Shown here one piece after another: positions 1 to 64,000 of a DNA stretch of 64,000 nucleotides. The notes below the pieces were generated by a model. That model was not told the DNA's origin. It made no database searches and saw only the letters and a program-made list of their open reading frames with translations. Origin of the DNA: Xanthomonas sp. CFBP 8443. GTDB taxonomy: Bacteria > Pseudomonadota > Gammaproteobacteria > Xanthomonadales > Xanthomonadaceae. The DNA is taken from contig NZ_CP102592.1 of the NCBI RefSeq assembly GCF_025666195.1, positions 2,666,001 through 2,730,000 of the forward strand, read 5' to 3'. A program made the position numbers and the translations under genes. The first letter of the stretch is position 1. The number at the start of each line of letters is the position of its first letter.

Positions 1-391
1 GGAATTGCGGTGCGTGGCAGCCGGACATGAATAGGCGCTCAGGAACGACGACGCCGTGCAGGTACAGATAGCGCGCGAGCTCGAATGCGATCAATGCGCC
101 TACACTGTGGCCAAAGAAGGCGAACGGAAGCGCACCCAGCTGCGCGATCGCCGGCGCCATGGCCGGCAGCAGTGCCGCCATGGAATCGATCGGCGGTTCC
201 GCGATCCGCGCGCCGCGGCCCGGTAACTGCACTGCACAGATCTCGATCGCGGGATTCAGTGCGGAACGCCACGGCATGAAGCTGAAGGCGCTGCCGCCCG
301 CGTACGCGAAACAGAACAACCGCATGCTGGGCTGCTGCTGAGCTATGCGCACCAGCCAAGGCGGCGACTGCATGGTAGCGATGCTGTTCAT
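1..391 (-). CDS. Type II thioesterase, NRPS-associated (partial, C-terminus outside window)
   Basis: Stand-alone alpha/beta-hydrolase of the type II thioesterase family, which hydrolyses mis-primed or stalled acyl groups from NRPS carrier domains in the cytoplasm. The 130 visible residues contain the N-terminal FCFAYAGGSA segment (residues 26-35), the LPGRG motif typical of the family (residues 56-60) and the nucleophile motif GHSVGA with Ser96. The Asp and His of the triad would lie beyond the window edge. The ATG overlaps the stop of the upstream NRPS as ATGA, and a GAGG lies 7 nt before the ATG, so it is translationally coupled as the last visible gene of the operon. Family membership is clear; its substrate is not visible. 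Confidence 0.93.
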   Translation of the reverse strand, partial: MNSIATMQSPPWLVRIAQQQPSMRLFCFAYAGGSAFSFMPWRSALNPAIEICAVQLPGRGARIAEPPIDSMAALLPAMAPAIAQLGALPFAFFGHSVGALIAFELARYLYLHGVVVPERLFMSGCHAPQF

Positions 392-3300
392 GGATTCGCC
401 TCAAGTGGTGCGCGCGCAATGCGCCCAGCTGCCTGCGCCGTTTGCGGCGATCGCTCGCTGCGTTCCAGGAACGCCAGGATCGCTGCCGCGACGCGTTCGA
501 CGTGGGGCGCGCGCAACAGCCCGTCATGGTCCGTGTCGATCGCCTGCGTCTCGACAGCGCCGATCTGGATCCGTGCCGGATGCGGATCTGGACCCGACAT
601 CACTACGCTTTCGTTCGCCCAGAACGCCTGGACCGGCACGTCGACCGGATCGGGCCGGAACGCGGATACCAGCGCAAGGTGATGTGCGGTGATCGGAACC
701 TGGGTCTTGAGGTGATCGAATGCTGCGCGGTCGAAGCCGGACAGGCCCCAAGCCAGCAGTTCGGGTGCCGCGCCTGAAAAGTCCGCTTCGAGCAGTCCCG
801 CGATCGCTTCCAATGCAGGCGGCGCCTCTGTGCCGGCCCATTCGCCGGGAGAAACGCCGCTTGCTCGCAATTCGACCAGCGCAGCCTTGCGCAGCAGTTG
901 CTCCTCCGAGCGTGCCGCGTCACCGAAGTTCGTATGCACATCGATCAATCCCAAATAGTCGACGGTATCGCCATTCTCGGCCAGATACCTGGCCGTCTCC
1001 GCGGCGATCAGTCCGCCGGTGGACCAACCCAGCAAGCGGTAAGGGCCAACAGGTTGTGCGGCGCGTATCGCCGTCGCATACGCCATGGCCATGTCCTGCA
1101 TGGAGTCGATGCGCAGCCGCGATCCGGCAACCTCTGGCGATTGCACGCCATAGACCGGGCAGCGACCGGCGAAACATCCCGCCAATGCCCGATAGACAGA
1201 GACATGTCCGCCGACGGGATGGAAGCAAAAGAGCGGCCGCTGCGAGCCGGATGTCTGCAGCGGCACCAGCGATGACTCCGAATGGCGGTCTTGCTCGACC
1301 ATTTCGGCGAGCGCTTTCACGCTTGGAGACGAGAAGATGCTGGCCAGCGGCAGCGAGACGGCGAAACGCAGCTTGATCGCGTGGATCATCCTGATCGCCA
1401 GCAACGAATGCCCGCCGAGCTCGAAGAAGTGGTCGTCGCGCCCGACTTGCGGCAGGTTCAGCAGTTCGCGAAAGATCTGCGCCATCGCCACCTCGGTGTC
1501 GCCGACGGGCGCTTCGTACTCGCGGCTGCCCTGTGAAAGCTGATCGGGTGCAGGCAGCGCTTTGCGATCCAACTTGCCGTTCGGCGTGAGCGGCAACGCA
1601 TCCAGGCGGACGAATGCGCCTGGAATCATGTAGTCCGGCAGATCGCGTCGCAGGTGTTCACGCAGTTCGCCGATAGAGAATCCGTCGTCCGCAGCGACCA
1701 CGTACGCCACGAGACGCTTGTCGCCCACGGAGTGCTCGTGCGCGACCACTACCGCGTCTCGCACCTTCGGGCAAGCTGCAAGCCATGCTTCGATCTCGCC
1801 GAGTTCGATCCGGAATCCGCGGATCTTCACCTGGGAGTCGTTGCGCCCCAGATACTCGATGTTGCCATCGGGCAACCAACGGCCTAGGTCGCCAGTCTTG
1901 TACATGCGCGCCTCCTCGTCGTTCACGAACGGATCGACCAGGAAGCGTTGCGCGGTCAACTCGGCGCGATTCAGATAGCCGCGGGCGACGCCCGGCCCAC
2001 CGATGTGGAGTTCGCCCGAGACGCCAGGTGGTACCGGCTCTCCTTGTTCGTCCAGAATGTAGACATGCGTGTTTGCGATCGGACGGCCGATCGGCACGCT
2101 GCGCCCTGCGGGTGATGCCGTTTCGACTTCGAACGTGGTTGCGATCGTTGTCGTTTCCGTGGGGCCGTAGGCGTTGACCAGATGCTGCGGCGGTCGTGCA
2201 CCGCTCATTAAGCGTGCCGCGTTGCGCGCATCCAGCACATCTCCGCCGACCAGTAGGTATTTCAGTCCTGCAAATGCCGGACCCAGCATCGCCGCATACT
2301 CGTTGAACAGTCCGGTGGTCAGCAGGATCACCGTGACCCTGGCGCCCGTCAGCAGACGGTTCAAGGCATGCGCGTCCATCAGCACGGATTGCGGGATCAC
2401 CAGCAGCCGCGCGCCATTGAGCAACGCACCCCAGATTTCCCAAACCGACGCGTCGAAAGCCGGATTGGAACCATGGCCAACACAATCCGTCGCCGCGATC
2501 GGCGCGTAGCCGCTGTTGATGACCAGCCGCAGGACGCTGCGGTGCTCGACCATCACGCCCTTGGGCTTCCCGGTCGAACCAGAGGTATAGATGACGTAGG
2601 CAAGGTTGCGCGCGGTCAAGCCAGGGATCCTCGGATCGTGCGCATGTTCGAACTGCGCCGAAGACGCGACCTCCTCCAGCGCGAGCACTGGGCGTCCCGA
2701 GGACGCCGGCATCGGCGTACCTTCCTGCAGGCGCGAACGGATCAGCATAGCCACAGGGGCGGAATCTTCGAGCAAGTACGCGAGACGTTCGGCCGGATAG
2801 TTCGGATCCAGCGGCACATACGCGCCGCCTGCCTTCAGCACGCCGAGCAGACCGATCACCATGTCGAAGCTGCGCTCGACGCAGATCGCGACGCGCTCGT
2901 CCGGACGCACGCCCAATGCGATCAATCGGTGCGCCACCTGGTTCGCACGGCGATTGAGTTCGCCGTAGCTCAAGCACCGGCCATCGCACTCCACCGCGAT
3001 CGCATCCGGGTGCTCCGCCGCTTGCGCTTCGAACACTTCATGGATCAGCTGGTCTTGCGGGTACTCGGCACGTGTCGCGTTGAATTCGACCAGGACCCGA
3101 TCCCGGGCCGCCGCGGGCATCAACGGCAGTTGCCGCAGCGGCCGCTGCGGTTCGCTCTCGAGCGCCTCGACTAGCCCATGCACCACCGTTTCCAGATAGC
3201 TGGCCAACGTCGCTGGATCGATTCCCGCGGCGGATTGCACGGTCAAGCGGAATCCTTGCTGCAAATCGTCTACGGATACCGCCAGCGGATAATTGGTGCG

Positions 3301-6300
3301 TTCCTCGCCGTCGACGACGCGAATGCCTTCCCATGCCCGGCCAGTCGAATCGTCCTGGCGCCGCGCTTCGCCCCTGCCATGCCGGTAATTCATCAATGCC
3401 GTAAACAAAGGCAATGGCAGCGGAACGGCAGAGCAGCGCTGCGCCAGCGCCAACGATGCCTGTTCGTGCGTCAGCAATTCGCTCAGGTTGCGATGCGTGG
3501 CGCGTACCATTTCGCCCACGCCCGTTCCTTCGAACGCGATCCGGATCGGCAGGGTATTGATGAACACACCGACCACGCTTTCGGCGTCGAACGAGTGCTG
3601 CATGCGGCCGGACAGCACCGTACCGAACACAACGTCGTCGCGGCCGCTGCACTGGCCGAGGACGCGCGCCCATGCCAGATGGAACAAGGCCGCTGGCGTC
3701 GCGCCCTGCCGCCGCGCCGCGTCGCGGATACGTTGCGACAGCGCTTCATCGAGCTGCACCTGTGCTTCGCCGACAGATCCGCCGTCGCCCTGTACGTTCA
3801 AGACACCGTAGGGCGCGGTGGGTTCTTCGACGTCGCCCAGGCGCTTGCGGAAATACGCCTCGTGCGCTGCATCCGGCACCGTCTGCGCAGAGGCGATGAA
3901 ATTGCGGTACGGCAAGGGTGCGGCCAGAAGATCGCCGCGTCCCTGCATCAACCATCGCATTTCCTTGAGCAGAATCTGCATCGAGTAGTTGTCGTCGATG
4001 ATGTGATGGCTCAACAATGCCAGCATCCACTCGCCCGACGCCGGATCGGCAGCGGTGTATGCCGTCAGCAACGGCGCATACCGAAGATCCAGCCGTATCC
4101 GGCGCGGATCGGTGCGGGCCAGCAACTGCGGTGCCGCTGCGATACCTGCCGCTAGGGCCACTTCTACGATCTTCAAAGGGGCGCGGCGCTGCACGACCTG
4201 CACAGGTCTCGGCAGTCCTTCCCAGTGCATCGAACTGCGCAGGATGTCGTGGCGGTCGATCACCGCCTGCAATGCGCTCAGGAAATCATCCAGCCGCTCC
4301 CGACGATCGAACGTCGCCACCGTACGTACCAGATAGGCGTCTCCCTCGCCTCCGAGCAAGTGATGGAACAGAATTCCCTCTTGCAGCGGTGCCAGCGGAT
4401 AGATGTCCTGCACGTTCGACACGCCGCCGGGTACGCCGGCGACGATGCCGTCGATCTGTTCCTGGCTCAGGCGTACCAACGGCAGCAGCTCTGGCACGAT
4501 CGACGTGGTCTCCGTCGTGATCTGGTTCGGTGCGATGTCCATGCGCTGCGTGGTCTGCGGATCGCCGGCCAGTTGTTCTGCCAGTGCGCACAGAATGGGC
4601 GTCATGAAGACCATGCGCACATCCGCGCGCAGCCCGTGTTGGCGCAGACGCTCGATCAACCCGATGATCAGCAGCGAGTGGCCGCCGAGTTCGAAGAAAT
4701 GGTCGTGCCGGCCGACCTGGGCCAGGCCGAGGAGGTCCTGCCAGATCGTCGCGATCGCTTGTTCGATCTGGCCGACCGGTGCGGCGTAGAGCCGGCTGGC
4801 GACCGCGTCCTGGTCCGGCGCCGGCAATGCCTGGCGATCCAGCTTGCCGTTGGGCGTCAGCGGCAGCGCGTCCAGCCGCACGAACGCGCTGGGGATCATG
4901 TACTCCGGTAAATCGAGTAGCAGGCGTTCACGCAGAGCCGAAGCTGTCACTTCGGCCTCATCCTGCAAAACAAAATATGCCACCAACCGCGTATCGCCTG
5001 CCCCGTCCTCGCGCGCGATCACCACCGCGTCGCGCACGCCTGCGCAGCCAGCCAGCTTCGCCTCGATCTCCCCCAGCTCGATGCGGAAGCCGCGCAGCTT
5101 CACCTGGAAGTCGTTGCGGCCCAGATACTCCAGGCTGCCGTCCGGCAGCCAGCGGCCGAGGTCGCCGGTCTTGTACATCCGCGCATCCGCATCGCCGGAG
5201 AACGGATCCGGCAAGAAGCGCTCCGCCGTCAGCTGCGGACGCTGCCAATATCCCCGGGCCACGCCGCCGCCAGCGACGTGGAGTTCGCCCGTCACCCCGA
5301 TCGGCACCGGCTGGCGATGACGATCCAGCACGTACAGCCGAAGATCCGGCAAGGCAAGGCCAATCAGGCTGCCCCGCGCCTGCCGCACATCGTCTTCCGT
5401 GATCGGCCGGTACGTCGCATGCACCGTGATCTCGGTGATGCCGTACATGTTGACCAATTGCGTGCGCGCGGCCGCATTGCGCGCGAACCACGGCGCCAGC
5501 ATCGGCAGCTCCAGCGCCTCGCCCCCAAAGACCACCACGCGCAGATGGTGCTCGGCCGTGGCCTCCTGTTGCGCCGCCATCAATGCGCGGAACGCGCTGG
5601 GCGTCTGGTTCAACACCGTGACGCCTTCGCGCACCAGCAGCGCATAAAATTCTGACGGCGTCCGCGCGCACAGCGCCGGCACGATCACCAGGCGGCCGCC
5701 ATAGAACAGTGCTCCCCAGATCTCCCAGACCGAAAAATCGAACGCGAAGGAGTGGAACAGGGTCCACACGTCGCTCTCGTCGAAGCGGAACTGCGCGTGG
5801 GTCGTCGCGAACAGGCGTACGACATGGCCGTGCTCGACCATCACGCCCTTCGGTTGGCCAGTCGAACCGGAGGTGTAGATGACGTAGGCCAGGCTGCGCG
5901 TGGTCAGCGCCGGCACCACCGGATCGTGCTCGGGCATGGCGGCCAGCGATGCCTCTGCATCCAGCACCAGCGTGGGGATCGCCACGCTCGATGCCGGCAG
6001 CCGGTCCTGGAGCGCTGCCTGCGTCAGCAGCGCGACCGGCGCACTGTCTTGCAGCATGTAAGCCAGGCGCTCTGCCGGGTAGATCGGATCGAGCGGCACA
6101 TAACCGCCGCCGGCCTTCAGGATGCCGAGCAGGCCGACCACCATGTCCAAACCACGTTCGGCATGGATGGCGACACGGTCGTCAGGCTGCACACCCAGCG
6201 CGATCAGGCGGTGCGCAACCTGGTTGGCGCGGCGATTCAGTGCGGCGTAGCTGAGGGACCGATCGTCGAACTGCAGCGCGATCGCCTCTGGCGTTCGCAT

Positions 6301-9300
6301 CACTTGCGCTTCGAACAATGCGTGCACTGACCAATGCTGCGAAGACACACTTTGTTCCGCGCTGTCCAAGGCATACACGGATAGATCCGGCGGATAGGCG
6401 GCATGCGTCGCATTGAACCCCGCCAGCACCCGCTCACGCTCGTCGCCGGTCAACAACGGCAGGCGGCTCACCGGCTGCGTCTCGTCGGCCACCATGCCCT
6501 CGAGCAATGTCACCCAGTGCCCCAGCAGCCGCTCCACCGTGCCGCGGTCGAACAGGTCCGTGGCGTAGCCTAGGCTGCCCGCCACCCGCTCCGGCGTCTC
6601 GGTCAGCGACAGCGACAGGTCGAACTGCGCCGTATGGCGTTCGCTGGCGATCCCGGACAGGCGCAGGCCCGACAGTTGCTCAAGATCGCCGGCCGGCGTG
6701 TTGTTCAAGGTCAGCAGCACCTGGAACACCGGGCTATGCGCCAGGCTGCGTTCCGGCTGCAACGCCTCGACCACCTGCTCGAACGGCAGGTCCTGGTGCG
6801 CGTAGGCGCCCAGCGTCGTCGCCTTGACCTGCGCCAACAGCGCCGCCACGCTCGGGGCCGCGGCCAGGTCCACGCGCAGCGCCAGGGTGTTGACGAAGAA
6901 CCCGATCAGCGGTTCGATCTCGGCACGCTGGCGGTTCGCCACCGGGCTGCCGACGACGATGTCGTCCTGGCCGCTCAGCCGCGACAGCAACGCCGACCAG
7001 CCGGCCAGCAGGGTCATGAACAGCGTGACGCCGTGGCGCTGGGACAAGCCACGCAGCGCCGTGGTGAGTTCCGGAGTCAGGCGTACGTCGAGCGCGTCGC
7101 CTGCATAGCGCTGCACGGCCGGACGTGGGCGGTCGGTCGGCAGTTCCAGCAGCGCCGGTGCACCGAGCAGATGCTTGCGCCAAAAGGCGAGTTGGGCCTG
7201 CAATACCTCGCCCTGCAGCCACTGCCGTTGCCAGGCGGCGTAGTCGGCATACTGGATCGGCAGCGGCGGCAAGGGATCGGCGGCGCCCTGGCAGAAGGCC
7301 GTGTACAAGGCGCTGACTTCGCGCACCAGCACGCCGGTGGACCAGCCATCGGAGACGATATGGTGCTGCGTCACCAGCAGCACGTGTTCCTGGTCGCTGA
7401 GTCGCAGCAAGCGGCCGCGGATCAGCGGCCCGACCGACAGATCGAACGGTGCACGCGCCTCTTCGTCGCTGTGTTCGGCCACGGCCGCAACTTGCGCTGC
7501 TTCGCCAAGATTGCGCAGGTCGTGTGCGACCAACACGAACCCGACCTCCGCCGGTGCGATCACCTGTTGCGGCTCGCCCTCGACGCTGACGAACGTCGTA
7601 CGCAGGCTCTCGTGCCGCGCCACGATCCGGTCCAGGCTCGCATGCAAGGCATCGCGATCCAGTGCGCCACGCAACCGCAACGCGGCCGGGATGTGATACG
7701 CCGCACCTGCCGCATGGTCAAGCTGGTCCAGGAACCACAGCCGTTGCTGCGCCCACGACAACGGCAAGGCGCGATCGCGCTCCACCGGCACGATCGCGTC
7801 TTGCGATGAGGCGGTCGCGCCGGAGAGGCCGTGCGCCAGGCCGGCGAGCGTCGGCTGCGCGAACACGTCGCGCAATGCCACCTCCACCCCAAGCGCCGCA
7901 CGCAGGCGGGTCGCCAGACGCACTGCCAGCAGCGAGTGACCGCCGAGTTCGAAGAAGTGGTCATGGCGGCCGACCTGGGCCAAACCGAGCAGGTCCTGCC
8001 AGATCGTCGCGATCGCTTGTTCGATCTGGCCGACCGGTGCGGCGTAGAGCCGGCTGGCGACCGCGTCCTGGTCCGGCGCCGGCAATGCCTGGCGGTCCAG
8101 CTTGCCGTTGGGCGTCAGCGGCAGCGCGTCCAGTCGCACGAACGCGCTGGGGATCATGTACTCCGGTAAATCGAGTAGCAGGCGTTCACGCAGAGCCGAA
8201 GCTGTCACTTCGGCCTCATCCTGCAAAACAAAATATGCCACCAACCGCGTATCGCCTGCCCCATCCTCGCGCGCGATCACCACCGCGTCGCGCACGCCCA
8301 CGCAACTGGTGAGCTTCGCCTCGATCTCGCCCAGCTCTATCCGGAAGCCGCGCAGCTTCACCTGGAAGTCGTTGCGCCCCAGGTACTCCAGGCTGCCGTC
8401 CGGCAGCCAGCGGCCGAGGTCGCCGGTCTTGTACATCCGCGCATCCGCATCGCCGGAGAACGGATCCGGCAGGAAGCGCTCCGCCGTCAGCTGCGGACGC
8501 CGCCAATACCCACGCCCGACCTGCACACCGCCGATATGCAACTCGCCGGTGACACCGACCGGAACCGGCACACCATGCTTGTCCAGGACGTACATCCGCG
8601 TGTTCGCGATCGGCCGGCCGATCGGCACGGTGCCCGGATGCCGGTCGGCATCGCATCGCCAATACGTCACGTCGACCGCCGCTTCCGTCGGCCCGTACAG
8701 GTTGTGCAGGCGAACGTGCGGCAACGCCCGTTGGCAACGCAACTGCAGCGCAGGCGGCAACGCCTCGCCGCTGCACAGCACGTCCCGCACGCTCCCGCAG
8801 CGCGCCGCCTCGGCCCGCTCCAGGAACAGTTGCAACATCGACGGCACGAAATGCGCGAGGGTGATGCCCGCCTCTTCGATCAGGTCCACCAGGTACTCCG
8901 GGTCCTGATGCCCCGCCGGCTTGGCCAGCACCAGCCGCGCGCCGGCCAGCAGCGGCAGGAAGAACTCCCAGACCGATACGTCGAACCCGAACGGCGTCTT
9001 CTGCACGACGCGATCCTCGGCCGACAGCTGGAACTGCGACTGCGCCCACAACAGACGATTGACTACCCCGCGATGCTCGTTCATCGCGCCCTTGGGCTGG
9101 CCGGTGGAGCCCGAGGTGTAGATCACGTAGGCCAGATGCCGCGGGGTCAACCCCGCCACGACCGGGTCGTGCTCGGGCAGCGCGGCCAGCGCCCGGTCTG
9201 CGTCCAGCACCAGTGTCGCGGCCGAGCCGAGCATCGGTAGACGCGCCAGCAGCGCCGCCTGCGTCAGGACGACGCCCGGCGCGCTGTCCTCCAGCATGTA

Positions 9301-12300
9301 GGCCAGGCGATCGTCGGGATAGGACGGGTCCAGCGGCACATAGGCACCACCGGCCTTCAGGATGCCGAGCAAACCCACGACCATCTCCAGGCTACGCTCG
9401 ACGCAGATCGCCACGCGATCGTCGGGCTGCACACCGAGCGCGATCAGGCGATGCGCGAGTTGGTTGGCGCGGCGGTTCAAGATGGCGTAACTGAGGGACT
9501 GGCCGTCGAACTGCAGTGCGATTGCCCCCGGGGTGCGCGCCACCTGTGCTTCGAACAACGCATGCACGGACAGATCCGGCGGATAGGCGGCATGCGTCGC
9601 ATTGAACCCCGCCAGCACCCGCTCACGCTCGTCGCCGGTCAACAGCGGCAGGCGGCTCACCGGCTGCGTCTCGTCGGCCACCATGCCCTCGAGCAATGTC
9701 ACCCAGTGCCCCAGCAGCCGCTCCACCGTGCCGCGATCGAACAGGTCCGTCGCGTAGCCCAGGCTGCCCGCCACCCGCTCCGGCGTCTCGGTCAGCGACA
9801 GCGACAGGTCGAACTGCGCCGTATGGCGTTCGCTGGCGATCCCGGACAGGCGCAGGCCCGACAGTTGCTCAAGATCGCCGGCCGGCGTGTTGTTCAAGGT
9901 CAGCAGCACCTGGAACACCGGGCTATGCGCCAGGCTGCGTTCCGGCTGCAACGCCTCGACCACCTGCTCGAACGGCAGGTCCTGGTGCGCGTAGGCGCCC
10001 AGCGTCGTCGCCTTGACCTGCGCCAACAGCGCCGCCACGCTCGGGGCCGCGGCCAGGTCCACGCGCAGCGCCAGGGTGTTGACGAAGAACCCGATCAGCG
10101 GTTCGATCTCGGCACGCTGGCGGTTCGCCACCGGGCTGCCGACGACGATGTCGTCCTGGCCGCTCAGCCGCGACAGCAACGCCGACCAGCCGGCCAGCAG
10201 GGTCATGAACAGCGTGACGCCGTGGCGCCGGGACAAGCCACGCAGCGCCGTGGTGAGTTCCGGAGTCAGGCGTACGTCGAGCGCGTCGCCTGCATAGCGC
10301 TGCACGGCCGGACGTGGGCGGTCGGTCGGCAGTTCCAGCAGTGCTGGTGCACCGAGCAGATGCGTGCGCCAAAAAGCGAGCTGGGCCTGCAATACCTCGC
10401 CCTGCAGCCACTGCCGTTGCCAGGCGGCGTAGTCGGCATACTGGATCGGCAACGCCGGCAAGGGATCGGCGGCACCCTGGCAGAAGGCCGTGTACAAGGC
10501 AGCGACTTCGCGCACCAGCACGCCGGTGGACCAGCCATCGGAGACAATATGGTGCTGCGTCACCAGCAGCACGTGTTCCTGGTCGCTGAGTCGCAGCAAG
10601 CGGCCGCGGATCAGCGGCCCGACCGACAGATCGAACGGTGCACGCGCCTCTTCGTCGCTGTGTTCGGCCACGGCCGCAACTTGCGCTGCTTCGCCAAGAT
10701 TGCGCAGGTCGTGTGCGACCAACACGAACCCGACCTCCGCCGGTGCGATCACCTGTTGCGGCTCGCCCTCAACGCTGACGAACGTCGTGCGCAGGCTCTC
10801 GTGCCGCGCCACGATCCGGTCCAGGCTCGCACGCAGGGCAGCGCGATCCAGTGCGCCACGCAACCGCAGCGCGGCCGGGATGTGATACGCCGCACCCGCC
10901 GCTTGGTCGAGCTGGTCCAGGAACCACAGCCGTTGCTGCGCCCACGACAACGGCAAGGCGCGATCGCGCTCCACCGGCACGATCGCCTCTTGCGATGAGG
11001 CGGTTGCGCCGGAAAGGGTGTGCGCCAGGCCGGCGAGCGTCGGCTGCGCGAACACGTCGCGCAATGCCACCTCCACCCCAAGCGCCGCACGCAGACGGGT
11101 CGCCAAACGTACCGCCAGCAGCGAGTGGCCGCCGAGTTCGAAGAAGTGGTCGTGCCGGCCGACCTGGGCCAGGCCGAGCAGGTCCTGCCAGATCGCTGCG
11201 ATCGCTTGTTCGATCTGGCCGACCGGTGCGGCGTAGAGCCGGCTGGCGACCGCGTCCTGGTCCGGCGCCGGCAGTGCCTGGCGATCCAGCTTGCCGTTGG
11301 GCGTCAGCGGCAACGCGTCCAGATGCACGAACGCGCTGGGGATCATGTACTCCGGTAAATCGAGTAGCAGGCGTTCACGCAGAGCCGAAGCTGTCACTTC
11401 GGCCTCATCCTGCAAAACAAAATATGCCACCAACCGCGTATCGCCTGCCCCGTCCTCGCGCGCGATCACCACCGCGTCGCGCACGCCTGCGCAGCCAGCC
11501 AGCTTCGCCTCGATCTCCCCCAGCTCGATGCGGAAGCCGCGCAGCTTCACCTGGAAGTCGTTGCGGCCCAGATACTCCAGGCTGCCGTCCGGCAGCCAGC
11601 GGCCGAGGTCGCCGGTCTTGTACATCCGCGCATCCGCATCGCCGGAGAACGGATCCGGCAGGAAGCGCTCCGCCGTCAGCTGCGGACGCTGCCAATATCC
11701 CCGGGCCACGCCGCCGCCAGCGACGTGGAGTTCGCCCGTCACCCCGATCGGCACCGGCTGGCGATGACGATCCAGCACGTACAGCCGAAGATCCGGCAAG
11801 GCACGGCCAATCAGGCTGCCCCGCGCCTGCCGCACATCGTCTTCCGTGATCGGCCGGTACGTCGCATGCACCGTGATCTCGGTGATGCCGTACATGTTGA
11901 CCAATTGCGTGCGCGCGGCCGCATTGCGCGCGAACCACGGCGCCAGCATCGGCAGCTCCAGCGCCTCGCCCCCAAAGACCACCACGCGCAGATGGTGCTC
12001 GGCCGTGGCCTCCTGTTGCGCCGCCATCAATGCGCGGAACGCGCTGGGCGTCTGGTTCAACACCGTGACGCCTTCGCGCACCAGCAGCGCATAAAATTCT
12101 GACGGCGTCCGCGCGCACAACGCCGGCACGATCACCAGGCGGCCGCCATAGAACAGTGCTCCCCAGATCTCCCAGACCGAAAAATCGAACGCGAAGGAGT
12201 GGAACAGGGTCCACACGTCGCTCTCGTCGAAGCGGAACTGCGCGTGGGTCGTCGCGAACAGGCGTACGACATGGCCGTGCTCGACCATCACGCCCTTCGG

Positions 12301-15300
12301 TTGGCCAGTCGAACCGGAGGTGTAGATGACGTAGGCCAGGCTGCGCGTGGTCAGCGCCGGCACCACCGGATCGTGCTCGGGCATGGCGGCCAGCGATGCC
12401 TCTGCATCCAGCACCAGCGTGGGGATCGCCACGCTCGATGCCGGCAGCCGGTCCTGGAGCGCTGCCTGCGTCAGCAGCGCGACCGGCGCACTGTCTTGCA
12501 GCATGTAAGCCAGGCGCTCTGCCGGGTAGATCGGATCGAGCGGCACATAACCGCCGCCGGCCTTCAAGATGCCGAGCAGGCCTACGACCATCTCAAGGCT
12601 ACGCTCGACGCAGATCGCCACGCGATCGTCGGGCTGGACGCCGAGCGCGATCAAGTGATGCGCGACTTGGTTGGCACGGCGGTTCAGTGCGGCGTAGCTG
12701 AGGGACCGATCGTCGAACTGCAGCGCGATCGCCTCTGGCGTGCGCATCACTTGCGCTTCGAACAATGCATGCACGGACAGATCCGGCGGATAGGCGGCAT
12801 GCGTCGCATTGAACCCCGCCAGCACCCGCTCACGCTCGTCGCCGGTCAACAGCGGCAGGCGGCTCACCGGCTGCGTCTCGTCGGCCACCATGCCCTCGAG
12901 CAATGTCACCCAATGCCCCAGCAGCCGTTCCACCGTGCCGCGGTCGAACAGGTCCGTCGCGTAGCCCAGGCTGCCCGCCACCCGCTCCGGCGTCTCGGTC
13001 AGCGACAGCGACAGGTCGAACTGCGCCGTATGGCGTTCGCTGGCGATCCCGGACAGGCGCAAGCCCGGCAGTGGATCCAGATCGCCGCCGGCCGGCGTGT
13101 TGTTCAAGGTCAACAGCACCTGGAACACCGGGCTATGCGCCAGGCTGCGTTCCGGCTGCAACGCCTCGACCACCTGCTCGAACGGCAGGTCCTGGTGCAT
13201 GTAGGCGTCCAGCGTCGTCGCCTTGACCTGCGCCAACAGCGCCGCCACGCTCGGGTCCGCGGCCAGGTCCACGCGCAGCGCCAGGGTGTTGACGAAGAAC
13301 CCGATCAACGGTTCGATCTCGGCTCGTTGGCGGTTCGCCACCGGGCTGCCGACGACGATGTCGTCCTGGCCACTCAGCCGCGACAGCAACGCCGACCAGC
13401 CGGCCAGCAGGGTCATGAACAGCGTAACGCCATGGCGCTGGGACAAGCCACGCAGCGCCGTGGTGAGTTCCGGAGGCAGGCGCACGTCGAGCGCATCGCC
13501 TGCATAGCGCTGCACGGCCGGACGCGGACGGTCGCTCGGCAGTTCCAGCAGCGCCGGTGCACCCAGCAGGTGCGTGCGCCAAAAGTCGAGCTGGGCCTGC
13601 AACACCTCGCCCTGCAGCCACTGCCGTTGCCAGGCGGCATAGTCGGCATACTGGATCGGCAACGCCGGCAACGGATCGGCGGCGCCCTGGCAGAAGGCCG
13701 TGTACAAGGCTGCGACTTCGCGCACCAGTACACCGATGGACCAGCCATCGGAGACGATATGGTGCTGCGTCACCAGCAACACGTGTTCCTGGTCGCTGAG
13801 TCGCAGCAAGCGGCCGCGGATCAGCGGTCCAATCGACAGATCAAACGATGCACGCGCTTCGGCCTCGCTCATCTCCGCGACCGCTGCAGCTTGCGCCGCC
13901 TCATCGAGATCGCGTAGGTCGTGTTCGACCAGCACGAACCCGAGTTCCGCCGGCGCGATCATCTGTTGCGGCTCGCCCTCGACGCTAACGAACGTCGTGC
14001 GCAGGCTCTCGTGCCGCGCCACGATCCGGTCCAGGCTCGCATGCAGGGCATCGCGATCCAGTGCGCCATGCAACCGCAACGCGGCCGGGATGTGATACGC
14101 CGCGCCCGCCGCATGGTCGAGCTGGTCCAGGAACCACAGCCGTTGCTGCGCCCACGATAATGGCAAGGCGCGATCGCGTTTCACCGGCACGATCGCGTCT
14201 TGCGATGAGGCGGTTGCGCCGGAGAGGGCGTGCGCCAGGCCGGCGAGCGTCGGCTGCGCGAACACGTCGCGCAATGCCACCTCCACCCCTAGCGCCGCAC
14301 GCAGACGGGTCGCCAAACGTACCGCCAGCAGCGAGTGGCCGCCGAGTTCGAAGAAGTGGTCATGCCGGCCGACCTGGGCCAGGCCGAGCAGGTCCTGCCA
14401 GATCGCTGCGATCGCTTGTTCGATCTGGCCGACCGGTGCGGCGTAGAGCCGGCTGGCGACCGCGTCCTGGTCCGGCGCCGGCAGTGCCTGGCGGTCCAGC
14501 TTGCCGTTGGGCGTCAGCGGCAGCGCGTCCAGTCGCACGAACGCGCTGGGGATCATGTACTCCGGTAAATCGAGTAGCAGGCGTTCACGCAGAGCCGAAG
14601 CTGTCACTTCGGCCTCATCCTGCAAAACAAAATATGCCACCAACCGCGTATCGCCTGCCCCATCCTCGCGCGCGATCACCACCGCGTCGCGCACGCCCAC
14701 GCAACTGGTGAGCTTCGCCTCGATCTCGCCCAGCTCTATCCGGAAGCCGCGCAGCTTCACCTGGAAGTCGTTGCGCCCCAGGTACTCCAGGCTGCCGTCC
14801 GGCAGCCAGCGGCCGAGGTCGCCGGTCTTGTACATCCGCGCATCCGCATCGCCGGAGAACGGATCCGGCAGGAAGCGCTCCGCCGTCAGCTGCGGACGCC
14901 GCCAATACCCACGCCCGACCTGCACACCGCCGATATGCAACTCGCCGGTGACACCGACCGGAACCGGCACACCATGCTTGTCCAGGACGTACATCCGCGT
15001 GTTCGCGATCGGCCGGCCGATCGGCACGGTGCCCGGATGCCGGTCGGCATCGCATCGCCAATACGTCACGTCGACCGCCGCTTCCGTCGGCCCGTACAGG
15101 TTGTGCAGGCGAACGTGCGGCAACGCCCGTTGGCAACGCAACTGCAGCGCAGGCGGCAACGCCTCGCCGCTGCACAGCACGTCCCGCACGCTCCCGCAGC
15201 GCGCCGCCTCGGCCCGCTCCAGGAACAGTTGCAACATCGACGGCACGAAATGCGCGAGGGTGATGCCCGCCTCTTCGATCAGGTCCACCAGGTACTCCGG

Positions 15301-17487
15301 GTCCTGATGCCCCGCCGGCTTGGCCAGCACCAGCCGCGCGCCGGCCAGCAGCGGCAGGAAGAACTCCCAGACCGATACGTCGAACCCGAACGGCGTCTTC
15401 TGCACGACGCGATCCTCGGCCGACAGCTGGAACTGCGACTGCGCCCACAACAGACGATTGACTACCCCGCGATGCTCGTTCATCGCGCCCTTGGGCTGGC
15501 CGGTGGAGCCCGAGGTGTAGATCACGTAGGCCAGATGCCGCGGGGTCAACCCCGCCACGACCGGGTCGTGCTCGGGCAGCGCGGCCAGCGCCCGGTCTGC
15601 GTCCAGCACCAGTGTCGCGGCCGAGCCGAGCATCGGTAGACGCGCCAGCAGCGCCGCCTGCGTCAGGACGACGCCCGGCGCGCTGTCCTCCAGCATGTAG
15701 GCCAGGCGATCGTCGGGATAGGACGGGTCCAGCGGCACATAGGCACCACCGGCCTTCAGGATGCCGAGCAAACCCACGACCATCTCCAGGCTACGCTCGA
15801 CGCAGATCGCCACGCGATCGTCGGGCTGCACACCGAGCGCGATCAGGCGATGCGCGAGTTGGTTGGCGCGGCGGTTCAAGATGGCGTAACTGAGGGACTG
15901 GCCGTCGAACTGCAGTGCGATTGCCCCCGGGGTGCGCGCCACCTGTGCTTCGAACAACGCATGCACGGACAGATCCGGCGGATAGGCGGCATGCGTCGCA
16001 TTGAACCCCGCCAGCACCCGCCCACGCTCGTCGCCGGTCAACAACGGCAGACGGCTCACCGGCTGCGTCTCGTCGGCCACCATGCCCTCGAGCAATGTCA
16101 CCCAATGCCCCAGCAGCCGTTCCACCGTGCCGCGGTCGAACAGGTCCGTCGCGTATGTCACCCCTCCGACGATTCCATCCTGAAGATCGGATACATACAA
16201 GGCGAGATCGACCTGCGCGGTCTGTTGCAGGATATCGACACCGGACAAGGTCAATCCGGGCAAACGGTCGAGACCATCGCCACCAGGCGTATTGTTCAGC
16301 ACCAGCAACACCTGGAACACCGGGCTATGCGCCAGACTGCGTTCGGGCTGCAGCGCCTCGACCACCTGCTCGAACGGCAGGTCCTGGTGCATGTACGCGT
16401 CCAGCGTCGTCGCCTTGACCTGCGCCAATAGCGCCGCCACGCTCGGATCCGCCGATAGGTCCACGCGCAGCGCGAGGGTGTTCACGAACAATCCGATCAG
16501 CGGTTCGATCTCGGCACGCTGGCGGTTCGCCACCGGGCTGCCGACGACGATGTCGTCCTGGCCGCTCAGCCGCGACAGCAACGCCGACCAGCCCGCGAGC
16601 ATCGTCATGAACAAGGTGACGCCATGGCGCTGCGATAGTGCGCGCAAACGCGCGCTCAGGTCATGGGACAAGCGGATCGAGGCATCGTTGCCTCGGTAGC
16701 TTTGCACAGGTGGGCGTGGGCGATCGGTCGGCAGCTCCAGCAACGCCGGCGCACCCTTCAGACAGCGGCGCCAGAAATCGAGTTGGCCCCGCAGGGCGTC
16801 GCCCTGCAGCCATTGCCGTTGCCAGGCAGCGTAGTCGGCATACTGGATCGACAACGCCGGCAAGGGATCGGCCGCACCCTGGCAGAAGGCGGTGTACAAG
16901 GCGCTCACTTCGCGCAACAGCACGCCGGTGGACCAGCCGTCCGAGACGATATGGTGCAGCGTCACCAGCACTACATGTTCGTGCTCCGCCAACTGCAGCA
17001 GGCGGCCGCGTAGCAAGGGCCCGCACGCCAGATCGAACGGTGTACGCGCTTCTTCGTCGCTGTGTTCGGCCACTGCCGCGGCTTGCGACGCCTCATCGAA
17101 ATCGCCCAGGTCGTACTCGATCAACACGAACCCGATATCTGCCGGTGCGATCACCTGTTGCGGCTCACCTTCGACGCTGACGAACGTCGTGCGCAGGCTC
17201 TCGTGCCGCGCCACGATCCGGTCCAGGCTCGCTTGCAACGCTGTCCGGTTCAACGCGCCACTCAAGCGCAGCGCCGTGGGAATGTGGTACGCCGCGCCGG
17301 CGGCACGGTCGAGCTGATCGAGGAACCAAAGACGTTGCTGCGCCCACGACAACGGTATAGCGACGCTGCGGTCGGCGCGTGGAATTGGCGATGTCGAGGC
17401 GAAATTGGAAACCAGCTTCGCGCGAGCGAGCTTGAGCAAACGTTCCCGTTCGGCAATCGAAAGCTTGTTGAGCGCTACCTGTTCCAT
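388..17487 (-). CDS. NRPS4: five-module nonribosomal peptide synthetase with terminal thioesterase
   Basis: Final synthetase of the line, 5699 aa. Domain order: C-A-T (Ser, residues ~32-1082), C-A-T (Thr, ~1099-2149), C-A-T (Ser, ~2166-3212), C-A-T (Thr, ~3232-4299), dual E/C-A-T (aliphatic, ~4322-5399), TE (~5406-5696). All carrier domains have FFELGGHSL with the phosphopantetheine Ser; the TE has GWSTGG with Ser5489. The frame is open further upstream to a TTG at 17520. I chose the ATG at 17487 because it begins a short basic helix (MEQVALNKLSIAERERLLKL) and is preceded by AAGGA, although the spacing (11 nt) is long. This N-terminus is probably the docking segment accepting the chain from NRPS3. 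Modules 1-2 and 3-4 are near-identical copies. A 48-bp in-frame insertion lies in module 4. It ends in an ATGA overlap with the type II thioesterase. Confidence 0.97.
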   Translation of the reverse strand: MEQVALNKLSIAERERLLKLARAKLVSNFASTSPIPRADRSVAIPLSWAQQRLWFLDQLDRAAGAAYHIPTALRLSGALNRTALQASLDRIVARHESLRTTFVSVEGEPQQVIAPADIGFVLIEYDLGDFDEASQAAAVAEHSDEEARTPFDLACGPLLRGRLLQLAEHEHVVLVTLHHIVSDGWSTGVLLREVSALYTAFCQGAADPLPALSIQYADYAAWQRQWLQGDALRGQLDFWRRCLKGAPALLELPTDRPRPPVQSYRGNDASIRLSHDLSARLRALSQRHGVTLFMTMLAGWSALLSRLSGQDDIVVGSPVANRQRAEIEPLIGLFVNTLALRVDLSADPSVAALLAQVKATTLDAYMHQDLPFEQVVEALQPERSLAHSPVFQVLLVLNNTPGGDGLDRLPGLTLSGVDILQQTAQVDLALYVSDLQDGIVGGVTYATDLFDRGTVERLLGHWVTLLEGMVADETQPVSRLPLLTGDERGRVLAGFNATHAAYPPDLSVHALFEAQVARTPGAIALQFDGQSLSYAILNRRANQLAHRLIALGVQPDDRVAICVERSLEMVVGLLGILKAGGAYVPLDPSYPDDRLAYMLEDSAPGVVLTQAALLARLPMLGSAATLVLDADRALAALPEHDPVVAGLTPRHLAYVIYTSGSTGQPKGAMNEHRGVVNRLLWAQSQFQLSAEDRVVQKTPFGFDVSVWEFFLPLLAGARLVLAKPAGHQDPEYLVDLIEEAGITLAHFVPSMLQLFLERAEAARCGSVRDVLCSGEALPPALQLRCQRALPHVRLHNLYGPTEAAVDVTYWRCDADRHPGTVPIGRPIANTRMYVLDKHGVPVPVGVTGELHIGGVQVGRGYWRRPQLTAERFLPDPFSGDADARMYKTGDLGRWLPDGSLEYLGRNDFQVKLRGFRIELGEIEAKLTSCVGVRDAVVIAREDGAGDTRLVAYFVLQDEAEVTASALRERLLLDLPEYMIPSAFVRLDALPLTPNGKLDRQALPAPDQDAVASRLYAAPVGQIEQAIAAIWQDLLGLAQVGRHDHFFELGGHSLLAVRLATRLRAALGVEVALRDVFAQPTLAGLAHALSGATASSQDAIVPVKRDRALPLSWAQQRLWFLDQLDHAAGAAYHIPAALRLHGALDRDALHASLDRIVARHESLRTTFVSVEGEPQQMIAPAELGFVLVEHDLRDLDEAAQAAAVAEMSEAEARASFDLSIGPLIRGRLLRLSDQEHVLLVTQHHIVSDGWSIGVLVREVAALYTAFCQGAADPLPALPIQYADYAAWQRQWLQGEVLQAQLDFWRTHLLGAPALLELPSDRPRPAVQRYAGDALDVRLPPELTTALRGLSQRHGVTLFMTLLAGWSALLSRLSGQDDIVVGSPVANRQRAEIEPLIGFFVNTLALRVDLAADPSVAALLAQVKATTLDAYMHQDLPFEQVVEALQPERSLAHSPVFQVLLTLNNTPAGGDLDPLPGLRLSGIASERHTAQFDLSLSLTETPERVAGSLGYATDLFDRGTVERLLGHWVTLLEGMVADETQPVSRLPLLTGDERERVLAGFNATHAAYPPDLSVHALFEAQVMRTPEAIALQFDDRSLSYAALNRRANQVAHHLIALGVQPDDRVAICVERSLEMVVGLLGILKAGGGYVPLDPIYPAERLAYMLQDSAPVALLTQAALQDRLPASSVAIPTLVLDAEASLAAMPEHDPVVPALTTRSLAYVIYTSGSTGQPKGVMVEHGHVVRLFATTHAQFRFDESDVWTLFHSFAFDFSVWEIWGALFYGGRLVIVPALCARTPSEFYALLVREGVTVLNQTPSAFRALMAAQQEATAEHHLRVVVFGGEALELPMLAPWFARNAAARTQLVNMYGITEITVHATYRPITEDDVRQARGSLIGRALPDLRLYVLDRHRQPVPIGVTGELHVAGGGVARGYWQRPQLTAERFLPDPFSGDADARMYKTGDLGRWLPDGSLEYLGRNDFQVKLRGFRIELGEIEAKLAGCAGVRDAVVIAREDGAGDTRLVAYFVLQDEAEVTASALRERLLLDLPEYMIPSAFVHLDALPLTPNGKLDRQALPAPDQDAVASRLYAAPVGQIEQAIAAIWQDLLGLAQVGRHDHFFELGGHSLLAVRLATRLRAALGVEVALRDVFAQPTLAGLAHTLSGATASSQEAIVPVERDRALPLSWAQQRLWFLDQLDQAAGAAYHIPAALRLRGALDRAALRASLDRIVARHESLRTTFVSVEGEPQQVIAPAEVGFVLVAHDLRNLGEAAQVAAVAEHSDEEARAPFDLSVGPLIRGRLLRLSDQEHVLLVTQHHIVSDGWSTGVLVREVAALYTAFCQGAADPLPALPIQYADYAAWQRQWLQGEVLQAQLAFWRTHLLGAPALLELPTDRPRPAVQRYAGDALDVRLTPELTTALRGLSRRHGVTLFMTLLAGWSALLSRLSGQDDIVVGSPVANRQRAEIEPLIGFFVNTLALRVDLAAAPSVAALLAQVKATTLGAYAHQDLPFEQVVEALQPERSLAHSPVFQVLLTLNNTPAGDLEQLSGLRLSGIASERHTAQFDLSLSLTETPERVAGSLGYATDLFDRGTVERLLGHWVTLLEGMVADETQPVSRLPLLTGDERERVLAGFNATHAAYPPDLSVHALFEAQVARTPGAIALQFDGQSLSYAILNRRANQLAHRLIALGVQPDDRVAICVERSLEMVVGLLGILKAGGAYVPLDPSYPDDRLAYMLEDSAPGVVLTQAALLARLPMLGSAATLVLDADRALAALPEHDPVVAGLTPRHLAYVIYTSGSTGQPKGAMNEHRGVVNRLLWAQSQFQLSAEDRVVQKTPFGFDVSVWEFFLPLLAGARLVLAKPAGHQDPEYLVDLIEEAGITLAHFVPSMLQLFLERAEAARCGSVRDVLCSGEALPPALQLRCQRALPHVRLHNLYGPTEAAVDVTYWRCDADRHPGTVPIGRPIANTRMYVLDKHGVPVPVGVTGELHIGGVQVGRGYWRRPQLTAERFLPDPFSGDADARMYKTGDLGRWLPDGSLEYLGRNDFQVKLRGFRIELGEIEAKLTSCVGVRDAVVIAREDGAGDTRLVAYFVLQDEAEVTASALRERLLLDLPEYMIPSAFVRLDALPLTPNGKLDRQALPAPDQDAVASRLYAAPVGQIEQAIATIWQDLLGLAQVGRHDHFFELGGHSLLAVRLATRLRAALGVEVALRDVFAQPTLAGLAHGLSGATASSQDAIVPVERDRALPLSWAQQRLWFLDQLDHAAGAAYHIPAALRLRGALDRDALHASLDRIVARHESLRTTFVSVEGEPQQVIAPAEVGFVLVAHDLRNLGEAAQVAAVAEHSDEEARAPFDLSVGPLIRGRLLRLSDQEHVLLVTQHHIVSDGWSTGVLVREVSALYTAFCQGAADPLPPLPIQYADYAAWQRQWLQGEVLQAQLAFWRKHLLGAPALLELPTDRPRPAVQRYAGDALDVRLTPELTTALRGLSQRHGVTLFMTLLAGWSALLSRLSGQDDIVVGSPVANRQRAEIEPLIGFFVNTLALRVDLAAAPSVAALLAQVKATTLGAYAHQDLPFEQVVEALQPERSLAHSPVFQVLLTLNNTPAGDLEQLSGLRLSGIASERHTAQFDLSLSLTETPERVAGSLGYATDLFDRGTVERLLGHWVTLLEGMVADETQPVSRLPLLTGDERERVLAGFNATHAAYPPDLSVYALDSAEQSVSSQHWSVHALFEAQVMRTPEAIALQFDDRSLSYAALNRRANQVAHRLIALGVQPDDRVAIHAERGLDMVVGLLGILKAGGGYVPLDPIYPAERLAYMLQDSAPVALLTQAALQDRLPASSVAIPTLVLDAEASLAAMPEHDPVVPALTTRSLAYVIYTSGSTGQPKGVMVEHGHVVRLFATTHAQFRFDESDVWTLFHSFAFDFSVWEIWGALFYGGRLVIVPALCARTPSEFYALLVREGVTVLNQTPSAFRALMAAQQEATAEHHLRVVVFGGEALELPMLAPWFARNAAARTQLVNMYGITEITVHATYRPITEDDVRQARGSLIGLALPDLRLYVLDRHRQPVPIGVTGELHVAGGGVARGYWQRPQLTAERFLPDPFSGDADARMYKTGDLGRWLPDGSLEYLGRNDFQVKLRGFRIELGEIEAKLAGCAGVRDAVVIAREDGAGDTRLVAYFVLQDEAEVTASALRERLLLDLPEYMIPSAFVRLDALPLTPNGKLDRQALPAPDQDAVASRLYAAPVGQIEQAIATIWQDLLGLAQVGRHDHFFELGGHSLLIIGLIERLRQHGLRADVRMVFMTPILCALAEQLAGDPQTTQRMDIAPNQITTETTSIVPELLPLVRLSQEQIDGIVAGVPGGVSNVQDIYPLAPLQEGILFHHLLGGEGDAYLVRTVATFDRRERLDDFLSALQAVIDRHDILRSSMHWEGLPRPVQVVQRRAPLKIVEVALAAGIAAAPQLLARTDPRRIRLDLRYAPLLTAYTAADPASGEWMLALLSHHIIDDNYSMQILLKEMRWLMQGRGDLLAAPLPYRNFIASAQTVPDAAHEAYFRKRLGDVEEPTAPYGVLNVQGDGGSVGEAQVQLDEALSQRIRDAARRQGATPAALFHLAWARVLGQCSGRDDVVFGTVLSGRMQHSFDAESVVGVFINTLPIRIAFEGTGVGEMVRATHRNLSELLTHEQASLALAQRCSAVPLPLPLFTALMNYRHGRGEARRQDDSTGRAWEGIRVVDGEERTNYPLAVSVDDLQQGFRLTVQSAAGIDPATLASYLETVVHGLVEALESEPQRPLRQLPLMPAAARDRVLVEFNATRAEYPQDQLIHEVFEAQAAEHPDAIAVECDGRCLSYGELNRRANQVAHRLIALGVRPDERVAICVERSFDMVIGLLGVLKAGGAYVPLDPNYPAERLAYLLEDSAPVAMLIRSRLQEGTPMPASSGRPVLALEEVASSAQFEHAHDPRIPGLTARNLAYVIYTSGSTGKPKGVMVEHRSVLRLVINSGYAPIAATDCVGHGSNPAFDASVWEIWGALLNGARLLVIPQSVLMDAHALNRLLTGARVTVILLTTGLFNEYAAMLGPAFAGLKYLLVGGDVLDARNAARLMSGARPPQHLVNAYGPTETTTIATTFEVETASPAGRSVPIGRPIANTHVYILDEQGEPVPPGVSGELHIGGPGVARGYLNRAELTAQRFLVDPFVNDEEARMYKTGDLGRWLPDGNIEYLGRNDSQVKIRGFRIELGEIEAWLAACPKVRDAVVVAHEHSVGDKRLVAYVVAADDGFSIGELREHLRRDLPDYMIPGAFVRLDALPLTPNGKLDRKALPAPDQLSQGSREYEAPVGDTEVAMAQIFRELLNLPQVGRDDHFFELGGHSLLAIRMIHAIKLRFAVSLPLASIFSSPSVKALAEMVEQDRHSESSLVPLQTSGSQRPLFCFHPVGGHVSVYRALAGCFAGRCPVYGVQSPEVAGSRLRIDSMQDMAMAYATAIRAAQPVGPYRLLGWSTGGLIAAETARYLAENGDTVDYLGLIDVHTNFGDAARSEEQLLRKAALVELRASGVSPGEWAGTEAPPALEAIAGLLEADFSGAAPELLAWGLSGFDRAAFDHLKTQVPITAHHLALVSAFRPDPVDVPVQAFWANESVVMSGPDPHPARIQIGAVETQAIDTDHDGLLRAPHVERVAAAILAFLERSERSPQTAQAAGRIARAPLEANP
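400..1270 (-). other. Type I thioesterase domain of NRPS4 (chain release)
   Basis: Terminal alpha/beta-hydrolase domain, residues ~5406-5696, beginning with the RPLFCFHPVGG strand and carrying the nucleophile motif GWSTGG. The Ser codon is at 1021-1023 (Ser5489). A DTDHDGLL segment near the C-terminus probably supplies the catalytic His. It releases the finished peptide by hydrolysis or cyclization. There is a single TE, not the tandem TE pair common in Pseudomonas lipopeptide synthetases. Upstream Ser and Thr residues (14-17) offer hydroxyl nucleophiles for a macrolactone; which one is used cannot be read from sequence. Confidence 0.92.
1290..4520 (-). other. Module 18: dual E/C-A-T, aliphatic residue (Val/Ile/Leu-like)
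   Basis: The condensation domain opens with DIYPLAPLQEGILFHHLL and then GGEGD, fitting the HH[I/L]xxxxGD signature of dual epimerization/condensation domains, so it should epimerize Thr17 before coupling. The central motif reads HHIIDDN rather than the HHxxxDH of the other three dual domains. The A-domain residues aligned by eye to GrsA positions 235-331 plus Lys517 read DAWLLGATIK. The D-A-W start and Leu/Gly/Thr pattern suggest an aliphatic side chain; the exact residue is uncertain. Followed directly by the TE. Confidence 0.8.
4590..7790 (-). other. Module 17: C-A-T, threonine (epimerized by next module)
   Basis: Ordinary condensation domain (SWAQQRLWFLDQLDHAAG, then HHIVSDG), A domain with residues DFWNVGMVHK, matching the well-known Thr code apart from V for I at position 299, and a carrier domain with GGHSLLIIGLIERL. 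That carrier type is seen here only in front of dual E/C domains. The C-A linker carries 16 extra residues compared with the sister module 15. VAIHAERGLDM replaces VAICVERSLEM in the A domain, the kind of patchy difference expected after partial gene conversion. Confidence 0.87.
4670..9755 (-). repeat. Intragenic Ser-Thr bimodule duplication, copy 1
   Basis: Near-identical to 11117-16154 over about 5.1 kb, at an offset of 6447 bp below the 48-bp insertion and 6399 bp above it (6399 is a whole number of codons). It covers the carrier/A domain of module 16's successor, the whole C-A of module 17 and the A-T of module 16. At the protein level long stretches of the Ser A domain are identical. Boundaries are by eye. 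Confidence 0.88.
6328..6375 (-). other. 48-bp in-frame insertion in the C-A linker of module 17
   Basis: Sister modules read DLSVHALFEAQV; this one reads DLSV, then 16 extra residues (YALDSAEQSVSSQHWS), then VHALFEAQV. The insertion is flanked by imperfect 11-nt copies, gcgtgcactga (6320-6330) and gcatacacgga (6371-6381). That could be a scar of insertion and excision, or replication slippage. It keeps the frame and lies in a linker, so it may be tolerated. Confidence 0.85.
7850..10990 (-). other. Module 16: C-A-T, serine
   Basis: C domain with SWAQQRLWFLDQLDQAAG and HHIVSDG; A domain with code DVWHLSLVDK, the usual Ser code family; carrier domain with FFELGGHSLLAVRL. The A and T portion is near-identical to module 14. 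The C domain is near-identical to those of modules 15 and 17 but not to that of module 14, so module borders and copy borders do not coincide. Confidence 0.87.
11040..14190 (-). other. Module 15: C-A-T, threonine
   Basis: C domain with HHIVSDG, A domain with code DFWNVGMVHK (Thr; NQTPSAF and GGEAL core motifs visible), carrier FFELGGHSLLAVRL leading to a normal C domain. Same A core as module 17, but without the 48-bp insertion and without a following dual E/C domain, so this Thr should remain L. Confidence 0.88.
11117..16154 (-). repeat. Intragenic Ser-Thr bimodule duplication, copy 2
   Basis: Partner of 4670-9755. Similarity drops abruptly near 16154, inside the C domain of module 14. This copy lacks the 48-bp insertion and probably shows the ancestral linker. 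Confidence 0.88.
14240..17390 (-). other. Module 14: C-A-T, serine (entry module of NRPS4)
   Basis: First module of NRPS4, receiving the 13-residue chain from NRPS3. The C domain (SWAQQRLWFLDQLDRAAG, HHIVSDG) differs more from the C domains of modules 15-17 than those do from each other, with clear divergence from about 16154 upward. A-domain code DVWHLSLVDK (Ser). Carrier FFELGGHSLLAVRL. Confidence 0.87.
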
Positions 17488-17686
17488 CTTTCCATCATTC
17501 CTTTCAACAAAATCGTCCAAGCCCTAATGAAGTCGCCGCCCATACCAATGCGGTGCATCAACGTCGCCCAACAACACCACCCCCCTTTCTAAGCCTGGAA
17601 AAGACGTGGCCCTCGCCTGTCACCCAATCCGCGTATGGTCCATCGGTTTGCCTGCCGCCGCCCATCGCGCACCGTATCGGTTCCTC
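17488..17686. other. Gap between NRPS3 and NRPS4
   Basis: 199 bp without a supported gene, the only sizeable break between the NRPS genes. On the transcribed (minus) strand it ends with AAGGA 11 nt before the NRPS4 ATG. I see no convincing promoter and no hairpin with a U tract, so read-through from NRPS3 is the simplest reading. Confidence 0.6.
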
Positions 17687-20600
17687 TCACTCGCGCAGCT
17701 CCGCTTCCTGCATCGATCCCAGCACCGTCAACAACTCGGTTTGATCGAACTGGGCGAACTGACGATCGATGATGATGTTTGCCAAAGCAGATAGCTGCGG
17801 GGTGATGAACACGTCGCGCAGGTCGATATCGACCTGCAGGATTTCCTTGAGCCGTACCACGACGCGGACAGCGAGCAGCGAATGCCCGCCGAGCTCGAAG
17901 AAGTGATCATGACGGCCGACACGCTCGATTCCCAGCAGCTCCTGCCAGACCTCAGCGATCGCCTGTTCCGCTTCGCCTTCCGGCGCTTCGTATATGCGGC
18001 TCGCCACAGCCGCCTGGTCCGGCGCCGGCAGCGCCTTGCGGTCCAGTTTGCCGTTGGGCGTCAGCGGCAGCGCGTCCAGCAGCACGCAGGCGCTCGGAAT
18101 CATGTACTCGGGCAGATCCTGCAATAGCAGGTCGCGCAGTTCGGCGACGGGAAAATCCGCATTCTCTTGCCGCACCACGTAGGCGACCAGTCGCTTGTCG
18201 CCAAGCACGTCTTCGCGTGCGATCACCACCGCTTCGCGTACGCCTGGACACCCGGCCAGCTTGGCCTCGATCTCGCCCAGCTCGACGCGGAATCCGCGAA
18301 TTTTGACCTGCTGGTCGTTGCGGCCCAGGTACTCGATGCTGCCATTGGGCAGCCAGCGCCCGAGATCGCCGCTCTTGTACATGCGCGCATCCAGATCGTC
18401 GGAGAACGGATCCTTCAGGAAGCGCTCCGCCGTCAACTCAGGACGGTGCAGATAGCCCCGCGCCACTCCCATGCCCGCGATGTAAAGCTCGCCGCACGCA
18501 CCGATCGGGACCGGCTGCCGCCGAGCATCGAGGATGTAGATCCGCGCGTTGCCGATCGGCTTGCCGATGTTAGGACGTTCTCCGCCGCCGTCGACGGCGG
18601 TCAATGCACTGTCGACCGTGCACTCGGTCGGGCCGTAGACATTGAAGAAACGTGGCGTGATCGAGCGGCCCAGCCGCTGCCACGTATTGGCGGAGATGGC
18701 GTCGCCGCCAATCAGGACGGCCTGCGGCCGATACGTCGCATGCTCCAACAGGCCGGCCGCGAGCAGCGATTCCAGTTGCGCGGGGGTGCAATCGAACGCA
18801 TCGATGCGACTGCGTGCCAGGAACGCCAACAGCGCATCCGCGTCGGCGCGCACCTGCGCAGGAACGATCACGACGCAACGGCCGGACAGAAGCTGCAGCA
18901 GCGATTTCACCGATGCGTCGAACGACAGCGAGGCATTCAGGCCCACTCGATCGTGCTCGGCCAGCGCGCCGAAGATCGATTGCTCCAGTTCCATTTGCAG
19001 ATTCATCACCGAGGCATGCTCGACCATCACCCCCTTCGGCTGGCCGGTCGAGCCCGAGGTGTAGATCACGTAGGCCAGATGCCGCGACGACAGCCCTGGA
19101 ACGCTTGGATTGAGCGCATGTTCGTCGGGAGAGGTGTCGAAATCCACATCCAGCAGCAACAAAGGACATTGCTGCGATGCCTGCGCCGGCAAACGCTCGC
19201 GCTGGGAGGATTGCGTGAGCACCGCCACCGGCCTGCTGTCGTCGAGCATATAGGCCAGTCGATCGGCCGGATACAGCGGATCCATCGGCACATAGGCGGC
19301 ACCGGCCTTCAGGATGCCGAGCACGCCGACCACCATCGCCAGGCTGCGCTCGGCGCAGAGCGCAATGCGATCATCCGCCTTCACGCCATGGGCGATCAGG
19401 CGATGCGCTACCCGGTTCGCGCGGCGGTTCAGTTCGCTGTAACTTAACTGCTCGCCCTCGTATTCCAACGCGATCGCATCGGGTGTTCGTGCGGACTGCG
19501 CTTCGAACCGTGCATGCAGCAGTTGGCCATGTGGATATTCCACGTGTGTCGCGTTGAACCCTCGCAGCAGCTGGTCATGCTCTTGCGTTGTAAGCAGCGG
19601 CAAGCCGCTGACGCGCTGCGCGTCGTCGGCGACCATCGCCTCGAGCAGCGTGACCCAATGCCCCATCATCCGCTCGATCGTGGCGCGGTCGAACAATGCG
19701 GTAGCGTAGATCACGCTGCCGACCAGACCTTCGGGCGTCGCGACGAGCGACAAGGAGAGATCGAAACGGGCGGTACGCAGCGCACTCTCCATCGACGACA
19801 ATGTCAGCCCAGGCAATCGGCTCAGGTCGTCGTCGACCGGCGTGTTGTTGAGCGTCAATGCGACCTGGAACAGTGCGTTGTGGCTCAAGCTGCGCACCGG
19901 CTGCAGCGTTTCCACCACCTGTTCGAACGGCAGGTCCTGGTGCGCGTAGGCTGCCAACGTCGTCCGCTTGATCTGCGCCAGCAGCTCGGCCACGCTCGGA
20001 TCGTCCGACAGATCGACACGCAATGCCAACGTGTTGACGAAGAATCCGATCAATGGTTCGATCTCGACGCGCTGGCGGTTGGCCACCGGGCTGCCGATCA
20101 CCACCTCGCCCTGCCCGCTCAAGCGCGACAGCAACGCCGACCAGCCTGCAAGCAATGCCATGAACAAGGTGGCGCCATGGCGCTGCGCCAGCGCATTCAG
20201 GCGGTCGCCGAGCGCAGGCGGCATGCGGACCTGCACGCTGTCGCCGTCGTAGCTGTGCACCGCCGGCCGCGGCCGGTCGGTGGGCAATTCCAACAAGGCC
20301 GGTGCGCCGGACAAATGCGCACGCCAAAAATCGACCTGTGCCTGCAGCACGTCGCCTTGCAGCCACTGGCGCTGCCACATCGCGTAGTCGGCGTATTGGA
20401 TCGGCAGTGGCGGCAAGGGATCGTCCCTGCCTTGCGCGAAAGCGGTATACAACGCGCTGACTTCCTTCACCAGCACGCCGATCGACCAACCATCGGAGAT
20501 GATGTGATGCTGCGTGACCAATAGCACGTGCTCGTGTTCGCCGAGTTGCAGCAGGCGGCCACGAATCAAGGGGCCTGTCGACAGATCGAAGGGCGCGCGC

Positions 20601-23600
20601 GCCTCGCTGCCACTCAATTGGCGCACTGTCGCGGCCTGCGACGTCTCGTCCAGATTGCGCAGGTCGTGTTCGGCCAGCGAGAACCCGCTGTCGGCCGGTC
20701 CGATCAGCTGTCGCGGCTCGCCCTCGACGCTGACGAAGGTCGTACGCAGGTTCTCGTGCCGCGCGACGATCGCATCCAGACTTGCCCGCAGTGCGCTGCG
20801 GTTCAATTCGCCCTGCAACCGCAATGCGGCTGGAATGTGGTACGCCGCATCGGCCACGTGGTCGAATTGATCCAGGAACCACAGGCGTTGCTGTGCCCAC
20901 GATAGCGGCAGCGCCTGGTCGCGGTCGGCACACGCGATCGCGGTCTGCGACGACGCGCTGCCTTGGGCTGTGAGCGCGCTGAGTTGCGACAATGTCGGTT
21001 GCTCGAAAACGTCGCGCAGCGCCACTTCCACATCCAGTACGGCGCGAAGGCGCGTTACCAGGCGTACGGCCAGCAAGGAATGCCCACCGAGTTCGAAGAA
21101 ATGGTCATGGCGGCCGACCTGCTCGAGCCCGAGCAGCTCCCTCCAGATCGCAGCGATGGCTTGTTCGACATCGCCTACTGGCGCCTCGTAGTCGCGGCTC
21201 GCCACCGATGCGAGGTCGGGCGCAGGAAGTGCTTTGCGATCGATCTTGCCGTTGGCCGTCAACGGCAAAGCTGCCAAACCGACGAAGGCGCTCGGCACCA
21301 TGTAATCCGGAAGTTCGCGTGACAGGCGTTCGCGCAGATCCGCTGCACTCGGCGCAGCTTCGTCGTCCTCCGGAACCACATAGGCAACGAGCCGCTGGTC
21401 GCCTGACGCGTCCTCGCCGACGATCACCACCGCGTCGAGTACGCCTTTGCACGCGGAGAGTTTCGCTTCGATCTCACCGAGTTCGATACGGAACCCGCGG
21501 ACCTTCACCTGGAAGTCGTTGCGGCCCAGATATTCCAGATCGCCTTCCGGCAACCAGCGCGCAAGATCGCCGGTCCTGTACATCCGCGCATGCGCATCGT
21601 CGACGAAAGGATCGGCAAGGAAGCGCTCCTCGGTCAAGTCGGGTCGGTTCAAATAGCCACGCGCGACACCTATGCCGCCGATATGGATTTCGCCGACGAC
21701 GCCGACCGGCACCGGCGCGCCGTGCAAGCCGAGCAGATAGGTGCGTGTATTGGCGATCGGACGTCCGATCGGCACCACGTTGCGTTGGGGTTCGACCGTG
21801 CTTGCGTCGCTGACGAAGGTCGTGCAACCGACTACCGCCTCGGTGGGGCCATATTCGTTGACCACGATCGCGTTGGGCAGCACGCGGTCTCGGAAACGGG
21901 CCAGGCTATGCCTGGTCAGCTGTTCGCCGCCGACCACGAGCCGATGCGGCGTCGCGACAGGCGATGCCTCCACCAGGCTGGACAGCACGTCCAGGTGCGC
22001 CGGTGTGAGTTTGAACAGCCACGGTTCCGGCCGGCGGAGGTACTCCAGCACCTCGAGCAGACACGCTTGTGCGTCTTCGGGAAGCAATGCGACCGGTTTG
22101 CCTGCAAGCCAGGGCGCGAGCAGCGTGGTCAGCGTCGCATCGAAGCCGAGAGGCGTCGCCACCACCGCGCCGCGAATGTCGTCAGGCAGATATGCAGCGT
22201 GCGCATGTGCGAGATAATTGACCACGCCCCGGTGCGGCACCATCACGCCCTTGGGCTGGCCGCTCGAACCGGACGTATAGATGACATAGGCCAGGTGCTC
22301 GGGAGTCAAGCCCGCCGCGGCAGCCGGATCGTGCTCCGGCTGCCGCGCGATCGCCGGTTCGTCGTCCATCACCACGACGCGGAGCAGGCTCATCGCCGGC
22401 AGGTCGTCCTCGATCGAGGCAAGCGTGAGCAACGCCAACGGAGGATCTTCCTTCAGAATGGCGGCCAGGCGTTCGGCCGGATTGGCAGGATCCAGCGGCA
22501 CATAGGCGCCTCCCGCCTTCAATACGCCGAGCAGTCCGACTACCATGTCGATGCCGCGTTCCATGCAGATCGCTACCCGCGCATCGGGCTTGATGCCGAG
22601 TGTGCGCAGATAGTGCGCAAGTTGGTTTGCACGCCGGTTCAATGCGCAGTAACTCAGGCTGGCTTCGCCGCACGTCAGCGCGACGGCATCGGGCCGCTGC
22701 CGAGCCTGCGCTTCGAACAACTCGTGTACCAGGCGATCGTGCGGGTAGTCCGTGCGCTCGCCGCTCGAGGCGGCCAACAGCTGTGCGCGTTCGTCCTGCG
22801 GCAGCACCGCCAGGCGCCGTATCGGCAACGAGGGCGTATCGGCGAGTGCCGCGACCAGCGAGGTCATCGCGGTTTCCAGGTAGCGCAGCAGGCGCGCTCC
22901 GTCGATGTCCGGCACGCACAGCACCGACAGCCCCAACGCCCGGCCCCAGTCCTCGACCGAGAGCGTCAGCGGATAGCTGCCGTGGGTCTTGCCCCTCGAC
23001 ACCACGCGGATGCCTTCCCACGCGGATGCCGATGCCGCGGCATCCTTGGCGATGCCGCTGCCGTCGTTGTACCGGTAGTTCAGCAACGCCGTGAACAACG
23101 GCAACCGCGACGGTACACCGCTGCAGCGTTGTGCGAGCGCCAGTGGCGCCTGTTCGTGCAGCAACAGATCGCTCAGCCGTGCATAGGCTTCGCGCACCGC
23201 CTCGGCCACGCTCAGTTGCGCCAAGCGCATCCGGATCGGCAGCGAATTGATGAACATGCCGACGACCTGGTCGGCCGTATCGGAACCCTGCAAACGGCCG
23301 GACAGGACCGTCCCGAACACCACATCGTCGCGCCCGCTGCATTCGGCGACCACCTGCGCCCAGGCCACGTGGAACAGTACTGCCGGCGTCACGCCATGCC
23401 GACGTGCGCTTTCGCGAATATCCAACGCCAGCGCGTCGTTGAACTGGAACGCGCTTTCCTGCTGCCTGCGCCCGTGTTCCTGCACGGCCGCGACGCCGAA
23501 CGGCGCGGTGGGTTCGTCGACATCGGCGAGCTGGCTGCGAAAGTATGCTTCGTGCTCGGATTCCGGTACCGCGCGAATCTGCGCGATGAAGTTGCGGTAC

Positions 23601-26600
23601 GGCACCGCCGCTGGCAGATGGTCGCCCCGCCCCTGCAGCAGCATCTGGATTTCCGCCAGGATCAGATCCTGCGTGATGTGGTCGGAGGCCATGTGATGCA
23701 GCAGCAGTGCCAGCTGCCATTCGCCGCTGCGCGCATCGTGGGCCGTATACGCCGCCAGCATCGGCGCCTTGCGCAGGTCGAGGCGCAAGCGGCGCGGATC
23801 GGTATCGGCGAAGAATCTTGCCGAATCCGCAGCGCAGGCTATCGCATCCAGCGCGGTCACCGGCAGCGGCGCGTGCCTGTGCACGATCTGGATGGGCTGG
23901 GACAAGCCTTCCCAGTGCACGGCGCTGCGCAGGATGTCGTGGCGATCGACCACCTGCTGCAAGGCGCCGAGAAAGGTCGCCATGCGCTGTTGGCTGTCGA
24001 AGCCGATCACCGTCCGCAGCAGGTAGGTATCGCCCTCGTCTCCGATCAGATGGTGGAACAGGATCCCCTCCTGCAACGGAGCGAGCGGATAGATATCCTG
24101 GATATTCGCCAGCCCCCCCGGCACCAGGGCGACGAGGCCGTCGATCTCCTCTTGCGTCAGGCTCACCAGCGGCAGGAGTTCCGGCGTCAGCCGCGTCGTC
24201 GCGACTGTGAGCGGATTCGGTGGTGCGCTCGCGCGCTCGACCGCCTGCGCGCCATCGGCGAGCTGGTTTGCCAGCGCGTGCAGCATCGGCGTCATGAACA
24301 CCATGCGCACGTCCGCGTTCAGGCCACGCCGGCGCAGACGCTCGATCAGGCGGATGACCAAAAGGGAATGGCCGCCGAGCTCGAAGAAGTGGTCATGCCG
24401 ACCGGCCCGCTCCAGGCCAAGCAATTCTTGCCAAACCTCGGCGATGACGCATTCGATGTCGCCGACCGGCGCCGCATATGCGCGGCTTGTGATCGACGCC
24501 GGATCGGGCGCCGGCAGCGCCTTGCGATCGAGCTTGCCGTTCGGCGTCAACGGAAATGCGTCCAGCCGCACGAACGCGCTTGGGATCATGTAGTCCGGCA
24601 GATCCCGCGAAAGTTCTTCGCGTAGCGACGCCGCGGAAGGTTCCACTCCGTCGTGCGGTACCACGTAGGCGACGAGGCGCTTTTCGTCCGATGCGCCCTT
24701 TGCTGCGACCACCACCGCCTCGCACACCCCGGCGCACTCCGACAGCTTCGCTTCGACCTCGCCAAGCTCGACCCGGAAACCGCGGATCTTCACCTGGAAA
24801 TCGTTGCGACCCAGGAATTCGATATTGCCGTCTTCGAGATAGCGCGCGCGGTCTCCGCTCTTGTACATGCGGGCCGCGGGGGCGGAGGCGAACGGATCGT
24901 GCAAGAAGCGCTCGGCGGTCAATCCCGGACGGTTCAAATAGCCGCGCGTCACGCCATCGCCGCCGATGTAGATCTCGCCTGCGACGCCAATCGGCACCGG
25001 CTGCAGATGCGCATCGAGAATATAGATCTGCGTGTTCGCCAACGGCTTGCCGATGGTGACGCTGGCCATGGCCTGGTTGGACGTATCGTGGCGCACGTAG
25101 GCGGCCGTGCATGTCACCGTGGTCTCGGTCGGGCCGTAGGTGTTGATGAGTTGGACCGAAGGCGGCCGCAGCGCGTCCCATACCTGCAGTTTCTGCATCG
25201 ACACGGCATCGCCGGTGACGTTGAACAGCCGCACATGCTGCAACTGGCGATGCGCCTGTTCGGGATCGCGCTGCCATTCGGCGACCAGGGTATGCCAATG
25301 CGCCGCCGTGATGTGTACGACGCTGGGCAGGATCGCCTCATCGAGATCGGCAGCGCCGAAAATGCGGCTGGTCGGCGCGACGGTCGCACCACCACACAAG
25401 GTCGGCAGGATCTCCTCGACCGACACGTCGAAATTCAGCGAATTCTGCTGCAGCACCGTGTCGCCAGGGACCAGGCCGAACAGATCCACCGCATCGACGA
25501 CGTAATTGACCAGGCCGCGGTGCTCCACCATCACGCCCTTGGGCTGGCCGGTGGTGCCGGAGGTATAGATCACGTAGGCGAGGTTGCTGGAGGTGAGGCC
25601 GGGCACGACTGGATCGTGATCGGACTGCATGGTGAGCGACGCATCGGCATCCAACACGATAAGGGCCGCCCCAGTACAGCTAGCGGTGATCGACTCATCG
25701 GCCAGAGCGGCGAGGCTGAACTGCGTCAGCAAGGCCTTCGGCCGGCTGTCGTCAAGGATGTAGGCGCGGCGATCGGCCGGATACGCCGGATCGAGCGGCA
25801 CGTATGCAGCGCCGGCCTTCAGGATGCCGAGCATGCCGACGATCATCGTCGCATTGCGTTCGGTACAGATCGCGACGCAATCGTCGGGGCCGATACCCAA
25901 AGCGATCAGGCGGTGCGCGACTCGGTTCGCGCGGCGGTTCAAGTCGCCGTAATCGATGCGCTGGCCTTCGAATGCGATCGCGATCGCCTGCGGCCGCTGC
26001 GCGGCTTGCGCTTCGAACAATGCGTGCACGGTCCGCTGATGCGGATAGTCGCGCCGGGTGGCATTGAATGTAATCAGCAGTTGCTCGCGCTCTTGCTCGG
26101 ACAGCAGCGGCAGGCGGCTGACCGCGAGCGAGTCGTCGGCGATCATCGCCTCGAGCACCCTCGTCCAGTGCCCGAGCATGCGTTGCACCGTGCTGCGCTC
26201 GTACAGGTCCGTGGCATAGCCGATGCTGCCCGCCAGCCCGTCCGCGGTGTCGTTCAGCGACAACGACAGCTCGAATTGGGCGGTCTGCCGTTCCATGTCG
26301 ATCCCGGACAAGGTCAACCCGGGCAAGCGGCTCAGACCATCTCCTGCAGGCGTATTGTTCAGCGACAGCATCACCTGGAAGATCGGGCTGTAACCGAGGC
26401 TGCGCTCCGGCTGCAGCGCTTCCACGACCTGTTCGAACGGCAGATCCTGGTGCTCGTAGGCGCCGAGCATGGTCGCCTTGACCTGCGCCAGCAGCGCCGC
26501 CACGCTCGGGTCGGCGGACAGGTCCACGCGCAACGCCAACGTGTTGACGAAGAAGCCGATCAGCGGTTCGACCTCGGCACGCTGCCGATTGGCGATCGGC

Positions 26601-27556
26601 GTGCCGACCATCACATCGTCCTGCCCGCTCAACCGCGCCAGCAAAGCCGACCAGCCCGCCAGCAAGGTCATGAACACCGTCACCCCATGGCGTTGCGACA
26701 AGGCGCGCAGGGCCCCGCTCAATTCGCGCGACAGGCGCACCGGCACGCGATCTCCACGGTAGCTCTGCACCGCGGGCCTAGGCCGATCGGTCGGCAACTC
26801 CAGCAGGGCCGGAGCGCCGCCGAGGTGTTCGCGCCAGTAATCGATCTGCTGCTTCAGCACGTCGCCTTGCAGCCATTGCCGCTGCCATGCGGCGTAGTCA
26901 GCGTATTGGATCGGTAGCGGCGGCAGCGGATCGGCCTGGCCCTGGCTGAACGCGGCATACAATGCGCTGACTTCCTTCACCAGCACGCCGGTCGACCAAC
27001 CGTCCGACACGATGTGGTGCTGGGTGAGCAGCAGCACGTACTCGTGCTCAGCCAATCGCAACAGGCGACCCCGGATCAATGGCCCGCTCGCCAGGTCGAA
27101 CGGCGCGTTCGCCTCGGCCACGCCGAACTCGGCGATCGCCGCCGCTTGCGCCGCGTCTTGCAGATGGCGCAAATCGTGATCGATCAAGGAAAATCCGCCG
27201 TCCGCGGCGGCGATCACCTGCCGTGGCTCGCCCTCGACGTTGACGAATGTCGTACGCAGGCCCTCGTGGCGCGCCACGATCCGGTCCAGGCTCGCCTGCA
27301 AGGCGGTGCGGTCCAATGCACCGGTCAAGCGTATTGCCATCGGGATGTGATATGCCGCGCCGGCGGCATGGTCGAATTGATCCAGGAACCACAAGCGCTG
27401 TTGCGCCCACGATAGCGGGAGGGATTCGTTGCGGTCGACGATGCGGATCGGCGGGACCGCCACCGCTTCCAGCTGCACGCCACCTCGCTGCTGTAGCCGT
27501 TGCAGCGCGACCGCACGTCGCAGTTGTTGCAGGGTCTGGCTCTGGTCAGCGCTCAT
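17687..27556 (-). CDS. NRPS3: three-module nonribosomal peptide synthetase
   Basis: Third synthetase, 3289 aa from the chosen start. Domains: C-A-T (unassigned code, residues ~42-1092), dual E/C-A-T (Asn, ~1115-2185), C-A-T (Glu, ~2205-3272). Carrier Ser motifs GGHSL are present in all three modules. The frame is open to a GTG at 27562; I prefer the ATG at 27556, giving a short Gln/Arg-rich helical N-terminus (MSADQSQTLQQLRRA) that may dock with the NRPS2 tail. With this start it overlaps NRPS2 by 11 bp. There is no good Shine-Dalgarno, so translation is probably coupled. The C-terminus ends in a short acidic tail (TELLTVLGSMQEAELRE) that should dock on NRPS4. No thioesterase, methyltransferase or separate epimerase domain. 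Confidence 0.97.
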   Translation of the reverse strand: MSADQSQTLQQLRRAVALQRLQQRGGVQLEAVAVPPIRIVDRNESLPLSWAQQRLWFLDQFDHAAGAAYHIPMAIRLTGALDRTALQASLDRIVARHEGLRTTFVNVEGEPRQVIAAADGGFSLIDHDLRHLQDAAQAAAIAEFGVAEANAPFDLASGPLIRGRLLRLAEHEYVLLLTQHHIVSDGWSTGVLVKEVSALYAAFSQGQADPLPPLPIQYADYAAWQRQWLQGDVLKQQIDYWREHLGGAPALLELPTDRPRPAVQSYRGDRVPVRLSRELSGALRALSQRHGVTVFMTLLAGWSALLARLSGQDDVMVGTPIANRQRAEVEPLIGFFVNTLALRVDLSADPSVAALLAQVKATMLGAYEHQDLPFEQVVEALQPERSLGYSPIFQVMLSLNNTPAGDGLSRLPGLTLSGIDMERQTAQFELSLSLNDTADGLAGSIGYATDLYERSTVQRMLGHWTRVLEAMIADDSLAVSRLPLLSEQEREQLLITFNATRRDYPHQRTVHALFEAQAAQRPQAIAIAFEGQRIDYGDLNRRANRVAHRLIALGIGPDDCVAICTERNATMIVGMLGILKAGAAYVPLDPAYPADRRAYILDDSRPKALLTQFSLAALADESITASCTGAALIVLDADASLTMQSDHDPVVPGLTSSNLAYVIYTSGTTGQPKGVMVEHRGLVNYVVDAVDLFGLVPGDTVLQQNSLNFDVSVEEILPTLCGGATVAPTSRIFGAADLDEAILPSVVHITAAHWHTLVAEWQRDPEQAHRQLQHVRLFNVTGDAVSMQKLQVWDALRPPSVQLINTYGPTETTVTCTAAYVRHDTSNQAMASVTIGKPLANTQIYILDAHLQPVPIGVAGEIYIGGDGVTRGYLNRPGLTAERFLHDPFASAPAARMYKSGDRARYLEDGNIEFLGRNDFQVKIRGFRVELGEVEAKLSECAGVCEAVVVAAKGASDEKRLVAYVVPHDGVEPSAASLREELSRDLPDYMIPSAFVRLDAFPLTPNGKLDRKALPAPDPASITSRAYAAPVGDIECVIAEVWQELLGLERAGRHDHFFELGGHSLLVIRLIERLRRRGLNADVRMVFMTPMLHALANQLADGAQAVERASAPPNPLTVATTRLTPELLPLVSLTQEEIDGLVALVPGGLANIQDIYPLAPLQEGILFHHLIGDEGDTYLLRTVIGFDSQQRMATFLGALQQVVDRHDILRSAVHWEGLSQPIQIVHRHAPLPVTALDAIACAADSARFFADTDPRRLRLDLRKAPMLAAYTAHDARSGEWQLALLLHHMASDHITQDLILAEIQMLLQGRGDHLPAAVPYRNFIAQIRAVPESEHEAYFRSQLADVDEPTAPFGVAAVQEHGRRQQESAFQFNDALALDIRESARRHGVTPAVLFHVAWAQVVAECSGRDDVVFGTVLSGRLQGSDTADQVVGMFINSLPIRMRLAQLSVAEAVREAYARLSDLLLHEQAPLALAQRCSGVPSRLPLFTALLNYRYNDGSGIAKDAAASASAWEGIRVVSRGKTHGSYPLTLSVEDWGRALGLSVLCVPDIDGARLLRYLETAMTSLVAALADTPSLPIRRLAVLPQDERAQLLAASSGERTDYPHDRLVHELFEAQARQRPDAVALTCGEASLSYCALNRRANQLAHYLRTLGIKPDARVAICMERGIDMVVGLLGVLKAGGAYVPLDPANPAERLAAILKEDPPLALLTLASIEDDLPAMSLLRVVVMDDEPAIARQPEHDPAAAAGLTPEHLAYVIYTSGSSGQPKGVMVPHRGVVNYLAHAHAAYLPDDIRGAVVATPLGFDATLTTLLAPWLAGKPVALLPEDAQACLLEVLEYLRRPEPWLFKLTPAHLDVLSSLVEASPVATPHRLVVGGEQLTRHSLARFRDRVLPNAIVVNEYGPTEAVVGCTTFVSDASTVEPQRNVVPIGRPIANTRTYLLGLHGAPVPVGVVGEIHIGGIGVARGYLNRPDLTEERFLADPFVDDAHARMYRTGDLARWLPEGDLEYLGRNDFQVKVRGFRIELGEIEAKLSACKGVLDAVVIVGEDASGDQRLVAYVVPEDDEAAPSAADLRERLSRELPDYMVPSAFVGLAALPLTANGKIDRKALPAPDLASVASRDYEAPVGDVEQAIAAIWRELLGLEQVGRHDHFFELGGHSLLAVRLVTRLRAVLDVEVALRDVFEQPTLSQLSALTAQGSASSQTAIACADRDQALPLSWAQQRLWFLDQFDHVADAAYHIPAALRLQGELNRSALRASLDAIVARHENLRTTFVSVEGEPRQLIGPADSGFSLAEHDLRNLDETSQAATVRQLSGSEARAPFDLSTGPLIRGRLLQLGEHEHVLLVTQHHIISDGWSIGVLVKEVSALYTAFAQGRDDPLPPLPIQYADYAMWQRQWLQGDVLQAQVDFWRAHLSGAPALLELPTDRPRPAVHSYDGDSVQVRMPPALGDRLNALAQRHGATLFMALLAGWSALLSRLSGQGEVVIGSPVANRQRVEIEPLIGFFVNTLALRVDLSDDPSVAELLAQIKRTTLAAYAHQDLPFEQVVETLQPVRSLSHNALFQVALTLNNTPVDDDLSRLPGLTLSSMESALRTARFDLSLSLVATPEGLVGSVIYATALFDRATIERMMGHWVTLLEAMVADDAQRVSGLPLLTTQEHDQLLRGFNATHVEYPHGQLLHARFEAQSARTPDAIALEYEGEQLSYSELNRRANRVAHRLIAHGVKADDRIALCAERSLAMVVGVLGILKAGAAYVPMDPLYPADRLAYMLDDSRPVAVLTQSSQRERLPAQASQQCPLLLLDVDFDTSPDEHALNPSVPGLSSRHLAYVIYTSGSTGQPKGVMVEHASVMNLQMELEQSIFGALAEHDRVGLNASLSFDASVKSLLQLLSGRCVVIVPAQVRADADALLAFLARSRIDAFDCTPAQLESLLAAGLLEHATYRPQAVLIGGDAISANTWQRLGRSITPRFFNVYGPTECTVDSALTAVDGGGERPNIGKPIGNARIYILDARRQPVPIGACGELYIAGMGVARGYLHRPELTAERFLKDPFSDDLDARMYKSGDLGRWLPNGSIEYLGRNDQQVKIRGFRVELGEIEAKLAGCPGVREAVVIAREDVLGDKRLVAYVVRQENADFPVAELRDLLLQDLPEYMIPSACVLLDALPLTPNGKLDRKALPAPDQAAVASRIYEAPEGEAEQAIAEVWQELLGIERVGRHDHFFELGGHSLLAVRVVVRLKEILQVDIDLRDVFITPQLSALANIIIDRQFAQFDQTELLTVLGSMQEAELRE
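17740..20940 (-). other. Module 13: C-A-T, glutamate
   Basis: C domain with SWAQQRLWFLDQFDHVAD and HHIISDG. A-domain residues read DAKDLGVVDK, which I recall as the Glu code of surfactin synthetase module 1. This is the cleanest acidic-residue assignment in the line. Carrier FFELGGHSLLAVRVVV ends the protein before the docking tail. Confidence 0.87.
21000..24210 (-). other. Module 12: dual E/C-A-T, asparagine-like
   Basis: The condensation domain opens DIYPLAPLQEGILFHHLI followed by GDEGD (HH[I/L]xxxxGD) and has HHMASDH at the active site: a dual E/C domain acting on residue 11. A-domain residues read DATKVGEVGK, close to the Asn codes (DLTKxGEVGK family); Lys278 and Glu322 are the features that suggest Asn. 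The core motif is SGSSG instead of SGSTG. Confidence 0.83.
24280..27430 (-). other. Module 11: C-A-T, unassigned substrate (code DVEHNTTVTK)
   Basis: C domain with SWAQQRLWFLDQFDHAAG and HHIVSDG. The A-domain has SGTTG at the P-loop and FDVSVEEILP at the A4 region. Its residues read DVEHNTTVTK, nearly the same as module 6 (DIEHNTTVSK). I cannot match this code. Glu239 could pair with a basic side chain, as in some Lys codes, but that is weak. The carrier (GGHSLLVIRLIERL) precedes a dual E/C domain, so the residue should become D. Confidence 0.8.
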
Positions 27557-30500
27557 CGTCACTATCGCTCGCTAGCATGGCGAGGAGTTCTTCCTCGGAA
27601 AGGTCGCTCAATTCGTCTTCTGCGGCTGCGACATCCGCGTCCGCAAAGCGCTTCAGCCGCTCGCAGACCACCACTTCGGCAAGCGCGGAGAACACCGGCC
27701 GTTCGAACAGCACCCGCAGCGGCACGTCGACGTGGAACTGCTCGCGGATGCGGATCACCAGCTGCATCACCAGCAGCGAGTGCCCGCCCAGCTCGAAGAA
27801 ATGGTCGTTGCGGCCGACACGCTGCAGATTCAGCAGCTCCTGCCAGATCGCCGCCATCCCTTGCTCGATCTCGCCCGCCGGCGCCTCGTAGGCGCGGCTC
27901 GCCACCGCGGCCTGGTCCGGCGCCGGCAGCGCCTTGCGGTCCAGCTTGCCGTTCGGCGTCAGCGGCAAGGCCGGCAACAGCACGCACGCGCTCGGGATCA
28001 TGTACTCGGGCAGGTCCTGCAACAGCTCCTCGCGCAGGCTCGCGATCGACAGCTCGGTGTGCTCCTGCGCGACCACGTAGGCGACCAGCCGCTTGTCGCC
28101 TTCGACGTCCTCACGCGCGATCACCACCGCCTCGCGCACCCCGGCGCAGCCGCGCAACTTCGCCTCGATCTCGCCCAGTTCGATGCGGAAACCGCGGATC
28201 TTCACCTGGAAATCGTTGCGCCCCAGGTATTCCAGGGTGCCGTCGGCACGCCAGCGGCCCAGATCGCCGGTCCGGTACATCCGCGCCTGCGGGTCGTCCG
28301 AGAACCGGTCCTTCACGAAGCGCTCGGCGGTCAGGTCCGGACGGTGCAAGTAGCCGCGCGCCACGCCGACCCCGCCGATGTGGATCTCACCGGCCACGCC
28401 CAGCGGCACCGGCTCGCCGCGCGCGTCGAGCAGGTAGATCCTCGCGTTCGCCAACGGCTTGCCGATCACTGGCCCCGCCACCGAGGCGCCGATGTCCTCG
28501 ATCGTCGCGTCCACCGTCGCCTCGGTCGGGCCGTACATGTTGTGGAAGCGCACCACCGGCGAGGCCTTGAGCCGCTCCCACATCCCTGCCCCGATCGCCT
28601 CGCCGCCCAGCAGCACGTTGCGCGGGCGGTGGCCGCCCGGTTCCAGCAGGCCCGCGCTCAGCAGGCCTTCCAGCTGCGACGGCGTGCTGTCGAACGCATC
28701 GATCCGCTGCTCTTCCAGGAACGCCAGCAGGGCCGGACCGCTGGCACGGATCGCCTGCGGGATCAGCACCAGGCAGTGGCCGGACAGCAATTGCAACAGG
28801 CCCTTCAGCGACATGTCGAACGAGAATGCCGCGTTCAAGGCCACCCGCGCATTCGGCCCGCAACTGCGGTGGGTGGTGCGTGTCATCGCCTGCCAGAAGT
28901 TCACCGCCGAACGGTGTTCGACCATCACCCCCTTCGGCTGGCCGGTCGAGCCCGACGTGTAGATCACGTAGGCCACGTCGCGCGAGGTCAAGTTCGCAAC
29001 GACCGGATTCGCCAGATCTGACGCAGTCTCTTCAACCTCCGCGTCGAGCACGATCGCCGGCACGTCGAGTCCATCCAGCATCGGCAGCCGCGCGCGGAGC
29101 ACCGCTTGCGTCAGCACCGCCATCGGTGCGCTGTCGGCGAGCATGTAGGCCAGGCGATCGGCCGGATAGGCCGGGTCCAGCGGCACGTAGGCAGCCCCGG
29201 CCTTGAGCACGCCGAGCACGCCCACTACCATCGCCAGGCTGCGCTCGGCACAGATCGCGACCCGGTCGCCGGGGGTCACGCCCATGGCGATCAGGCGATG
29301 CGCCACCGCGTTCGCGCGCCGGTTTAGCGCCGCGTAGCTCAGCCGGTCCCCGGCGTACTCCAGCGCGTCCGCGTCCGGCTGCTGCGCCGCCTGCGCTTCG
29401 AACAGGGCGTGGATCGTCGCCAAGTGCGGATATGCGGTATCGGTCGCATTGAAAGCAAACAGCATCTGCTGGCGCTCGGCCGAAGACAGCAACGGCAAGC
29501 GGCTCACCGTCTGCACACCGTCGCCGACCATCGCCTCGAGCAGCGTTGTCCAATGTCCGAGGATGCGTCCCGCCGTGCTGCGGTCGAACAGGTCCGTGGA
29601 ATAGACGAGGCTACCGATCAGGCCATCGCTGAGATCGGTCAGCGACAACGACAAGTCGACGCGCGCGGTACGCTGTTCGGTGTCGATCGTGGACAGGGTC
29701 AGGCCCGGCAGGCTCAAGGCGTCGTTGGGCGTGTTGTTCAAGTTCAACCACACCTGGAACAACGCGTTGTGGCCCAGGTTGCGTTCGGGTCGCAGCGCCT
29801 CCACGACCTGTTCGAACGGCAGATCCTGGTGCGCGTAGGCGCCGAGCGTGGTGGCCTTGATCTGCGCGAGCAGTTCGGCCAGGCTCGGATCGGCGGCCAG
29901 ATCCACGCGCAACGCCAGCGTATTGACGAAGAAGCCGATCAGCGGCTCGATCTCCGCGCGCGGGCGGTTGGCGACCGGGCTGCCGATCACGACCTGGTCC
30001 TGTCCGCTCAGGCGTGCCAGCAGCACCGCCCAGGACGCCTGCAGGACCATGAACAAGGTCACGTCGTGGCGTTGCGACAGTGCGTGCAGCGATACGCTGA
30101 GTTTTTCCGGCAACCGGATCTCGATACGGTCGCCGCGATAGCTCTGCACCGCCGGCCGCGGCCGATCGGTCGGCAGCTCAAGCAATGCCGGTGCGCCGTT
30201 CAAGTGCTCGCGCCAGAAATCAAGCTGGCCCTGGAGCACGTCGCCCTGCAGCCATTGCCGTTGCCATGCCGCGTAGTCGGCATACTGGATCGGCAGCGGC
30301 GGCAGCGGATCGGGCTCGCCCTGGCAGAACGCCGTGTACAAGGCGCTGACTTCGCGCACCAGGACGCCGATCGACCAACCGTCGGACACGATATGGTGCT
30401 GCGTGACCAACAGCACATGTTCCTCTTCGGCCAGCCTCAACAGACGTCCGCGGATCAAAGGGCCCATGGCAAGATCGAACGGCGCACGCGCTTCGTCGGC

Positions 30501-33500
30501 GCTCCATTCGGCCACCACAGCGGCCTGCGCGGCGGCATCGAGATCGCGCAGATCGTGCTCGGTCAACGCGAAGCCGCTGTCCGCCGGCGCGATCGCCTGA
30601 TGCGGAGTGTCTTCGATATCGACGAAGCGCGTACGCAGGACCTCGTGCCGGGCCACAACGCCGTCCAGGCTCGCCTGCAGCGCGGCACGGTTCAAGTCGC
30701 CACTGAGCCGCAGCGCCGCCGGGATGTGGTACGCCGCACCGGCCGCGCGATCGAGCCGGTCGAGAAACCACAGCCGCTGCTGGGACCACGACACGGGCAA
30801 TGCCTGGTCGCGAGAAATGGGCACGATCGCGCCGTGGGACGGTGCCGCGCCGGAGACCGTCCGCGCCAGCATCGCCAGCGTCGGCTGCGCGAACACGTCG
30901 CGCAATGCCACCTCCGTCCCCAACGCCGCACGCAGGCGTGTCGTCAGACGCACCGCCAGCAGTGAGTGCCCGCCCAGTTCGAAGAAATGGTCGTGACGCC
31001 CCACCTGCTCCAGTTCCAGCAGTTCTTGCCAGATGCCGGCGATGGTCTGCTCGATGTCGCCGACCGGGGGTTCATAGTCGCGGCTTGCGACGGCCGCCTG
31101 GTCCGGTGCCGGCAGACTCTTCCGGTCCAGCTTGCCGTTCGGCGTGAGCGGAAGCGCATCCAGATACACGAATGCTGCAGGAATCATGTAGTCCGGCAAT
31201 TCCCGCGCCAAGACTGCGCGCAGGTCCAGTGTCGACGGATCGGCGCCGCCACGCGGCACCACGTAGGCGACAAGCCGCTTGTCGCCGGACGCGTCTTCGC
31301 GCGCGCTCACGACCGCCTCGCAGACGTCCGCGCACGCGCGCAGCGTCGTCTCGATCTCGCCGAGTTCGATACGGAATCCGCGAATCTTCACCTGGCAGTC
31401 GTTGCGTCCGAGATATTCGAGATTGCCGTCAGGCAGCCAGCGTGCCAGATCGCCGGTCCTGTACATCCGAGCACCGGGTTCTGCGGAGAACGGATCGCGC
31501 AGGAAGCGCTCGGCGGTCAGTGCGGCGTTGTTCAAATAGCCGCGCGCCACACCGGCGCCGCCGATGTGCAGTTCGCCGACGACGCCGACCGGTATTGCTT
31601 CGCCATGCGTGCCCAGTACGTATGCCTGCGTGTTAGCGATCGGCCTACCGATCGGAATCGTGCGTGCCCCGTCCGGCAGCGCTTCAATCGCGAACGTGGT
31701 CGCGAACGTGGTCGTTTCGGTAGGGCCATAGCCGTTGATCAGATGCCGTGGCGGCTGCGCGCCGTTCAACACCCGCGCGACCCTGCGCGGATCCAGCACG
31801 TCGCCGCCGATCAGCAGGTATTTCAGGCCGGCGAATGCCAGGCCTAGGGCATTCACGTATTCGTTGAACAGGCCGGCGGTCAACCACAGTGCGGTCGCAT
31901 TGCCGTCGACCAGCGCCTGATTCAGGGCCTGCGGATCGAGCACGATCCGCTGCGGCACCACCAGCGATCGCGCGCCATTGAGCAAGGCCGCCCAGATTTC
32001 CCAAGTGGACGCATCGAATGCCGGATTCGAGCAGTGGCCGATGCAGTCGTCCGGCCCGATCGGCGCGTACGGATTGTTGATGACCAGCCGCAACACGCTG
32101 CGATGCTCGACCATCACGCCTTTCGGCCGGCCGGTCGAACCAGAGGTATAGATCACATAGGCCAGATGCCGCGATGTCAGCCCCGCGACTAGCGGATTGG
32201 CCGAATGCTTCGGCAACGCTCCCCTTTCGTCATCGTCCAGCATCAACACAGGGCACTGCATCGCGGCGGGCAACGCCAGCGCGTCGCGCGATTCGGCTTC
32301 GGTCAGCAGTGCGATCGGCTCGGCATCCGCCACCATGTGAGCCAGGCGCTCGGCGGGATACGCCGGATCCATCGGCACGTAGGCGCCGCCTGCCTTCAGC
32401 ACACCGAGCATGCCCACGACCATCGCCAGGCCGCGCTCGGCGCAGATCGCGACGCGGTCATCGGGACGCACACCTGCCGCGATCAGGCGATGCGCGAGCC
32501 GATTCGCGCGACTGTTCAATGCGTCGTAGCTAAGACGCCGTCCATCGCATTCGAGCGCGACCGCGTCCGGACGTCGTGCGGCCTGCGACTCGAACACGGC
32601 GCAGATCGTCGCGTCTTGCGGATACTCCGCGCGCGTGGTGTTGAACCCGACCAGCACCTGTTCGCGTTCGGCCGCCGGCAGGATGTCGAGACCCAGCAGC
32701 GGCGCGGCGGGAGCATCCGCCAACGCGTCGGTCAACGCGGCGACGGCGATTTCCATGTACCGAAGCAGGCGCGCACTGTCGATGCCCGGCGCGGACCAGA
32801 TGGCCAGGCCGAAGTCCTGTCCGAAATCGTCCACCGATACGGTCAGCGGATAGTTGGTTCTTGCATATCCGCCCAGGACCCAGACGCCTTCCCATGCCGA
32901 CACCCGCGCCGCAATATCGTCGGGGTGGCTCACTTCGTGGCTGTGGCGATAATTGAACAGCGCCGCGAACAGCGGCAGCGGCGGCAGGATGCCGCTGCAG
33001 CGTTGCGCCAACGCCAATGGCGTCTGCTCGTGCGGCAGCAATTCCGCGAGCCGTCGGTGGGTATCGCGCACGGCCTCAGCGACGCCGACACCCGCCAACG
33101 GAATGCGCACCGGCAGGGTGTTGATGAACATGCCGACGACATGCTCGGCAGCTTCGGTTTCCTGCAAGCGGCCCGACAGCACCGTGCCGAAAACCACATC
33201 GTCGCGGCCGCTGCACTGGGCCAGCACCTGCGCCCACGCCACGTGGAACAACACGGCTGGAGTCACGCCATGCTTGCGTGCGCTGTCGCGGATTCGGCGC
33301 GACAGCGCAGTGTCGATCCGCGCATGCGCTTCGTCGAAGTCGCCGTTCTCGTCGGCTTGTACGCTCAGGACGCCGAACGGCACGGTCGGTTCGTCGACGT
33401 CAGCCAGCTGGCTGCGGAAGTACGTCTCGTGCTCGGCTGCCGGCACCGCCAGCGTGCGCGCGATGAAATCGCGATACGGCATCGTGGGCGGCAGCGCGTG

Positions 33501-36500
33501 TTGCCGGCCCTGCAGCAGCATCTGGATCTCGGACAGGATCAAGTCTTGCGCGATATGGTCGCAGGTGATGTGGTGATTCAGCAACGCGAGCAGCCATTCG
33601 CCGGTTGCGGGATCACGTGCGATATGCGCTGCCAGAATCGGGGCCTGCCGCAGATCCAGCCGCGTGCGTCGCGGATCGGCATGGGCCAGCAATTGCGCCT
33701 GTGCAGGACTATCGTCCGACAGCAGCAGTTCGTGGATTGGCAATGTCGCCCGCCGCTGCACGACCTGCACCGGTGTGGCCAGATCCTGCCAGTGCATCGC
33801 GCTGCGCAGGATGTCATGACGGTCGATCACGCGCTGCAGAGCGTCCAGGAACGCGTCCAGGCGTTCGCGGCCATCGAAGGCCACCATCGTGTTCAGCAGA
33901 TAGGTGTCGCCGCCGCTTTCGTTCTCCAGCAGGTGATGGAAGAGAATGCCTTCCTGCAGCGGCGCCAACGGATAGATGTCCTGTATGTTGGCCACGCCGC
34001 CGGGCACGCTGGCGACGATGCCGTCGATCTCGTCCTGCGTCATGTCCACCAGCGGCAGCAGGTCCGGCGTGATTGCCGTGGTCGCCAGCGTGATCCGGTT
34101 CTGTGGCACTTCGCCGCGTTCGGGCGTCTGTGAACCACCACCGAGCTGCGCGGCGAGCGCGCTCAGCATCGGGGTCATGAAGATCGCGCGCACGTCGAGG
34201 CTCAGGCCGCGTTGGCGCAACTGTTCGATGACGCCGATCACCAGCAGCGAATGCCCACCCAATTCGAAGAAATGGTCATGCCGGCCAACGCGTTCGAGGC
34301 CGAGCAGCGCCTGCCAGACTTCGGCGATGGCCTGTTCGGCATCGCCAATCGGCGCCTCGTACGCGCGGCTCGCCACCGCGGCTTGGTCCGGCGCCGGCAG
34401 CGCCTTGCGGTCCAGCTTGCCGTTCGGCGTCAGCGGCAAGGCCGGCAACAGCACGCACGCGCTCGGGATCATGTACTCGGGCAGGTCCTGCAACAGCTCC
34501 TCGCGCAGGCTCGCGATCGACAGCTCGGTGTGCTCCTGCGCGACCACGTAGGCGACCAGCCGCTTGTCGCCTTCGACGTCCTCACGCGCGATCACCACCG
34601 CCTCGCGCACCCCGGCGCAGCCGCGCAACTTCGCCTCGATCTCGCCCAGTTCGATGCGGAAACCGCGGATCTTCACCTGGAAATCGTTGCGCCCCAGGTA
34701 TTCCAGGGTGCCGTCGGCACGCCAGCGGCCCAGATCGCCGGTCCGGTACATCCGCGCCTGCGGGTCGTCCGAGAACCGGTCCTTCACGAAGCGCTCGGCG
34801 GTCAGGTCCGGACGGTGCAAGTAGCCGCGCGCCACGCCGACCCCGCCGATGTGGATCTCACCGGCCACGCCCAGCGGCACCGGCTCGCCGCGCGCGTCGA
34901 GCAGGTAGATCCTCGCGTTCGCCAACGGCTTGCCGATCACTGGCCCCGCCACCGAGGCGCCGATGTCCTCGATCGTCGCGTCCACCGTCGCCTCGGTCGG
35001 GCCGTACATGTTGTGGAAGCGCACCACCGGCGAGGCCTTGAGCCGCTCCCACATCCCTGCCCCGATCGCCTCGCCGCCCAGCAGCACGTTGCGCGGGCGG
35101 TGGCCGCCCGGTTCCAGCAGCCCGGCGCTCAGCAGGCCTTCCAGCTGCGATGGCGTGCTGTCGAACGCATCGATCCGCTGCTCTTCCAGGAACGCCAGCA
35201 AGGCTGGACCGCTGGCGCGGATCGCCTGCGGGATCAGCACCAGGCAGTGGCCGGACAGCAACTGCAACAAGCCCTTCAGCGACATGTCGAACGAGAATGC
35301 CGCGTTCAAGGCCACCCGCACGTTCGGCCCGCAGCTGCGGTGGGTGGTGCGCGTCATCGCCTGCCAGAAGTTCACCGCCGAGCGGTGTTCGACCATCACC
35401 CCCTTCGGCTGGCCGGTCGAGCCCGACGTGTAGATCACGTAGGCCACGTCGCGCGAGGTCAGGTTCGCAACGACCGGATTCGCCAGATCTGACGCAGTCT
35501 CTTCAACCTCCGCGTCGAGCACGATCGCCGGCACGTCGAGTCCATCCAGCATCGGCAGCCGCGCGCGCAGCACCGCTTGCGTCAGCACCGCCATCGGTGC
35601 GCTGTCGGCGAGCATGTAGGCCAGGCGATCGGCCGGATAGGCCGGGTCCAGCGGCACGTAGGCAGCCCCGGCCTTGAGCACGCCGAGCACGCCCACCACC
35701 ATCGCCAGGCTGCGCTCGGCACAGATCGCGACCCGGTCGCCGGGGGTCACGCCCATGGCGATCAGGCGATGCGCCACCGCGTTCGCGCGCCGGTTCAGCG
35801 CCGCGTAGCTCAGCCGGTCACCGGCATATTCCAGCGCGTCCGCGTCCGGCTGCTGCGCCGCCTGCGCTTCGAACAGGGCGTGGATCGTCGCCAAGTGCGG
35901 ATATGCCGTGTCGGTCGCATTGAAAGCAAACAGCATCTGCTGGCGCTCGGATGGCGACAACAGCGACAACGAACTTGTCGCTTGCGCCGCGTCGGACGCC
36001 ATTGCTGCCAGCACAGCGACCAGATATGCATTGAAGCGCGCTACCGTGCTGCGGTCGAAGAGATCGCTGGAGTAAGTCAGCTTGCCCGTGAGGCTGTTTC
36101 CCGAATCGAAGAACGCCAGATCCAGATCGAAATGAGCGTTGTTGTATGGCGCTTCGATCTGCTCGAGCGCCAGGCCGGGCAGATGCAGCGAGCGGTCGCC
36201 ATTGTCGTTGCTCATGCTCAACAGCACCTGGAATACGGGACTGTAGCTGAGGCTGCGTTCGGGTTGCAGCGCCTCCACGACCTGTTCGAACGGCAGATCC
36301 GCGTGCGCATATGCGCCGAGCGTCGTCGCCTTGATCTGCGCAAGCAGTTGCGCAACGCTCGGGTCCGCAGACAGATCCACCCGCAATGCCAGCGTGTTGA
36401 CGAAGAAACCCACCAATGGTTCGATCTCGGCGCGCGCGCGGTTCGCGACCGGGCTGCCGATCACGATGTCGTCCTGCCCGCTCAGGCGCGACAGCAGCAC

Positions 36501-37406
36501 CGCCCAGGCCGCCAGCAGCGTCATGAACAGGGTCACGCCATGGCGTTGCGACAATGCCCGCAGTGCGGCGGTGAGTTCCGGGGACAGGTTCACATCGACC
36601 GAGCTGCCCGCATAGCTAGGAACCTCCGGCCGCGGATGGTCGACGGGCAATTCCAGCAGCGCCGGCGCACCAGCCAGATGCTCGCGCCAGAAATCGAGTT
36701 GGCCCTGCAGCACGTCGCCTTGCAACCATTGCCGTTGCCATACGGCGTAATCTGCGTACTGGATCGGCAATGGCGGGAGCGGATCGGGCTCGCCCCTGCA
36801 GAACGCGGCGTACAGCGCGCTGAATTCCTTCACCAGGATTGCGGTCGACCAGCCATCGGAGACAATGTGGTGCTGGGTGACAAGCAGCACATGCTCGTGC
36901 TCGGCGAGCTTGAGCAGGCGGCCGCGAATCAACGGACCACGCGAAAGATCGAACGGCGCGTGCGCATCGCTCGCGCTCAGGTCGGCCACCGCCTCGGCCT
37001 GCGCACCGGCATCGAGATCGCGCAGGTCCTGGTCGGCCAGCGCGAAGCCGATGTCTTCGGGCGCAATCACCTGAACCGGCGATCCGCCCGCGTTGACGAA
37101 CGTGGTCCGCAGATTCTCGTGCCGCGCCACGATCCTGTCCAGACTCGCACGCAGCGCCGCCTGATCCAGAGCGCCAACCAGCCGCAACACGGCGGACACA
37201 TGATAGGCCGCGCCCGCAGCGCGATCGAGCTGATCCAGGAACCAAAGCCGTTGCTGTGCCGACGACAGCGGCAACGGCACGCCGCGATCGGCACGCGGGA
37301 TGCCTTGCAGTTTCTTGCCGGTGGCATGCAACGCCATGCGCTGCTTCATCCGGTTCTGCAGGATGGTGCGCTTCAGCGCTTCCAGCGCGTCGTTGTTGTC
37401 ACTCAT
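27546..37406 (-). CDS. NRPS2: three-module nonribosomal peptide synthetase
   Basis: Second synthetase, 3286 aa. Domains: C-A-T (Glx, residues ~35-1092), dual E/C-A-T (Val, ~1105-2182), C-A-T (Glx, ~2192-3255). The ATG at 37406 overlaps the NRPS1 stop by 8 bp and has a modest GGGAA 7 nt upstream. The first ~35 residues form a basic helix (KRTILQNRMKQRM) suited to docking. The last ~25 residues are acidic and include LSEEELLAML, almost the same motif as the NRPS1 tail. The two Glx A domains are near-identical to each other and to that of NRPS1 module 7. No tailoring or release domain is present. Confidence 0.97.
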   Translation of the reverse strand: MSDNNDALEALKRTILQNRMKQRMALHATGKKLQGIPRADRGVPLPLSSAQQRLWFLDQLDRAAGAAYHVSAVLRLVGALDQAALRASLDRIVARHENLRTTFVNAGGSPVQVIAPEDIGFALADQDLRDLDAGAQAEAVADLSASDAHAPFDLSRGPLIRGRLLKLAEHEHVLLVTQHHIVSDGWSTAILVKEFSALYAAFCRGEPDPLPPLPIQYADYAVWQRQWLQGDVLQGQLDFWREHLAGAPALLELPVDHPRPEVPSYAGSSVDVNLSPELTAALRALSQRHGVTLFMTLLAAWAVLLSRLSGQDDIVIGSPVANRARAEIEPLVGFFVNTLALRVDLSADPSVAQLLAQIKATTLGAYAHADLPFEQVVEALQPERSLSYSPVFQVLLSMSNDNGDRSLHLPGLALEQIEAPYNNAHFDLDLAFFDSGNSLTGKLTYSSDLFDRSTVARFNAYLVAVLAAMASDAAQATSSLSLLSPSERQQMLFAFNATDTAYPHLATIHALFEAQAAQQPDADALEYAGDRLSYAALNRRANAVAHRLIAMGVTPGDRVAICAERSLAMVVGVLGVLKAGAAYVPLDPAYPADRLAYMLADSAPMAVLTQAVLRARLPMLDGLDVPAIVLDAEVEETASDLANPVVANLTSRDVAYVIYTSGSTGQPKGVMVEHRSAVNFWQAMTRTTHRSCGPNVRVALNAAFSFDMSLKGLLQLLSGHCLVLIPQAIRASGPALLAFLEEQRIDAFDSTPSQLEGLLSAGLLEPGGHRPRNVLLGGEAIGAGMWERLKASPVVRFHNMYGPTEATVDATIEDIGASVAGPVIGKPLANARIYLLDARGEPVPLGVAGEIHIGGVGVARGYLHRPDLTAERFVKDRFSDDPQARMYRTGDLGRWRADGTLEYLGRNDFQVKIRGFRIELGEIEAKLRGCAGVREAVVIAREDVEGDKRLVAYVVAQEHTELSIASLREELLQDLPEYMIPSACVLLPALPLTPNGKLDRKALPAPDQAAVASRAYEAPIGDAEQAIAEVWQALLGLERVGRHDHFFELGGHSLLVIGVIEQLRQRGLSLDVRAIFMTPMLSALAAQLGGGSQTPERGEVPQNRITLATTAITPDLLPLVDMTQDEIDGIVASVPGGVANIQDIYPLAPLQEGILFHHLLENESGGDTYLLNTMVAFDGRERLDAFLDALQRVIDRHDILRSAMHWQDLATPVQVVQRRATLPIHELLLSDDSPAQAQLLAHADPRRTRLDLRQAPILAAHIARDPATGEWLLALLNHHITCDHIAQDLILSEIQMLLQGRQHALPPTMPYRDFIARTLAVPAAEHETYFRSQLADVDEPTVPFGVLSVQADENGDFDEAHARIDTALSRRIRDSARKHGVTPAVLFHVAWAQVLAQCSGRDDVVFGTVLSGRLQETEAAEHVVGMFINTLPVRIPLAGVGVAEAVRDTHRRLAELLPHEQTPLALAQRCSGILPPLPLFAALFNYRHSHEVSHPDDIAARVSAWEGVWVLGGYARTNYPLTVSVDDFGQDFGLAIWSAPGIDSARLLRYMEIAVAALTDALADAPAAPLLGLDILPAAEREQVLVGFNTTRAEYPQDATICAVFESQAARRPDAVALECDGRRLSYDALNSRANRLAHRLIAAGVRPDDRVAICAERGLAMVVGMLGVLKAGGAYVPMDPAYPAERLAHMVADAEPIALLTEAESRDALALPAAMQCPVLMLDDDERGALPKHSANPLVAGLTSRHLAYVIYTSGSTGRPKGVMVEHRSVLRLVINNPYAPIGPDDCIGHCSNPAFDASTWEIWAALLNGARSLVVPQRIVLDPQALNQALVDGNATALWLTAGLFNEYVNALGLAFAGLKYLLIGGDVLDPRRVARVLNGAQPPRHLINGYGPTETTTFATTFAIEALPDGARTIPIGRPIANTQAYVLGTHGEAIPVGVVGELHIGGAGVARGYLNNAALTAERFLRDPFSAEPGARMYRTGDLARWLPDGNLEYLGRNDCQVKIRGFRIELGEIETTLRACADVCEAVVSAREDASGDKRLVAYVVPRGGADPSTLDLRAVLARELPDYMIPAAFVYLDALPLTPNGKLDRKSLPAPDQAAVASRDYEPPVGDIEQTIAGIWQELLELEQVGRHDHFFELGGHSLLAVRLTTRLRAALGTEVALRDVFAQPTLAMLARTVSGAAPSHGAIVPISRDQALPVSWSQQRLWFLDRLDRAAGAAYHIPAALRLSGDLNRAALQASLDGVVARHEVLRTRFVDIEDTPHQAIAPADSGFALTEHDLRDLDAAAQAAVVAEWSADEARAPFDLAMGPLIRGRLLRLAEEEHVLLVTQHHIVSDGWSIGVLVREVSALYTAFCQGEPDPLPPLPIQYADYAAWQRQWLQGDVLQGQLDFWREHLNGAPALLELPTDRPRPAVQSYRGDRIEIRLPEKLSVSLHALSQRHDVTLFMVLQASWAVLLARLSGQDQVVIGSPVANRPRAEIEPLIGFFVNTLALRVDLAADPSLAELLAQIKATTLGAYAHQDLPFEQVVEALRPERNLGHNALFQVWLNLNNTPNDALSLPGLTLSTIDTEQRTARVDLSLSLTDLSDGLIGSLVYSTDLFDRSTAGRILGHWTTLLEAMVGDGVQTVSRLPLLSSAERQQMLFAFNATDTAYPHLATIHALFEAQAAQQPDADALEYAGDRLSYAALNRRANAVAHRLIAMGVTPGDRVAICAERSLAMVVGVLGVLKAGAAYVPLDPAYPADRLAYMLADSAPMAVLTQAVLRARLPMLDGLDVPAIVLDAEVEETASDLANPVVANLTSRDVAYVIYTSGSTGQPKGVMVEHRSAVNFWQAMTRTTHRSCGPNARVALNAAFSFDMSLKGLLQLLSGHCLVLIPQAIRASGPALLAFLEEQRIDAFDSTPSQLEGLLSAGLLEPGGHRPRNVLLGGEAIGAGMWERLKASPVVRFHNMYGPTEATVDATIEDIGASVAGPVIGKPLANARIYLLDARGEPVPLGVAGEIHIGGVGVARGYLHRPDLTAERFVKDRFSDDPQARMYRTGDLGRWRADGTLEYLGRNDFQVKIRGFRIELGEIEAKLRGCAGVREAVVIAREDVEGDKRLVAYVVAQEHTELSIASLREELLQDLPEYMIPSACVLLPALPLTPNGKLDRKALPAPDQAAVASRAYEAPAGEIEQGMAAIWQELLNLQRVGRNDHFFELGGHSLLVMQLVIRIREQFHVDVPLRVLFERPVFSALAEVVVCERLKRFADADVAAAEDELSDLSEEELLAMLASDSDDER
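27640..30830 (-). other. Module 10: C-A-T, Glu/Gln
   Basis: C domain with SWSQQRLWFLDRLDRAAG and HHIVSDG. A-domain residues read DMKDLGMVDK, close to the Glu code DAKDLGVVDK; Gln cannot be excluded. The carrier FFELGGHSLLVMQLVIRI is the same end-of-protein type as in module 7 of NRPS1. Confidence 0.84.
27703..29479 (-). repeat. Glx A-T cassette, copy 1 (module 10)
   Basis: About 1.78 kb near-identical to 37553-39329 (offset 9850 bp), and in its upper 1.6 kb also to 34351-35950 (offset 6471 bp). It covers most of the A domain and, shared with copy 3 only, the carrier domain. Confidence 0.9.
30860..34090 (-). other. Module 9: dual E/C-A-T, valine
   Basis: Dual E/C domain (DIYPLAPLQEGILFHHLL, then ENESGGD, with two more residues before GD than the usual signature; active site HHITCDH) that should epimerize residue 8. 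A-domain residues read DAWWLGGTFK, within the Val family (DAxWxGGTFK). The carrier FFELGGHSLLAVRL is followed by a normal C domain. Confidence 0.85.
34130..37300 (-). other. Module 8: C-A-T, Glu/Gln (epimerized by module 9)
   Basis: Entry module of NRPS2; the C domain has HHIVSDG. A-domain code DMKDLGMVDK, as in modules 7 and 10. The carrier (GGHSLLVIGVIEQL) belongs to the type that precedes dual E/C domains. Confidence 0.84.
34351..35950 (-). repeat. Glx A cassette, copy 2 (module 8)
   Basis: About 1.6 kb near-identical to the A-domain part of copies 1 and 3. Similarity stops just before the carrier domain, which here is the type that feeds a dual E/C domain. Identity resumes nowhere in the flanking C domains. 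Confidence 0.9.
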
Positions 37407-40400
37407 TGATCGATTCCCGTTCGAGCATGGCGCGCAATTCCTCTTCGGAAAGCGAATCCAGTTCGTTCTGCATGTGTTCCAAGTCCTCGCCCAGGAAGAC
37501 CTCCCGCTGCAGTTCGCCGATCGATCCGGCCAGCTCCGAAAGCATTGGCTGCTCGAACAGCACCCGCAGCGGCACGTCGACGTGGAACTGCTCGCGGATG
37601 CGGATCACCAGCTGCATCACCAGCAGCGAGTGCCCGCCCAGCTCGAAGAAATGGTCGTTGCGGCCGACATGCTGCAGATTCAGCAGCTCCTGCCAGATCG
37701 CCGCCATCCCTTGCTCGATCTCGCCCGCCGGCGCCTCGTAGGCGCGGCTCGCCACCGCGGCCTGGTCGGGCGCCGGCAGCGCCTTGCGGTCCAGCTTGCC
37801 GTTCGGCGTCAGCGGCAAGGCCGGCAACAGCACGCACGCGCTCGGGATCATGTACTCGGGCAGGTCCTGCAACAGCTCCTCGCGCAGGCTCGCGATCGAC
37901 AGCTCGGTGTGCTCCTGCGCGACCACGTAGGCGATGAGCCGCTTGTCGCCTTCGACGTCTTCGCGCGCGATCACCACCGCCTCGCGCACCCCGGCGCAGC
38001 CGCGCAACTTCGCCTCGATCTCGCCCAGTTCGATGCGGAAACCGCGGATCTTCACCTGGAAATCGTTGCGCCCCAGGTATTCCAGGGTGCCGTCGGCACG
38101 CCAGCGGCCCAGGTCGCCGGTCCGGTACATCCGTGCCTGCGGGTCGTCCGAGAACCGGTCCTTCACGAAGCGCTCGGCGGTCAGGTCCGGACGGTGCAAG
38201 TAGCCGCGCGCCACGCCGACCCCGCCGATGTGGATCTCACCGGCCACGCCCAGCGGCACCGGCTCGCCGCGCGCGTCGAGCAGGTAGATCCTCGCGTTCG
38301 CCAACGGCTTGCCGATCACTGGCCCCGCCACCGAGGCGCCGATGTCCTCGATCGTCGCGTCCACCGTCGCCTCGGTCGGGCCGTACATGTTGTGGAAGCG
38401 CACCACCGGCGAGGCCTTGAGCCGCTCCCACATCCCTGCCCCGATCGCCTCGCCGCCCAGCAGCACGTTGCGCGGGCGGTGGCCGCCCGGTTCCAGCAGC
38501 CCGGCGCTCAGCAGGCCTTCCAGCTGCGATGGCGTGCTGTCGAACGCATCGATCCGCTGCTCTTCCAGGAACGCCAGCAAGGCTGGACCGCTGGCGCGGA
38601 TCGCCTGCGGGATCAGCACCAGGCAGTGGCCGGACAGCAACTGCAACAAGCCCTTCAGCGACATGTCGAACGAGAATGCCGCGTTCAAGGCCACCCGCAC
38701 GTTCGGCCCGCAGCTGCGGTGGGTGGTGCGCGTCATCGCCTGCCAGAAGTTCACCGCCGAGCGGTGTTCGACCATCACCCCCTTCGGCTGGCCGGTCGAG
38801 CCCGACGTGTAGATCACGTAGGCCACGTCGCGCGAGGTCAGGTTCGCAACGACCGGATTCGCCAGATCTGACGCAGTCTCTTCAACCTCCGCGTCGAGCA
38901 CGATCGCCGGCACGTCGAGTCCATCCAGCATCGGCAGCCGCGCGCGCAGCACCGCTTGCGTCAGCACCGCCATCGGTGCGCTGTCGGCGAGCATGTAGGC
39001 CAGGCGATCGGCCGGATAGGCCGGGTCCAGCGGCACGTAGGCAGCCCCGGCCTTGAGCACGCCGAGCACGCCCACCACCATCGCCAGGCTGCGCTCGGCA
39101 CAGATCGCGACCCGGTCGCCGGGGGTCACGCCCATGGCGATCAGGCGATGCGCCACCGCGTTCGCGCGCCGGTTCAGCGCCGCGTAGCTCAGCCGGTCGC
39201 CGGCGTACTCCAGCGCATCCGCATCCGGCTGCTGCGCCGCCTGCGCTTCGAACAGGCCGTGGATCGTCGCCAAGTGCGGATATGCCGTATCGGTCGCGTT
39301 GAAAGCAAACAGCATCCGCTGGCGCTCGAATGCCGGCAGCGCCGTCACAGAACGGACCGGCAATGTCGGCGAGGCTTCGAGCGCGTCCACCAATCCCTCG
39401 ATAGCCGCGGCCAGATACCCGACCATCCGCTCCGGATCGATCCCCGCACCGCATTGCACCACCAGCGCGAAGGCCTGCCCGAAATCGTCCACCGACATCG
39501 TCAACGGATAGTTGGTGCGCACCTCGTCGCTGATCACACGCATGCCGTCCCACGCGGGCGCGACCGTACCGGCGTCGTCGAGGTTGTGGCGGTAGTTGAA
39601 CAGCGCCGTAAACAGCGGCAGCGGCACCTGGATGCCGCTGCAACGCTGCGCGAGCGCCAGCGGCGACTGTTCGTGCGACAGCAAGGCGCCCAGCTGCCGG
39701 TACGTCTCGCGCACAGTGTCGGCTACGCTGGCCTCCGCCAGACGGATGCGGATCGGCAACGTATTGATAAACATGCCGACCACGTGTTCAGTGCTTTCGG
39801 TCTCCTGCAGGCGGCCGGACAGCACCGTGCCGAACACCACATCGTCGCGGCCGCTGCACTGCGCCAACACCTGTGCCCACGCGACGTGGAACAGGACCGA
39901 CGATGTCACGCCCTCGCGCCGTGCGCTGTCGCGGATCCGCTTCGCCAGCGCGTCGTCGAGACGCAGGCGCCCTTCTTCCACCTTGCCGCCGCTATCAGCC
40001 TGCACGTTCAACACGCCGAACGGCGCGGTCGGCTCGTCGACGTCCCCCAGCCGCTCGCGGAAATACGCCTCATGCTCGGCTTCCGGCACCGCCAGCGTGC
40101 GTGCGATGAAGTCGCGATATGGCATCGGCGGCGGCAATGCGTCCTCGTGCCCTTCCAGCAGCGTCTGGATCTCCGCCAGGATCAAATCCTGGGCGATATG
40201 GTCGCAGACCATGTGGTGGTTCAGCAGCGCCAGCAGCCAATGGCCCGTGGCCGGGTCGCGAACGACATGCGCAGCCAGGAGCGGCGCCCGCCGCAAATCC
40301 ACTCGGATCCGGCCCGGATCGGTGTGCGCCAGCAACTGCGCCAATGCCGGCGTGTCCGCCGATAGCGACAGTTCGTGCACCGGCAGCGACGCATGCCGCT

Positions 40401-43400
40401 GTACGACCTGCACCGGCTTGCTCAGACCTTCCCAATGCACCGCGCTTCGCAGGATGTCGTGACGGTTGATCACCCGCTGCAACGCGGCCAGGAACGCGTC
40501 CAACTGCGCGCGCTCGTCGAATTCCGCGACCGTGCACAACAAATAGGTGTCGCCGCCGGTTTCGCGTTCGAGCAGGTGGTGGAACAAGATGCCCTGCTGC
40601 AGCGGCGCCAGCGGATAGGCGTCCTGGATGTTTCCCACCCCGCCGGGCACGGCGACGACGAAGGCATCGATTTCATCTTGGGTCAGCCGCACCAGCGGCA
40701 ACAGCTCCGGCGTGATCCGCACGGTCGCCTGGGTGATCGGATTCGGCGGCACATCCGTTCGCCGTGACGGTACAGCGGCGGACAACCTCGCCGTCAAACC
40801 GCTCAGTGTCGGCGCCATGAACACCGTGCGCACATCCGTACCGAAGCCGCGCCGGCGCAACTGCTCGATCAGGCCGATCACCAGCAGCGAATGCCCGCCG
40901 AGTTCGAAGAAATGGTCATGACGTCCCACGCGCTCCACGCCCAGCAACGCCTGCCACACCTCGGCAACGGCAGATTCGGCGTCGCCAACCGGCGCCTCGT
41001 ACTCGCGGCTGACCAGCGCGGCCTGATCGGGCTCCGGCAACGCCTTGCGATCAAGCTTGCCGTTCGGTGTCAGCGGTAACGCATCCAGCCTCACGAATGC
41101 GCTCGGAACCATGTAGTCGGGCAGGTCAAGCAGCAGTTCCTCGCGCAATGCCGCCACGGACACTGCGGCACCGTCGTGCGGCACGATGTAGGCGAGCAGG
41201 CGCCTGTCACCCGCCGTGCCCACGCGTGCGATCACCACCGCTTCGCGCACGCCAGCGCACGCTGCGAGCCTGGCTTCGATCTCGCCAGGTTCGACCCGGA
41301 ATCCGCGGATCTTTACCTGGAAATCGTTGCGCCCCAGATATTCGATGTTGCCGTCTTCGCGATAACGTGCGCGATCGCCGCTCTTGTACATGCGCGCCGT
41401 CGGATCCGCGTTGAACGGATCGTGCAGGAAACGTTCGGCGGTGAGTTGCGGGCGGTTCAGATAGCCGCGGGTTACGCCGTCACCACCGATGTGGATTTCG
41501 CCAGCGACGCCCAGCGGCACCGGCTGCAGATGCGCATCAAGGATGTAGATCCGGGTGTTCGCCAGTGGCCGCCCGATGGTGGCGCTGGCCATCGCTTGGT
41601 TGAACTCGTCGTAGCGCACGTACGCCGCCGTGCACGAGACCGTGGTCTCGGTGGGACCGTAGGTGTTGATGAGCTTCAACGCGGGCGGGCGCAGCGCGTC
41701 CCAGACCTGCAGCTTCTGCGTCGACAGCGCGTCGCCGGTGACGTTGATCAGCCGCAGCCCCTGCAACTGGCGCTGCGCTCGGCCCGGATCACGTTGCCAT
41801 TGGGTCACCAGCGTATGCCAATGCGCTGCGGTGATGTGCACGAAGGTGAGCGGCAGCGCTGCTTCGTCGTCGCTGCCGAAGATCCGGCTGGTCGGCGCCA
41901 GGGCTGCGCCGCCGCACAGGGCCGGCAGCATTTCTTCGACCGATATGTCGAAGTTCAAGGAGTTCTGCTGCAACACCATGTCGCCAGGCACGATGCCGAA
42001 CAGGCGCATCGCATCGACGACGTAGTTGACCAGGCTGCGGTGCTCCACCATCACACCCTTGGGTTGCCCGGTAGTGCCCGAGGTGTAGATGACGTAGGCC
42101 AGATGGCGCGAGGTCAGGCCCGGTACGACCGGATCGTGCGCGGGATGCTCGGCCCGCATTTCCTCGCGATCCAGCAGAATCAACGGAAGCGCGGCCCCGT
42201 TAGCATTCGACGCGGCAGCCAGGCCTGAAAGGTTGGACTGCGCCAGCAGTGCCACCGGTGCGCTGTCGTCGAGCATGAAGGCCAGGCGATCGGCTGGATA
42301 CGCCGGGTCCAATGGCACATAGGCGCCGCCGGCCTTGAGTATGCCCAGCACGCCGATCACCATCGCCGGATTGCGCTCGGCGCAGATCGCAACGCGGTTG
42401 CCCGGCGCCACGCCGAGCGCGATCAGGCGATGCGCCAGCCGGTTCGCGCGCCGGTTCAGTTCGCCATAGCACAGGCGGTCGCCTTCGAACGCGACCGCCA
42501 CCGCGTCCGGGCGTTCCCGCACCTGCGCTTCGAACAAGGCGTGGATGCAGGCGTCGCGTGGATAATCGGCATCCGTCGCGTTGAAGGCCACCAGCAATTG
42601 ATGGCGCTCGGCGTCGCTCAGCAGCGGCAATGCGCTGACACGCTGCGCCGGATCGGACACCAGTGCCCGCAACAGGAACTCGAAATGGCCCGCCAGGCGC
42701 TCGATGCGCGCACGGTCGAACAGATCGGTCGCGTACTTCAACACACCGCATAGCGCGCCATCCAGTTCGGTCAGCGACAAGGTCAGATCGAACTGCGACG
42801 TCGGGCTTGGCGTTTCCTGCATGGCCAACATCAGCCCCGACATCCGTAACTCGCCTTGCGGCGTATTCTGCAGATCCAGCGATGCCTGGAACAGCGGACT
42901 GTGGCTGAGGCTGCGCGCGGGCTGCAGCGCTTCGACCACCTGTTCGAACGGCAGGTCCTGGTGCGCGTACGCGCCCAGCGTCGTCGCCTTGATCTGTGCC
43001 AGCAACTCGGCCACGCTCGGGTCCGCATCCAGCTTCACGCGCAACGCCAGCGTGTTGACGAAGAAGCCGACCATCGGCTCGACCTCGGCGCGCTGCCGGT
43101 TCGCGATCGGGCTGCCGATCACCACCTCGTCCTGCCCACTCAAGCGTGACAGCAGCGCCGACCACCCCGCCAACAGCGTCATGAACAGGGTCACGCCGTG
43201 GCGCTGCGACAAGGCGTGCAACGCCCCCGTCAGTTCCTGCCCCAGGCGTACCTCCACCGCATCGCCCCGGTAGCTTTGCGTGGCCGGGCGCGACCGGTCG
43301 CTCGGCAGTTCGAGCAAGGCCGGCGCCCCGGCCAGGTGCTCGCGCCAGAAGGCGATCTGCCGCTGCAGCACATCGCCCTGCAGCCACTGCCGTTGCCATG

Positions 43401-46400
43401 CCGCATAGTCGGCGTACTGGATCGGCAGCGGCGCCAGCGGATCGGCCTCGCCCTGGCTGAAGGCCGCATACAGCGCGCCGAGTTCCCGGATCAGCAGCGC
43501 GATCGACCAGCCGTCGGAGACGATGTGGTGCTGGGTGACCAGCAGCACGTGGTCATCGTCGGCCAGCTGCAGCAGCCGGCCGCGGATCAGCGGGCCGGCC
43601 GCCAGGTCGAACGGCGCGCGTGCCTCTTCGGCGCTCAGCTCGGCCAGCGCCGCGGCCTGCGCCGATGCCTCCATCGCACGCAGGTCGTGTTCGAGCAGGG
43701 CGAAGCCGATGCCTTCGGAGACGATGACCTGGTGCGGCGCGCCATCGGCACTGGCGAAGATCGTGCGCAGGCTCTCGTGCCGCACCACGATCCGGTCCAG
43801 GCTCGTGCGCAAGGCGGTGCGGTGCAGCTCCCCGGTCAACCGCAACGCGGCGGGAATGTGGTAGGCCTCCGCCGCGGCATGATCGAGCTGGTCCAGGAAC
43901 CACAGCCGCTGCTGTGCCCACGAGAGCGGCAGCGGTGCGCTACGGTCCACCGGCTCGATCGCGCCATGCGTCGACGCCTCCGCGCTGGAGGCGATCCGCG
44001 CCAACCCGGACAGGGTCGGCTGCGCGAACACGTCGCGCAACGCCACGTCCACGCCCAGCGCGCCGCGCAGGCGCGTCACCAGCCGCACCGCCAGCAGCGA
44101 GTGCCCGCCCAGTTCGAAGAAGTGATCGTGGCGGCCGACACGTTCGAGTCCCAGCAGTTCCTGCCAGACCTCGGCGATCGCCTGTTCGGTCGCGCCGACG
44201 GGCGCCTCGTAGGCCCGGCTCGCGACCGCGTCCAGGTCGGGGGCCGGCAAGGCCTTGCGATCGAGCTTGCCGTTGGGCGTCAGCGGCAACGCCTGCAGCT
44301 GCACGAACGCGCCGGGGATCATGTACTCGGGCAGGTCCTGCGCCAGTTGCTCGCGCAACGCGGCGATCGAGGGTGCACTGGCGCCGTCCTGCGCCACCAC
44401 ATACGCCACCAGCCGCTTGTCGCCGGCCAGGTCCTCGCGCGCGACCACCACCGCCTCGCGCACGTTCGCACAGACGGCGAGCCTGGCCTCGACCTCGCCC
44501 AACTCGATCCGGAAGCCGCGGATCTTCACCTGGAAGTCGTTACGGCCCAGGTACTCGATGGTACCGTCCGGTCGCCAGCGACCGAGGTCGCCGGTCTTGT
44601 ACATGCGCGCACCGGCGCCTGGCGCGAACGGATCGGCCAGGAAGCGTTCGACGGTCAGGTCCGGGCGGTTCAAATAGCCGCGCGCAACACCGGCACCGCC
44701 GATGTGGATCTCGCCGGCCACACCGATCGGCACCGCCTCGCCCTCCCCGTCCAGGATGTAGATCTGCGTATTGGCGATCGGCCGGCCGATCGGCGGCAGC
44801 GCCGGCCACTGCTCCGGCGCGCCGGAGAGCGTCAACGCAGTGACGACGTGGGTTTCGGTAGGGCCATATTGGTTGTGCAACCGGCAGGCCGGGTTCGTTG
44901 CAAAGAACGCCTTGACTACCGGATTGGCGAACAGTTGCTCGCCGGCGGTGACCACGTTCCGCAGCGACGGCAAGGCCGCTTGCGCATGCTCGGCTGCAGC
45001 CGCGAGTCCCTGCAGCGCCACGAACGGCAGGAAGATGCGCTGCACCGCATGGGCCTGGATGAAGCCGATCAGCTCGAACGGATCCTGCCGAACCGCTTCG
45101 TTCACCAGGATCAGGCATCCGCCCGAGCCCAGGGTATAGAACATCTCTTGGAACGCGACATCGAATCCGAGCGCGGAGAACTGCAGCACGCGCTCATGCT
45201 CGACGGCTTCGGACTCTTGCACACCTTGCCATTCCAGCAGGTTACGCAGCGCCCGATGCGGCATCGCCACGCCCTTCGGCTGCCCGGTCGAGCCGGACGT
45301 GTAGATCACGTAGGCCAGATGATCCGAGGCCAAGCCCTGCGGGCACGGGTCATGATCAGGCTGGCCCGCCAGCACCGCGGCGGCGTCCAGTGTCAGCCAG
45401 GTTGCCGCCGACGACGCAAGATGCAGCGAAAGCAGGCGTTCGCGCAACGCCGTCTGCGTCAACACCGCCACAGGCGCACAGTCTTCCAGGACATAGGCGA
45501 GACGTTCGTTCGGATACGCGGGATCGAGCGGGACGTAGGCGGCTCCCGCTTTCAGCGTACCCAGCACGCCTACCACCATCTCCAGGCTGCGTTCGACGCA
45601 GATCGCAACCCGGGCGTCGGGTTCGACCCCGAGCAGCATCAGGCGATGCGCAAGCCGGTTCGCACGGCGGTTCAATTCGCCATAACTCAACTGCTCGCCG
45701 TCGAACTCCACCGCGATGACGTCCGGGTTTCGCGCCGCCTGCGCCTCGAACTGGGCATGGATCGTCTCGTGCGATGGATAGGCCGACTGCGTCGCATTGA
45801 ACGCCGTCAGCACCTGCGCGCGCGCCGATGCCGACAGCAGCGGCAAGCGCGCGACGGACTGATTCTCGCCTGCGACCATCGCTTCGAGCAGTGTCTTCCA
45901 GCAGTCCAGCATGCGCTCGACGGTGCCGCGGTCGAACAGGTCGACGGCATACGTCAGGCCGCCGACCAGGCCCTCCGCTGTTTCGGTCAGCGACAGCGCG
46001 AGATCGAACTGCGCGGTCTGCTGCGCAGCGTCGACGACCGACAGCGCCAAGTCGGGAAGCGTTGCAGCTTCGCCGGCAGGCACGTTGTTCAAGGCCAATA
46101 GCACCTGGAACACCGGACTGTGGCTCAGGCTGCGCTCGGGCTGCAGGATTTCGACGACCTGCTCGAATGGCAGATCCTGGTGCGCGTAGGCCCCGAGCGT
46201 GGTCGACTTGATCTGCGCCAACAACTCGGCCACGCTCGGAGCCGACGACAGGTCGACGCGCAGTGCCAGCGTGTTGACGAAGAACCCGATCAGCGGTTCG
46301 ATTTCGGCGCGCTGGCGATTGGCCACCGGCGTGCCGATCACGACATCGTGCTGGCCGCTCAGCCGCGACAGCAACGTCGACCAGCCGGCCAGCAGCGTCA

Positions 46401-49400
46401 TGAACAAGGTGGCGCCGTGACGCGCCGACAGCGTGCGCAGCGCGGCCGTCAGCGCTTCGGGCACACGCACCTGGGCACGATCGCCGATGTAGCGCTGCAG
46501 CGCGGGCCGCGGCCGATCGGTCGGCAATTCCAGCAGTGTCGGCACGCCGCGCAAATGGTCGCGCCAGAAGCCGATCTGCGTCTGCAGCGCATCACCCTGC
46601 AGCCATTGCCGCTGCCACGCCGCGTAATCCGCATATTGCAGCTGCAACGCGGGCAATGGGTCGGCGTGGCCCTGGCTAAAGGCGGCATAGAGGGCGCTGA
46701 CTTCTCGCACCAGCACGCCGATCGACCAGCCGTCCGACACGATGTGATGCTGCGTCACCAGCAACAGGTGCTCGCGCTCGGCCAATTGCAGCAGGCGTCC
46801 ACGGATCAGCGGACCACACGCAAGGTCGAAGGGTGCGCGCGCTTCGCTTTCGCTCAGTTCGGCGACGGCAATGGCTTGCGCGACTATCTCCAATTCGCGC
46901 AAATCATGCCGAGTCAAAGCGAAACCTGAATCCGCTGGCGCGATCGTTTGCCGCGGCTCTCCGTCGACGCTGACGAATGTCGTACGCAGGCTTTCGTGCC
47001 GCGCCACGACCCGGTCCAGGCTCGCCTGCAATGCAGCCTGATCGAGCACCCCACTCAGCCGCAAAGCGGTCGGGATGTGATACGCCGCGCCGGCGCCGTC
47101 ATCGAGCTGATCGAGGAACCACAGCCGTTGCTGCGCCCACGACAACGGCAACGCCATGTCGCGCTGTACCGGCACGATCGCAGCCTGCGACGATACGGTC
47201 GCACCAGAGACAAGTTGCGCCAGCTCCGACAAGATCGGCCGCGCGAATACGTCGCGCAGCGGCACATCGATGCCAAGCATCGCGCGCAGGCGCGCCACCA
47301 GGCGAACCGCCAGCAGCGAGTGGCCGCCGAGTTCGAAGAAGTGATCGGCGCGACCGATCTGCTTCAGGCCGAGCAGTTCCTGCCAGAGCCCGGCAAGCAT
47401 CTGCTCGCTGTCGCCGACTGGCGCCTGATAGTCGCGGCTGGCGATCGCGCTTTGGTCGGGCGCGGGCAAGACCTTACGATCGAGCTTGCCGTTGGGCGTC
47501 AGCGGCAGCGCATCCAGGCCGACGAAGGCACTCGGGATCATGTACTCAGGCAAGTCCTGCGAAAGTTGCATGCGCAACTCCGCGGCCGACGGCGCCATGC
47601 CCGGCTGCGCCACAACATAGGCCACCAGACGCCGGTCGTCCGCTACATCCTCGCGGACGATCACAGCCGCTTCGCGCACACCTGCGCAAGCAGAGAGTTT
47701 CGCCTCGATTTCGCCGAGTTCGACGCGGAATCCGCGGATCTTTACCTGGAAGTCGTTGCGGCCGAGATACTGGAGGTTGCCGTCCGCCAACCAGCAGCCC
47801 ATGTCGCCTGTCCTGTACATGCGGGCATCGGCATCGTTGGAGAACGGATCGGCAAGGAAGCGTTCAGCGGTCAGGTCTGGGCGCCCCAGATAGCCACGGG
47901 CCACGCCGGCGCCGCCGATATGGAGTTCGCCTGCGACGCCGACCGGCAGCAACGCGCCATGCCGATCGAGCACATAGATGCGCGTGTTCGCGACAGGTCG
48001 GCCGATCGGTACAGGACCGCCATCGCCTGCGCTGGCGCGATACAGCGTCGCCCACACGGTGGCTTCGGTCGGGCCGTATTCGTTGTAGAGCGTCAACGTC
48101 GGCACGAAGCTTGCGGCCATGTCCCGTAACGCAGGCGGACAGGTCTCGCCAGCGACGATGATCTCCCGCAAGCTTCGCTCTGTATGCCGGCTAAGATGTT
48201 CCAGGATCAAGCGCGCGAGCGAAGGCACGCAAAGCAGCGTCGTGGCCTGGAGTCGTTCGACCAGAGCCGCGATCGCGTCCAGGTCCCGCGCGGATACCTC
48301 CTCCGGAATCAGCAAGGTGCCCGCGCTGGCCAAGGTGCCGAAGATTCCGGCAACCGAACTGTCGAACGCGATCGAGGACAGCAGCAGAAAACGCTCGTAC
48401 TTCGAGTACGCATGCGTGCGCGCCAGCGTCGAAGCCACGAGCTGCCGGTGTTCGACCATGACACCCTTCGGCCGCCCGGTCGAACCCGAGGTATAGATGA
48501 CGTAGGCAAGATGATGTGGCGCAAGCTCTTTCACCTGCGGATCGTGTTGTGGATGCTTCGCGATCGCACTCCGATCGTCCGCACCATCCAGCACCACCAT
48601 GCGTGGCGGATTCAGCACAGAGAGCCGCTCCGCGTGCACCGTATCGGTCAGCAGCGCGACCGGCGCACTGTCGCTCAACATGAAGGCTAGCCGCTCGGGC
48701 GGGTAGTCCGAGTCCAGCGGCACGTAGGCCGCACCTGCCTTCAGGATGCCGAGCACGCCGACCACCATCTCGATACCGCGCTCCATGCACAATGCGATGC
48801 GTTCGTCGCATCGCACGCCGAGCGCCGCCAGATGGTGCGCCAGTCGGTTCGCGCGATGGTTCAGTTCGCCGTAGCTCAGCCGTCCATCGCCGCACTCGAC
48901 CGCGACGGCATCCGGATGCCGTGCGGCTTGCGCTTCAAACAAGGCGTGGATCGTCTTGTCGTGCGGATGCTCGACCCGTGTAGCGTTGAATCCCGTCAGG
49001 ATGCGCTGGCGTTCGTCCAGCGACAGCAGCGACAGGCGGCTCAGGCTTTGCGCATCGTCGGCAACCATCGCTTCGAGCAGCGTCGTCCAATGCCCGAACA
49101 TCCGTTGCACGGTGGCCTGGTCGAACAGATCGACCGCATAGGCGAAGCTGCCGACCAGTCCGTCTGCCGTCTCGACCAGGGACAAGGTGAGATCGAACTG
49201 CGTGGTCCGTTGCGCGACATCGATCGTGGATAGCATCAGCCCCGGCAGGCGCAGCGCATCGGCGCTGGTGTTGTTCAGCGCCAGCAGTGCCTGGAACAGT
49301 GGACTGTGACTGAGGCTGCGCGCGGGTTGCAGCGCTTCGACCACCTGTTCGAACGGCAGGTCCTGGTGCGCGTACGCGCCCAGCGTCGTCGCCTTGATCT

Positions 49401-52400
49401 GCGCCAGCAACTCGGCCACGCTCGGGTCCGCATCCAGCTTCACGCGCAACGCCAGCGTGTTGACGAAGAAGCCGACCATCGGCTCGACCTCGGCGCGCTG
49501 CCGGTTCGCGATCGGGCTGCCGATCACCACCTCGTCCTGCCCACTCAAGCGTGACAGCAGCGCCGACCACCCCGCCAACAGCGTCATGAACAGGGTCACG
49601 CCGTGGCGCTGCGACAAGGCATGCAATGCCCCCGTCAGTTCCTGCCCCAGGCGTACCTCCACCGCATCGCCGCGGTAGCTTTGCGTGGCCGGGCGCGGCC
49701 GGTCGCTCGGCAGTTCGAGCAAGGCCGGCGCCCCGGCCAGGTGCTCGCGCCAGAAGGCGATCTGCCGCTGCAGCACATCGCCCTGCAGCCACTGCCGTTG
49801 CCATGCCGCATAGTCGGCGTACTGGATCGGCAGCGGCGCCAGCGGATCGGCCTCGCCCTGGCTGAAGGCCGCATACAGCGCGCCGAGTTCCCGGATCAGC
49901 AGCGCGATCGACCAGCCGTCGGAGACGATGTGGTGCTGGGTGACCAGCAGCACGTGGTCATCGTCGGCCAGCTGCAGCAGCCGGCCGCGGATCAGCGGGC
50001 CGGCCGCCAGGTCGAACGGCGCGCGTGCCTCTTCGGCGCTCAGCTCGGCCAGCGTCGCGGCCTGCGCTGATGCCTCCATCGCACGCAGGTCGTGTTCGAG
50101 CAGGGCGAAGCCGATGCCTTCGGAGACGATGACCTGGTGCGGCGCGCCATCGGCACTGGCGAAGATCGTGCGCAGGCTCTCGTGCCGCGCCACGATCCGG
50201 TCCAGGCTCGCGCACAAGGCGGCGCGGTGCAGCTCCCCGCTCAACCGCAACGCGGCGGGGATATGGTAGGCCGCCGCCGCGGCATGATCGAGCTGGTCCA
50301 GGAACCACAGCCGCTGCTGTGCCCACGAGAGCGGCAGCGGTGCGCTACGGTCCACCGGCTCGATCGCGCCATGCGTCGACGCCTCCGCGCTGGAGGCGAT
50401 CCGCGCCAACCCGGACAGGGTCGGCTGCGCGAACACGTCGCGCAACGCCACGTCCACGCCCAGCGCGCCGCGCAGGCGCGTCACCAGCCGCACCGCCAGC
50501 AGCGAGTGCCCGCCCAGTTCGAAGAAGTGATCGTGGCGGCCGACACGTTCGAGTCCCAGCAGTTCCTGCCAGACCTCGGCGATCGCCTGTTCGGTCGCGC
50601 CGACGGGCGCCTCGTAGGCCCGGCTCGCGACCGCGTCCAGGTCGGGGGCCGGCAAGGCCTTGCGATCGAGCTTGCCGTTGGGCGTCAGCGGCAACGCCTG
50701 CAGCTGCACGAACGCGCCGGGGATCATGTACTCGGGCAGGTCCTGCGCCAGTTGCTCGCGCAACGCGGCGATCGAGGGTGCACTGGCGCCGTCCTGCGCC
50801 ACCACATACGCCACCAGCCGCTTGTCGCCGGCCAGGTCCTCGCGCGCGACCACCACCGCCTCGCGCACGTTCGCACAGACGGCGAGCCTGGCCTCGACCT
50901 CGCCCAACTCGATCCGGAAGCCGCGGATCTTCACCTGGAAGTCGTTACGGCCCAGGTACTCGATGGTACCGTCCGGTCGCCAGCGACCGAGGTCGCCGGT
51001 CTTGTACATGCGCGCACCGGCGCCTGGCGCGAACGGATCGGCCAGGAAGCGTTCGACGGTCAGGTCCGGGCGGTTCAAATAGCCGCGCGCAACACCGGCA
51101 CCGCCGATGTGGATCTCGCCGGCCACACCGATCGGCACCGCCTCGCCCTCCCCGTCCAGGATGTAGATCTGCGTATTGGCGATCGGCCGGCCGATGTGCG
51201 GCGCGAAGCCGTCCGCACGCGCCATCTCCACCCATGTCGAGTATGTCGTCGTCTCCGATGGGCCGTACAGGTTGGCCACCGATTGTGCCTGGCTCGATGC
51301 AAAAATTTTATCGACCAGCGCCCGCTTCAACGGTTCGCCGGCCAGATTCACCGTCCGCACCGTTGCCGGCAACTGCGACGATTCGAGCACCGCCGCGATC
51401 GCAGACGGCACGGTGTTCACCAGCGTGGTGCCCGCCAACGCGGGCGTCGCCGACACCAAGTCGCGCACCAGCCGCACCGTCGCGCCGACGCTCAATGGGA
51501 CGAACAGCTCGAATACCGCCAGGTCGAAGTTGATCGATGTCGACAGCAGCGTCGTCGACAGCTGCGCTTGCGTGAAGCTCGCCTGCGCCCATGCCAGCAG
51601 GTTCGCTGCATTCGCGTGCTCGATCATCACGCCCTTAGGAAGCCCGGTCGAACCCGAGGTATAGATCACGTAGGCCAGATGCCGCGACGTCAGGCCGGAT
51701 ACCGATGGATCGTGCGAGGCTTGCGTGGCCAGCGTATCGCAATCGTCCAGCGCAATCGCCGGACACTGCATCGATGCCAACAGCGGCAACCGGTCGTTCA
51801 ACGCCGATTGCGTCAGTACCGCCTTCGGCGCGCTGTCGGACAACATGTACGCCAGGCGTTCGCTCGGGTAAACCGGATCGAGCGGAACATAGGCGCCGCC
51901 CGCCTTCAGGATGCCGAGCAGACCGATCACCATCTCGATGCTGCGCTCGGCGCAGATCGCGACACGGTCGTCCGGTTCCACTCCCAGGGCAATCAAGCGG
52001 TATGCCACGTGATTCGCCCGTCGGTTCAACTCGCCGTAGTTCAGGAACTCTCCGCCGAACTCGATCGCGACCGCATCGGGCCGTGCCTGCGCCTGCGCTT
52101 CGAATGCGCCATGAATCAATCCGTCTTGCGGATATGCGGCCTGCGTCGCATTGAATGCGTACAGCACCTGCGCGCGCTCTTCGCCCGACAGCAGCGGCAA
52201 ACGCGCAACGGTTTGCGCGTCGTTCTCCACCATGGCTTCGAGCAGCGTCGTCCAGTATCCAAGCATTCGCTCCACGGTTCCGTGGTCGAACAGATCGACG
52301 GCATAGACCAGGCTGCCGACCAGGCCGTCTGTCGTCTCGGCCAAAGACAGCGCAAGGTCGAACTGCGCGGTCTGTTGCGCCGCAGCCATCGTGGAGAGCA

Positions 52401-55400
52401 GCAGTCCCGGCAAGCTGAGTGCATCGGAGCCAGTGTTGTTCAGCGTCAACAGCGTCTGGAAAATCGGACTGTGGCTGAGGCTACGTTCTGGCTGCAGCGC
52501 TTCGACGATCTGCTCGAACGGCAGATCCTGGTTCGCATACGCGCCCAGGGTCATGGCGCGGATTCGCGCCAGCAACTCGGCCACGCTCGGGTCGGCACTG
52601 AGGTCCACGCGCAACGCCAATGTATTGACGAAGAAGCCGATCAGCGGCTCGATCTCGGCCCGCTGCCGGTTCGCCACCGGGCTGCCGATCACCACCTGGT
52701 CTTGGCCGCTCAGCCGCGACAACAGCACGGACCAGCTCGCCAGCAGCGTCATGAACAAGGTCGTACCATGGCGCTGCGACAGGCCGTACAGCTTCTCGCT
52801 CAATGCCTGCGGCAGGCACACTGCGATATGTTCGCCCCTGTAGCTCTGGACCGCCGGCCGCGCTCGATCGGCCGGCAGCGCCAGCAATGCCGGCGCATCG
52901 CCCAACTGGCTTTTCCAGAACGCGAGCTGTTCCTGCAGGGCGGCGCCCTGCAGCCAGCGCCGCTGCCATGCGGCGTAGTCTGCATACTGGACCGGCAACG
53001 GCGGAAGCGGGTCGGAAGCGCCCTGGCGGAAGGCGGCATACAGCGCGCTCACTTCGCGCACCAGCACCCCGATCGACCAGCCATCGGAGACGATGTGGTG
53101 TTGGGTCACCAGCAACACGTGTTCGTGCTCGGACAACTGCAAAAGCTGGCCACGGATCAAGGGGCCGCGTGCTAGGTCGAACGGGGTGCGCGCTTCGGCG
53201 CTACTCAGTTCGGCGATCGCAGCTTCCTGCGCCACGGCATCCAATTCCCGCAGATCCCGCGCAGCCAGCGCAAACCCGCTGCCGGCCGGGGCGATCATCT
53301 GCTGCGGCTCGCCGTCGACGTTGGCGAAGGTCGTGCGCAGGCTCTCGTGCCTCGCCACCACGCGATCCAGGCTCGCCTGCAACACGGCGCGATCCAATGT
53401 GCCGCTCAAGCGCAGCGCCGCCGGCATGTGGTACGCCGCGCCCGCCGCATGATCCAACTGGTCCAGGAACCACAGCCGCTGCTGCGCCCAGGACAACGGC
53501 AGTATGCCTGCGCGGTCCACCGGCACGATCGCGCCCTGCGCCGTCGTCGCGGCCGCGGCAATCGCACATGCCAACGACGACAGTACCGGCTGCGCGAACA
53601 CTTCGCGCAAGGCCAGTTCCACCCCCAGCGCCGCACGCACGCGCGTCACCAGCCGCACCGCCAGCAACGAGTGCCCGCCCAGTTCGAAGAAATGGTCGTT
53701 CCGCCCCACCTGCTTCAAGCCCAGCAGCTCCCGCCAGATCGCCGCGATCGCCTGCTCGGCCTCGCCTTCCGGCGCTGCGTAGCTTCGGCTCGCCACTGCG
53801 GCCCGATCCGGCACCGGTAACGCTTGGCGGTCCAGCTTGCCGCTGGGCGTCAGCGGCAACGCTGGCAAGATCACGAACGCACTCGGCAGCATGTACTCCG
53901 GCAGTGCCTGCGACAGCGCGTCGCGCAGGGCCACGGCCGACGGTTCGGCGCCTTCTTCCGCCACCAGGTAGGCGACGAGCCGTTTTTCCCCCGGCACGTC
54001 CTCGCGCGCCAATACCACGGCCTCGCCTACCCCGGCGCACGCAGTCAGCGCAGACTCGATCTCGCCCAGCTCGATCCGGAAGCCACGCACCTTCACCTGG
54101 AAGTCGTTGCGTCCCAGGTATTCGATGCTGCCGTCAGGCAACCAACGACCCAGGTCGCCAGTGCGGTACATCCGCGCGTTCGCATTGTCCGCGAACGGGT
54201 CGGCCAGGAACCGCTCGGCAGTCAGGTCAGGCCGGTTCAGGTAGCCGCGTCCCACGCCTGTACCACCGATATGGAGCTCCCCCGCTACCCCGACAGGCAC
54301 TGGCTGTGCTCGTGCATCGAGGATGTAGACCCGTGCATTGGCGATCGGGCGGCCGATGTGCGGGAATTCTCCGGCTCCGTTGACGACGGCAATGGTGCTT
54401 TCGACCGTACACTCCGTCGGGCCGTAGGCATTGAAGATGCGGATCGATGCGGACTGGCTCAGTGTCCTCCACATGCTTGGCGCAATGGCTTCACCGCCGA
54501 CCAGCACGGCTTTCAATGACGCGACGGATCCTTCAAGTAGGCCGGCGTCCAGCAATAATCGCAGTTGCGCTGGCGTGCAGTCGAACGCTCCGATCCGCTG
54601 CCGGCTGAGGAATTGCAGCAACGCGCCGGTATCGATCCGGACAGCTTCCGGAATCACGACGACGCAGCGGCCGGACAGGAGTTGGGTCAATGTTTGAACA
54701 GAGGCGTCGAACGATAACGACGAGTTCAACGCGACACGCTCTTCGGCGCACAGCATGCCGAAGACCGAGTGCTCCAGTTCTGTCCACAAATTCACCACGG
54801 GCGCGTGTTCGATCATCACCCCTTTCGGCCGCCCGGTGGAACCTGAGGTGTAGATCACATAGGCCAGGTGTCGCGGTGTCAGCCCCGCGACGCTCGGATC
54901 ATGGACGGGTTGCGCATCCAGCGCGGCGTCGTCATCCAGCGCCACCACCGCCAGCGCGGCCCCGGCGGGACGGAGCCCGCGGACCGTCTCCACCAGTGCC
55001 ACCTGGGTCAGCAACGCCACCGGTGCGCTGTCGGCCAGCATGTAGGCCAGCCGTTCGGCGGGATAGGCCGGATCCAGCGGCACGTAGGCGCCACCGGCCT
55101 TGAGGATGCCCAGCAGCCCCACCACCATGTCCGCACTGCGTTGCATGCAGATCGCGACGCGGTCGTCAGGCGTGACGCCCAACCCGATCAGCCGGTGCGC
55201 CAACTGGTTGGCACGCGCGTTCAACTCGCCATAGCTCAGCCGCTGGTCCCCGCACTCCAGCGCGAGCGCCTGGGGCTGCTGCGCGGCCTGCGCTTCGAAC
55301 AGCGTGTGGATCAGCGCATGCCGCGGATAGTCGATTTCGGTAGCGTTGAAGCCGGCCAGCACCTGCTTGCGCTCGTCCGCCGACAGCAAGGGCAGCCGGC

Positions 55401-58400
55401 TGACCGGCTGCACCGCGTCGGCCGCCATTGCGATCAACAGCGTCTGCCAATGCCCCAACAGCCGTTCCACGGTGGCGGGCTCGAAAAGGTCCTGCGCATA
55501 CACCAGCGCGCCCACCAGTCCGTCCGTCGTCTCGTTCAGCGACAAGGACAAATCGAATTGCGCGCTAGGCGTGCCCGTCTCTACCATCGCAACGGCGAGT
55601 CCAGGCAATCGCAAGCCGCCATCGCTTGGCGTGTTGTTCAAGCTCAGCATCGCCTGAAACACCGGGCTATGACTCAGGCTGCGCACCGGTTGCACCGCTT
55701 CCACCACCTGCTCGAACGGCAGGTCCTGGTGCGCATAGGCGTCCAGCAGGGTCGTGCGGACCTGCGCCAGCAACTCGGCCACGCTCGGATCGGCACGCAG
55801 GTCCACGCGCAGCGCCAGCGTGTTGACGAAGAAGCCGATCAGCGGCTCGACCTCGGCCCGCTGCCGGTTCGCCACCGGGCTGCCGATCACCACCTGGTCC
55901 TGGCCGCTCAGCCGCGCCAGCAACGCCGACCAGCTGGCCAGCAACGTCATGAACAGCGTCGTGCCGTGGCGTTGCGACAATGAACGGACCGCGTCGACCG
56001 CTTCAGCCGGCAACCGCACGGGCAGGCTGCCGCCGCGATAGCTCATCGACATCGGCCGCGGACGATCGGTCGGCAGTTCGAGCAGCGCAGGCGCGTCGCG
56101 CAACTGGTTCTTCCAGAATGCGAGCTGCTCCTGCAACGCGGTGCCCTGCAGCCAACGCCGCTGCCACGCTGCATAGTCCGCGTACTGGACCGGCAGCGCC
56201 GGCAACGGATCCGCTTCGCCCTGCAGGAAGGCGGTATACAGTGCGCTGATTTCGCGCACCAGGATCCCGATCGACCAGCCATCGGAGACGATGTGGTGCT
56301 GGGTCACCAGCAGCACGTGCTGTTGTGCGGACAGTACCAGCAGGCGTCCACGGATCAGCGGGCCCCGCGCCAGATCGAACGGAGCGCGCGCTTCGGCGAT
56401 GCTCAGTTCGGCCACCGCCCGTTCCTGCGCTATGGCGTCCAACGCGTGCAGGTCATGCACGGTCAGCGCGAACCCGCTGTCCGCCGCTGCGACGGCCTGT
56501 TGCGGCTCGCCCTCGACGCTGACGAAGGTCGTGCGCAGGCTCTCGTGCCTCGCCACCACGCGATCCAGGCTCTTCTGCAACGCGATACGGTCCAAGCCGC
56601 CACTCAACCGCAGCGCTGCGGGGATGTGGTACGCCGCGCCTGCCGCATGGTCGAGCCGATCGAGGAACCACAGCCGTTGCTGCGCCCAGGACAGCGGCAA
56701 CGAGCCCGCACGGTCCACCGGCACGATCGCCTCATGCAGGGAAGCCACTGCCACGGACACGCTCTTGGCCAGCGCTGCCAGCACCGGCTGCGCGAACACC
56801 TCGCGCAACGCCAGTTCCACCCCTAGCGCCGCACGCACGCGCGTCACCAGCCGCACCGCCAGCAACGAATGTCCGCCCAGATCGAAGAAATGGTCGTGAC
56901 GCCCCACCCGCTCCAGGCCCAGCAGATCCTGCCAGATCGTTGCGATCGCCTGCTCGGCCTCGCCTTCCGGTGCTGCGTAGGCGCGGCTCGCCACTGCGTC
57001 CCGATCCGGCGCCGGCAACGCTTGGCGGTCCAACTTGCCGTTGGGCGTCAACGGCAACGCTGGCAAGATCACGAATGCACTCGGCAGCATGTACTCCGGC
57101 AGCGCCTGCGATAGCGCGTCGCGCAGCGCTACGGCCGACGGTTCGGCGCCTTCTTCCGCCACCAGGTAGGCGACGAGTCGTTTTTCGCCCGGCGCGTCCT
57201 CGCGCGCCAACACCGCTGCCTCGCGTACCCCGTCGCATTCGGACAGCCGGGCCTCGATCTCGCCCAGCTCGATCCGGAAGCCGCGCACTTTTACCTGGAA
57301 GTCGTTGCGTCCCAGGTATTCGATATTGCCGTCAGGCAACCAACGGCCCAGGTCGCCAGTGCGGTACATCCGCGCGTTCGCGTCGTCCACGAACGGGTCG
57401 ACCAGGAACCGCTCGGCGGTCAGGTCGGCCCGGTTCAAGTAGCCACGCGCCACGCCCGCACCACCGATATGGAGTTCCCCGGCCACACCGATCGGCACCG
57501 GCTCGCCATACGCGCCGAGCGCATACACCCGGGTATTGGCGATCGGGCGACCGATATGGCCCACGAACCCGCCGGCCCGCGTCATCGCCGTCCACGTCGA
57601 ATAGGTCGTCGTCTCCGACGGGCCGTACAGGTTGGCCACCATCTGTGCCTGGCTCGCGGCGAACACCCGCTCCACCAACGTCCGCTTCAGCGGCTCGCCG
57701 GCCAGGTTCACCGCCGTCACCGTCGCCGGCAGCCCATTGCCGTCCAGCACCGCCGCGATCGCCGAGGGCACCGTATTGACCAGGGTCGTTCCGACCAGCG
57801 CGGGACCTGCCGACACCAGATCCGCGACCAGCCGAACCGTCCGGCCCGTGCTCAGCGGCACGAACAGTTCGAACACCGCTAGATCGAAATTGATCGAGGT
57901 CGACAGCAGCGTCGTCGCCAATTGTTCGACCGAAAAGTTTGCCTGCGCCCACGCCAACAGATTGGCTGCGCTGGCGTGCTCGATCATCACCCCCTTCGGC
58001 CGCCCGGTGGAACCGGAGGTGTAGATCACATAGGCCAGGTGTCGCGATGTCAGCTCCGCGATGCTCGGATCATGGACGGGCTGCGCATCCAGGGTGATGT
58101 CGTCATCCAGCGCCACCACCGCGAGCGCGGTGCCTGCGGGATCGAGCGCGCGGACCGTTTCCACCAGTGCCGCCTGGGTCAGCAGCGCCACCGGTGCGCT
58201 GTCGGCCAGCATGTAGGACAGCCGTTCGGCGGGATAGGAAGGATCCAACGGCACGTAGGCGCCGCCCGCCTTGAGGATGCCCAGCAGCCCCACCACCATG
58301 TCCGCACTGCGTTGCATGCAGATCGCGACACGATCGTCAGGCATGATCCCCAACGCGATCAGCCGGTGCGCCAGCTGGTTGGCACGCGCGTTCAACTCGC

Positions 58401-59919
58401 CATAGCTCAGCCGCCAGTCTCCGCACTCCAGCGCGAGCGCCTGCGGCTGCTGCGCTGCCTGCGCCTCGAACAGCGTGTGGATCGGCACCTCCGGGTACTC
58501 CGCCTGCGTAGCGTTGAACCCATGCAGCACCAATTCGCGTTCCGCTTCGGGCAGCAGCGGCAAGCGCGCAACCAGCTGCGCATCATCGGCGACCAAGCCC
58601 TGCAGCAGGGTCAGCCACGCGCGGCTCAGGCGCTCGACCGTCTGTTGTTCGAACAACGCCTGATCGAACTTGAAGGCGCATCGGATGCCTTCTTCCAACT
58701 CGATCGTCTCCAGCAGCAGGGGAATGGCGTCGTTGGCGCCGCTGCGGCACGCGGGATAGGAGGCCAGCCCGACGCCACCCCACGCGACCGGGCCACCGGC
58801 CTCCATTCCGCCCCACAAGCTGCGCAGGCCGCCGCCGTGCCTGGCGTTCTGGAACACGAACATGGTCTGGTAGAAGGGATGCTGCCCTGCGATCCGCAGG
58901 GGATGCAGGTCTTCGACCAGCAATGCGAAGGGATAGTCCTGGTTCTTCATCCCGCGCAACGCGGTATTGCGCACCGTGCGCAGCGCATCCGCAACGCTCG
59001 CGTCCTGCGGCAACGAGGAGCGCAATACGATCGGATTGACGAAGTCGCCGACCACGCCATCCCACTCGGAACGGCTACGTCCAGGCATCGGCGAGCCAAT
59101 CGAAATGTCGTCCTGGCCGCAATAGCGATGCAACAGGATCGTGTAGGCGGCAAGCAGCGTCGTGTAAAGCGTGCCTGCATGACGCCTCCCCAACGCATGG
59201 AGGCCAAGACTCAACGAAAGTGGGATCGTCAATACGATCTCGCCCAGCTGGCCCGAGGCGGCTGCCAATGGCCGATCCGCCGGAAGCTGCAGGCTCTGTG
59301 CCGCGCCATGCAACGCGTCTTTCCAGTAGGCACGCTGCGCCTGCGCTGCGGGGCCTTGCAACCATTGCGCTTGCCAGCGGACATAGTCCTCGTAGTCTGC
59401 CTCGGCATCCGGCGCCTCCCACTCGACCGCGCCGCTGCCAAGCAGCCCCCCCAGCTCCTCCAGCAAGCGCCAGTAGGACCAGCCATCGACGGCGATATGG
59501 TCGAACGTCAGCAGCAGGATCTGCGTTTCGTCCGCGCGGCGGTATAAACCCGCCCGGACCGGCGGCTGCCGGAAAAGATCGAAGGCCTGCGCGGCATCGT
59601 CCCGCACGCGCTGCAACAAAGCCGCCTCGTCGAGCGACGCGACGTCATCGAGGATCAGCGGCACATCCGCGGAATGCGCGACCGACTGCTCGACTTCCCC
59701 GGCTTGCTCGCGAAAGCGGACCCGCAGCATTGGATGGCGCAGGGCAAGCTGCCGTAAAGCGAGCGCAAGCTGGTCCGGGGCGAGTACTCCGTGGACAGCC
59801 GCAGCGAAGGCGTTGTTGTGGGTACCCTGTGCATCAGGATTGAGCCGATAGAGGAACCAACGGCTACGTTGCGCAGCCGACAGCGGCATCCATGGCCCTG
59901 CCTGCGCATCGTGCTTCAT
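37399..59919 (-). CDS. NRPS1: seven-module nonribosomal peptide synthetase with lipo-initiation starter C domain
   Basis: First synthetase, 7506 aa. Domains: starter C-A-T (Ala, residues ~1-1040), C-A-T (Glx, ~1069-2110), C-A-T (Ala, ~2134-3170), C-A-T (unassigned, ~3190-4230), C-A-T (Pro-like, ~4253-5306), C-A-T (unassigned, ~5325-6377), dual E/C-A-T (Glx, ~6400-7460). The starter C domain begins at the very N-terminus without a docking helix, consistent with a fatty acyl group delivered by the free ACP. Its active site reads DHIAVDG (residues 140-146): the first His of HHxxxDG is Asp, the second (catalytic) His is kept. The ATG overlaps the ACP stop (ATGA) and has AGGA 7 nt upstream. The C-terminal ~35 residues form an acidic tail with LSEEELRAML. 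Confidence 0.97.
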   Translation of the reverse strand: MKHDAQAGPWMPLSAAQRSRWFLYRLNPDAQGTHNNAFAAAVHGVLAPDQLALALRQLALRHPMLRVRFREQAGEVEQSVAHSADVPLILDDVASLDEAALLQRVRDDAAQAFDLFRQPPVRAGLYRRADETQILLLTFDHIAVDGWSYWRLLEELGGLLGSGAVEWEAPDAEADYEDYVRWQAQWLQGPAAQAQRAYWKDALHGAAQSLQLPADRPLAAASGQLGEIVLTIPLSLSLGLHALGRRHAGTLYTTLLAAYTILLHRYCGQDDISIGSPMPGRSRSEWDGVVGDFVNPIVLRSSLPQDASVADALRTVRNTALRGMKNQDYPFALLVEDLHPLRIAGQHPFYQTMFVFQNARHGGGLRSLWGGMEAGGPVAWGGVGLASYPACRSGANDAIPLLLETIELEEGIRCAFKFDQALFEQQTVERLSRAWLTLLQGLVADDAQLVARLPLLPEAERELVLHGFNATQAEYPEVPIHTLFEAQAAQQPQALALECGDWRLSYGELNARANQLAHRLIALGIMPDDRVAICMQRSADMVVGLLGILKAGGAYVPLDPSYPAERLSYMLADSAPVALLTQAALVETVRALDPAGTALAVVALDDDITLDAQPVHDPSIAELTSRHLAYVIYTSGSTGRPKGVMIEHASAANLLAWAQANFSVEQLATTLLSTSINFDLAVFELFVPLSTGRTVRLVADLVSAGPALVGTTLVNTVPSAIAAVLDGNGLPATVTAVNLAGEPLKRTLVERVFAASQAQMVANLYGPSETTTYSTWTAMTRAGGFVGHIGRPIANTRVYALGAYGEPVPIGVAGELHIGGAGVARGYLNRADLTAERFLVDPFVDDANARMYRTGDLGRWLPDGNIEYLGRNDFQVKVRGFRIELGEIEARLSECDGVREAAVLAREDAPGEKRLVAYLVAEEGAEPSAVALRDALSQALPEYMLPSAFVILPALPLTPNGKLDRQALPAPDRDAVASRAYAAPEGEAEQAIATIWQDLLGLERVGRHDHFFDLGGHSLLAVRLVTRVRAALGVELALREVFAQPVLAALAKSVSVAVASLHEAIVPVDRAGSLPLSWAQQRLWFLDRLDHAAGAAYHIPAALRLSGGLDRIALQKSLDRVVARHESLRTTFVSVEGEPQQAVAAADSGFALTVHDLHALDAIAQERAVAELSIAEARAPFDLARGPLIRGRLLVLSAQQHVLLVTQHHIVSDGWSIGILVREISALYTAFLQGEADPLPALPVQYADYAAWQRRWLQGTALQEQLAFWKNQLRDAPALLELPTDRPRPMSMSYRGGSLPVRLPAEAVDAVRSLSQRHGTTLFMTLLASWSALLARLSGQDQVVIGSPVANRQRAEVEPLIGFFVNTLALRVDLRADPSVAELLAQVRTTLLDAYAHQDLPFEQVVEAVQPVRSLSHSPVFQAMLSLNNTPSDGGLRLPGLAVAMVETGTPSAQFDLSLSLNETTDGLVGALVYAQDLFEPATVERLLGHWQTLLIAMAADAVQPVSRLPLLSADERKQVLAGFNATEIDYPRHALIHTLFEAQAAQQPQALALECGDQRLSYGELNARANQLAHRLIGLGVTPDDRVAICMQRSADMVVGLLGILKAGGAYVPLDPAYPAERLAYMLADSAPVALLTQVALVETVRGLRPAGAALAVVALDDDAALDAQPVHDPSVAGLTPRHLAYVIYTSGSTGRPKGVMIEHAPVVNLWTELEHSVFGMLCAEERVALNSSLSFDASVQTLTQLLSGRCVVVIPEAVRIDTGALLQFLSRQRIGAFDCTPAQLRLLLDAGLLEGSVASLKAVLVGGEAIAPSMWRTLSQSASIRIFNAYGPTECTVESTIAVVNGAGEFPHIGRPIANARVYILDARAQPVPVGVAGELHIGGTGVGRGYLNRPDLTAERFLADPFADNANARMYRTGDLGRWLPDGSIEYLGRNDFQVKVRGFRIELGEIESALTACAGVGEAVVLAREDVPGEKRLVAYLVAEEGAEPSAVALRDALSQALPEYMLPSAFVILPALPLTPSGKLDRQALPVPDRAAVASRSYAAPEGEAEQAIAAIWRELLGLKQVGRNDHFFELGGHSLLAVRLVTRVRAALGVELALREVFAQPVLSSLACAIAAAATTAQGAIVPVDRAGILPLSWAQQRLWFLDQLDHAAGAAYHMPAALRLSGTLDRAVLQASLDRVVARHESLRTTFANVDGEPQQMIAPAGSGFALAARDLRELDAVAQEAAIAELSSAEARTPFDLARGPLIRGQLLQLSEHEHVLLVTQHHIVSDGWSIGVLVREVSALYAAFRQGASDPLPPLPVQYADYAAWQRRWLQGAALQEQLAFWKSQLGDAPALLALPADRARPAVQSYRGEHIAVCLPQALSEKLYGLSQRHGTTLFMTLLASWSVLLSRLSGQDQVVIGSPVANRQRAEIEPLIGFFVNTLALRVDLSADPSVAELLARIRAMTLGAYANQDLPFEQIVEALQPERSLSHSPIFQTLLTLNNTGSDALSLPGLLLSTMAAAQQTAQFDLALSLAETTDGLVGSLVYAVDLFDHGTVERMLGYWTTLLEAMVENDAQTVARLPLLSGEERAQVLYAFNATQAAYPQDGLIHGAFEAQAQARPDAVAIEFGGEFLNYGELNRRANHVAYRLIALGVEPDDRVAICAERSIEMVIGLLGILKAGGAYVPLDPVYPSERLAYMLSDSAPKAVLTQSALNDRLPLLASMQCPAIALDDCDTLATQASHDPSVSGLTSRHLAYVIYTSGSTGLPKGVMIEHANAANLLAWAQASFTQAQLSTTLLSTSINFDLAVFELFVPLSVGATVRLVRDLVSATPALAGTTLVNTVPSAIAAVLESSQLPATVRTVNLAGEPLKRALVDKIFASSQAQSVANLYGPSETTTYSTWVEMARADGFAPHIGRPIANTQIYILDGEGEAVPIGVAGEIHIGGAGVARGYLNRPDLTVERFLADPFAPGAGARMYKTGDLGRWRPDGTIEYLGRNDFQVKIRGFRIELGEVEARLAVCANVREAVVVAREDLAGDKRLVAYVVAQDGASAPSIAALREQLAQDLPEYMIPGAFVQLQALPLTPNGKLDRKALPAPDLDAVASRAYEAPVGATEQAIAEVWQELLGLERVGRHDHFFELGGHSLLAVRLVTRLRGALGVDVALRDVFAQPTLSGLARIASSAEASTHGAIEPVDRSAPLPLSWAQQRLWFLDQLDHAAAAAYHIPAALRLSGELHRAALCASLDRIVARHESLRTIFASADGAPHQVIVSEGIGFALLEHDLRAMEASAQAATLAELSAEEARAPFDLAAGPLIRGRLLQLADDDHVLLVTQHHIVSDGWSIALLIRELGALYAAFSQGEADPLAPLPIQYADYAAWQRQWLQGDVLQRQIAFWREHLAGAPALLELPSDRPRPATQSYRGDAVEVRLGQELTGALHALSQRHGVTLFMTLLAGWSALLSRLSGQDEVVIGSPIANRQRAEVEPMVGFFVNTLALRVKLDADPSVAELLAQIKATTLGAYAHQDLPFEQVVEALQPARSLSHSPLFQALLALNNTSADALRLPGLMLSTIDVAQRTTQFDLTLSLVETADGLVGSFAYAVDLFDQATVQRMFGHWTTLLEAMVADDAQSLSRLSLLSLDERQRILTGFNATRVEHPHDKTIHALFEAQAARHPDAVAVECGDGRLSYGELNHRANRLAHHLAALGVRCDERIALCMERGIEMVVGVLGILKAGAAYVPLDSDYPPERLAFMLSDSAPVALLTDTVHAERLSVLNPPRMVVLDGADDRSAIAKHPQHDPQVKELAPHHLAYVIYTSGSTGRPKGVMVEHRQLVASTLARTHAYSKYERFLLLSSIAFDSSVAGIFGTLASAGTLLIPEEVSARDLDAIAALVERLQATTLLCVPSLARLILEHLSRHTERSLREIIVAGETCPPALRDMAASFVPTLTLYNEYGPTEATVWATLYRASAGDGGPVPIGRPVANTRIYVLDRHGALLPVGVAGELHIGGAGVARGYLGRPDLTAERFLADPFSNDADARMYRTGDMGCWLADGNLQYLGRNDFQVKIRGFRVELGEIEAKLSACAGVREAAVIVREDVADDRRLVAYVVAQPGMAPSAAELRMQLSQDLPEYMIPSAFVGLDALPLTPNGKLDRKVLPAPDQSAIASRDYQAPVGDSEQMLAGLWQELLGLKQIGRADHFFELGGHSLLAVRLVARLRAMLGIDVPLRDVFARPILSELAQLVSGATVSSQAAIVPVQRDMALPLSWAQQRLWFLDQLDDGAGAAYHIPTALRLSGVLDQAALQASLDRVVARHESLRTTFVSVDGEPRQTIAPADSGFALTRHDLRELEIVAQAIAVAELSESEARAPFDLACGPLIRGRLLQLAEREHLLLVTQHHIVSDGWSIGVLVREVSALYAAFSQGHADPLPALQLQYADYAAWQRQWLQGDALQTQIGFWRDHLRGVPTLLELPTDRPRPALQRYIGDRAQVRVPEALTAALRTLSARHGATLFMTLLAGWSTLLSRLSGQHDVVIGTPVANRQRAEIEPLIGFFVNTLALRVDLSSAPSVAELLAQIKSTTLGAYAHQDLPFEQVVEILQPERSLSHSPVFQVLLALNNVPAGEAATLPDLALSVVDAAQQTAQFDLALSLTETAEGLVGGLTYAVDLFDRGTVERMLDCWKTLLEAMVAGENQSVARLPLLSASARAQVLTAFNATQSAYPSHETIHAQFEAQAARNPDVIAVEFDGEQLSYGELNRRANRLAHRLMLLGVEPDARVAICVERSLEMVVGVLGTLKAGAAYVPLDPAYPNERLAYVLEDCAPVAVLTQTALRERLLSLHLASSAATWLTLDAAAVLAGQPDHDPCPQGLASDHLAYVIYTSGSTGQPKGVAMPHRALRNLLEWQGVQESEAVEHERVLQFSALGFDVAFQEMFYTLGSGGCLILVNEAVRQDPFELIGFIQAHAVQRIFLPFVALQGLAAAAEHAQAALPSLRNVVTAGEQLFANPVVKAFFATNPACRLHNQYGPTETHVVTALTLSGAPEQWPALPPIGRPIANTQIYILDGEGEAVPIGVAGEIHIGGAGVARGYLNRPDLTVERFLADPFAPGAGARMYKTGDLGRWRPDGTIEYLGRNDFQVKIRGFRIELGEVEARLAVCANVREAVVVAREDLAGDKRLVAYVVAQDGASAPSIAALREQLAQDLPEYMIPGAFVQLQALPLTPNGKLDRKALPAPDLDAVASRAYEAPVGATEQAIAEVWQELLGLERVGRHDHFFELGGHSLLAVRLVTRLRGALGVDVALRDVFAQPTLSGLARIASSAEASTHGAIEPVDRSAPLPLSWAQQRLWFLDQLDHAAAEAYHIPAALRLTGELHRTALRTSLDRIVVRHESLRTIFASADGAPHQVIVSEGIGFALLEHDLRAMEASAQAAALAELSAEEARAPFDLAAGPLIRGRLLQLADDDHVLLVTQHHIVSDGWSIALLIRELGALYAAFSQGEADPLAPLPIQYADYAAWQRQWLQGDVLQRQIAFWREHLAGAPALLELPSDRSRPATQSYRGDAVEVRLGQELTGALHALSQRHGVTLFMTLLAGWSALLSRLSGQDEVVIGSPIANRQRAEVEPMVGFFVNTLALRVKLDADPSVAELLAQIKATTLGAYAHQDLPFEQVVEALQPARSLSHSPLFQASLDLQNTPQGELRMSGLMLAMQETPSPTSQFDLTLSLTELDGALCGVLKYATDLFDRARIERLAGHFEFLLRALVSDPAQRVSALPLLSDAERHQLLVAFNATDADYPRDACIHALFEAQVRERPDAVAVAFEGDRLCYGELNRRANRLAHRLIALGVAPGNRVAICAERNPAMVIGVLGILKAGGAYVPLDPAYPADRLAFMLDDSAPVALLAQSNLSGLAAASNANGAALPLILLDREEMRAEHPAHDPVVPGLTSRHLAYVIYTSGTTGQPKGVMVEHRSLVNYVVDAMRLFGIVPGDMVLQQNSLNFDISVEEMLPALCGGAALAPTSRIFGSDDEAALPLTFVHITAAHWHTLVTQWQRDPGRAQRQLQGLRLINVTGDALSTQKLQVWDALRPPALKLINTYGPTETTVSCTAAYVRYDEFNQAMASATIGRPLANTRIYILDAHLQPVPLGVAGEIHIGGDGVTRGYLNRPQLTAERFLHDPFNADPTARMYKSGDRARYREDGNIEYLGRNDFQVKIRGFRVEPGEIEARLAACAGVREAVVIARVGTAGDRRLLAYIVPHDGAAVSVAALREELLLDLPDYMVPSAFVRLDALPLTPNGKLDRKALPEPDQAALVSREYEAPVGDAESAVAEVWQALLGVERVGRHDHFFELGGHSLLVIGLIEQLRRRGFGTDVRTVFMAPTLSGLTARLSAAVPSRRTDVPPNPITQATVRITPELLPLVRLTQDEIDAFVVAVPGGVGNIQDAYPLAPLQQGILFHHLLERETGGDTYLLCTVAEFDERAQLDAFLAALQRVINRHDILRSAVHWEGLSKPVQVVQRHASLPVHELSLSADTPALAQLLAHTDPGRIRVDLRRAPLLAAHVVRDPATGHWLLALLNHHMVCDHIAQDLILAEIQTLLEGHEDALPPPMPYRDFIARTLAVPEAEHEAYFRERLGDVDEPTAPFGVLNVQADSGGKVEEGRLRLDDALAKRIRDSARREGVTSSVLFHVAWAQVLAQCSGRDDVVFGTVLSGRLQETESTEHVVGMFINTLPIRIRLAEASVADTVRETYRQLGALLSHEQSPLALAQRCSGIQVPLPLFTALFNYRHNLDDAGTVAPAWDGMRVISDEVRTNYPLTMSVDDFGQAFALVVQCGAGIDPERMVGYLAAAIEGLVDALEASPTLPVRSVTALPAFERQRMLFAFNATDTAYPHLATIHGLFEAQAAQQPDADALEYAGDRLSYAALNRRANAVAHRLIAMGVTPGDRVAICAERSLAMVVGVLGVLKAGAAYVPLDPAYPADRLAYMLADSAPMAVLTQAVLRARLPMLDGLDVPAIVLDAEVEETASDLANPVVANLTSRDVAYVIYTSGSTGQPKGVMVEHRSAVNFWQAMTRTTHRSCGPNVRVALNAAFSFDMSLKGLLQLLSGHCLVLIPQAIRASGPALLAFLEEQRIDAFDSTPSQLEGLLSAGLLEPGGHRPRNVLLGGEAIGAGMWERLKASPVVRFHNMYGPTEATVDATIEDIGASVAGPVIGKPLANARIYLLDARGEPVPLGVAGEIHIGGVGVARGYLHRPDLTAERFVKDRFSDDPQARMYRTGDLGRWRADGTLEYLGRNDFQVKIRGFRIELGEIEAKLRGCAGVREAVVIAREDVEGDKRLIAYVVAQEHTELSIASLREELLQDLPEYMIPSACVLLPALPLTPNGKLDRKALPAPDQAAVASRAYEAPAGEIEQGMAAIWQELLNLQHVGRNDHFFELGGHSLLVMQLVIRIREQFHVDVPLRVLFEQPMLSELAGSIGELQREVFLGEDLEHMQNELDSLSEEELRAMLERESINE
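37540..40720 (-). other. Module 7: dual E/C-A-T, Glu/Gln
   Basis: Dual E/C domain opening DAYPLAPLQQGILFHHLL, then ERETGGD; active site HHMVCDH. It should epimerize residue 6. A-domain code DMKDLGMVDK. The carrier FFELGGHSLLVMQL lies before the C-terminal docking tail. Confidence 0.84.
37553..39329 (-). repeat. Glx A-T cassette, copy 3 (module 7)
   Basis: Partner of copy 1 over A and T, lying in the neighbouring gene. Copies 2 and 3 share variants against copy 1 (for example codon choices near 35150 and 38520), suggesting they exchanged sequence most recently. Confidence 0.9.
40790..43945 (-). other. Module 6: C-A-T, unassigned substrate (code DIEHNTTVSK)
   Basis: C domain near-identical to that of module 4. 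The A domain has SGTTG, FDISVEEMLP and NVTGDALS; residues read DIEHNTTVSK. It is a sister of module 11. The carrier GGHSLLVIGLIEQLRRRGF precedes a dual E/C domain, so residue 6 should be D. The substrate is unknown to me; a basic side chain is one possibility because of Glu239. Confidence 0.8.
42883..44790 (-). repeat. A-subdomain/T/C cassette, copy 1 (modules 5/6)
   Basis: 1908 bp near-identical to 49288-51195 at a constant offset of 6405 bp. It runs from the C-terminal part of the module 5 A domain through the carrier into most of the module 6 C domain. The upper border falls exactly after the A-domain core, at IGRPIANTQ. Confidence 0.9.
44000..47160 (-). other. Module 5: C-A-T, proline-like
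   Basis: C domain with HHIVSDG. The A domain has LQFSALGFDVAFQEMF and residues DVQFVAQVVK, close to Pro codes (DVQFIAHVxK). The start DVQF and the FxVxFQE region support Pro; Gln322 is less usual. The C-terminal A subdomain and carrier are near-identical to module 3. Confidence 0.78.
47230..50350 (-). other. Module 4: C-A-T, unassigned substrate (code DSACIAEVWK)
   Basis: C domain with HHIVSDG followed by WSIALLIRELGAL. A-domain core FDSSVAGIFG, CVPSLARL and VAGETCPP; residues read DSACIAEVWK. The Ala301-Glu322-Val330 pattern also occurs in Tyr and His codes, but I cannot assign a substrate. Carrier FFELGGHSLLAVRL; the next C domain is normal, so the residue should stay L. Confidence 0.8.
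49288..51195 (-). repeat. A-subdomain/T/C cassette, copy 2 (modules 3/4)
   Basis: Partner of 42883-44790. The flanking A cores (Ala in module 3, Pro-like in module 5) are unrelated in detail, so the repeat is a shared backbone around different substrate cores. Confidence 0.9.
50410..53520 (-). other. Module 3: C-A-T, alanine
   Basis: C domain with HHIVSDG; A-domain code DLFNNALTYK, the same as module 1. From IGRPIANTQIYILDG onward the A domain, the carrier and the following C domain are near-identical to those of module 5/6, although the substrate cores differ. Confidence 0.85.
53590..56715 (-). other. Module 2: C-A-T, Glu/Gln-like
   Basis: C domain with HHIVSDG. A-domain residues read DAQDLGAVEK, close to DAQDLGVVDK (Gln) and DAKDLGVVDK (Glu). 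A10 is LTPSGKLDR instead of LTPNGKLDR. The A domain differs from the three copy-related Glx domains of modules 7, 8 and 10, so it was acquired or diverged separately. Confidence 0.82.
56790..59900 (-). other. Module 1: starter C-A-T, alanine (N-acylated)
   Basis: The starter condensation domain (SAAQRSRWF; DHIAVDG) differs from all others in the window and sits downstream of a fatty acyl-AMP ligase and ACP, so it should N-acylate residue 1. A-domain residues read DLFNNALTYK, which I recall as an Ala code. The carrier reads FFDLGGHSL (Asp for the usual Glu), phosphopantetheine Ser1018. Confidence 0.86.
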
Positions 59920-60200
59920 GCATCGATCCTGCGATCATGGTTCGGCCGGGCCGGCATGGCATCGAGCACGCCAAAATGCGAGTCAAGGAACTGCGCCAGT
60001 TCGCGAATGCTGGGATGGTCGAACAGCCATTCAAGGTCGACCTCCAAGCCTAGCGACTCTTCGAGCTTGCGGGTCAGGCGCAAACCGATCAGCGAATCGA
60101 CCCCTTGCTCGGCGAAGGTCCGTGTCGCCGAGATCTGCGCCACATCGACCTCCATCAATTCCGACAACGCATCCTTCAGCCACAGCTCGCGCGCACTCAT
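59916..60200 (-). CDS. Free-standing acyl carrier protein for lipo-initiation
   Basis: Acyl carrier protein of 94 aa. The GVDSLIGLRL motif gives Ser36 as the phosphopantetheine site, and the helix after it (TRKLEESLGLEVDLEWLFDHPS) is typical of ACPs. It should accept the fatty acyl chain from the adjacent acyl-AMP ligase and present it to the starter C domain of NRPS1. The frame also opens with TTG at 60203; the ATG at 60200 is preferred, with GAGGAG 9 nt upstream. Its stop overlaps the NRPS1 start (ATGA). It lies about 117 bp after the ligase gene. Confidence 0.95.
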   Translation of the reverse strand: MSARELWLKDALSELMEVDVAQISATRTFAEQGVDSLIGLRLTRKLEESLGLEVDLEWLFDHPSIRELAQFLDSHFGVLDAMPARPNHDRRIDA

Positions 60201-60284
60201 CAATCACCGCTCCTCAACCTTGAGAAAAACGCCAAAGCCACCCACGACGTGACAAACAGCAAATCCTTTGAGATGCACTCGCAT

Positions 60285-60302
60285 GACCGCGTACACGCGG
60301 TC
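60285..60302. other. Perfect hairpin between ligase and ACP genes
   Basis: gaccgcgtacacgcggtc is a perfect inverted repeat (8-bp arms around 2 nt, or 7-bp arms with a 4-nt loop), 16 nt after the stop of the ligase gene. No U tract follows on the transcribed strand, so it is not a standard terminator. It might be an attenuating or RNA-processing hairpin that sets the ratio of ligase to downstream genes, or chance. Confidence 0.45.
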
Positions 60303-60317
60303 GATCAGCTGCCGATA

Positions 60318-61973
60318 TCAATGCGCCGCGACGCGCTCCAACTCACCAGACAGGTAGTCCATCCGGCATTGCATCCGTCGCACCTTGCCGCTCGAGGTCC
60401 GCGGCAACGCACCAGGCTTGAGCAGCACGATATCCGCTACCGGCAACCCGTATTCGGCATTGACTGATGCGCGCATCGAACCGACCACAGCGGGCAAGTC
60501 GGGACGGCGCCGCAGCCATTCACGCTTGAGTTCGAACACCACCACCAGCCGTTCCCCCTCCACGTCGCTTATGCCGAAGGCGGCACCGCCGGCTTGGCGC
60601 AAGGCTTCGTGGCTTTGCTCGCACCTGTCTTCGATGTCCTGAGGTGCGTACTTCCTGCCGTTGACGATGATCAGATCCTTGAGGCGTCCGGTCACGTACA
60701 ACTGGCCATCGAGCATGAAGCCGAGATCACCGGTACGCAGGTGACCGGGGCCGGCACCGTCTATCCGCGCGTGGAAAACACGCTGGCTCAACTCCGGCCG
60801 CATCCAATAACCGTGCGCGACGCTGCCACCCCTGACCCATATCTCCCCCTCCTGCCCTTCCGCCATCCTTGACGAGGTCTCGGGATCGACGATCTCGATG
60901 CGCGCATCGCCACGCGGCGACCCGCAGCCCACCACCTCTGCGCCGCCATGCCGACGTAGCGTCGGCGCAGCGCCGACCTGCACGCCGGTGATCAGCAACG
61001 TCGATTCCGCCATGCCATAGCAGGGATAGAACGCCTCTGCGCGGAAGCCATGTGCCGCAAATCGCTGCGTGAATCGGTCAATGACGCCGGCGCGGATGGG
61101 CTCGGCTCCGCAGAACGCCACACCCCATGAAGACAGATCGACCCCAGCGATGGCTTCGTCCCTAACCGTGCGTGCGGCCAGATCGTACATGAAGTTCGGA
61201 CCACCACTGACAGTGATGCGAAACTCGGAGATGACGTGCAACCAGCGCTCCGGATACTGCACGAACTCGGCAGGCGACAGGAAGCTCGCCGAACATCCGG
61301 AATACATGAACTGCAGGACGCCGCCAACCAGCCCCATGTCGTGAAACAATGGTAGTGCAGTAAATAAACGTGATTCGCCTGTGATTTCCATCCCATCTTG
61401 AATCGCAGCACAATTGTCTACGAGATTTCCATGGGTGACGACGACGCCTTTCGGATCCCCGGTGGAGCCAGAGGTATATTGAAGAAAAGCAGGTGTCGAT
61501 ACTTCCACGCGCGCGGGCTCCCATTGTGCGGCGCACACTGGGTCCGCGAACGTTTCCACAGGTTCGCGCATATCGATTCTGAGCAGCGCCTCATCCCCCA
61601 CCGCCAACTCCGCCTGTAGAAACTCGTCGGAATCGAAGATGATCGCATGCGCGCCGGCATCATGGACGATGATTTGTAGACGATTTTGCGAATTCTGCCG
61701 GCGTGGCGGAGAGGCGGGAACGGCGACGACGCCCGCAAGCAGGCACGCATAGAAGGCGACAACAAAGTTCTGTTGCGATTTGCATACGAGCACAGCACGC
61801 TGCTGCGCAAGGCCCTGCGCCTGAAACTTGCGGGCCCAGCCCGACGCGCGCTCCCATAGCGCACCAAACGTCATGAGCTCATGCGCAAGCGCAGGCCCCT
61901 TGAAAAAGCGGCAGGCGACGTCGTCCGATTTCAACTGCGCACGCTGGAGCACGATCTCGGGAAAACTCTGCAC
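60318..61973 (-). CDS. Fatty acyl-AMP ligase (FAAL), lipopeptide initiation
   Basis: ANL-family enzyme of 551 aa that should adenylate a fatty acid and transfer it to the adjacent ACP. Visible motifs: YTSGSTGDPKG (residues 166-176), the FAAL-typical LPLFHDMGLVGG, YGMAESTL, and RTGDLGF...GRLKDLIIVNGRKYAPQDIE near the C-terminus, with the catalytic-loop PRTSSGKVRR at the end. Length fits FAAL. The frame opens at GTG 61979, but AAGGAG (61988-61983) is only 3 nt from it and 9 nt from the in-frame GTG at 61973, so I place the start there. It is the first gene of the minus-strand operon. Chain length cannot be predicted from sequence. Confidence 0.95.
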   Translation of the reverse strand: MQSFPEIVLQRAQLKSDDVACRFFKGPALAHELMTFGALWERASGWARKFQAQGLAQQRAVLVCKSQQNFVVAFYACLLAGVVAVPASPPRRQNSQNRLQIIVHDAGAHAIIFDSDEFLQAELAVGDEALLRIDMREPVETFADPVCAAQWEPARVEVSTPAFLQYTSGSTGDPKGVVVTHGNLVDNCAAIQDGMEITGESRLFTALPLFHDMGLVGGVLQFMYSGCSASFLSPAEFVQYPERWLHVISEFRITVSGGPNFMYDLAARTVRDEAIAGVDLSSWGVAFCGAEPIRAGVIDRFTQRFAAHGFRAEAFYPCYGMAESTLLITGVQVGAAPTLRRHGGAEVVGCGSPRGDARIEIVDPETSSRMAEGQEGEIWVRGGSVAHGYWMRPELSQRVFHARIDGAGPGHLRTGDLGFMLDGQLYVTGRLKDLIIVNGRKYAPQDIEDRCEQSHEALRQAGGAAFGISDVEGERLVVVFELKREWLRRRPDLPAVVGSMRASVNAEYGLPVADIVLLKPGALPRTSSGKVRRMQCRMDYLSGELERVAAH

Positions 61974-62157
61974 GACCACCCTCTCCTTGAGTACGCTTCA
62001 TTTTCCTGACGCATCTTGAGCTAGGGCATTGGACAAACAGCGGCAGCAGTAGCTGCAACGCTAGGTTCCAAACTGGCTGAAGAGGCCTTCCCCCGGGGCG
62101 GCCCGCAGAATATCGAGGGGCCAGCCCATCACTCCGATTTACTTTTCCACCGATATC

Positions 62158-62187
62158 TTGATTAGTCAAGCCCAGTCCGTGTATATA
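62158..62187 (+). promoter_or_regulatory. Candidate sigma70-type promoter for the acylase gene
   Basis: TTGATT (62158-62163) and TATATA (62182-62187) separated by 18 nt, each 4 of 6 matches to the consensus. If real, the 5' leader to the acylase ATG would be about 265 nt. Xanthomonad promoters often fit the consensus poorly, so this is only a candidate. Confidence 0.3.
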
Positions 62188-62216
62188 TCCGCGACGGAAT
62201 CACATGGACGGACTGG
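62172..62216. promoter_or_regulatory. Inverted repeat in the divergent promoter region
   Basis: Perfect 9-bp arms ccagtccgt (62172-62180) and acggactgg (62208-62216) separated by 27 nt that include TATATAT. The arms straddle the candidate -10 of the acylase promoter. This could be an operator for a dimeric regulator or a leader hairpin. No regulator is recognizable from the motif. Confidence 0.4.
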
Positions 62217-62458
62217 AACATGCCATGCTCTACGCGTTGCTCTTTCAAACGAACTCTCGACTGGACGAGCCACGCGGGCCTGCATGGACCTTGCACTCGG
62301 TTGTGGCCGGGCGTGCTTGCTGAAGCAGTTAGCGAATCCGCAGCGGTGCACGTAGAGCTGGATTCTTTTCTCCATACGCTGTTCTTCAGCCTCACTCCGG
62401 GTATCCGACAGACCGCCGGCATCGCGCGCAGCGACTCGCCATCGACCCTCGTCGCCTG

Positions 62459-64000
62459 ATGACGCCACGATCGTTTCCTCTGGCGACGCGCCTGGTCGCG
62501 CTCGTCGTGCTGCCACTACTCGCCGGTGCGGGGTGGCTGTTTTTCTCGCTGCACGCCAGTCTGCCTGCCGATGGCACGCTGCGCCTCGAACACGGAGTCT
62601 CCGCGCCCGTGGCGATCGCGCGCGACCCCAACGGCGTGCCTCACATACGGGCCGACAGCGACACCGATGCTTTTTTTGCTATCGGCTACGTGCATGCGCA
62701 GGACCGACTGTGGCAACTGGAGCTGCAACGGCGCATGGCGCGCGGCCGCCTGAGCGAGATATTCGGCAAGGCCAGCATCGAGACGGACGTCTGGTTCCGC
62801 ACCTTGGGACTCTATGATTCGGCGAAGTCGGCCTGGCCCGCTCTCAGCCCGGAAGCGCAGCGATCGCTGACTGCCTATTCGGCCGGCATCAACGCCTGGA
62901 TAGCGGAAAAGCATCCCCTGCCGCCAGAGTTCCGGGCGCTGGGCGTCACCCCCGCGCCTTGGACCGAATTGGATTCGCTGGCATGGATCAAGGTGTTCGC
63001 ACTTGATCTTGGCGGAAACTTCCGCCGTGAAATCGATCGCTACGTCGCCAGCCAGACGCTGACGGACGCGCAACTCGCCGCCTTTTTCCCTTCCTATCCA
63101 GCCGATGCACCGACGACGGCCGCTGCCTTCCCACCCACCAGCCACGACGCGCAACGGCTGCTAGCCCTGGCCGCTTTCCAGCGAGGCCTCGAAAGCGCCT
63201 ACGCGCTCGGCGGACGCAACGTCGGCAGCAACGCATGGGCCGTCGCTGGCCGGCATTCCAAGGACGGCATGGCATTGCTCGCAAACGATCCGCACTTGGG
63301 CCTGCAGATTCCTTCACTGTGGTATGTGGTCAGCGTCGATGCGCCGACTTACAAGGTTTCGGGCATGAGCCTCGTCGGCCTGCCCGTGACCGTCCTCGGG
63401 CGTAATGCGCATATCGCCTGGGGCGGCACCAACATGATGGCCGACGCACAGGACCTATTTCTCGAACGACCTGATCGGAGCGGCGAGCGCTACGAAATCA
63501 ACGGCGCATGGCAGCCCTTCCAGACGCGTACCGAGACACTGCAGGTCCGCGCGGATTTTCCGCAGCAGTTGCGCAAGCAGTACGCACCAGTGACGCTTAA
63601 GGTTCGCCAGACCCGACATGGCCCCATCATCAGCGATTATTACGGGGTGTTCGACCAACCCGTCGCGCTGCGCTGGACTGCGCTTGATCCGGGCGACACT
63701 AGCTACGAGGCTTTTTTCCGCCTGAACTACGCCACCGACTGGAAGAGCTTCAAGGCTGCCCTCGCAAGCCATGTCGCGCCGGCGATGAACATCCTCTACA
63801 TCGATCGCGGCGGCAACATAGGCTATCTCGGCGCAGGGCGGATCCCTATCCGCAAACAGGGCCAGGGAACGCTGCCCTCGCCCGGGTGGGACGACTCCCA
63901 CGACTGGTCTGGGCACATACCAGAGGCTGCCTGGCCGCAAAGCTACAACCCGCCTTCCGGTTACATCGTCAATGCCAACAACAAGATCGTCGGTAACGAT
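62459..64000 (+). CDS. Penicillin acylase family N-terminal nucleophile amidase (partial, C-terminus outside window)
   Basis: Secreted or periplasmic amidase of the penicillin/AHL acylase family, which hydrolyses acyl-amide bonds after autoproteolytic splitting into alpha and beta chains. The 514 visible residues show a basic N-terminus and hydrophobic segment (residues ~12-31; signal peptide or anchor), the alpha-chain region with GYVHAQDRLWQLELQRR, and the cleavage site GGRNVGSNAWAV where Ser257 would become the N-terminal nucleophile of the beta chain, then NDPHLGLQIPSLWY and AWGGTNMMADAQDLF. ATG 62459 was chosen because the signal segment follows directly; there is no clear Shine-Dalgarno. 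It is divergent from the lipopeptide operon. It could deacylate the product or its precursor, protect the host, or be unrelated. Confidence 0.93.
   Translation, partial: MTPRSFPLATRLVALVVLPLLAGAGWLFFSLHASLPADGTLRLEHGVSAPVAIARDPNGVPHIRADSDTDAFFAIGYVHAQDRLWQLELQRRMARGRLSEIFGKASIETDVWFRTLGLYDSAKSAWPALSPEAQRSLTAYSAGINAWIAEKHPLPPEFRALGVTPAPWTELDSLAWIKVFALDLGGNFRREIDRYVASQTLTDAQLAAFFPSYPADAPTTAAAFPPTSHDAQRLLALAAFQRGLESAYALGGRNVGSNAWAVAGRHSKDGMALLANDPHLGLQIPSLWYVVSVDAPTYKVSGMSLVGLPVTVLGRNAHIAWGGTNMMADAQDLFLERPDRSGERYEINGAWQPFQTRTETLQVRADFPQQLRKQYAPVTLKVRQTRHGPIISDYYGVFDQPVALRWTALDPGDTSYEAFFRLNYATDWKSFKAALASHVAPAMNILYIDRGGNIGYLGAGRIPIRKQGQGTLPSPGWDDSHDWSGHIPEAAWPQSYNPPSGYIVNANNKIVGND

Follow-up and report, generated by a model that had tools for sequence, protein, structure and literature searches.

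The 64,000-nucleotide stretch of DNA from Xanthomonas sp. CFBP 8443 analyzed here (the window) carries an 18-module nonribosomal peptide synthetase (NRPS) line, and we consider it fairly probable that the locus makes its peptide in the order known from pyoverdine, with acylation, assembly, export, and deacylation following one another. Because genes for an acylase and an exporter adjoin the line, the finished product is probably not a lipopeptide; judged from the genes, the mature peptide is probably not acylated, and the fatty acid would be a temporary handle removed after export. The sequence-only reading had predicted an acylated peptide, which probably holds for the intermediate only; the acylase and exporter lie outside the span that it covered.

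The line comprises a FAAL (fatty acyl-AMP ligase), an acyl carrier protein (ACP), a starter C domain, 18 A, 18 T, and 18 C domains, and one Ser-type thioesterase (TE). The FAAL, ACP, and four intact NRPS genes lie at 388-61979 on the minus strand, and their open reading frames run without interruption. The FAAL (60318..61979, minus strand, 553 aa), which loads the starter acyl chain, matched PF00501 with 222.5 bits and PF23024 with 32 against a cut-off of 27. Its best solved relatives were 7r7f ('Polyketide synthase', E 4.5e-131) and 3kxw ('Saframycin Mx1 synthetase B', E 5.7e-100), both of which we take to be FAALs, followed by entries named fatty-acid-AMP ligase FadD23, FadD32, and FadD28. 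The stand-alone ACP (59916..60203, minus strand, 95 aa; PF00550, 60.4 bits) has the active-site motif GVDSL, and an ACP also adjoins the FAAL in the relatives G014 (87%), G018 (82%), L023 (61%), L024 (56%), L025 (54%), and L026 (51%). FAAL and ACP adjoin module 1, whose C domain (58531..59889, minus strand; PF00668, 262.9 bits) is of the starter class both by identity (22-39% to the other 17) and by motif (DHIAVDG instead of HHI(V/I)SDG), as in a FAAL/ACP-initiated lipopeptide line. The four synthetases, all encoded on the minus strand, are N1 (37399..59919, 7506 aa, modules 1-7), N2 (27546..37406, 3286 aa, modules 8-10), N3 (17687..27562, 3291 aa, modules 11-13), and N4 (388..17520, 5710 aa, modules 14-18 and the TE). 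The TE domain at the end of N4 (388..1260 on the minus strand, 1260 being an approximate boundary; GWSTGG) shares 48% identity with the TE region of G014 and 45% with that of G018. The whole 5.24-Mb genome has 18 C-type domains (PF00668), all in this line and none with an internal stop. The motif LGGHSL was found in 18/18 carrier domains, and 18 A domains could be aligned, so that the earlier claim of an intact, FAAL-started line of 18 modules with one TE was confirmed. A blastn search of plasmids with window positions 40000-62000 gave no match covering 80% of the query, and the 50 phage records listed for the FAAL were all matches below 60%.

Four further C domains stood apart, those of modules 7 (39313..40626), 9 (32658..33983), 12 (22775..24100), and 18 (3103..4413), all on the minus strand. 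These PF00668 domains form an identity class, being 55-67% identical mutually and 22-29% identical to the rest, and they bear an N-terminal HHL-x(4-6)-GD motif, which we take as the mark of dual C/E domains. No stand-alone E domain was found in the line; the four are of the dual C/E type, and residues 6, 8, 11, and 17 were read as D.

Codes re-derived by alignment gave Ala-Gln(/Glu)-Ala-His-Pro-D-Dab-Glu for N1, D-Glu-Val-Glu for N2, D-Dab-Asn-Glu for N3, and Ser-Thr-Ser-D-Thr-aliphatic for N4, where the aliphatic residue 18 has a Val/Ile/Leu code. They agreed with the codes read earlier by eye at every position named and refined positions 2, 4, 6, 7, 8, 10, 11, and 13. Position 2 has a Gln-type code, with Glu possible, since the literature text available reports such a code for Glu and Gln alike. 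Positions 7, 8, 10, and 13 have Glu-type codes; with four Glu codes and a single Gln/Glu code, the five carboxylates proposed earlier remain conditional. Position 4 was read as His; DSALIAEVWK is reported, in the available text of PMC12283262, as a His code accepting beta-OH. Positions 6 and 11, with the EHNTTV code, were read as Dab. Of all the residues, 4, 6, 11, and 18 are assigned with the least certainty. The Dab aminotransferase gene was present in 4/4 loci with the EHNTTV code (G000, G014, G018, G146) and absent from the 60-80 kb read at 4/4 loci without it (G006, G011, G287, G324). A text search of the open-licence literature found no paper with EHNTTV; the Dab assignments therefore rest on the aminotransferase linkage, on Royer's list of A domains (see below), and on a presumed resemblance to syringomycin-type Dab codes.

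Genes that seem to belong to the cluster extend beyond the window on both sides, covering at least -4563 to 66670 in window coordinates, and the earlier span of 388..61973 was thus too short at both ends. The left flank holds a type II TE gene (-442..391, with 1..391 inside the window; minus strand, 277 aa; PF00975, 157.8 bits) and genes for a TauD dioxygenase, a CmlA-type diiron hydroxylase, and the Dab aminotransferase. At least one residue is probably beta-hydroxylated by the CmlA-type and TauD enzymes. In G324, a 66% TauD relative accompanies a line that showed no His code, and a Rugamonas line with both enzymes had none among the 8 modules seen; comparison of these lines therefore points to no one residue as the target of the two hydroxylases. 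The two hydroxylase genes, the His code accepting beta-OH, the Dab, and the several Glu codes would also suit a metallophore, presumably of the corrugatin type, with iron or another metal bound by Glu carboxylates, beta-hydroxy-His, and further beta-hydroxylated residues. Moreover, a 37.3% relative of the acylase in Methylomagnum adjoins a PvdA-type monooxygenase gene, a TauD gene, and an NRPS. Against this, of the 74 TonB-receptor plug domains found in the genome, even the closest one, at 2796820, is more than 60 kb away from the cluster, and no hydroxy-Orn code was recognized among the A domains of the line. We regard a metallophore as quite improbable, and a siderophore was rejected as first choice because no TonB receptor gene occurs in or beside the cluster.

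The right flank holds the acylase gene followed by the gene of a cyclic-peptide ABC exporter. The acylase gene (62459..64000, continuing past the window to 64897; plus strand, 812 aa) starts 479 bp from the FAAL start and diverges from it, and the intergenic region between them (61980..62458) contains a block conserved in three genomes in the alignment of G000, G014, and G018. The enzyme belongs to the penicillin amidase (Ntn hydrolase) family (PF01804, 739.1 bits against a cut-off of 21.3) and keeps the catalytic Ser257, His279, Asn, and Arg motifs. From its N-terminus, read by eye, it is predicted to be periplasmic. Its best solved relative was the D-succinylase 7eby (E 7.6e-73), which leaves its acyl preference open, and orthology with PvdQ was rejected, as the equivalog model NF051460 gave 86.7 bits against a cut-off of 950. 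The exporter scored 374.2 bits with TIGR01194 (cyclic peptide export ABC transporter), above the cut-off of 286.2 bits.

The distribution of the pair was examined in 297 genomes of the family (E <= 1e-130 for the acylase, E <= 1e-100 for the exporter, and E <= 1e-130 for a close FAAL), scoring the best 3-4 candidates per genome, so that second copies may be missed. Acylase homologues (weakest E 5.6e-227) and exporter homologues (weakest E 7.9e-166) were each found in 20 genomes; the two sets were identical, and the genes were adjacent in 20/20. The stretch read contained NRPS A or C domains at 17 of the 20 pairs. At the other three (G159, G180, G277), of which two are on contigs shorter than 10 kb, only genes of the CmlA-like and type II TE kinds, with no NRPS domains, turned up in the stretches read. 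Enzymes of the PF01804 family act on many substrates, and a 37.6% relative in Azospirillum has no NRPS annotated within 12 kb, as might be expected if the acylase were a housekeeping or quorum-quenching enzyme standing beside the NRPS by chance. Its constant adjacency to the exporter in the same genomes, mostly with NRPS domains, makes this very unlikely indeed. On the Alteromonas plasmid pAMDE1, an NRPS cluster contains a more distantly related pair (acylase 44.5%), in which the neighbour is annotated as 'cyclic peptide export ABC transporter'.

A close FAAL was found in 9/297 genomes, all within the 20 with the pair; it was divergent from the acylase and within about 1.3 kb of it in eight and on another contig in the ninth (G169), which speaks for the proposed order. 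Some observations count against export followed by deacylation. The remaining 11 pairs lack a close FAAL, and the pair is thus independent of this FAAL. One of the 20 acylase genes, that of G277, has an in-frame stop, and the Rugamonas relative, which has FAAL, ACP, CmlA-type, and TauD genes, showed no acylase gene in about 10 kb upstream of the FAAL. A rather unlikely alternative is that the active product is a true lipopeptide that keeps its fatty acid, and that the acylase shields the producer by inactivating lipopeptide that re-enters or is in surplus. The two ADOP/MacB-like permease genes that adjoin the exporter, which are kept in G014, G018, and G146, fit self-protection too. The available text of PMC10587159 describes a producer inhibited by acylated glidonins, from which the PvdQ-like GdnD removes the chain; its authors regard this as detoxification or self-resistance and liken GdnD to Tem25 of the telomycin cluster, which also counts against our reading. 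However, gdnD and its own cluster are about 1.0 Mb apart (PMC10587159), whereas the acylase gene accompanies the exporter gene in 20/20 genomes, which a pure detoxification enzyme need not do.

In the maturation order that we favour, the FAAL would activate a fatty acid and load the ACP, the starter C domain would join it to Ala1, and 18 colinear modules, N1 to N4, would extend it to the acylated form of the above peptide, ending in Val/Ile/Leu, with Dab supplied by the cluster's own aminotransferase. The CmlA-type and TauD enzymes would probably beta-hydroxylate one or more residues. The TE would free the chain, linear or cyclized, the exporter would carry the acyl-peptide to the periplasm, and the acylase would strip the acyl chain there, leaving a non-lipid, Glu/Dab-rich peptide. 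For the linear 18-mer without acyl chain or hydroxylation, a monoisotopic mass near 1940.91 was calculated with Gln2 and Leu18 (about 971.46 when doubly charged), or 1926.89 with Val18; a C12:0 chain would bring it to about 2123.08, each hydroxyl would add about 16, and cyclization would subtract 18. If so, the genome-mining label 'lipopeptide' predicts the wrong final molecule for such loci, and mass spectrometry searches for an acylated ion would miss the product. The acylase-exporter pair would also serve as a sequence handle for finding NRPS products in which the fatty acid is merely a biosynthetic handle.

In the tail of the line, a Ser-Thr module pair has been duplicated recently (modules 14-15 and 16-17, within 4669..17355, minus strand). 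Self-blastn aligned 4669-6331 with 11116-12778 (97.5%), 6367-8511 with 9556-11701 (97.0%), and 6367-10953 with 12763-17355 (92.6%), and the encoded A domains are 100% (A14/A16) and 96% (A15/A17) identical. Orthologous lines have 16 and 14 modules in the same genus and about 15 in the same family; with the 18 here, they show module gain under way. They share the core His-Pro/Thr-Dab-Glu-Glu-aliphatic-Glu-X-Asn-Glu and vary in head and tail. The window line has Dab where G014 and G018 have a Phe-type code, and its tail differs from theirs as well. We propose tentatively, with somewhat less than even confidence, that a general acylase/cyclic-peptide-exporter cassette, attachable to many NRPS lines, is common to the bacterial family of the window and some other Proteobacteria. 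Here it would serve a group of acidic, non-lipid Dab/His peptides, 14 to 18 residues long, in which the core is fixed while head and tail differ between sister species through module duplication and swapping.

Among known systems, the META-B loci of Xanthomonas resemble the window in their long continuous C-A-PCP lines (16-17 modules), starter C domain, dual C/E domains, ABC transporter, StaM, and Dab gene. However, in X. albilineans META-B includes MbtH as well as Dpg genes and an AraC regulator, and the predicted peptides differ. As the whole genome has no MbtH gene (PF03621), the locus does not fit META-B, and membership was rejected. No Dpg or AraC gene was found among the part of the flank ORFs scanned with Pfam. 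Pieces of the locus type were already seen in X. sacchari NCPPB4393, whose draft genome combines daT, staM, and syrP within one locus and also contains the code DAWLLGCTFK and A domains for Dab, Val, Glu, Phe, Asn, and Pro (Royer 2013, PMC3849588). In the available text of that report these fragments are spread over draft contigs, and neither an order of modules nor a predicted peptide is given; its main text has no occurrence of FAAL, PvdQ, or penicillin. The exact DAWLLGCTFK code occurs in both same-genus orthologous lines (G014, G018), along with codes read as Dab, Val, Glu, Phe, Asn, and Pro. Both also have genes of these kinds, with staM taken to be the CmlA-type gene and syrP the TauD gene. 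The earlier statement that the predicted peptide matched no product known to that reading stood in so far as none was found in the open-licence literature searched, but the locus type itself was not wholly new. Telomycin and the glidonins are NRPS lipopeptides that also come with an acylase, inside the cluster for Tem25 and outside it for GdnD, both read as detoxification or self-resistance (PMC10587159, available text). In pyoverdine maturation, acylated precursors are most likely exported by the ABC transporter PvdE to the periplasm and are deacylated by the Ntn acylase PvdQ, and the reason for attaching and then removing the fatty acid is stated to be open even there (PMC6206403, available text). 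The present locus would follow the same order with another peptide, no receptor nearby, and an acylase far from the PvdQ equivalog model, and its peptide family would offer replicate natural cases for asking why cells attach a fatty acid and then remove it.

The window (2666001-2730000) lies within a single contig of 5,238,480 bases, and its minus strand carries, from right to left, genes for a FAAL (60318-61979), an ACP (59916-60203), and the NRPSs N1 (37399-59919), N2 (27546-37406), N3 (17687-27562), and N4 (388-17520). A profile search of the whole genome with PF00668 gave 18 matches, all inside the cluster and free of internal stops. A domains and carrier motifs also numbered 18 each, every carrier motif reading LGGHSL, and the C-terminus of N4 was a single TE with the motif GWSTGG. 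These data confirmed the 18-module line of the sequence-only reading, and showed that its claim of a complete and undamaged line was correct. Two PF01648 (PPTase-family) genes were present, and no MbtH gene was found in the whole genome. Pairwise identity divided the 18 C domains into three classes. C1 stood in its own class (22-39% identity to the others, motif DHIAVDG) and is, as judged from these features, the starter C domain, while 13 domains formed an ordinary class with 62-98% mutual identity. C7, C9, C12, and C18 were 55-67% identical to one another and 22-29% to the remainder, and had near their N-terminal start HHL-x(4-6)-GD, which we take to be the additional histidine motif characteristic of dual C/E domains. 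Residues 6, 8, 11, and 17 were therefore read as D, in agreement with the configurations proposed earlier.

The specificity codes were re-derived from the A domains. DLFNNALTYK (positions 1 and 3) is, we assume, an Ala code, and DAWLLGATIK, at the putatively aliphatic position 18, presumably an aliphatic one. Position 2 (DAQDLGAVEK) was read as Gln-type; the near code DAQDLGVVDK is given for Glu and for Gln in PMC12283262, which also gives DSALIAEVWK (position 4) as a His code accepting beta-OH, and supports Val-type for DAWWLGGTFK (position 9) and Ser for DVWHLSLVDK (positions 14 and 16). Pro at position 5 (DVQFVAQVVK) follows the list in PMC9113097, as does Thr at positions 15 and 17 (DFWNVGMVHK), and Asn at position 12 (DATKVGEVGK) follows PMC3547906. 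The Glu-type code of position 13, DAKDLGVVDK, equals over eight residues that of surfactin A1, given as Glu/Asp (PMC10548584), and DMKDLGMVDK (positions 7, 8, and 10) was called Glu-type by its nearness to it. The residue sequence previously predicted by eye was largely upheld.

Positions 6 (DIEHNTTVSK) and 11 (DVEHNTTVTK) were assigned with the help of a gene outside the window (-4563 to -3253), whose product matched the diaminobutyrate transaminase model PRK09264 (640.0 bits, cut-off 438) and the EctB model (619.2 bits, cut-off 552.2). Eight loci were compared, retaining only matches over more than half the length and above 28% identity. The aminotransferase was present at all four loci with the EHNTTV code, namely the window's (genome G000) and those of genomes G014, G018, and G146 (93%, 86%, and 76% identity to the window's copy), which are mutually related and amount to fewer than four independent cases; no such gene was found across the 60-80 kb read at each of the four loci without the code (G006, G011, G287, and G324). 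Because gene and code co-occur, both positions were read as Dab.

Of 20 genomes of the genus that were searched, the FAAL at E <= 1e-150 was found in 3: G000 itself, G014 (89%), and G018 (81%). The acylase of G018 shares 97.6% identity with a protein that its source attributes to Xanthomonas sontii. The G014 line has 16 modules, Ala-Ala-His-Pro-D-Dab-Glu / D-Glu-Val-Glu / D-Phe-Asn-Glu / [DAWLLGCTFK]-Ala-Ala-Gln (slashes are gene boundaries), and the 14-module G018 line matches it through residue 12, followed by [DAWLLGCTFK]-Ala. Their code DAFTVAAVWK we take to be that of Phe. This agrees with the A-domain list of Royer 2013 (PMC3849588). G146 belongs to another genus (source name for its acylase, Agrilutibacter solisilvae); its line of about 15 modules, in which the ORFs are split in places, reads Ala-Val-His-D-Thr-D-Dab-Glu / D-Glu-aliphatic-Glu / D-aromatic-Asn-Glu / aromatic-Ala-Gln. 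All four lines had the core in common, as well as the gene boundaries that follow Glu modules; Dab was read in each, and the window's tail, Ser-Thr-Ser-D-Thr-X, was absent from the other three. Because neither the G014 nor the G018 line had a code read as Ser or Thr, closure through a Thr lactone cannot be a family-wide rule. In the window, modules 14-15 and 16-17 were duplicates (92.6-97.5% DNA identity) with identical A14 and A16, and the three DMKDLGMVDK A domains were 98-99% identical in protein. Stretches 42876-44801 and 49281-51205 (modules 3-4 and 5-6) had 98.8% DNA identity, A3 and A5 having their C-terminal part in common and C4 and C6 sharing 86% identity, a pattern suggestive of gene conversion or of partial duplication of modules. 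In Rugamonas (stretches L121/L122), a FAAL-ACP-CmlA-TauD line had the codes Gly-Glu-aromatic-Asn-DIWQITVDDK-Glu, and no acylase was found within the stretch read.

Left of N4 were genes for a type II TE (-442..391), a TauD dioxygenase (-1500..-439), and a CmlA-type diiron hydroxylase (-3150..-1561), whose top solved relative was 8a90 ('Non-heme diiron monooxygenase', E 2.6e-177), with CmlA itself (4jo0, E 2.5e-89) ranking lower. A beta-N-acetylglucosaminidase-family gene lay past the Dab aminotransferase, and an HlyD-type gene was seen together with a histidine kinase/response regulator pair at -17471 to -13740 (2529-6260 of stretch L103). On the right, divergent from the FAAL, were a penicillin-amidase-family acylase (62459-64897) and a cyclic-peptide exporter (64916-66670), then, on the minus strand, two ADOP/MacB-like permeases (66849-69535) and an ABC ATPase (69565-70281). 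The segment 72147-79444 carried genes for a response regulator and for outer-membrane efflux, followed by RND-pump-like genes (by eye). The FAAL/acylase intergenic region (61980-62458) contains a block, CGATTTACTTTTCCA.CGATATCTTG ... CGTGTATATA.CCGCGACGGAA, conserved in G000, G014, and G018, which is likely a common promoter or operator.

The acylase, exporter, and FAAL were each searched against 297 genomes of the family (E cut-offs 1e-130, 1e-100, and 1e-130). Acylase and exporter were found in the same 20 genomes (weakest E 5.6e-227 and 7.9e-166) and were adjacent in all 20, one acylase frame (G277) having one stop. The FAAL was found in nine genomes, all within this set; in eight of them no more than about 1.3 kb separated it from the acylase, and in G169 it was on a separate contig. 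In the stretch read at each pair, A or C domains were near it in 17 of the 20 genomes (G000, G014, G018, G244, and 13 more; the G244 pair was read as contig C38 of the genome of stretch L023, at the same contig coordinates). The stretches read at G159, G180, and G277 showed no more than CmlA-like and type II TE genes, the last two pairs sitting on contigs below 10 kb. Two further genomes of the window's genus, G011 (stretch L132) and G006 (L136), had the pair beside quite different NRPS lines, with five DLPRVGHVGK and five DATKVGEVGK codes, respectively; neither gave a match to the FAAL at E <= 1e-60. Beyond the family, the pair lies within an NRPS cluster on Alteromonas pAMDE1, a Methylomagnum acylase lies near an NRPS, and an Azospirillum relative (37.6%) had no annotated NRPS within 12 kb; these examples come from three of the 32 matching plasmid records and are not a count.

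No published product for the locus was found in the open-licence literature searched. Parts of such a locus were seen in X. sacchari, with no peptide given in the portions of Royer 2013 available (PMC3849588). Xanthomonas sp. GW, whose acylase (P0055) is 59% identical to the window's, has a unique, 'novel' NRPS cluster, suspected by its authors of antifungal activity and broad bioprotection (PMC7479056).

Judged by its genes, the locus is an NRPS line with an acyl handle and a deacylase. Ntn-acylase motifs (Ser, His, Asn, and Arg) are retained in the acylase, whose hydrophobic N-terminus resembles a signal or anchor (by eye). With acylase and exporter beside the line, the description of the end product as acylated, made in the first reading, is probably wrong. 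The acylase might instead be a detoxification enzyme, as the glidonin authors interpret deacylation, likening it to Tem25 inside the telomycin cluster (PMC10587159), and that interpretation makes an order like that of pyoverdine slightly less probable. The pyoverdine order is preferred because the exporter adjoins the acylase in every such genome and the Ntn motifs are kept, and we regard it as the simplest reading and a reasonably probable one. The acyl-peptide precursor would be built in the cytoplasm and moved out by the exporter, and the acylase would strip the acyl chain in the periplasm, just as the acyl precursor of pyoverdine leaves the cytoplasm by export and is deacylated in the periplasm (PMC6206403).
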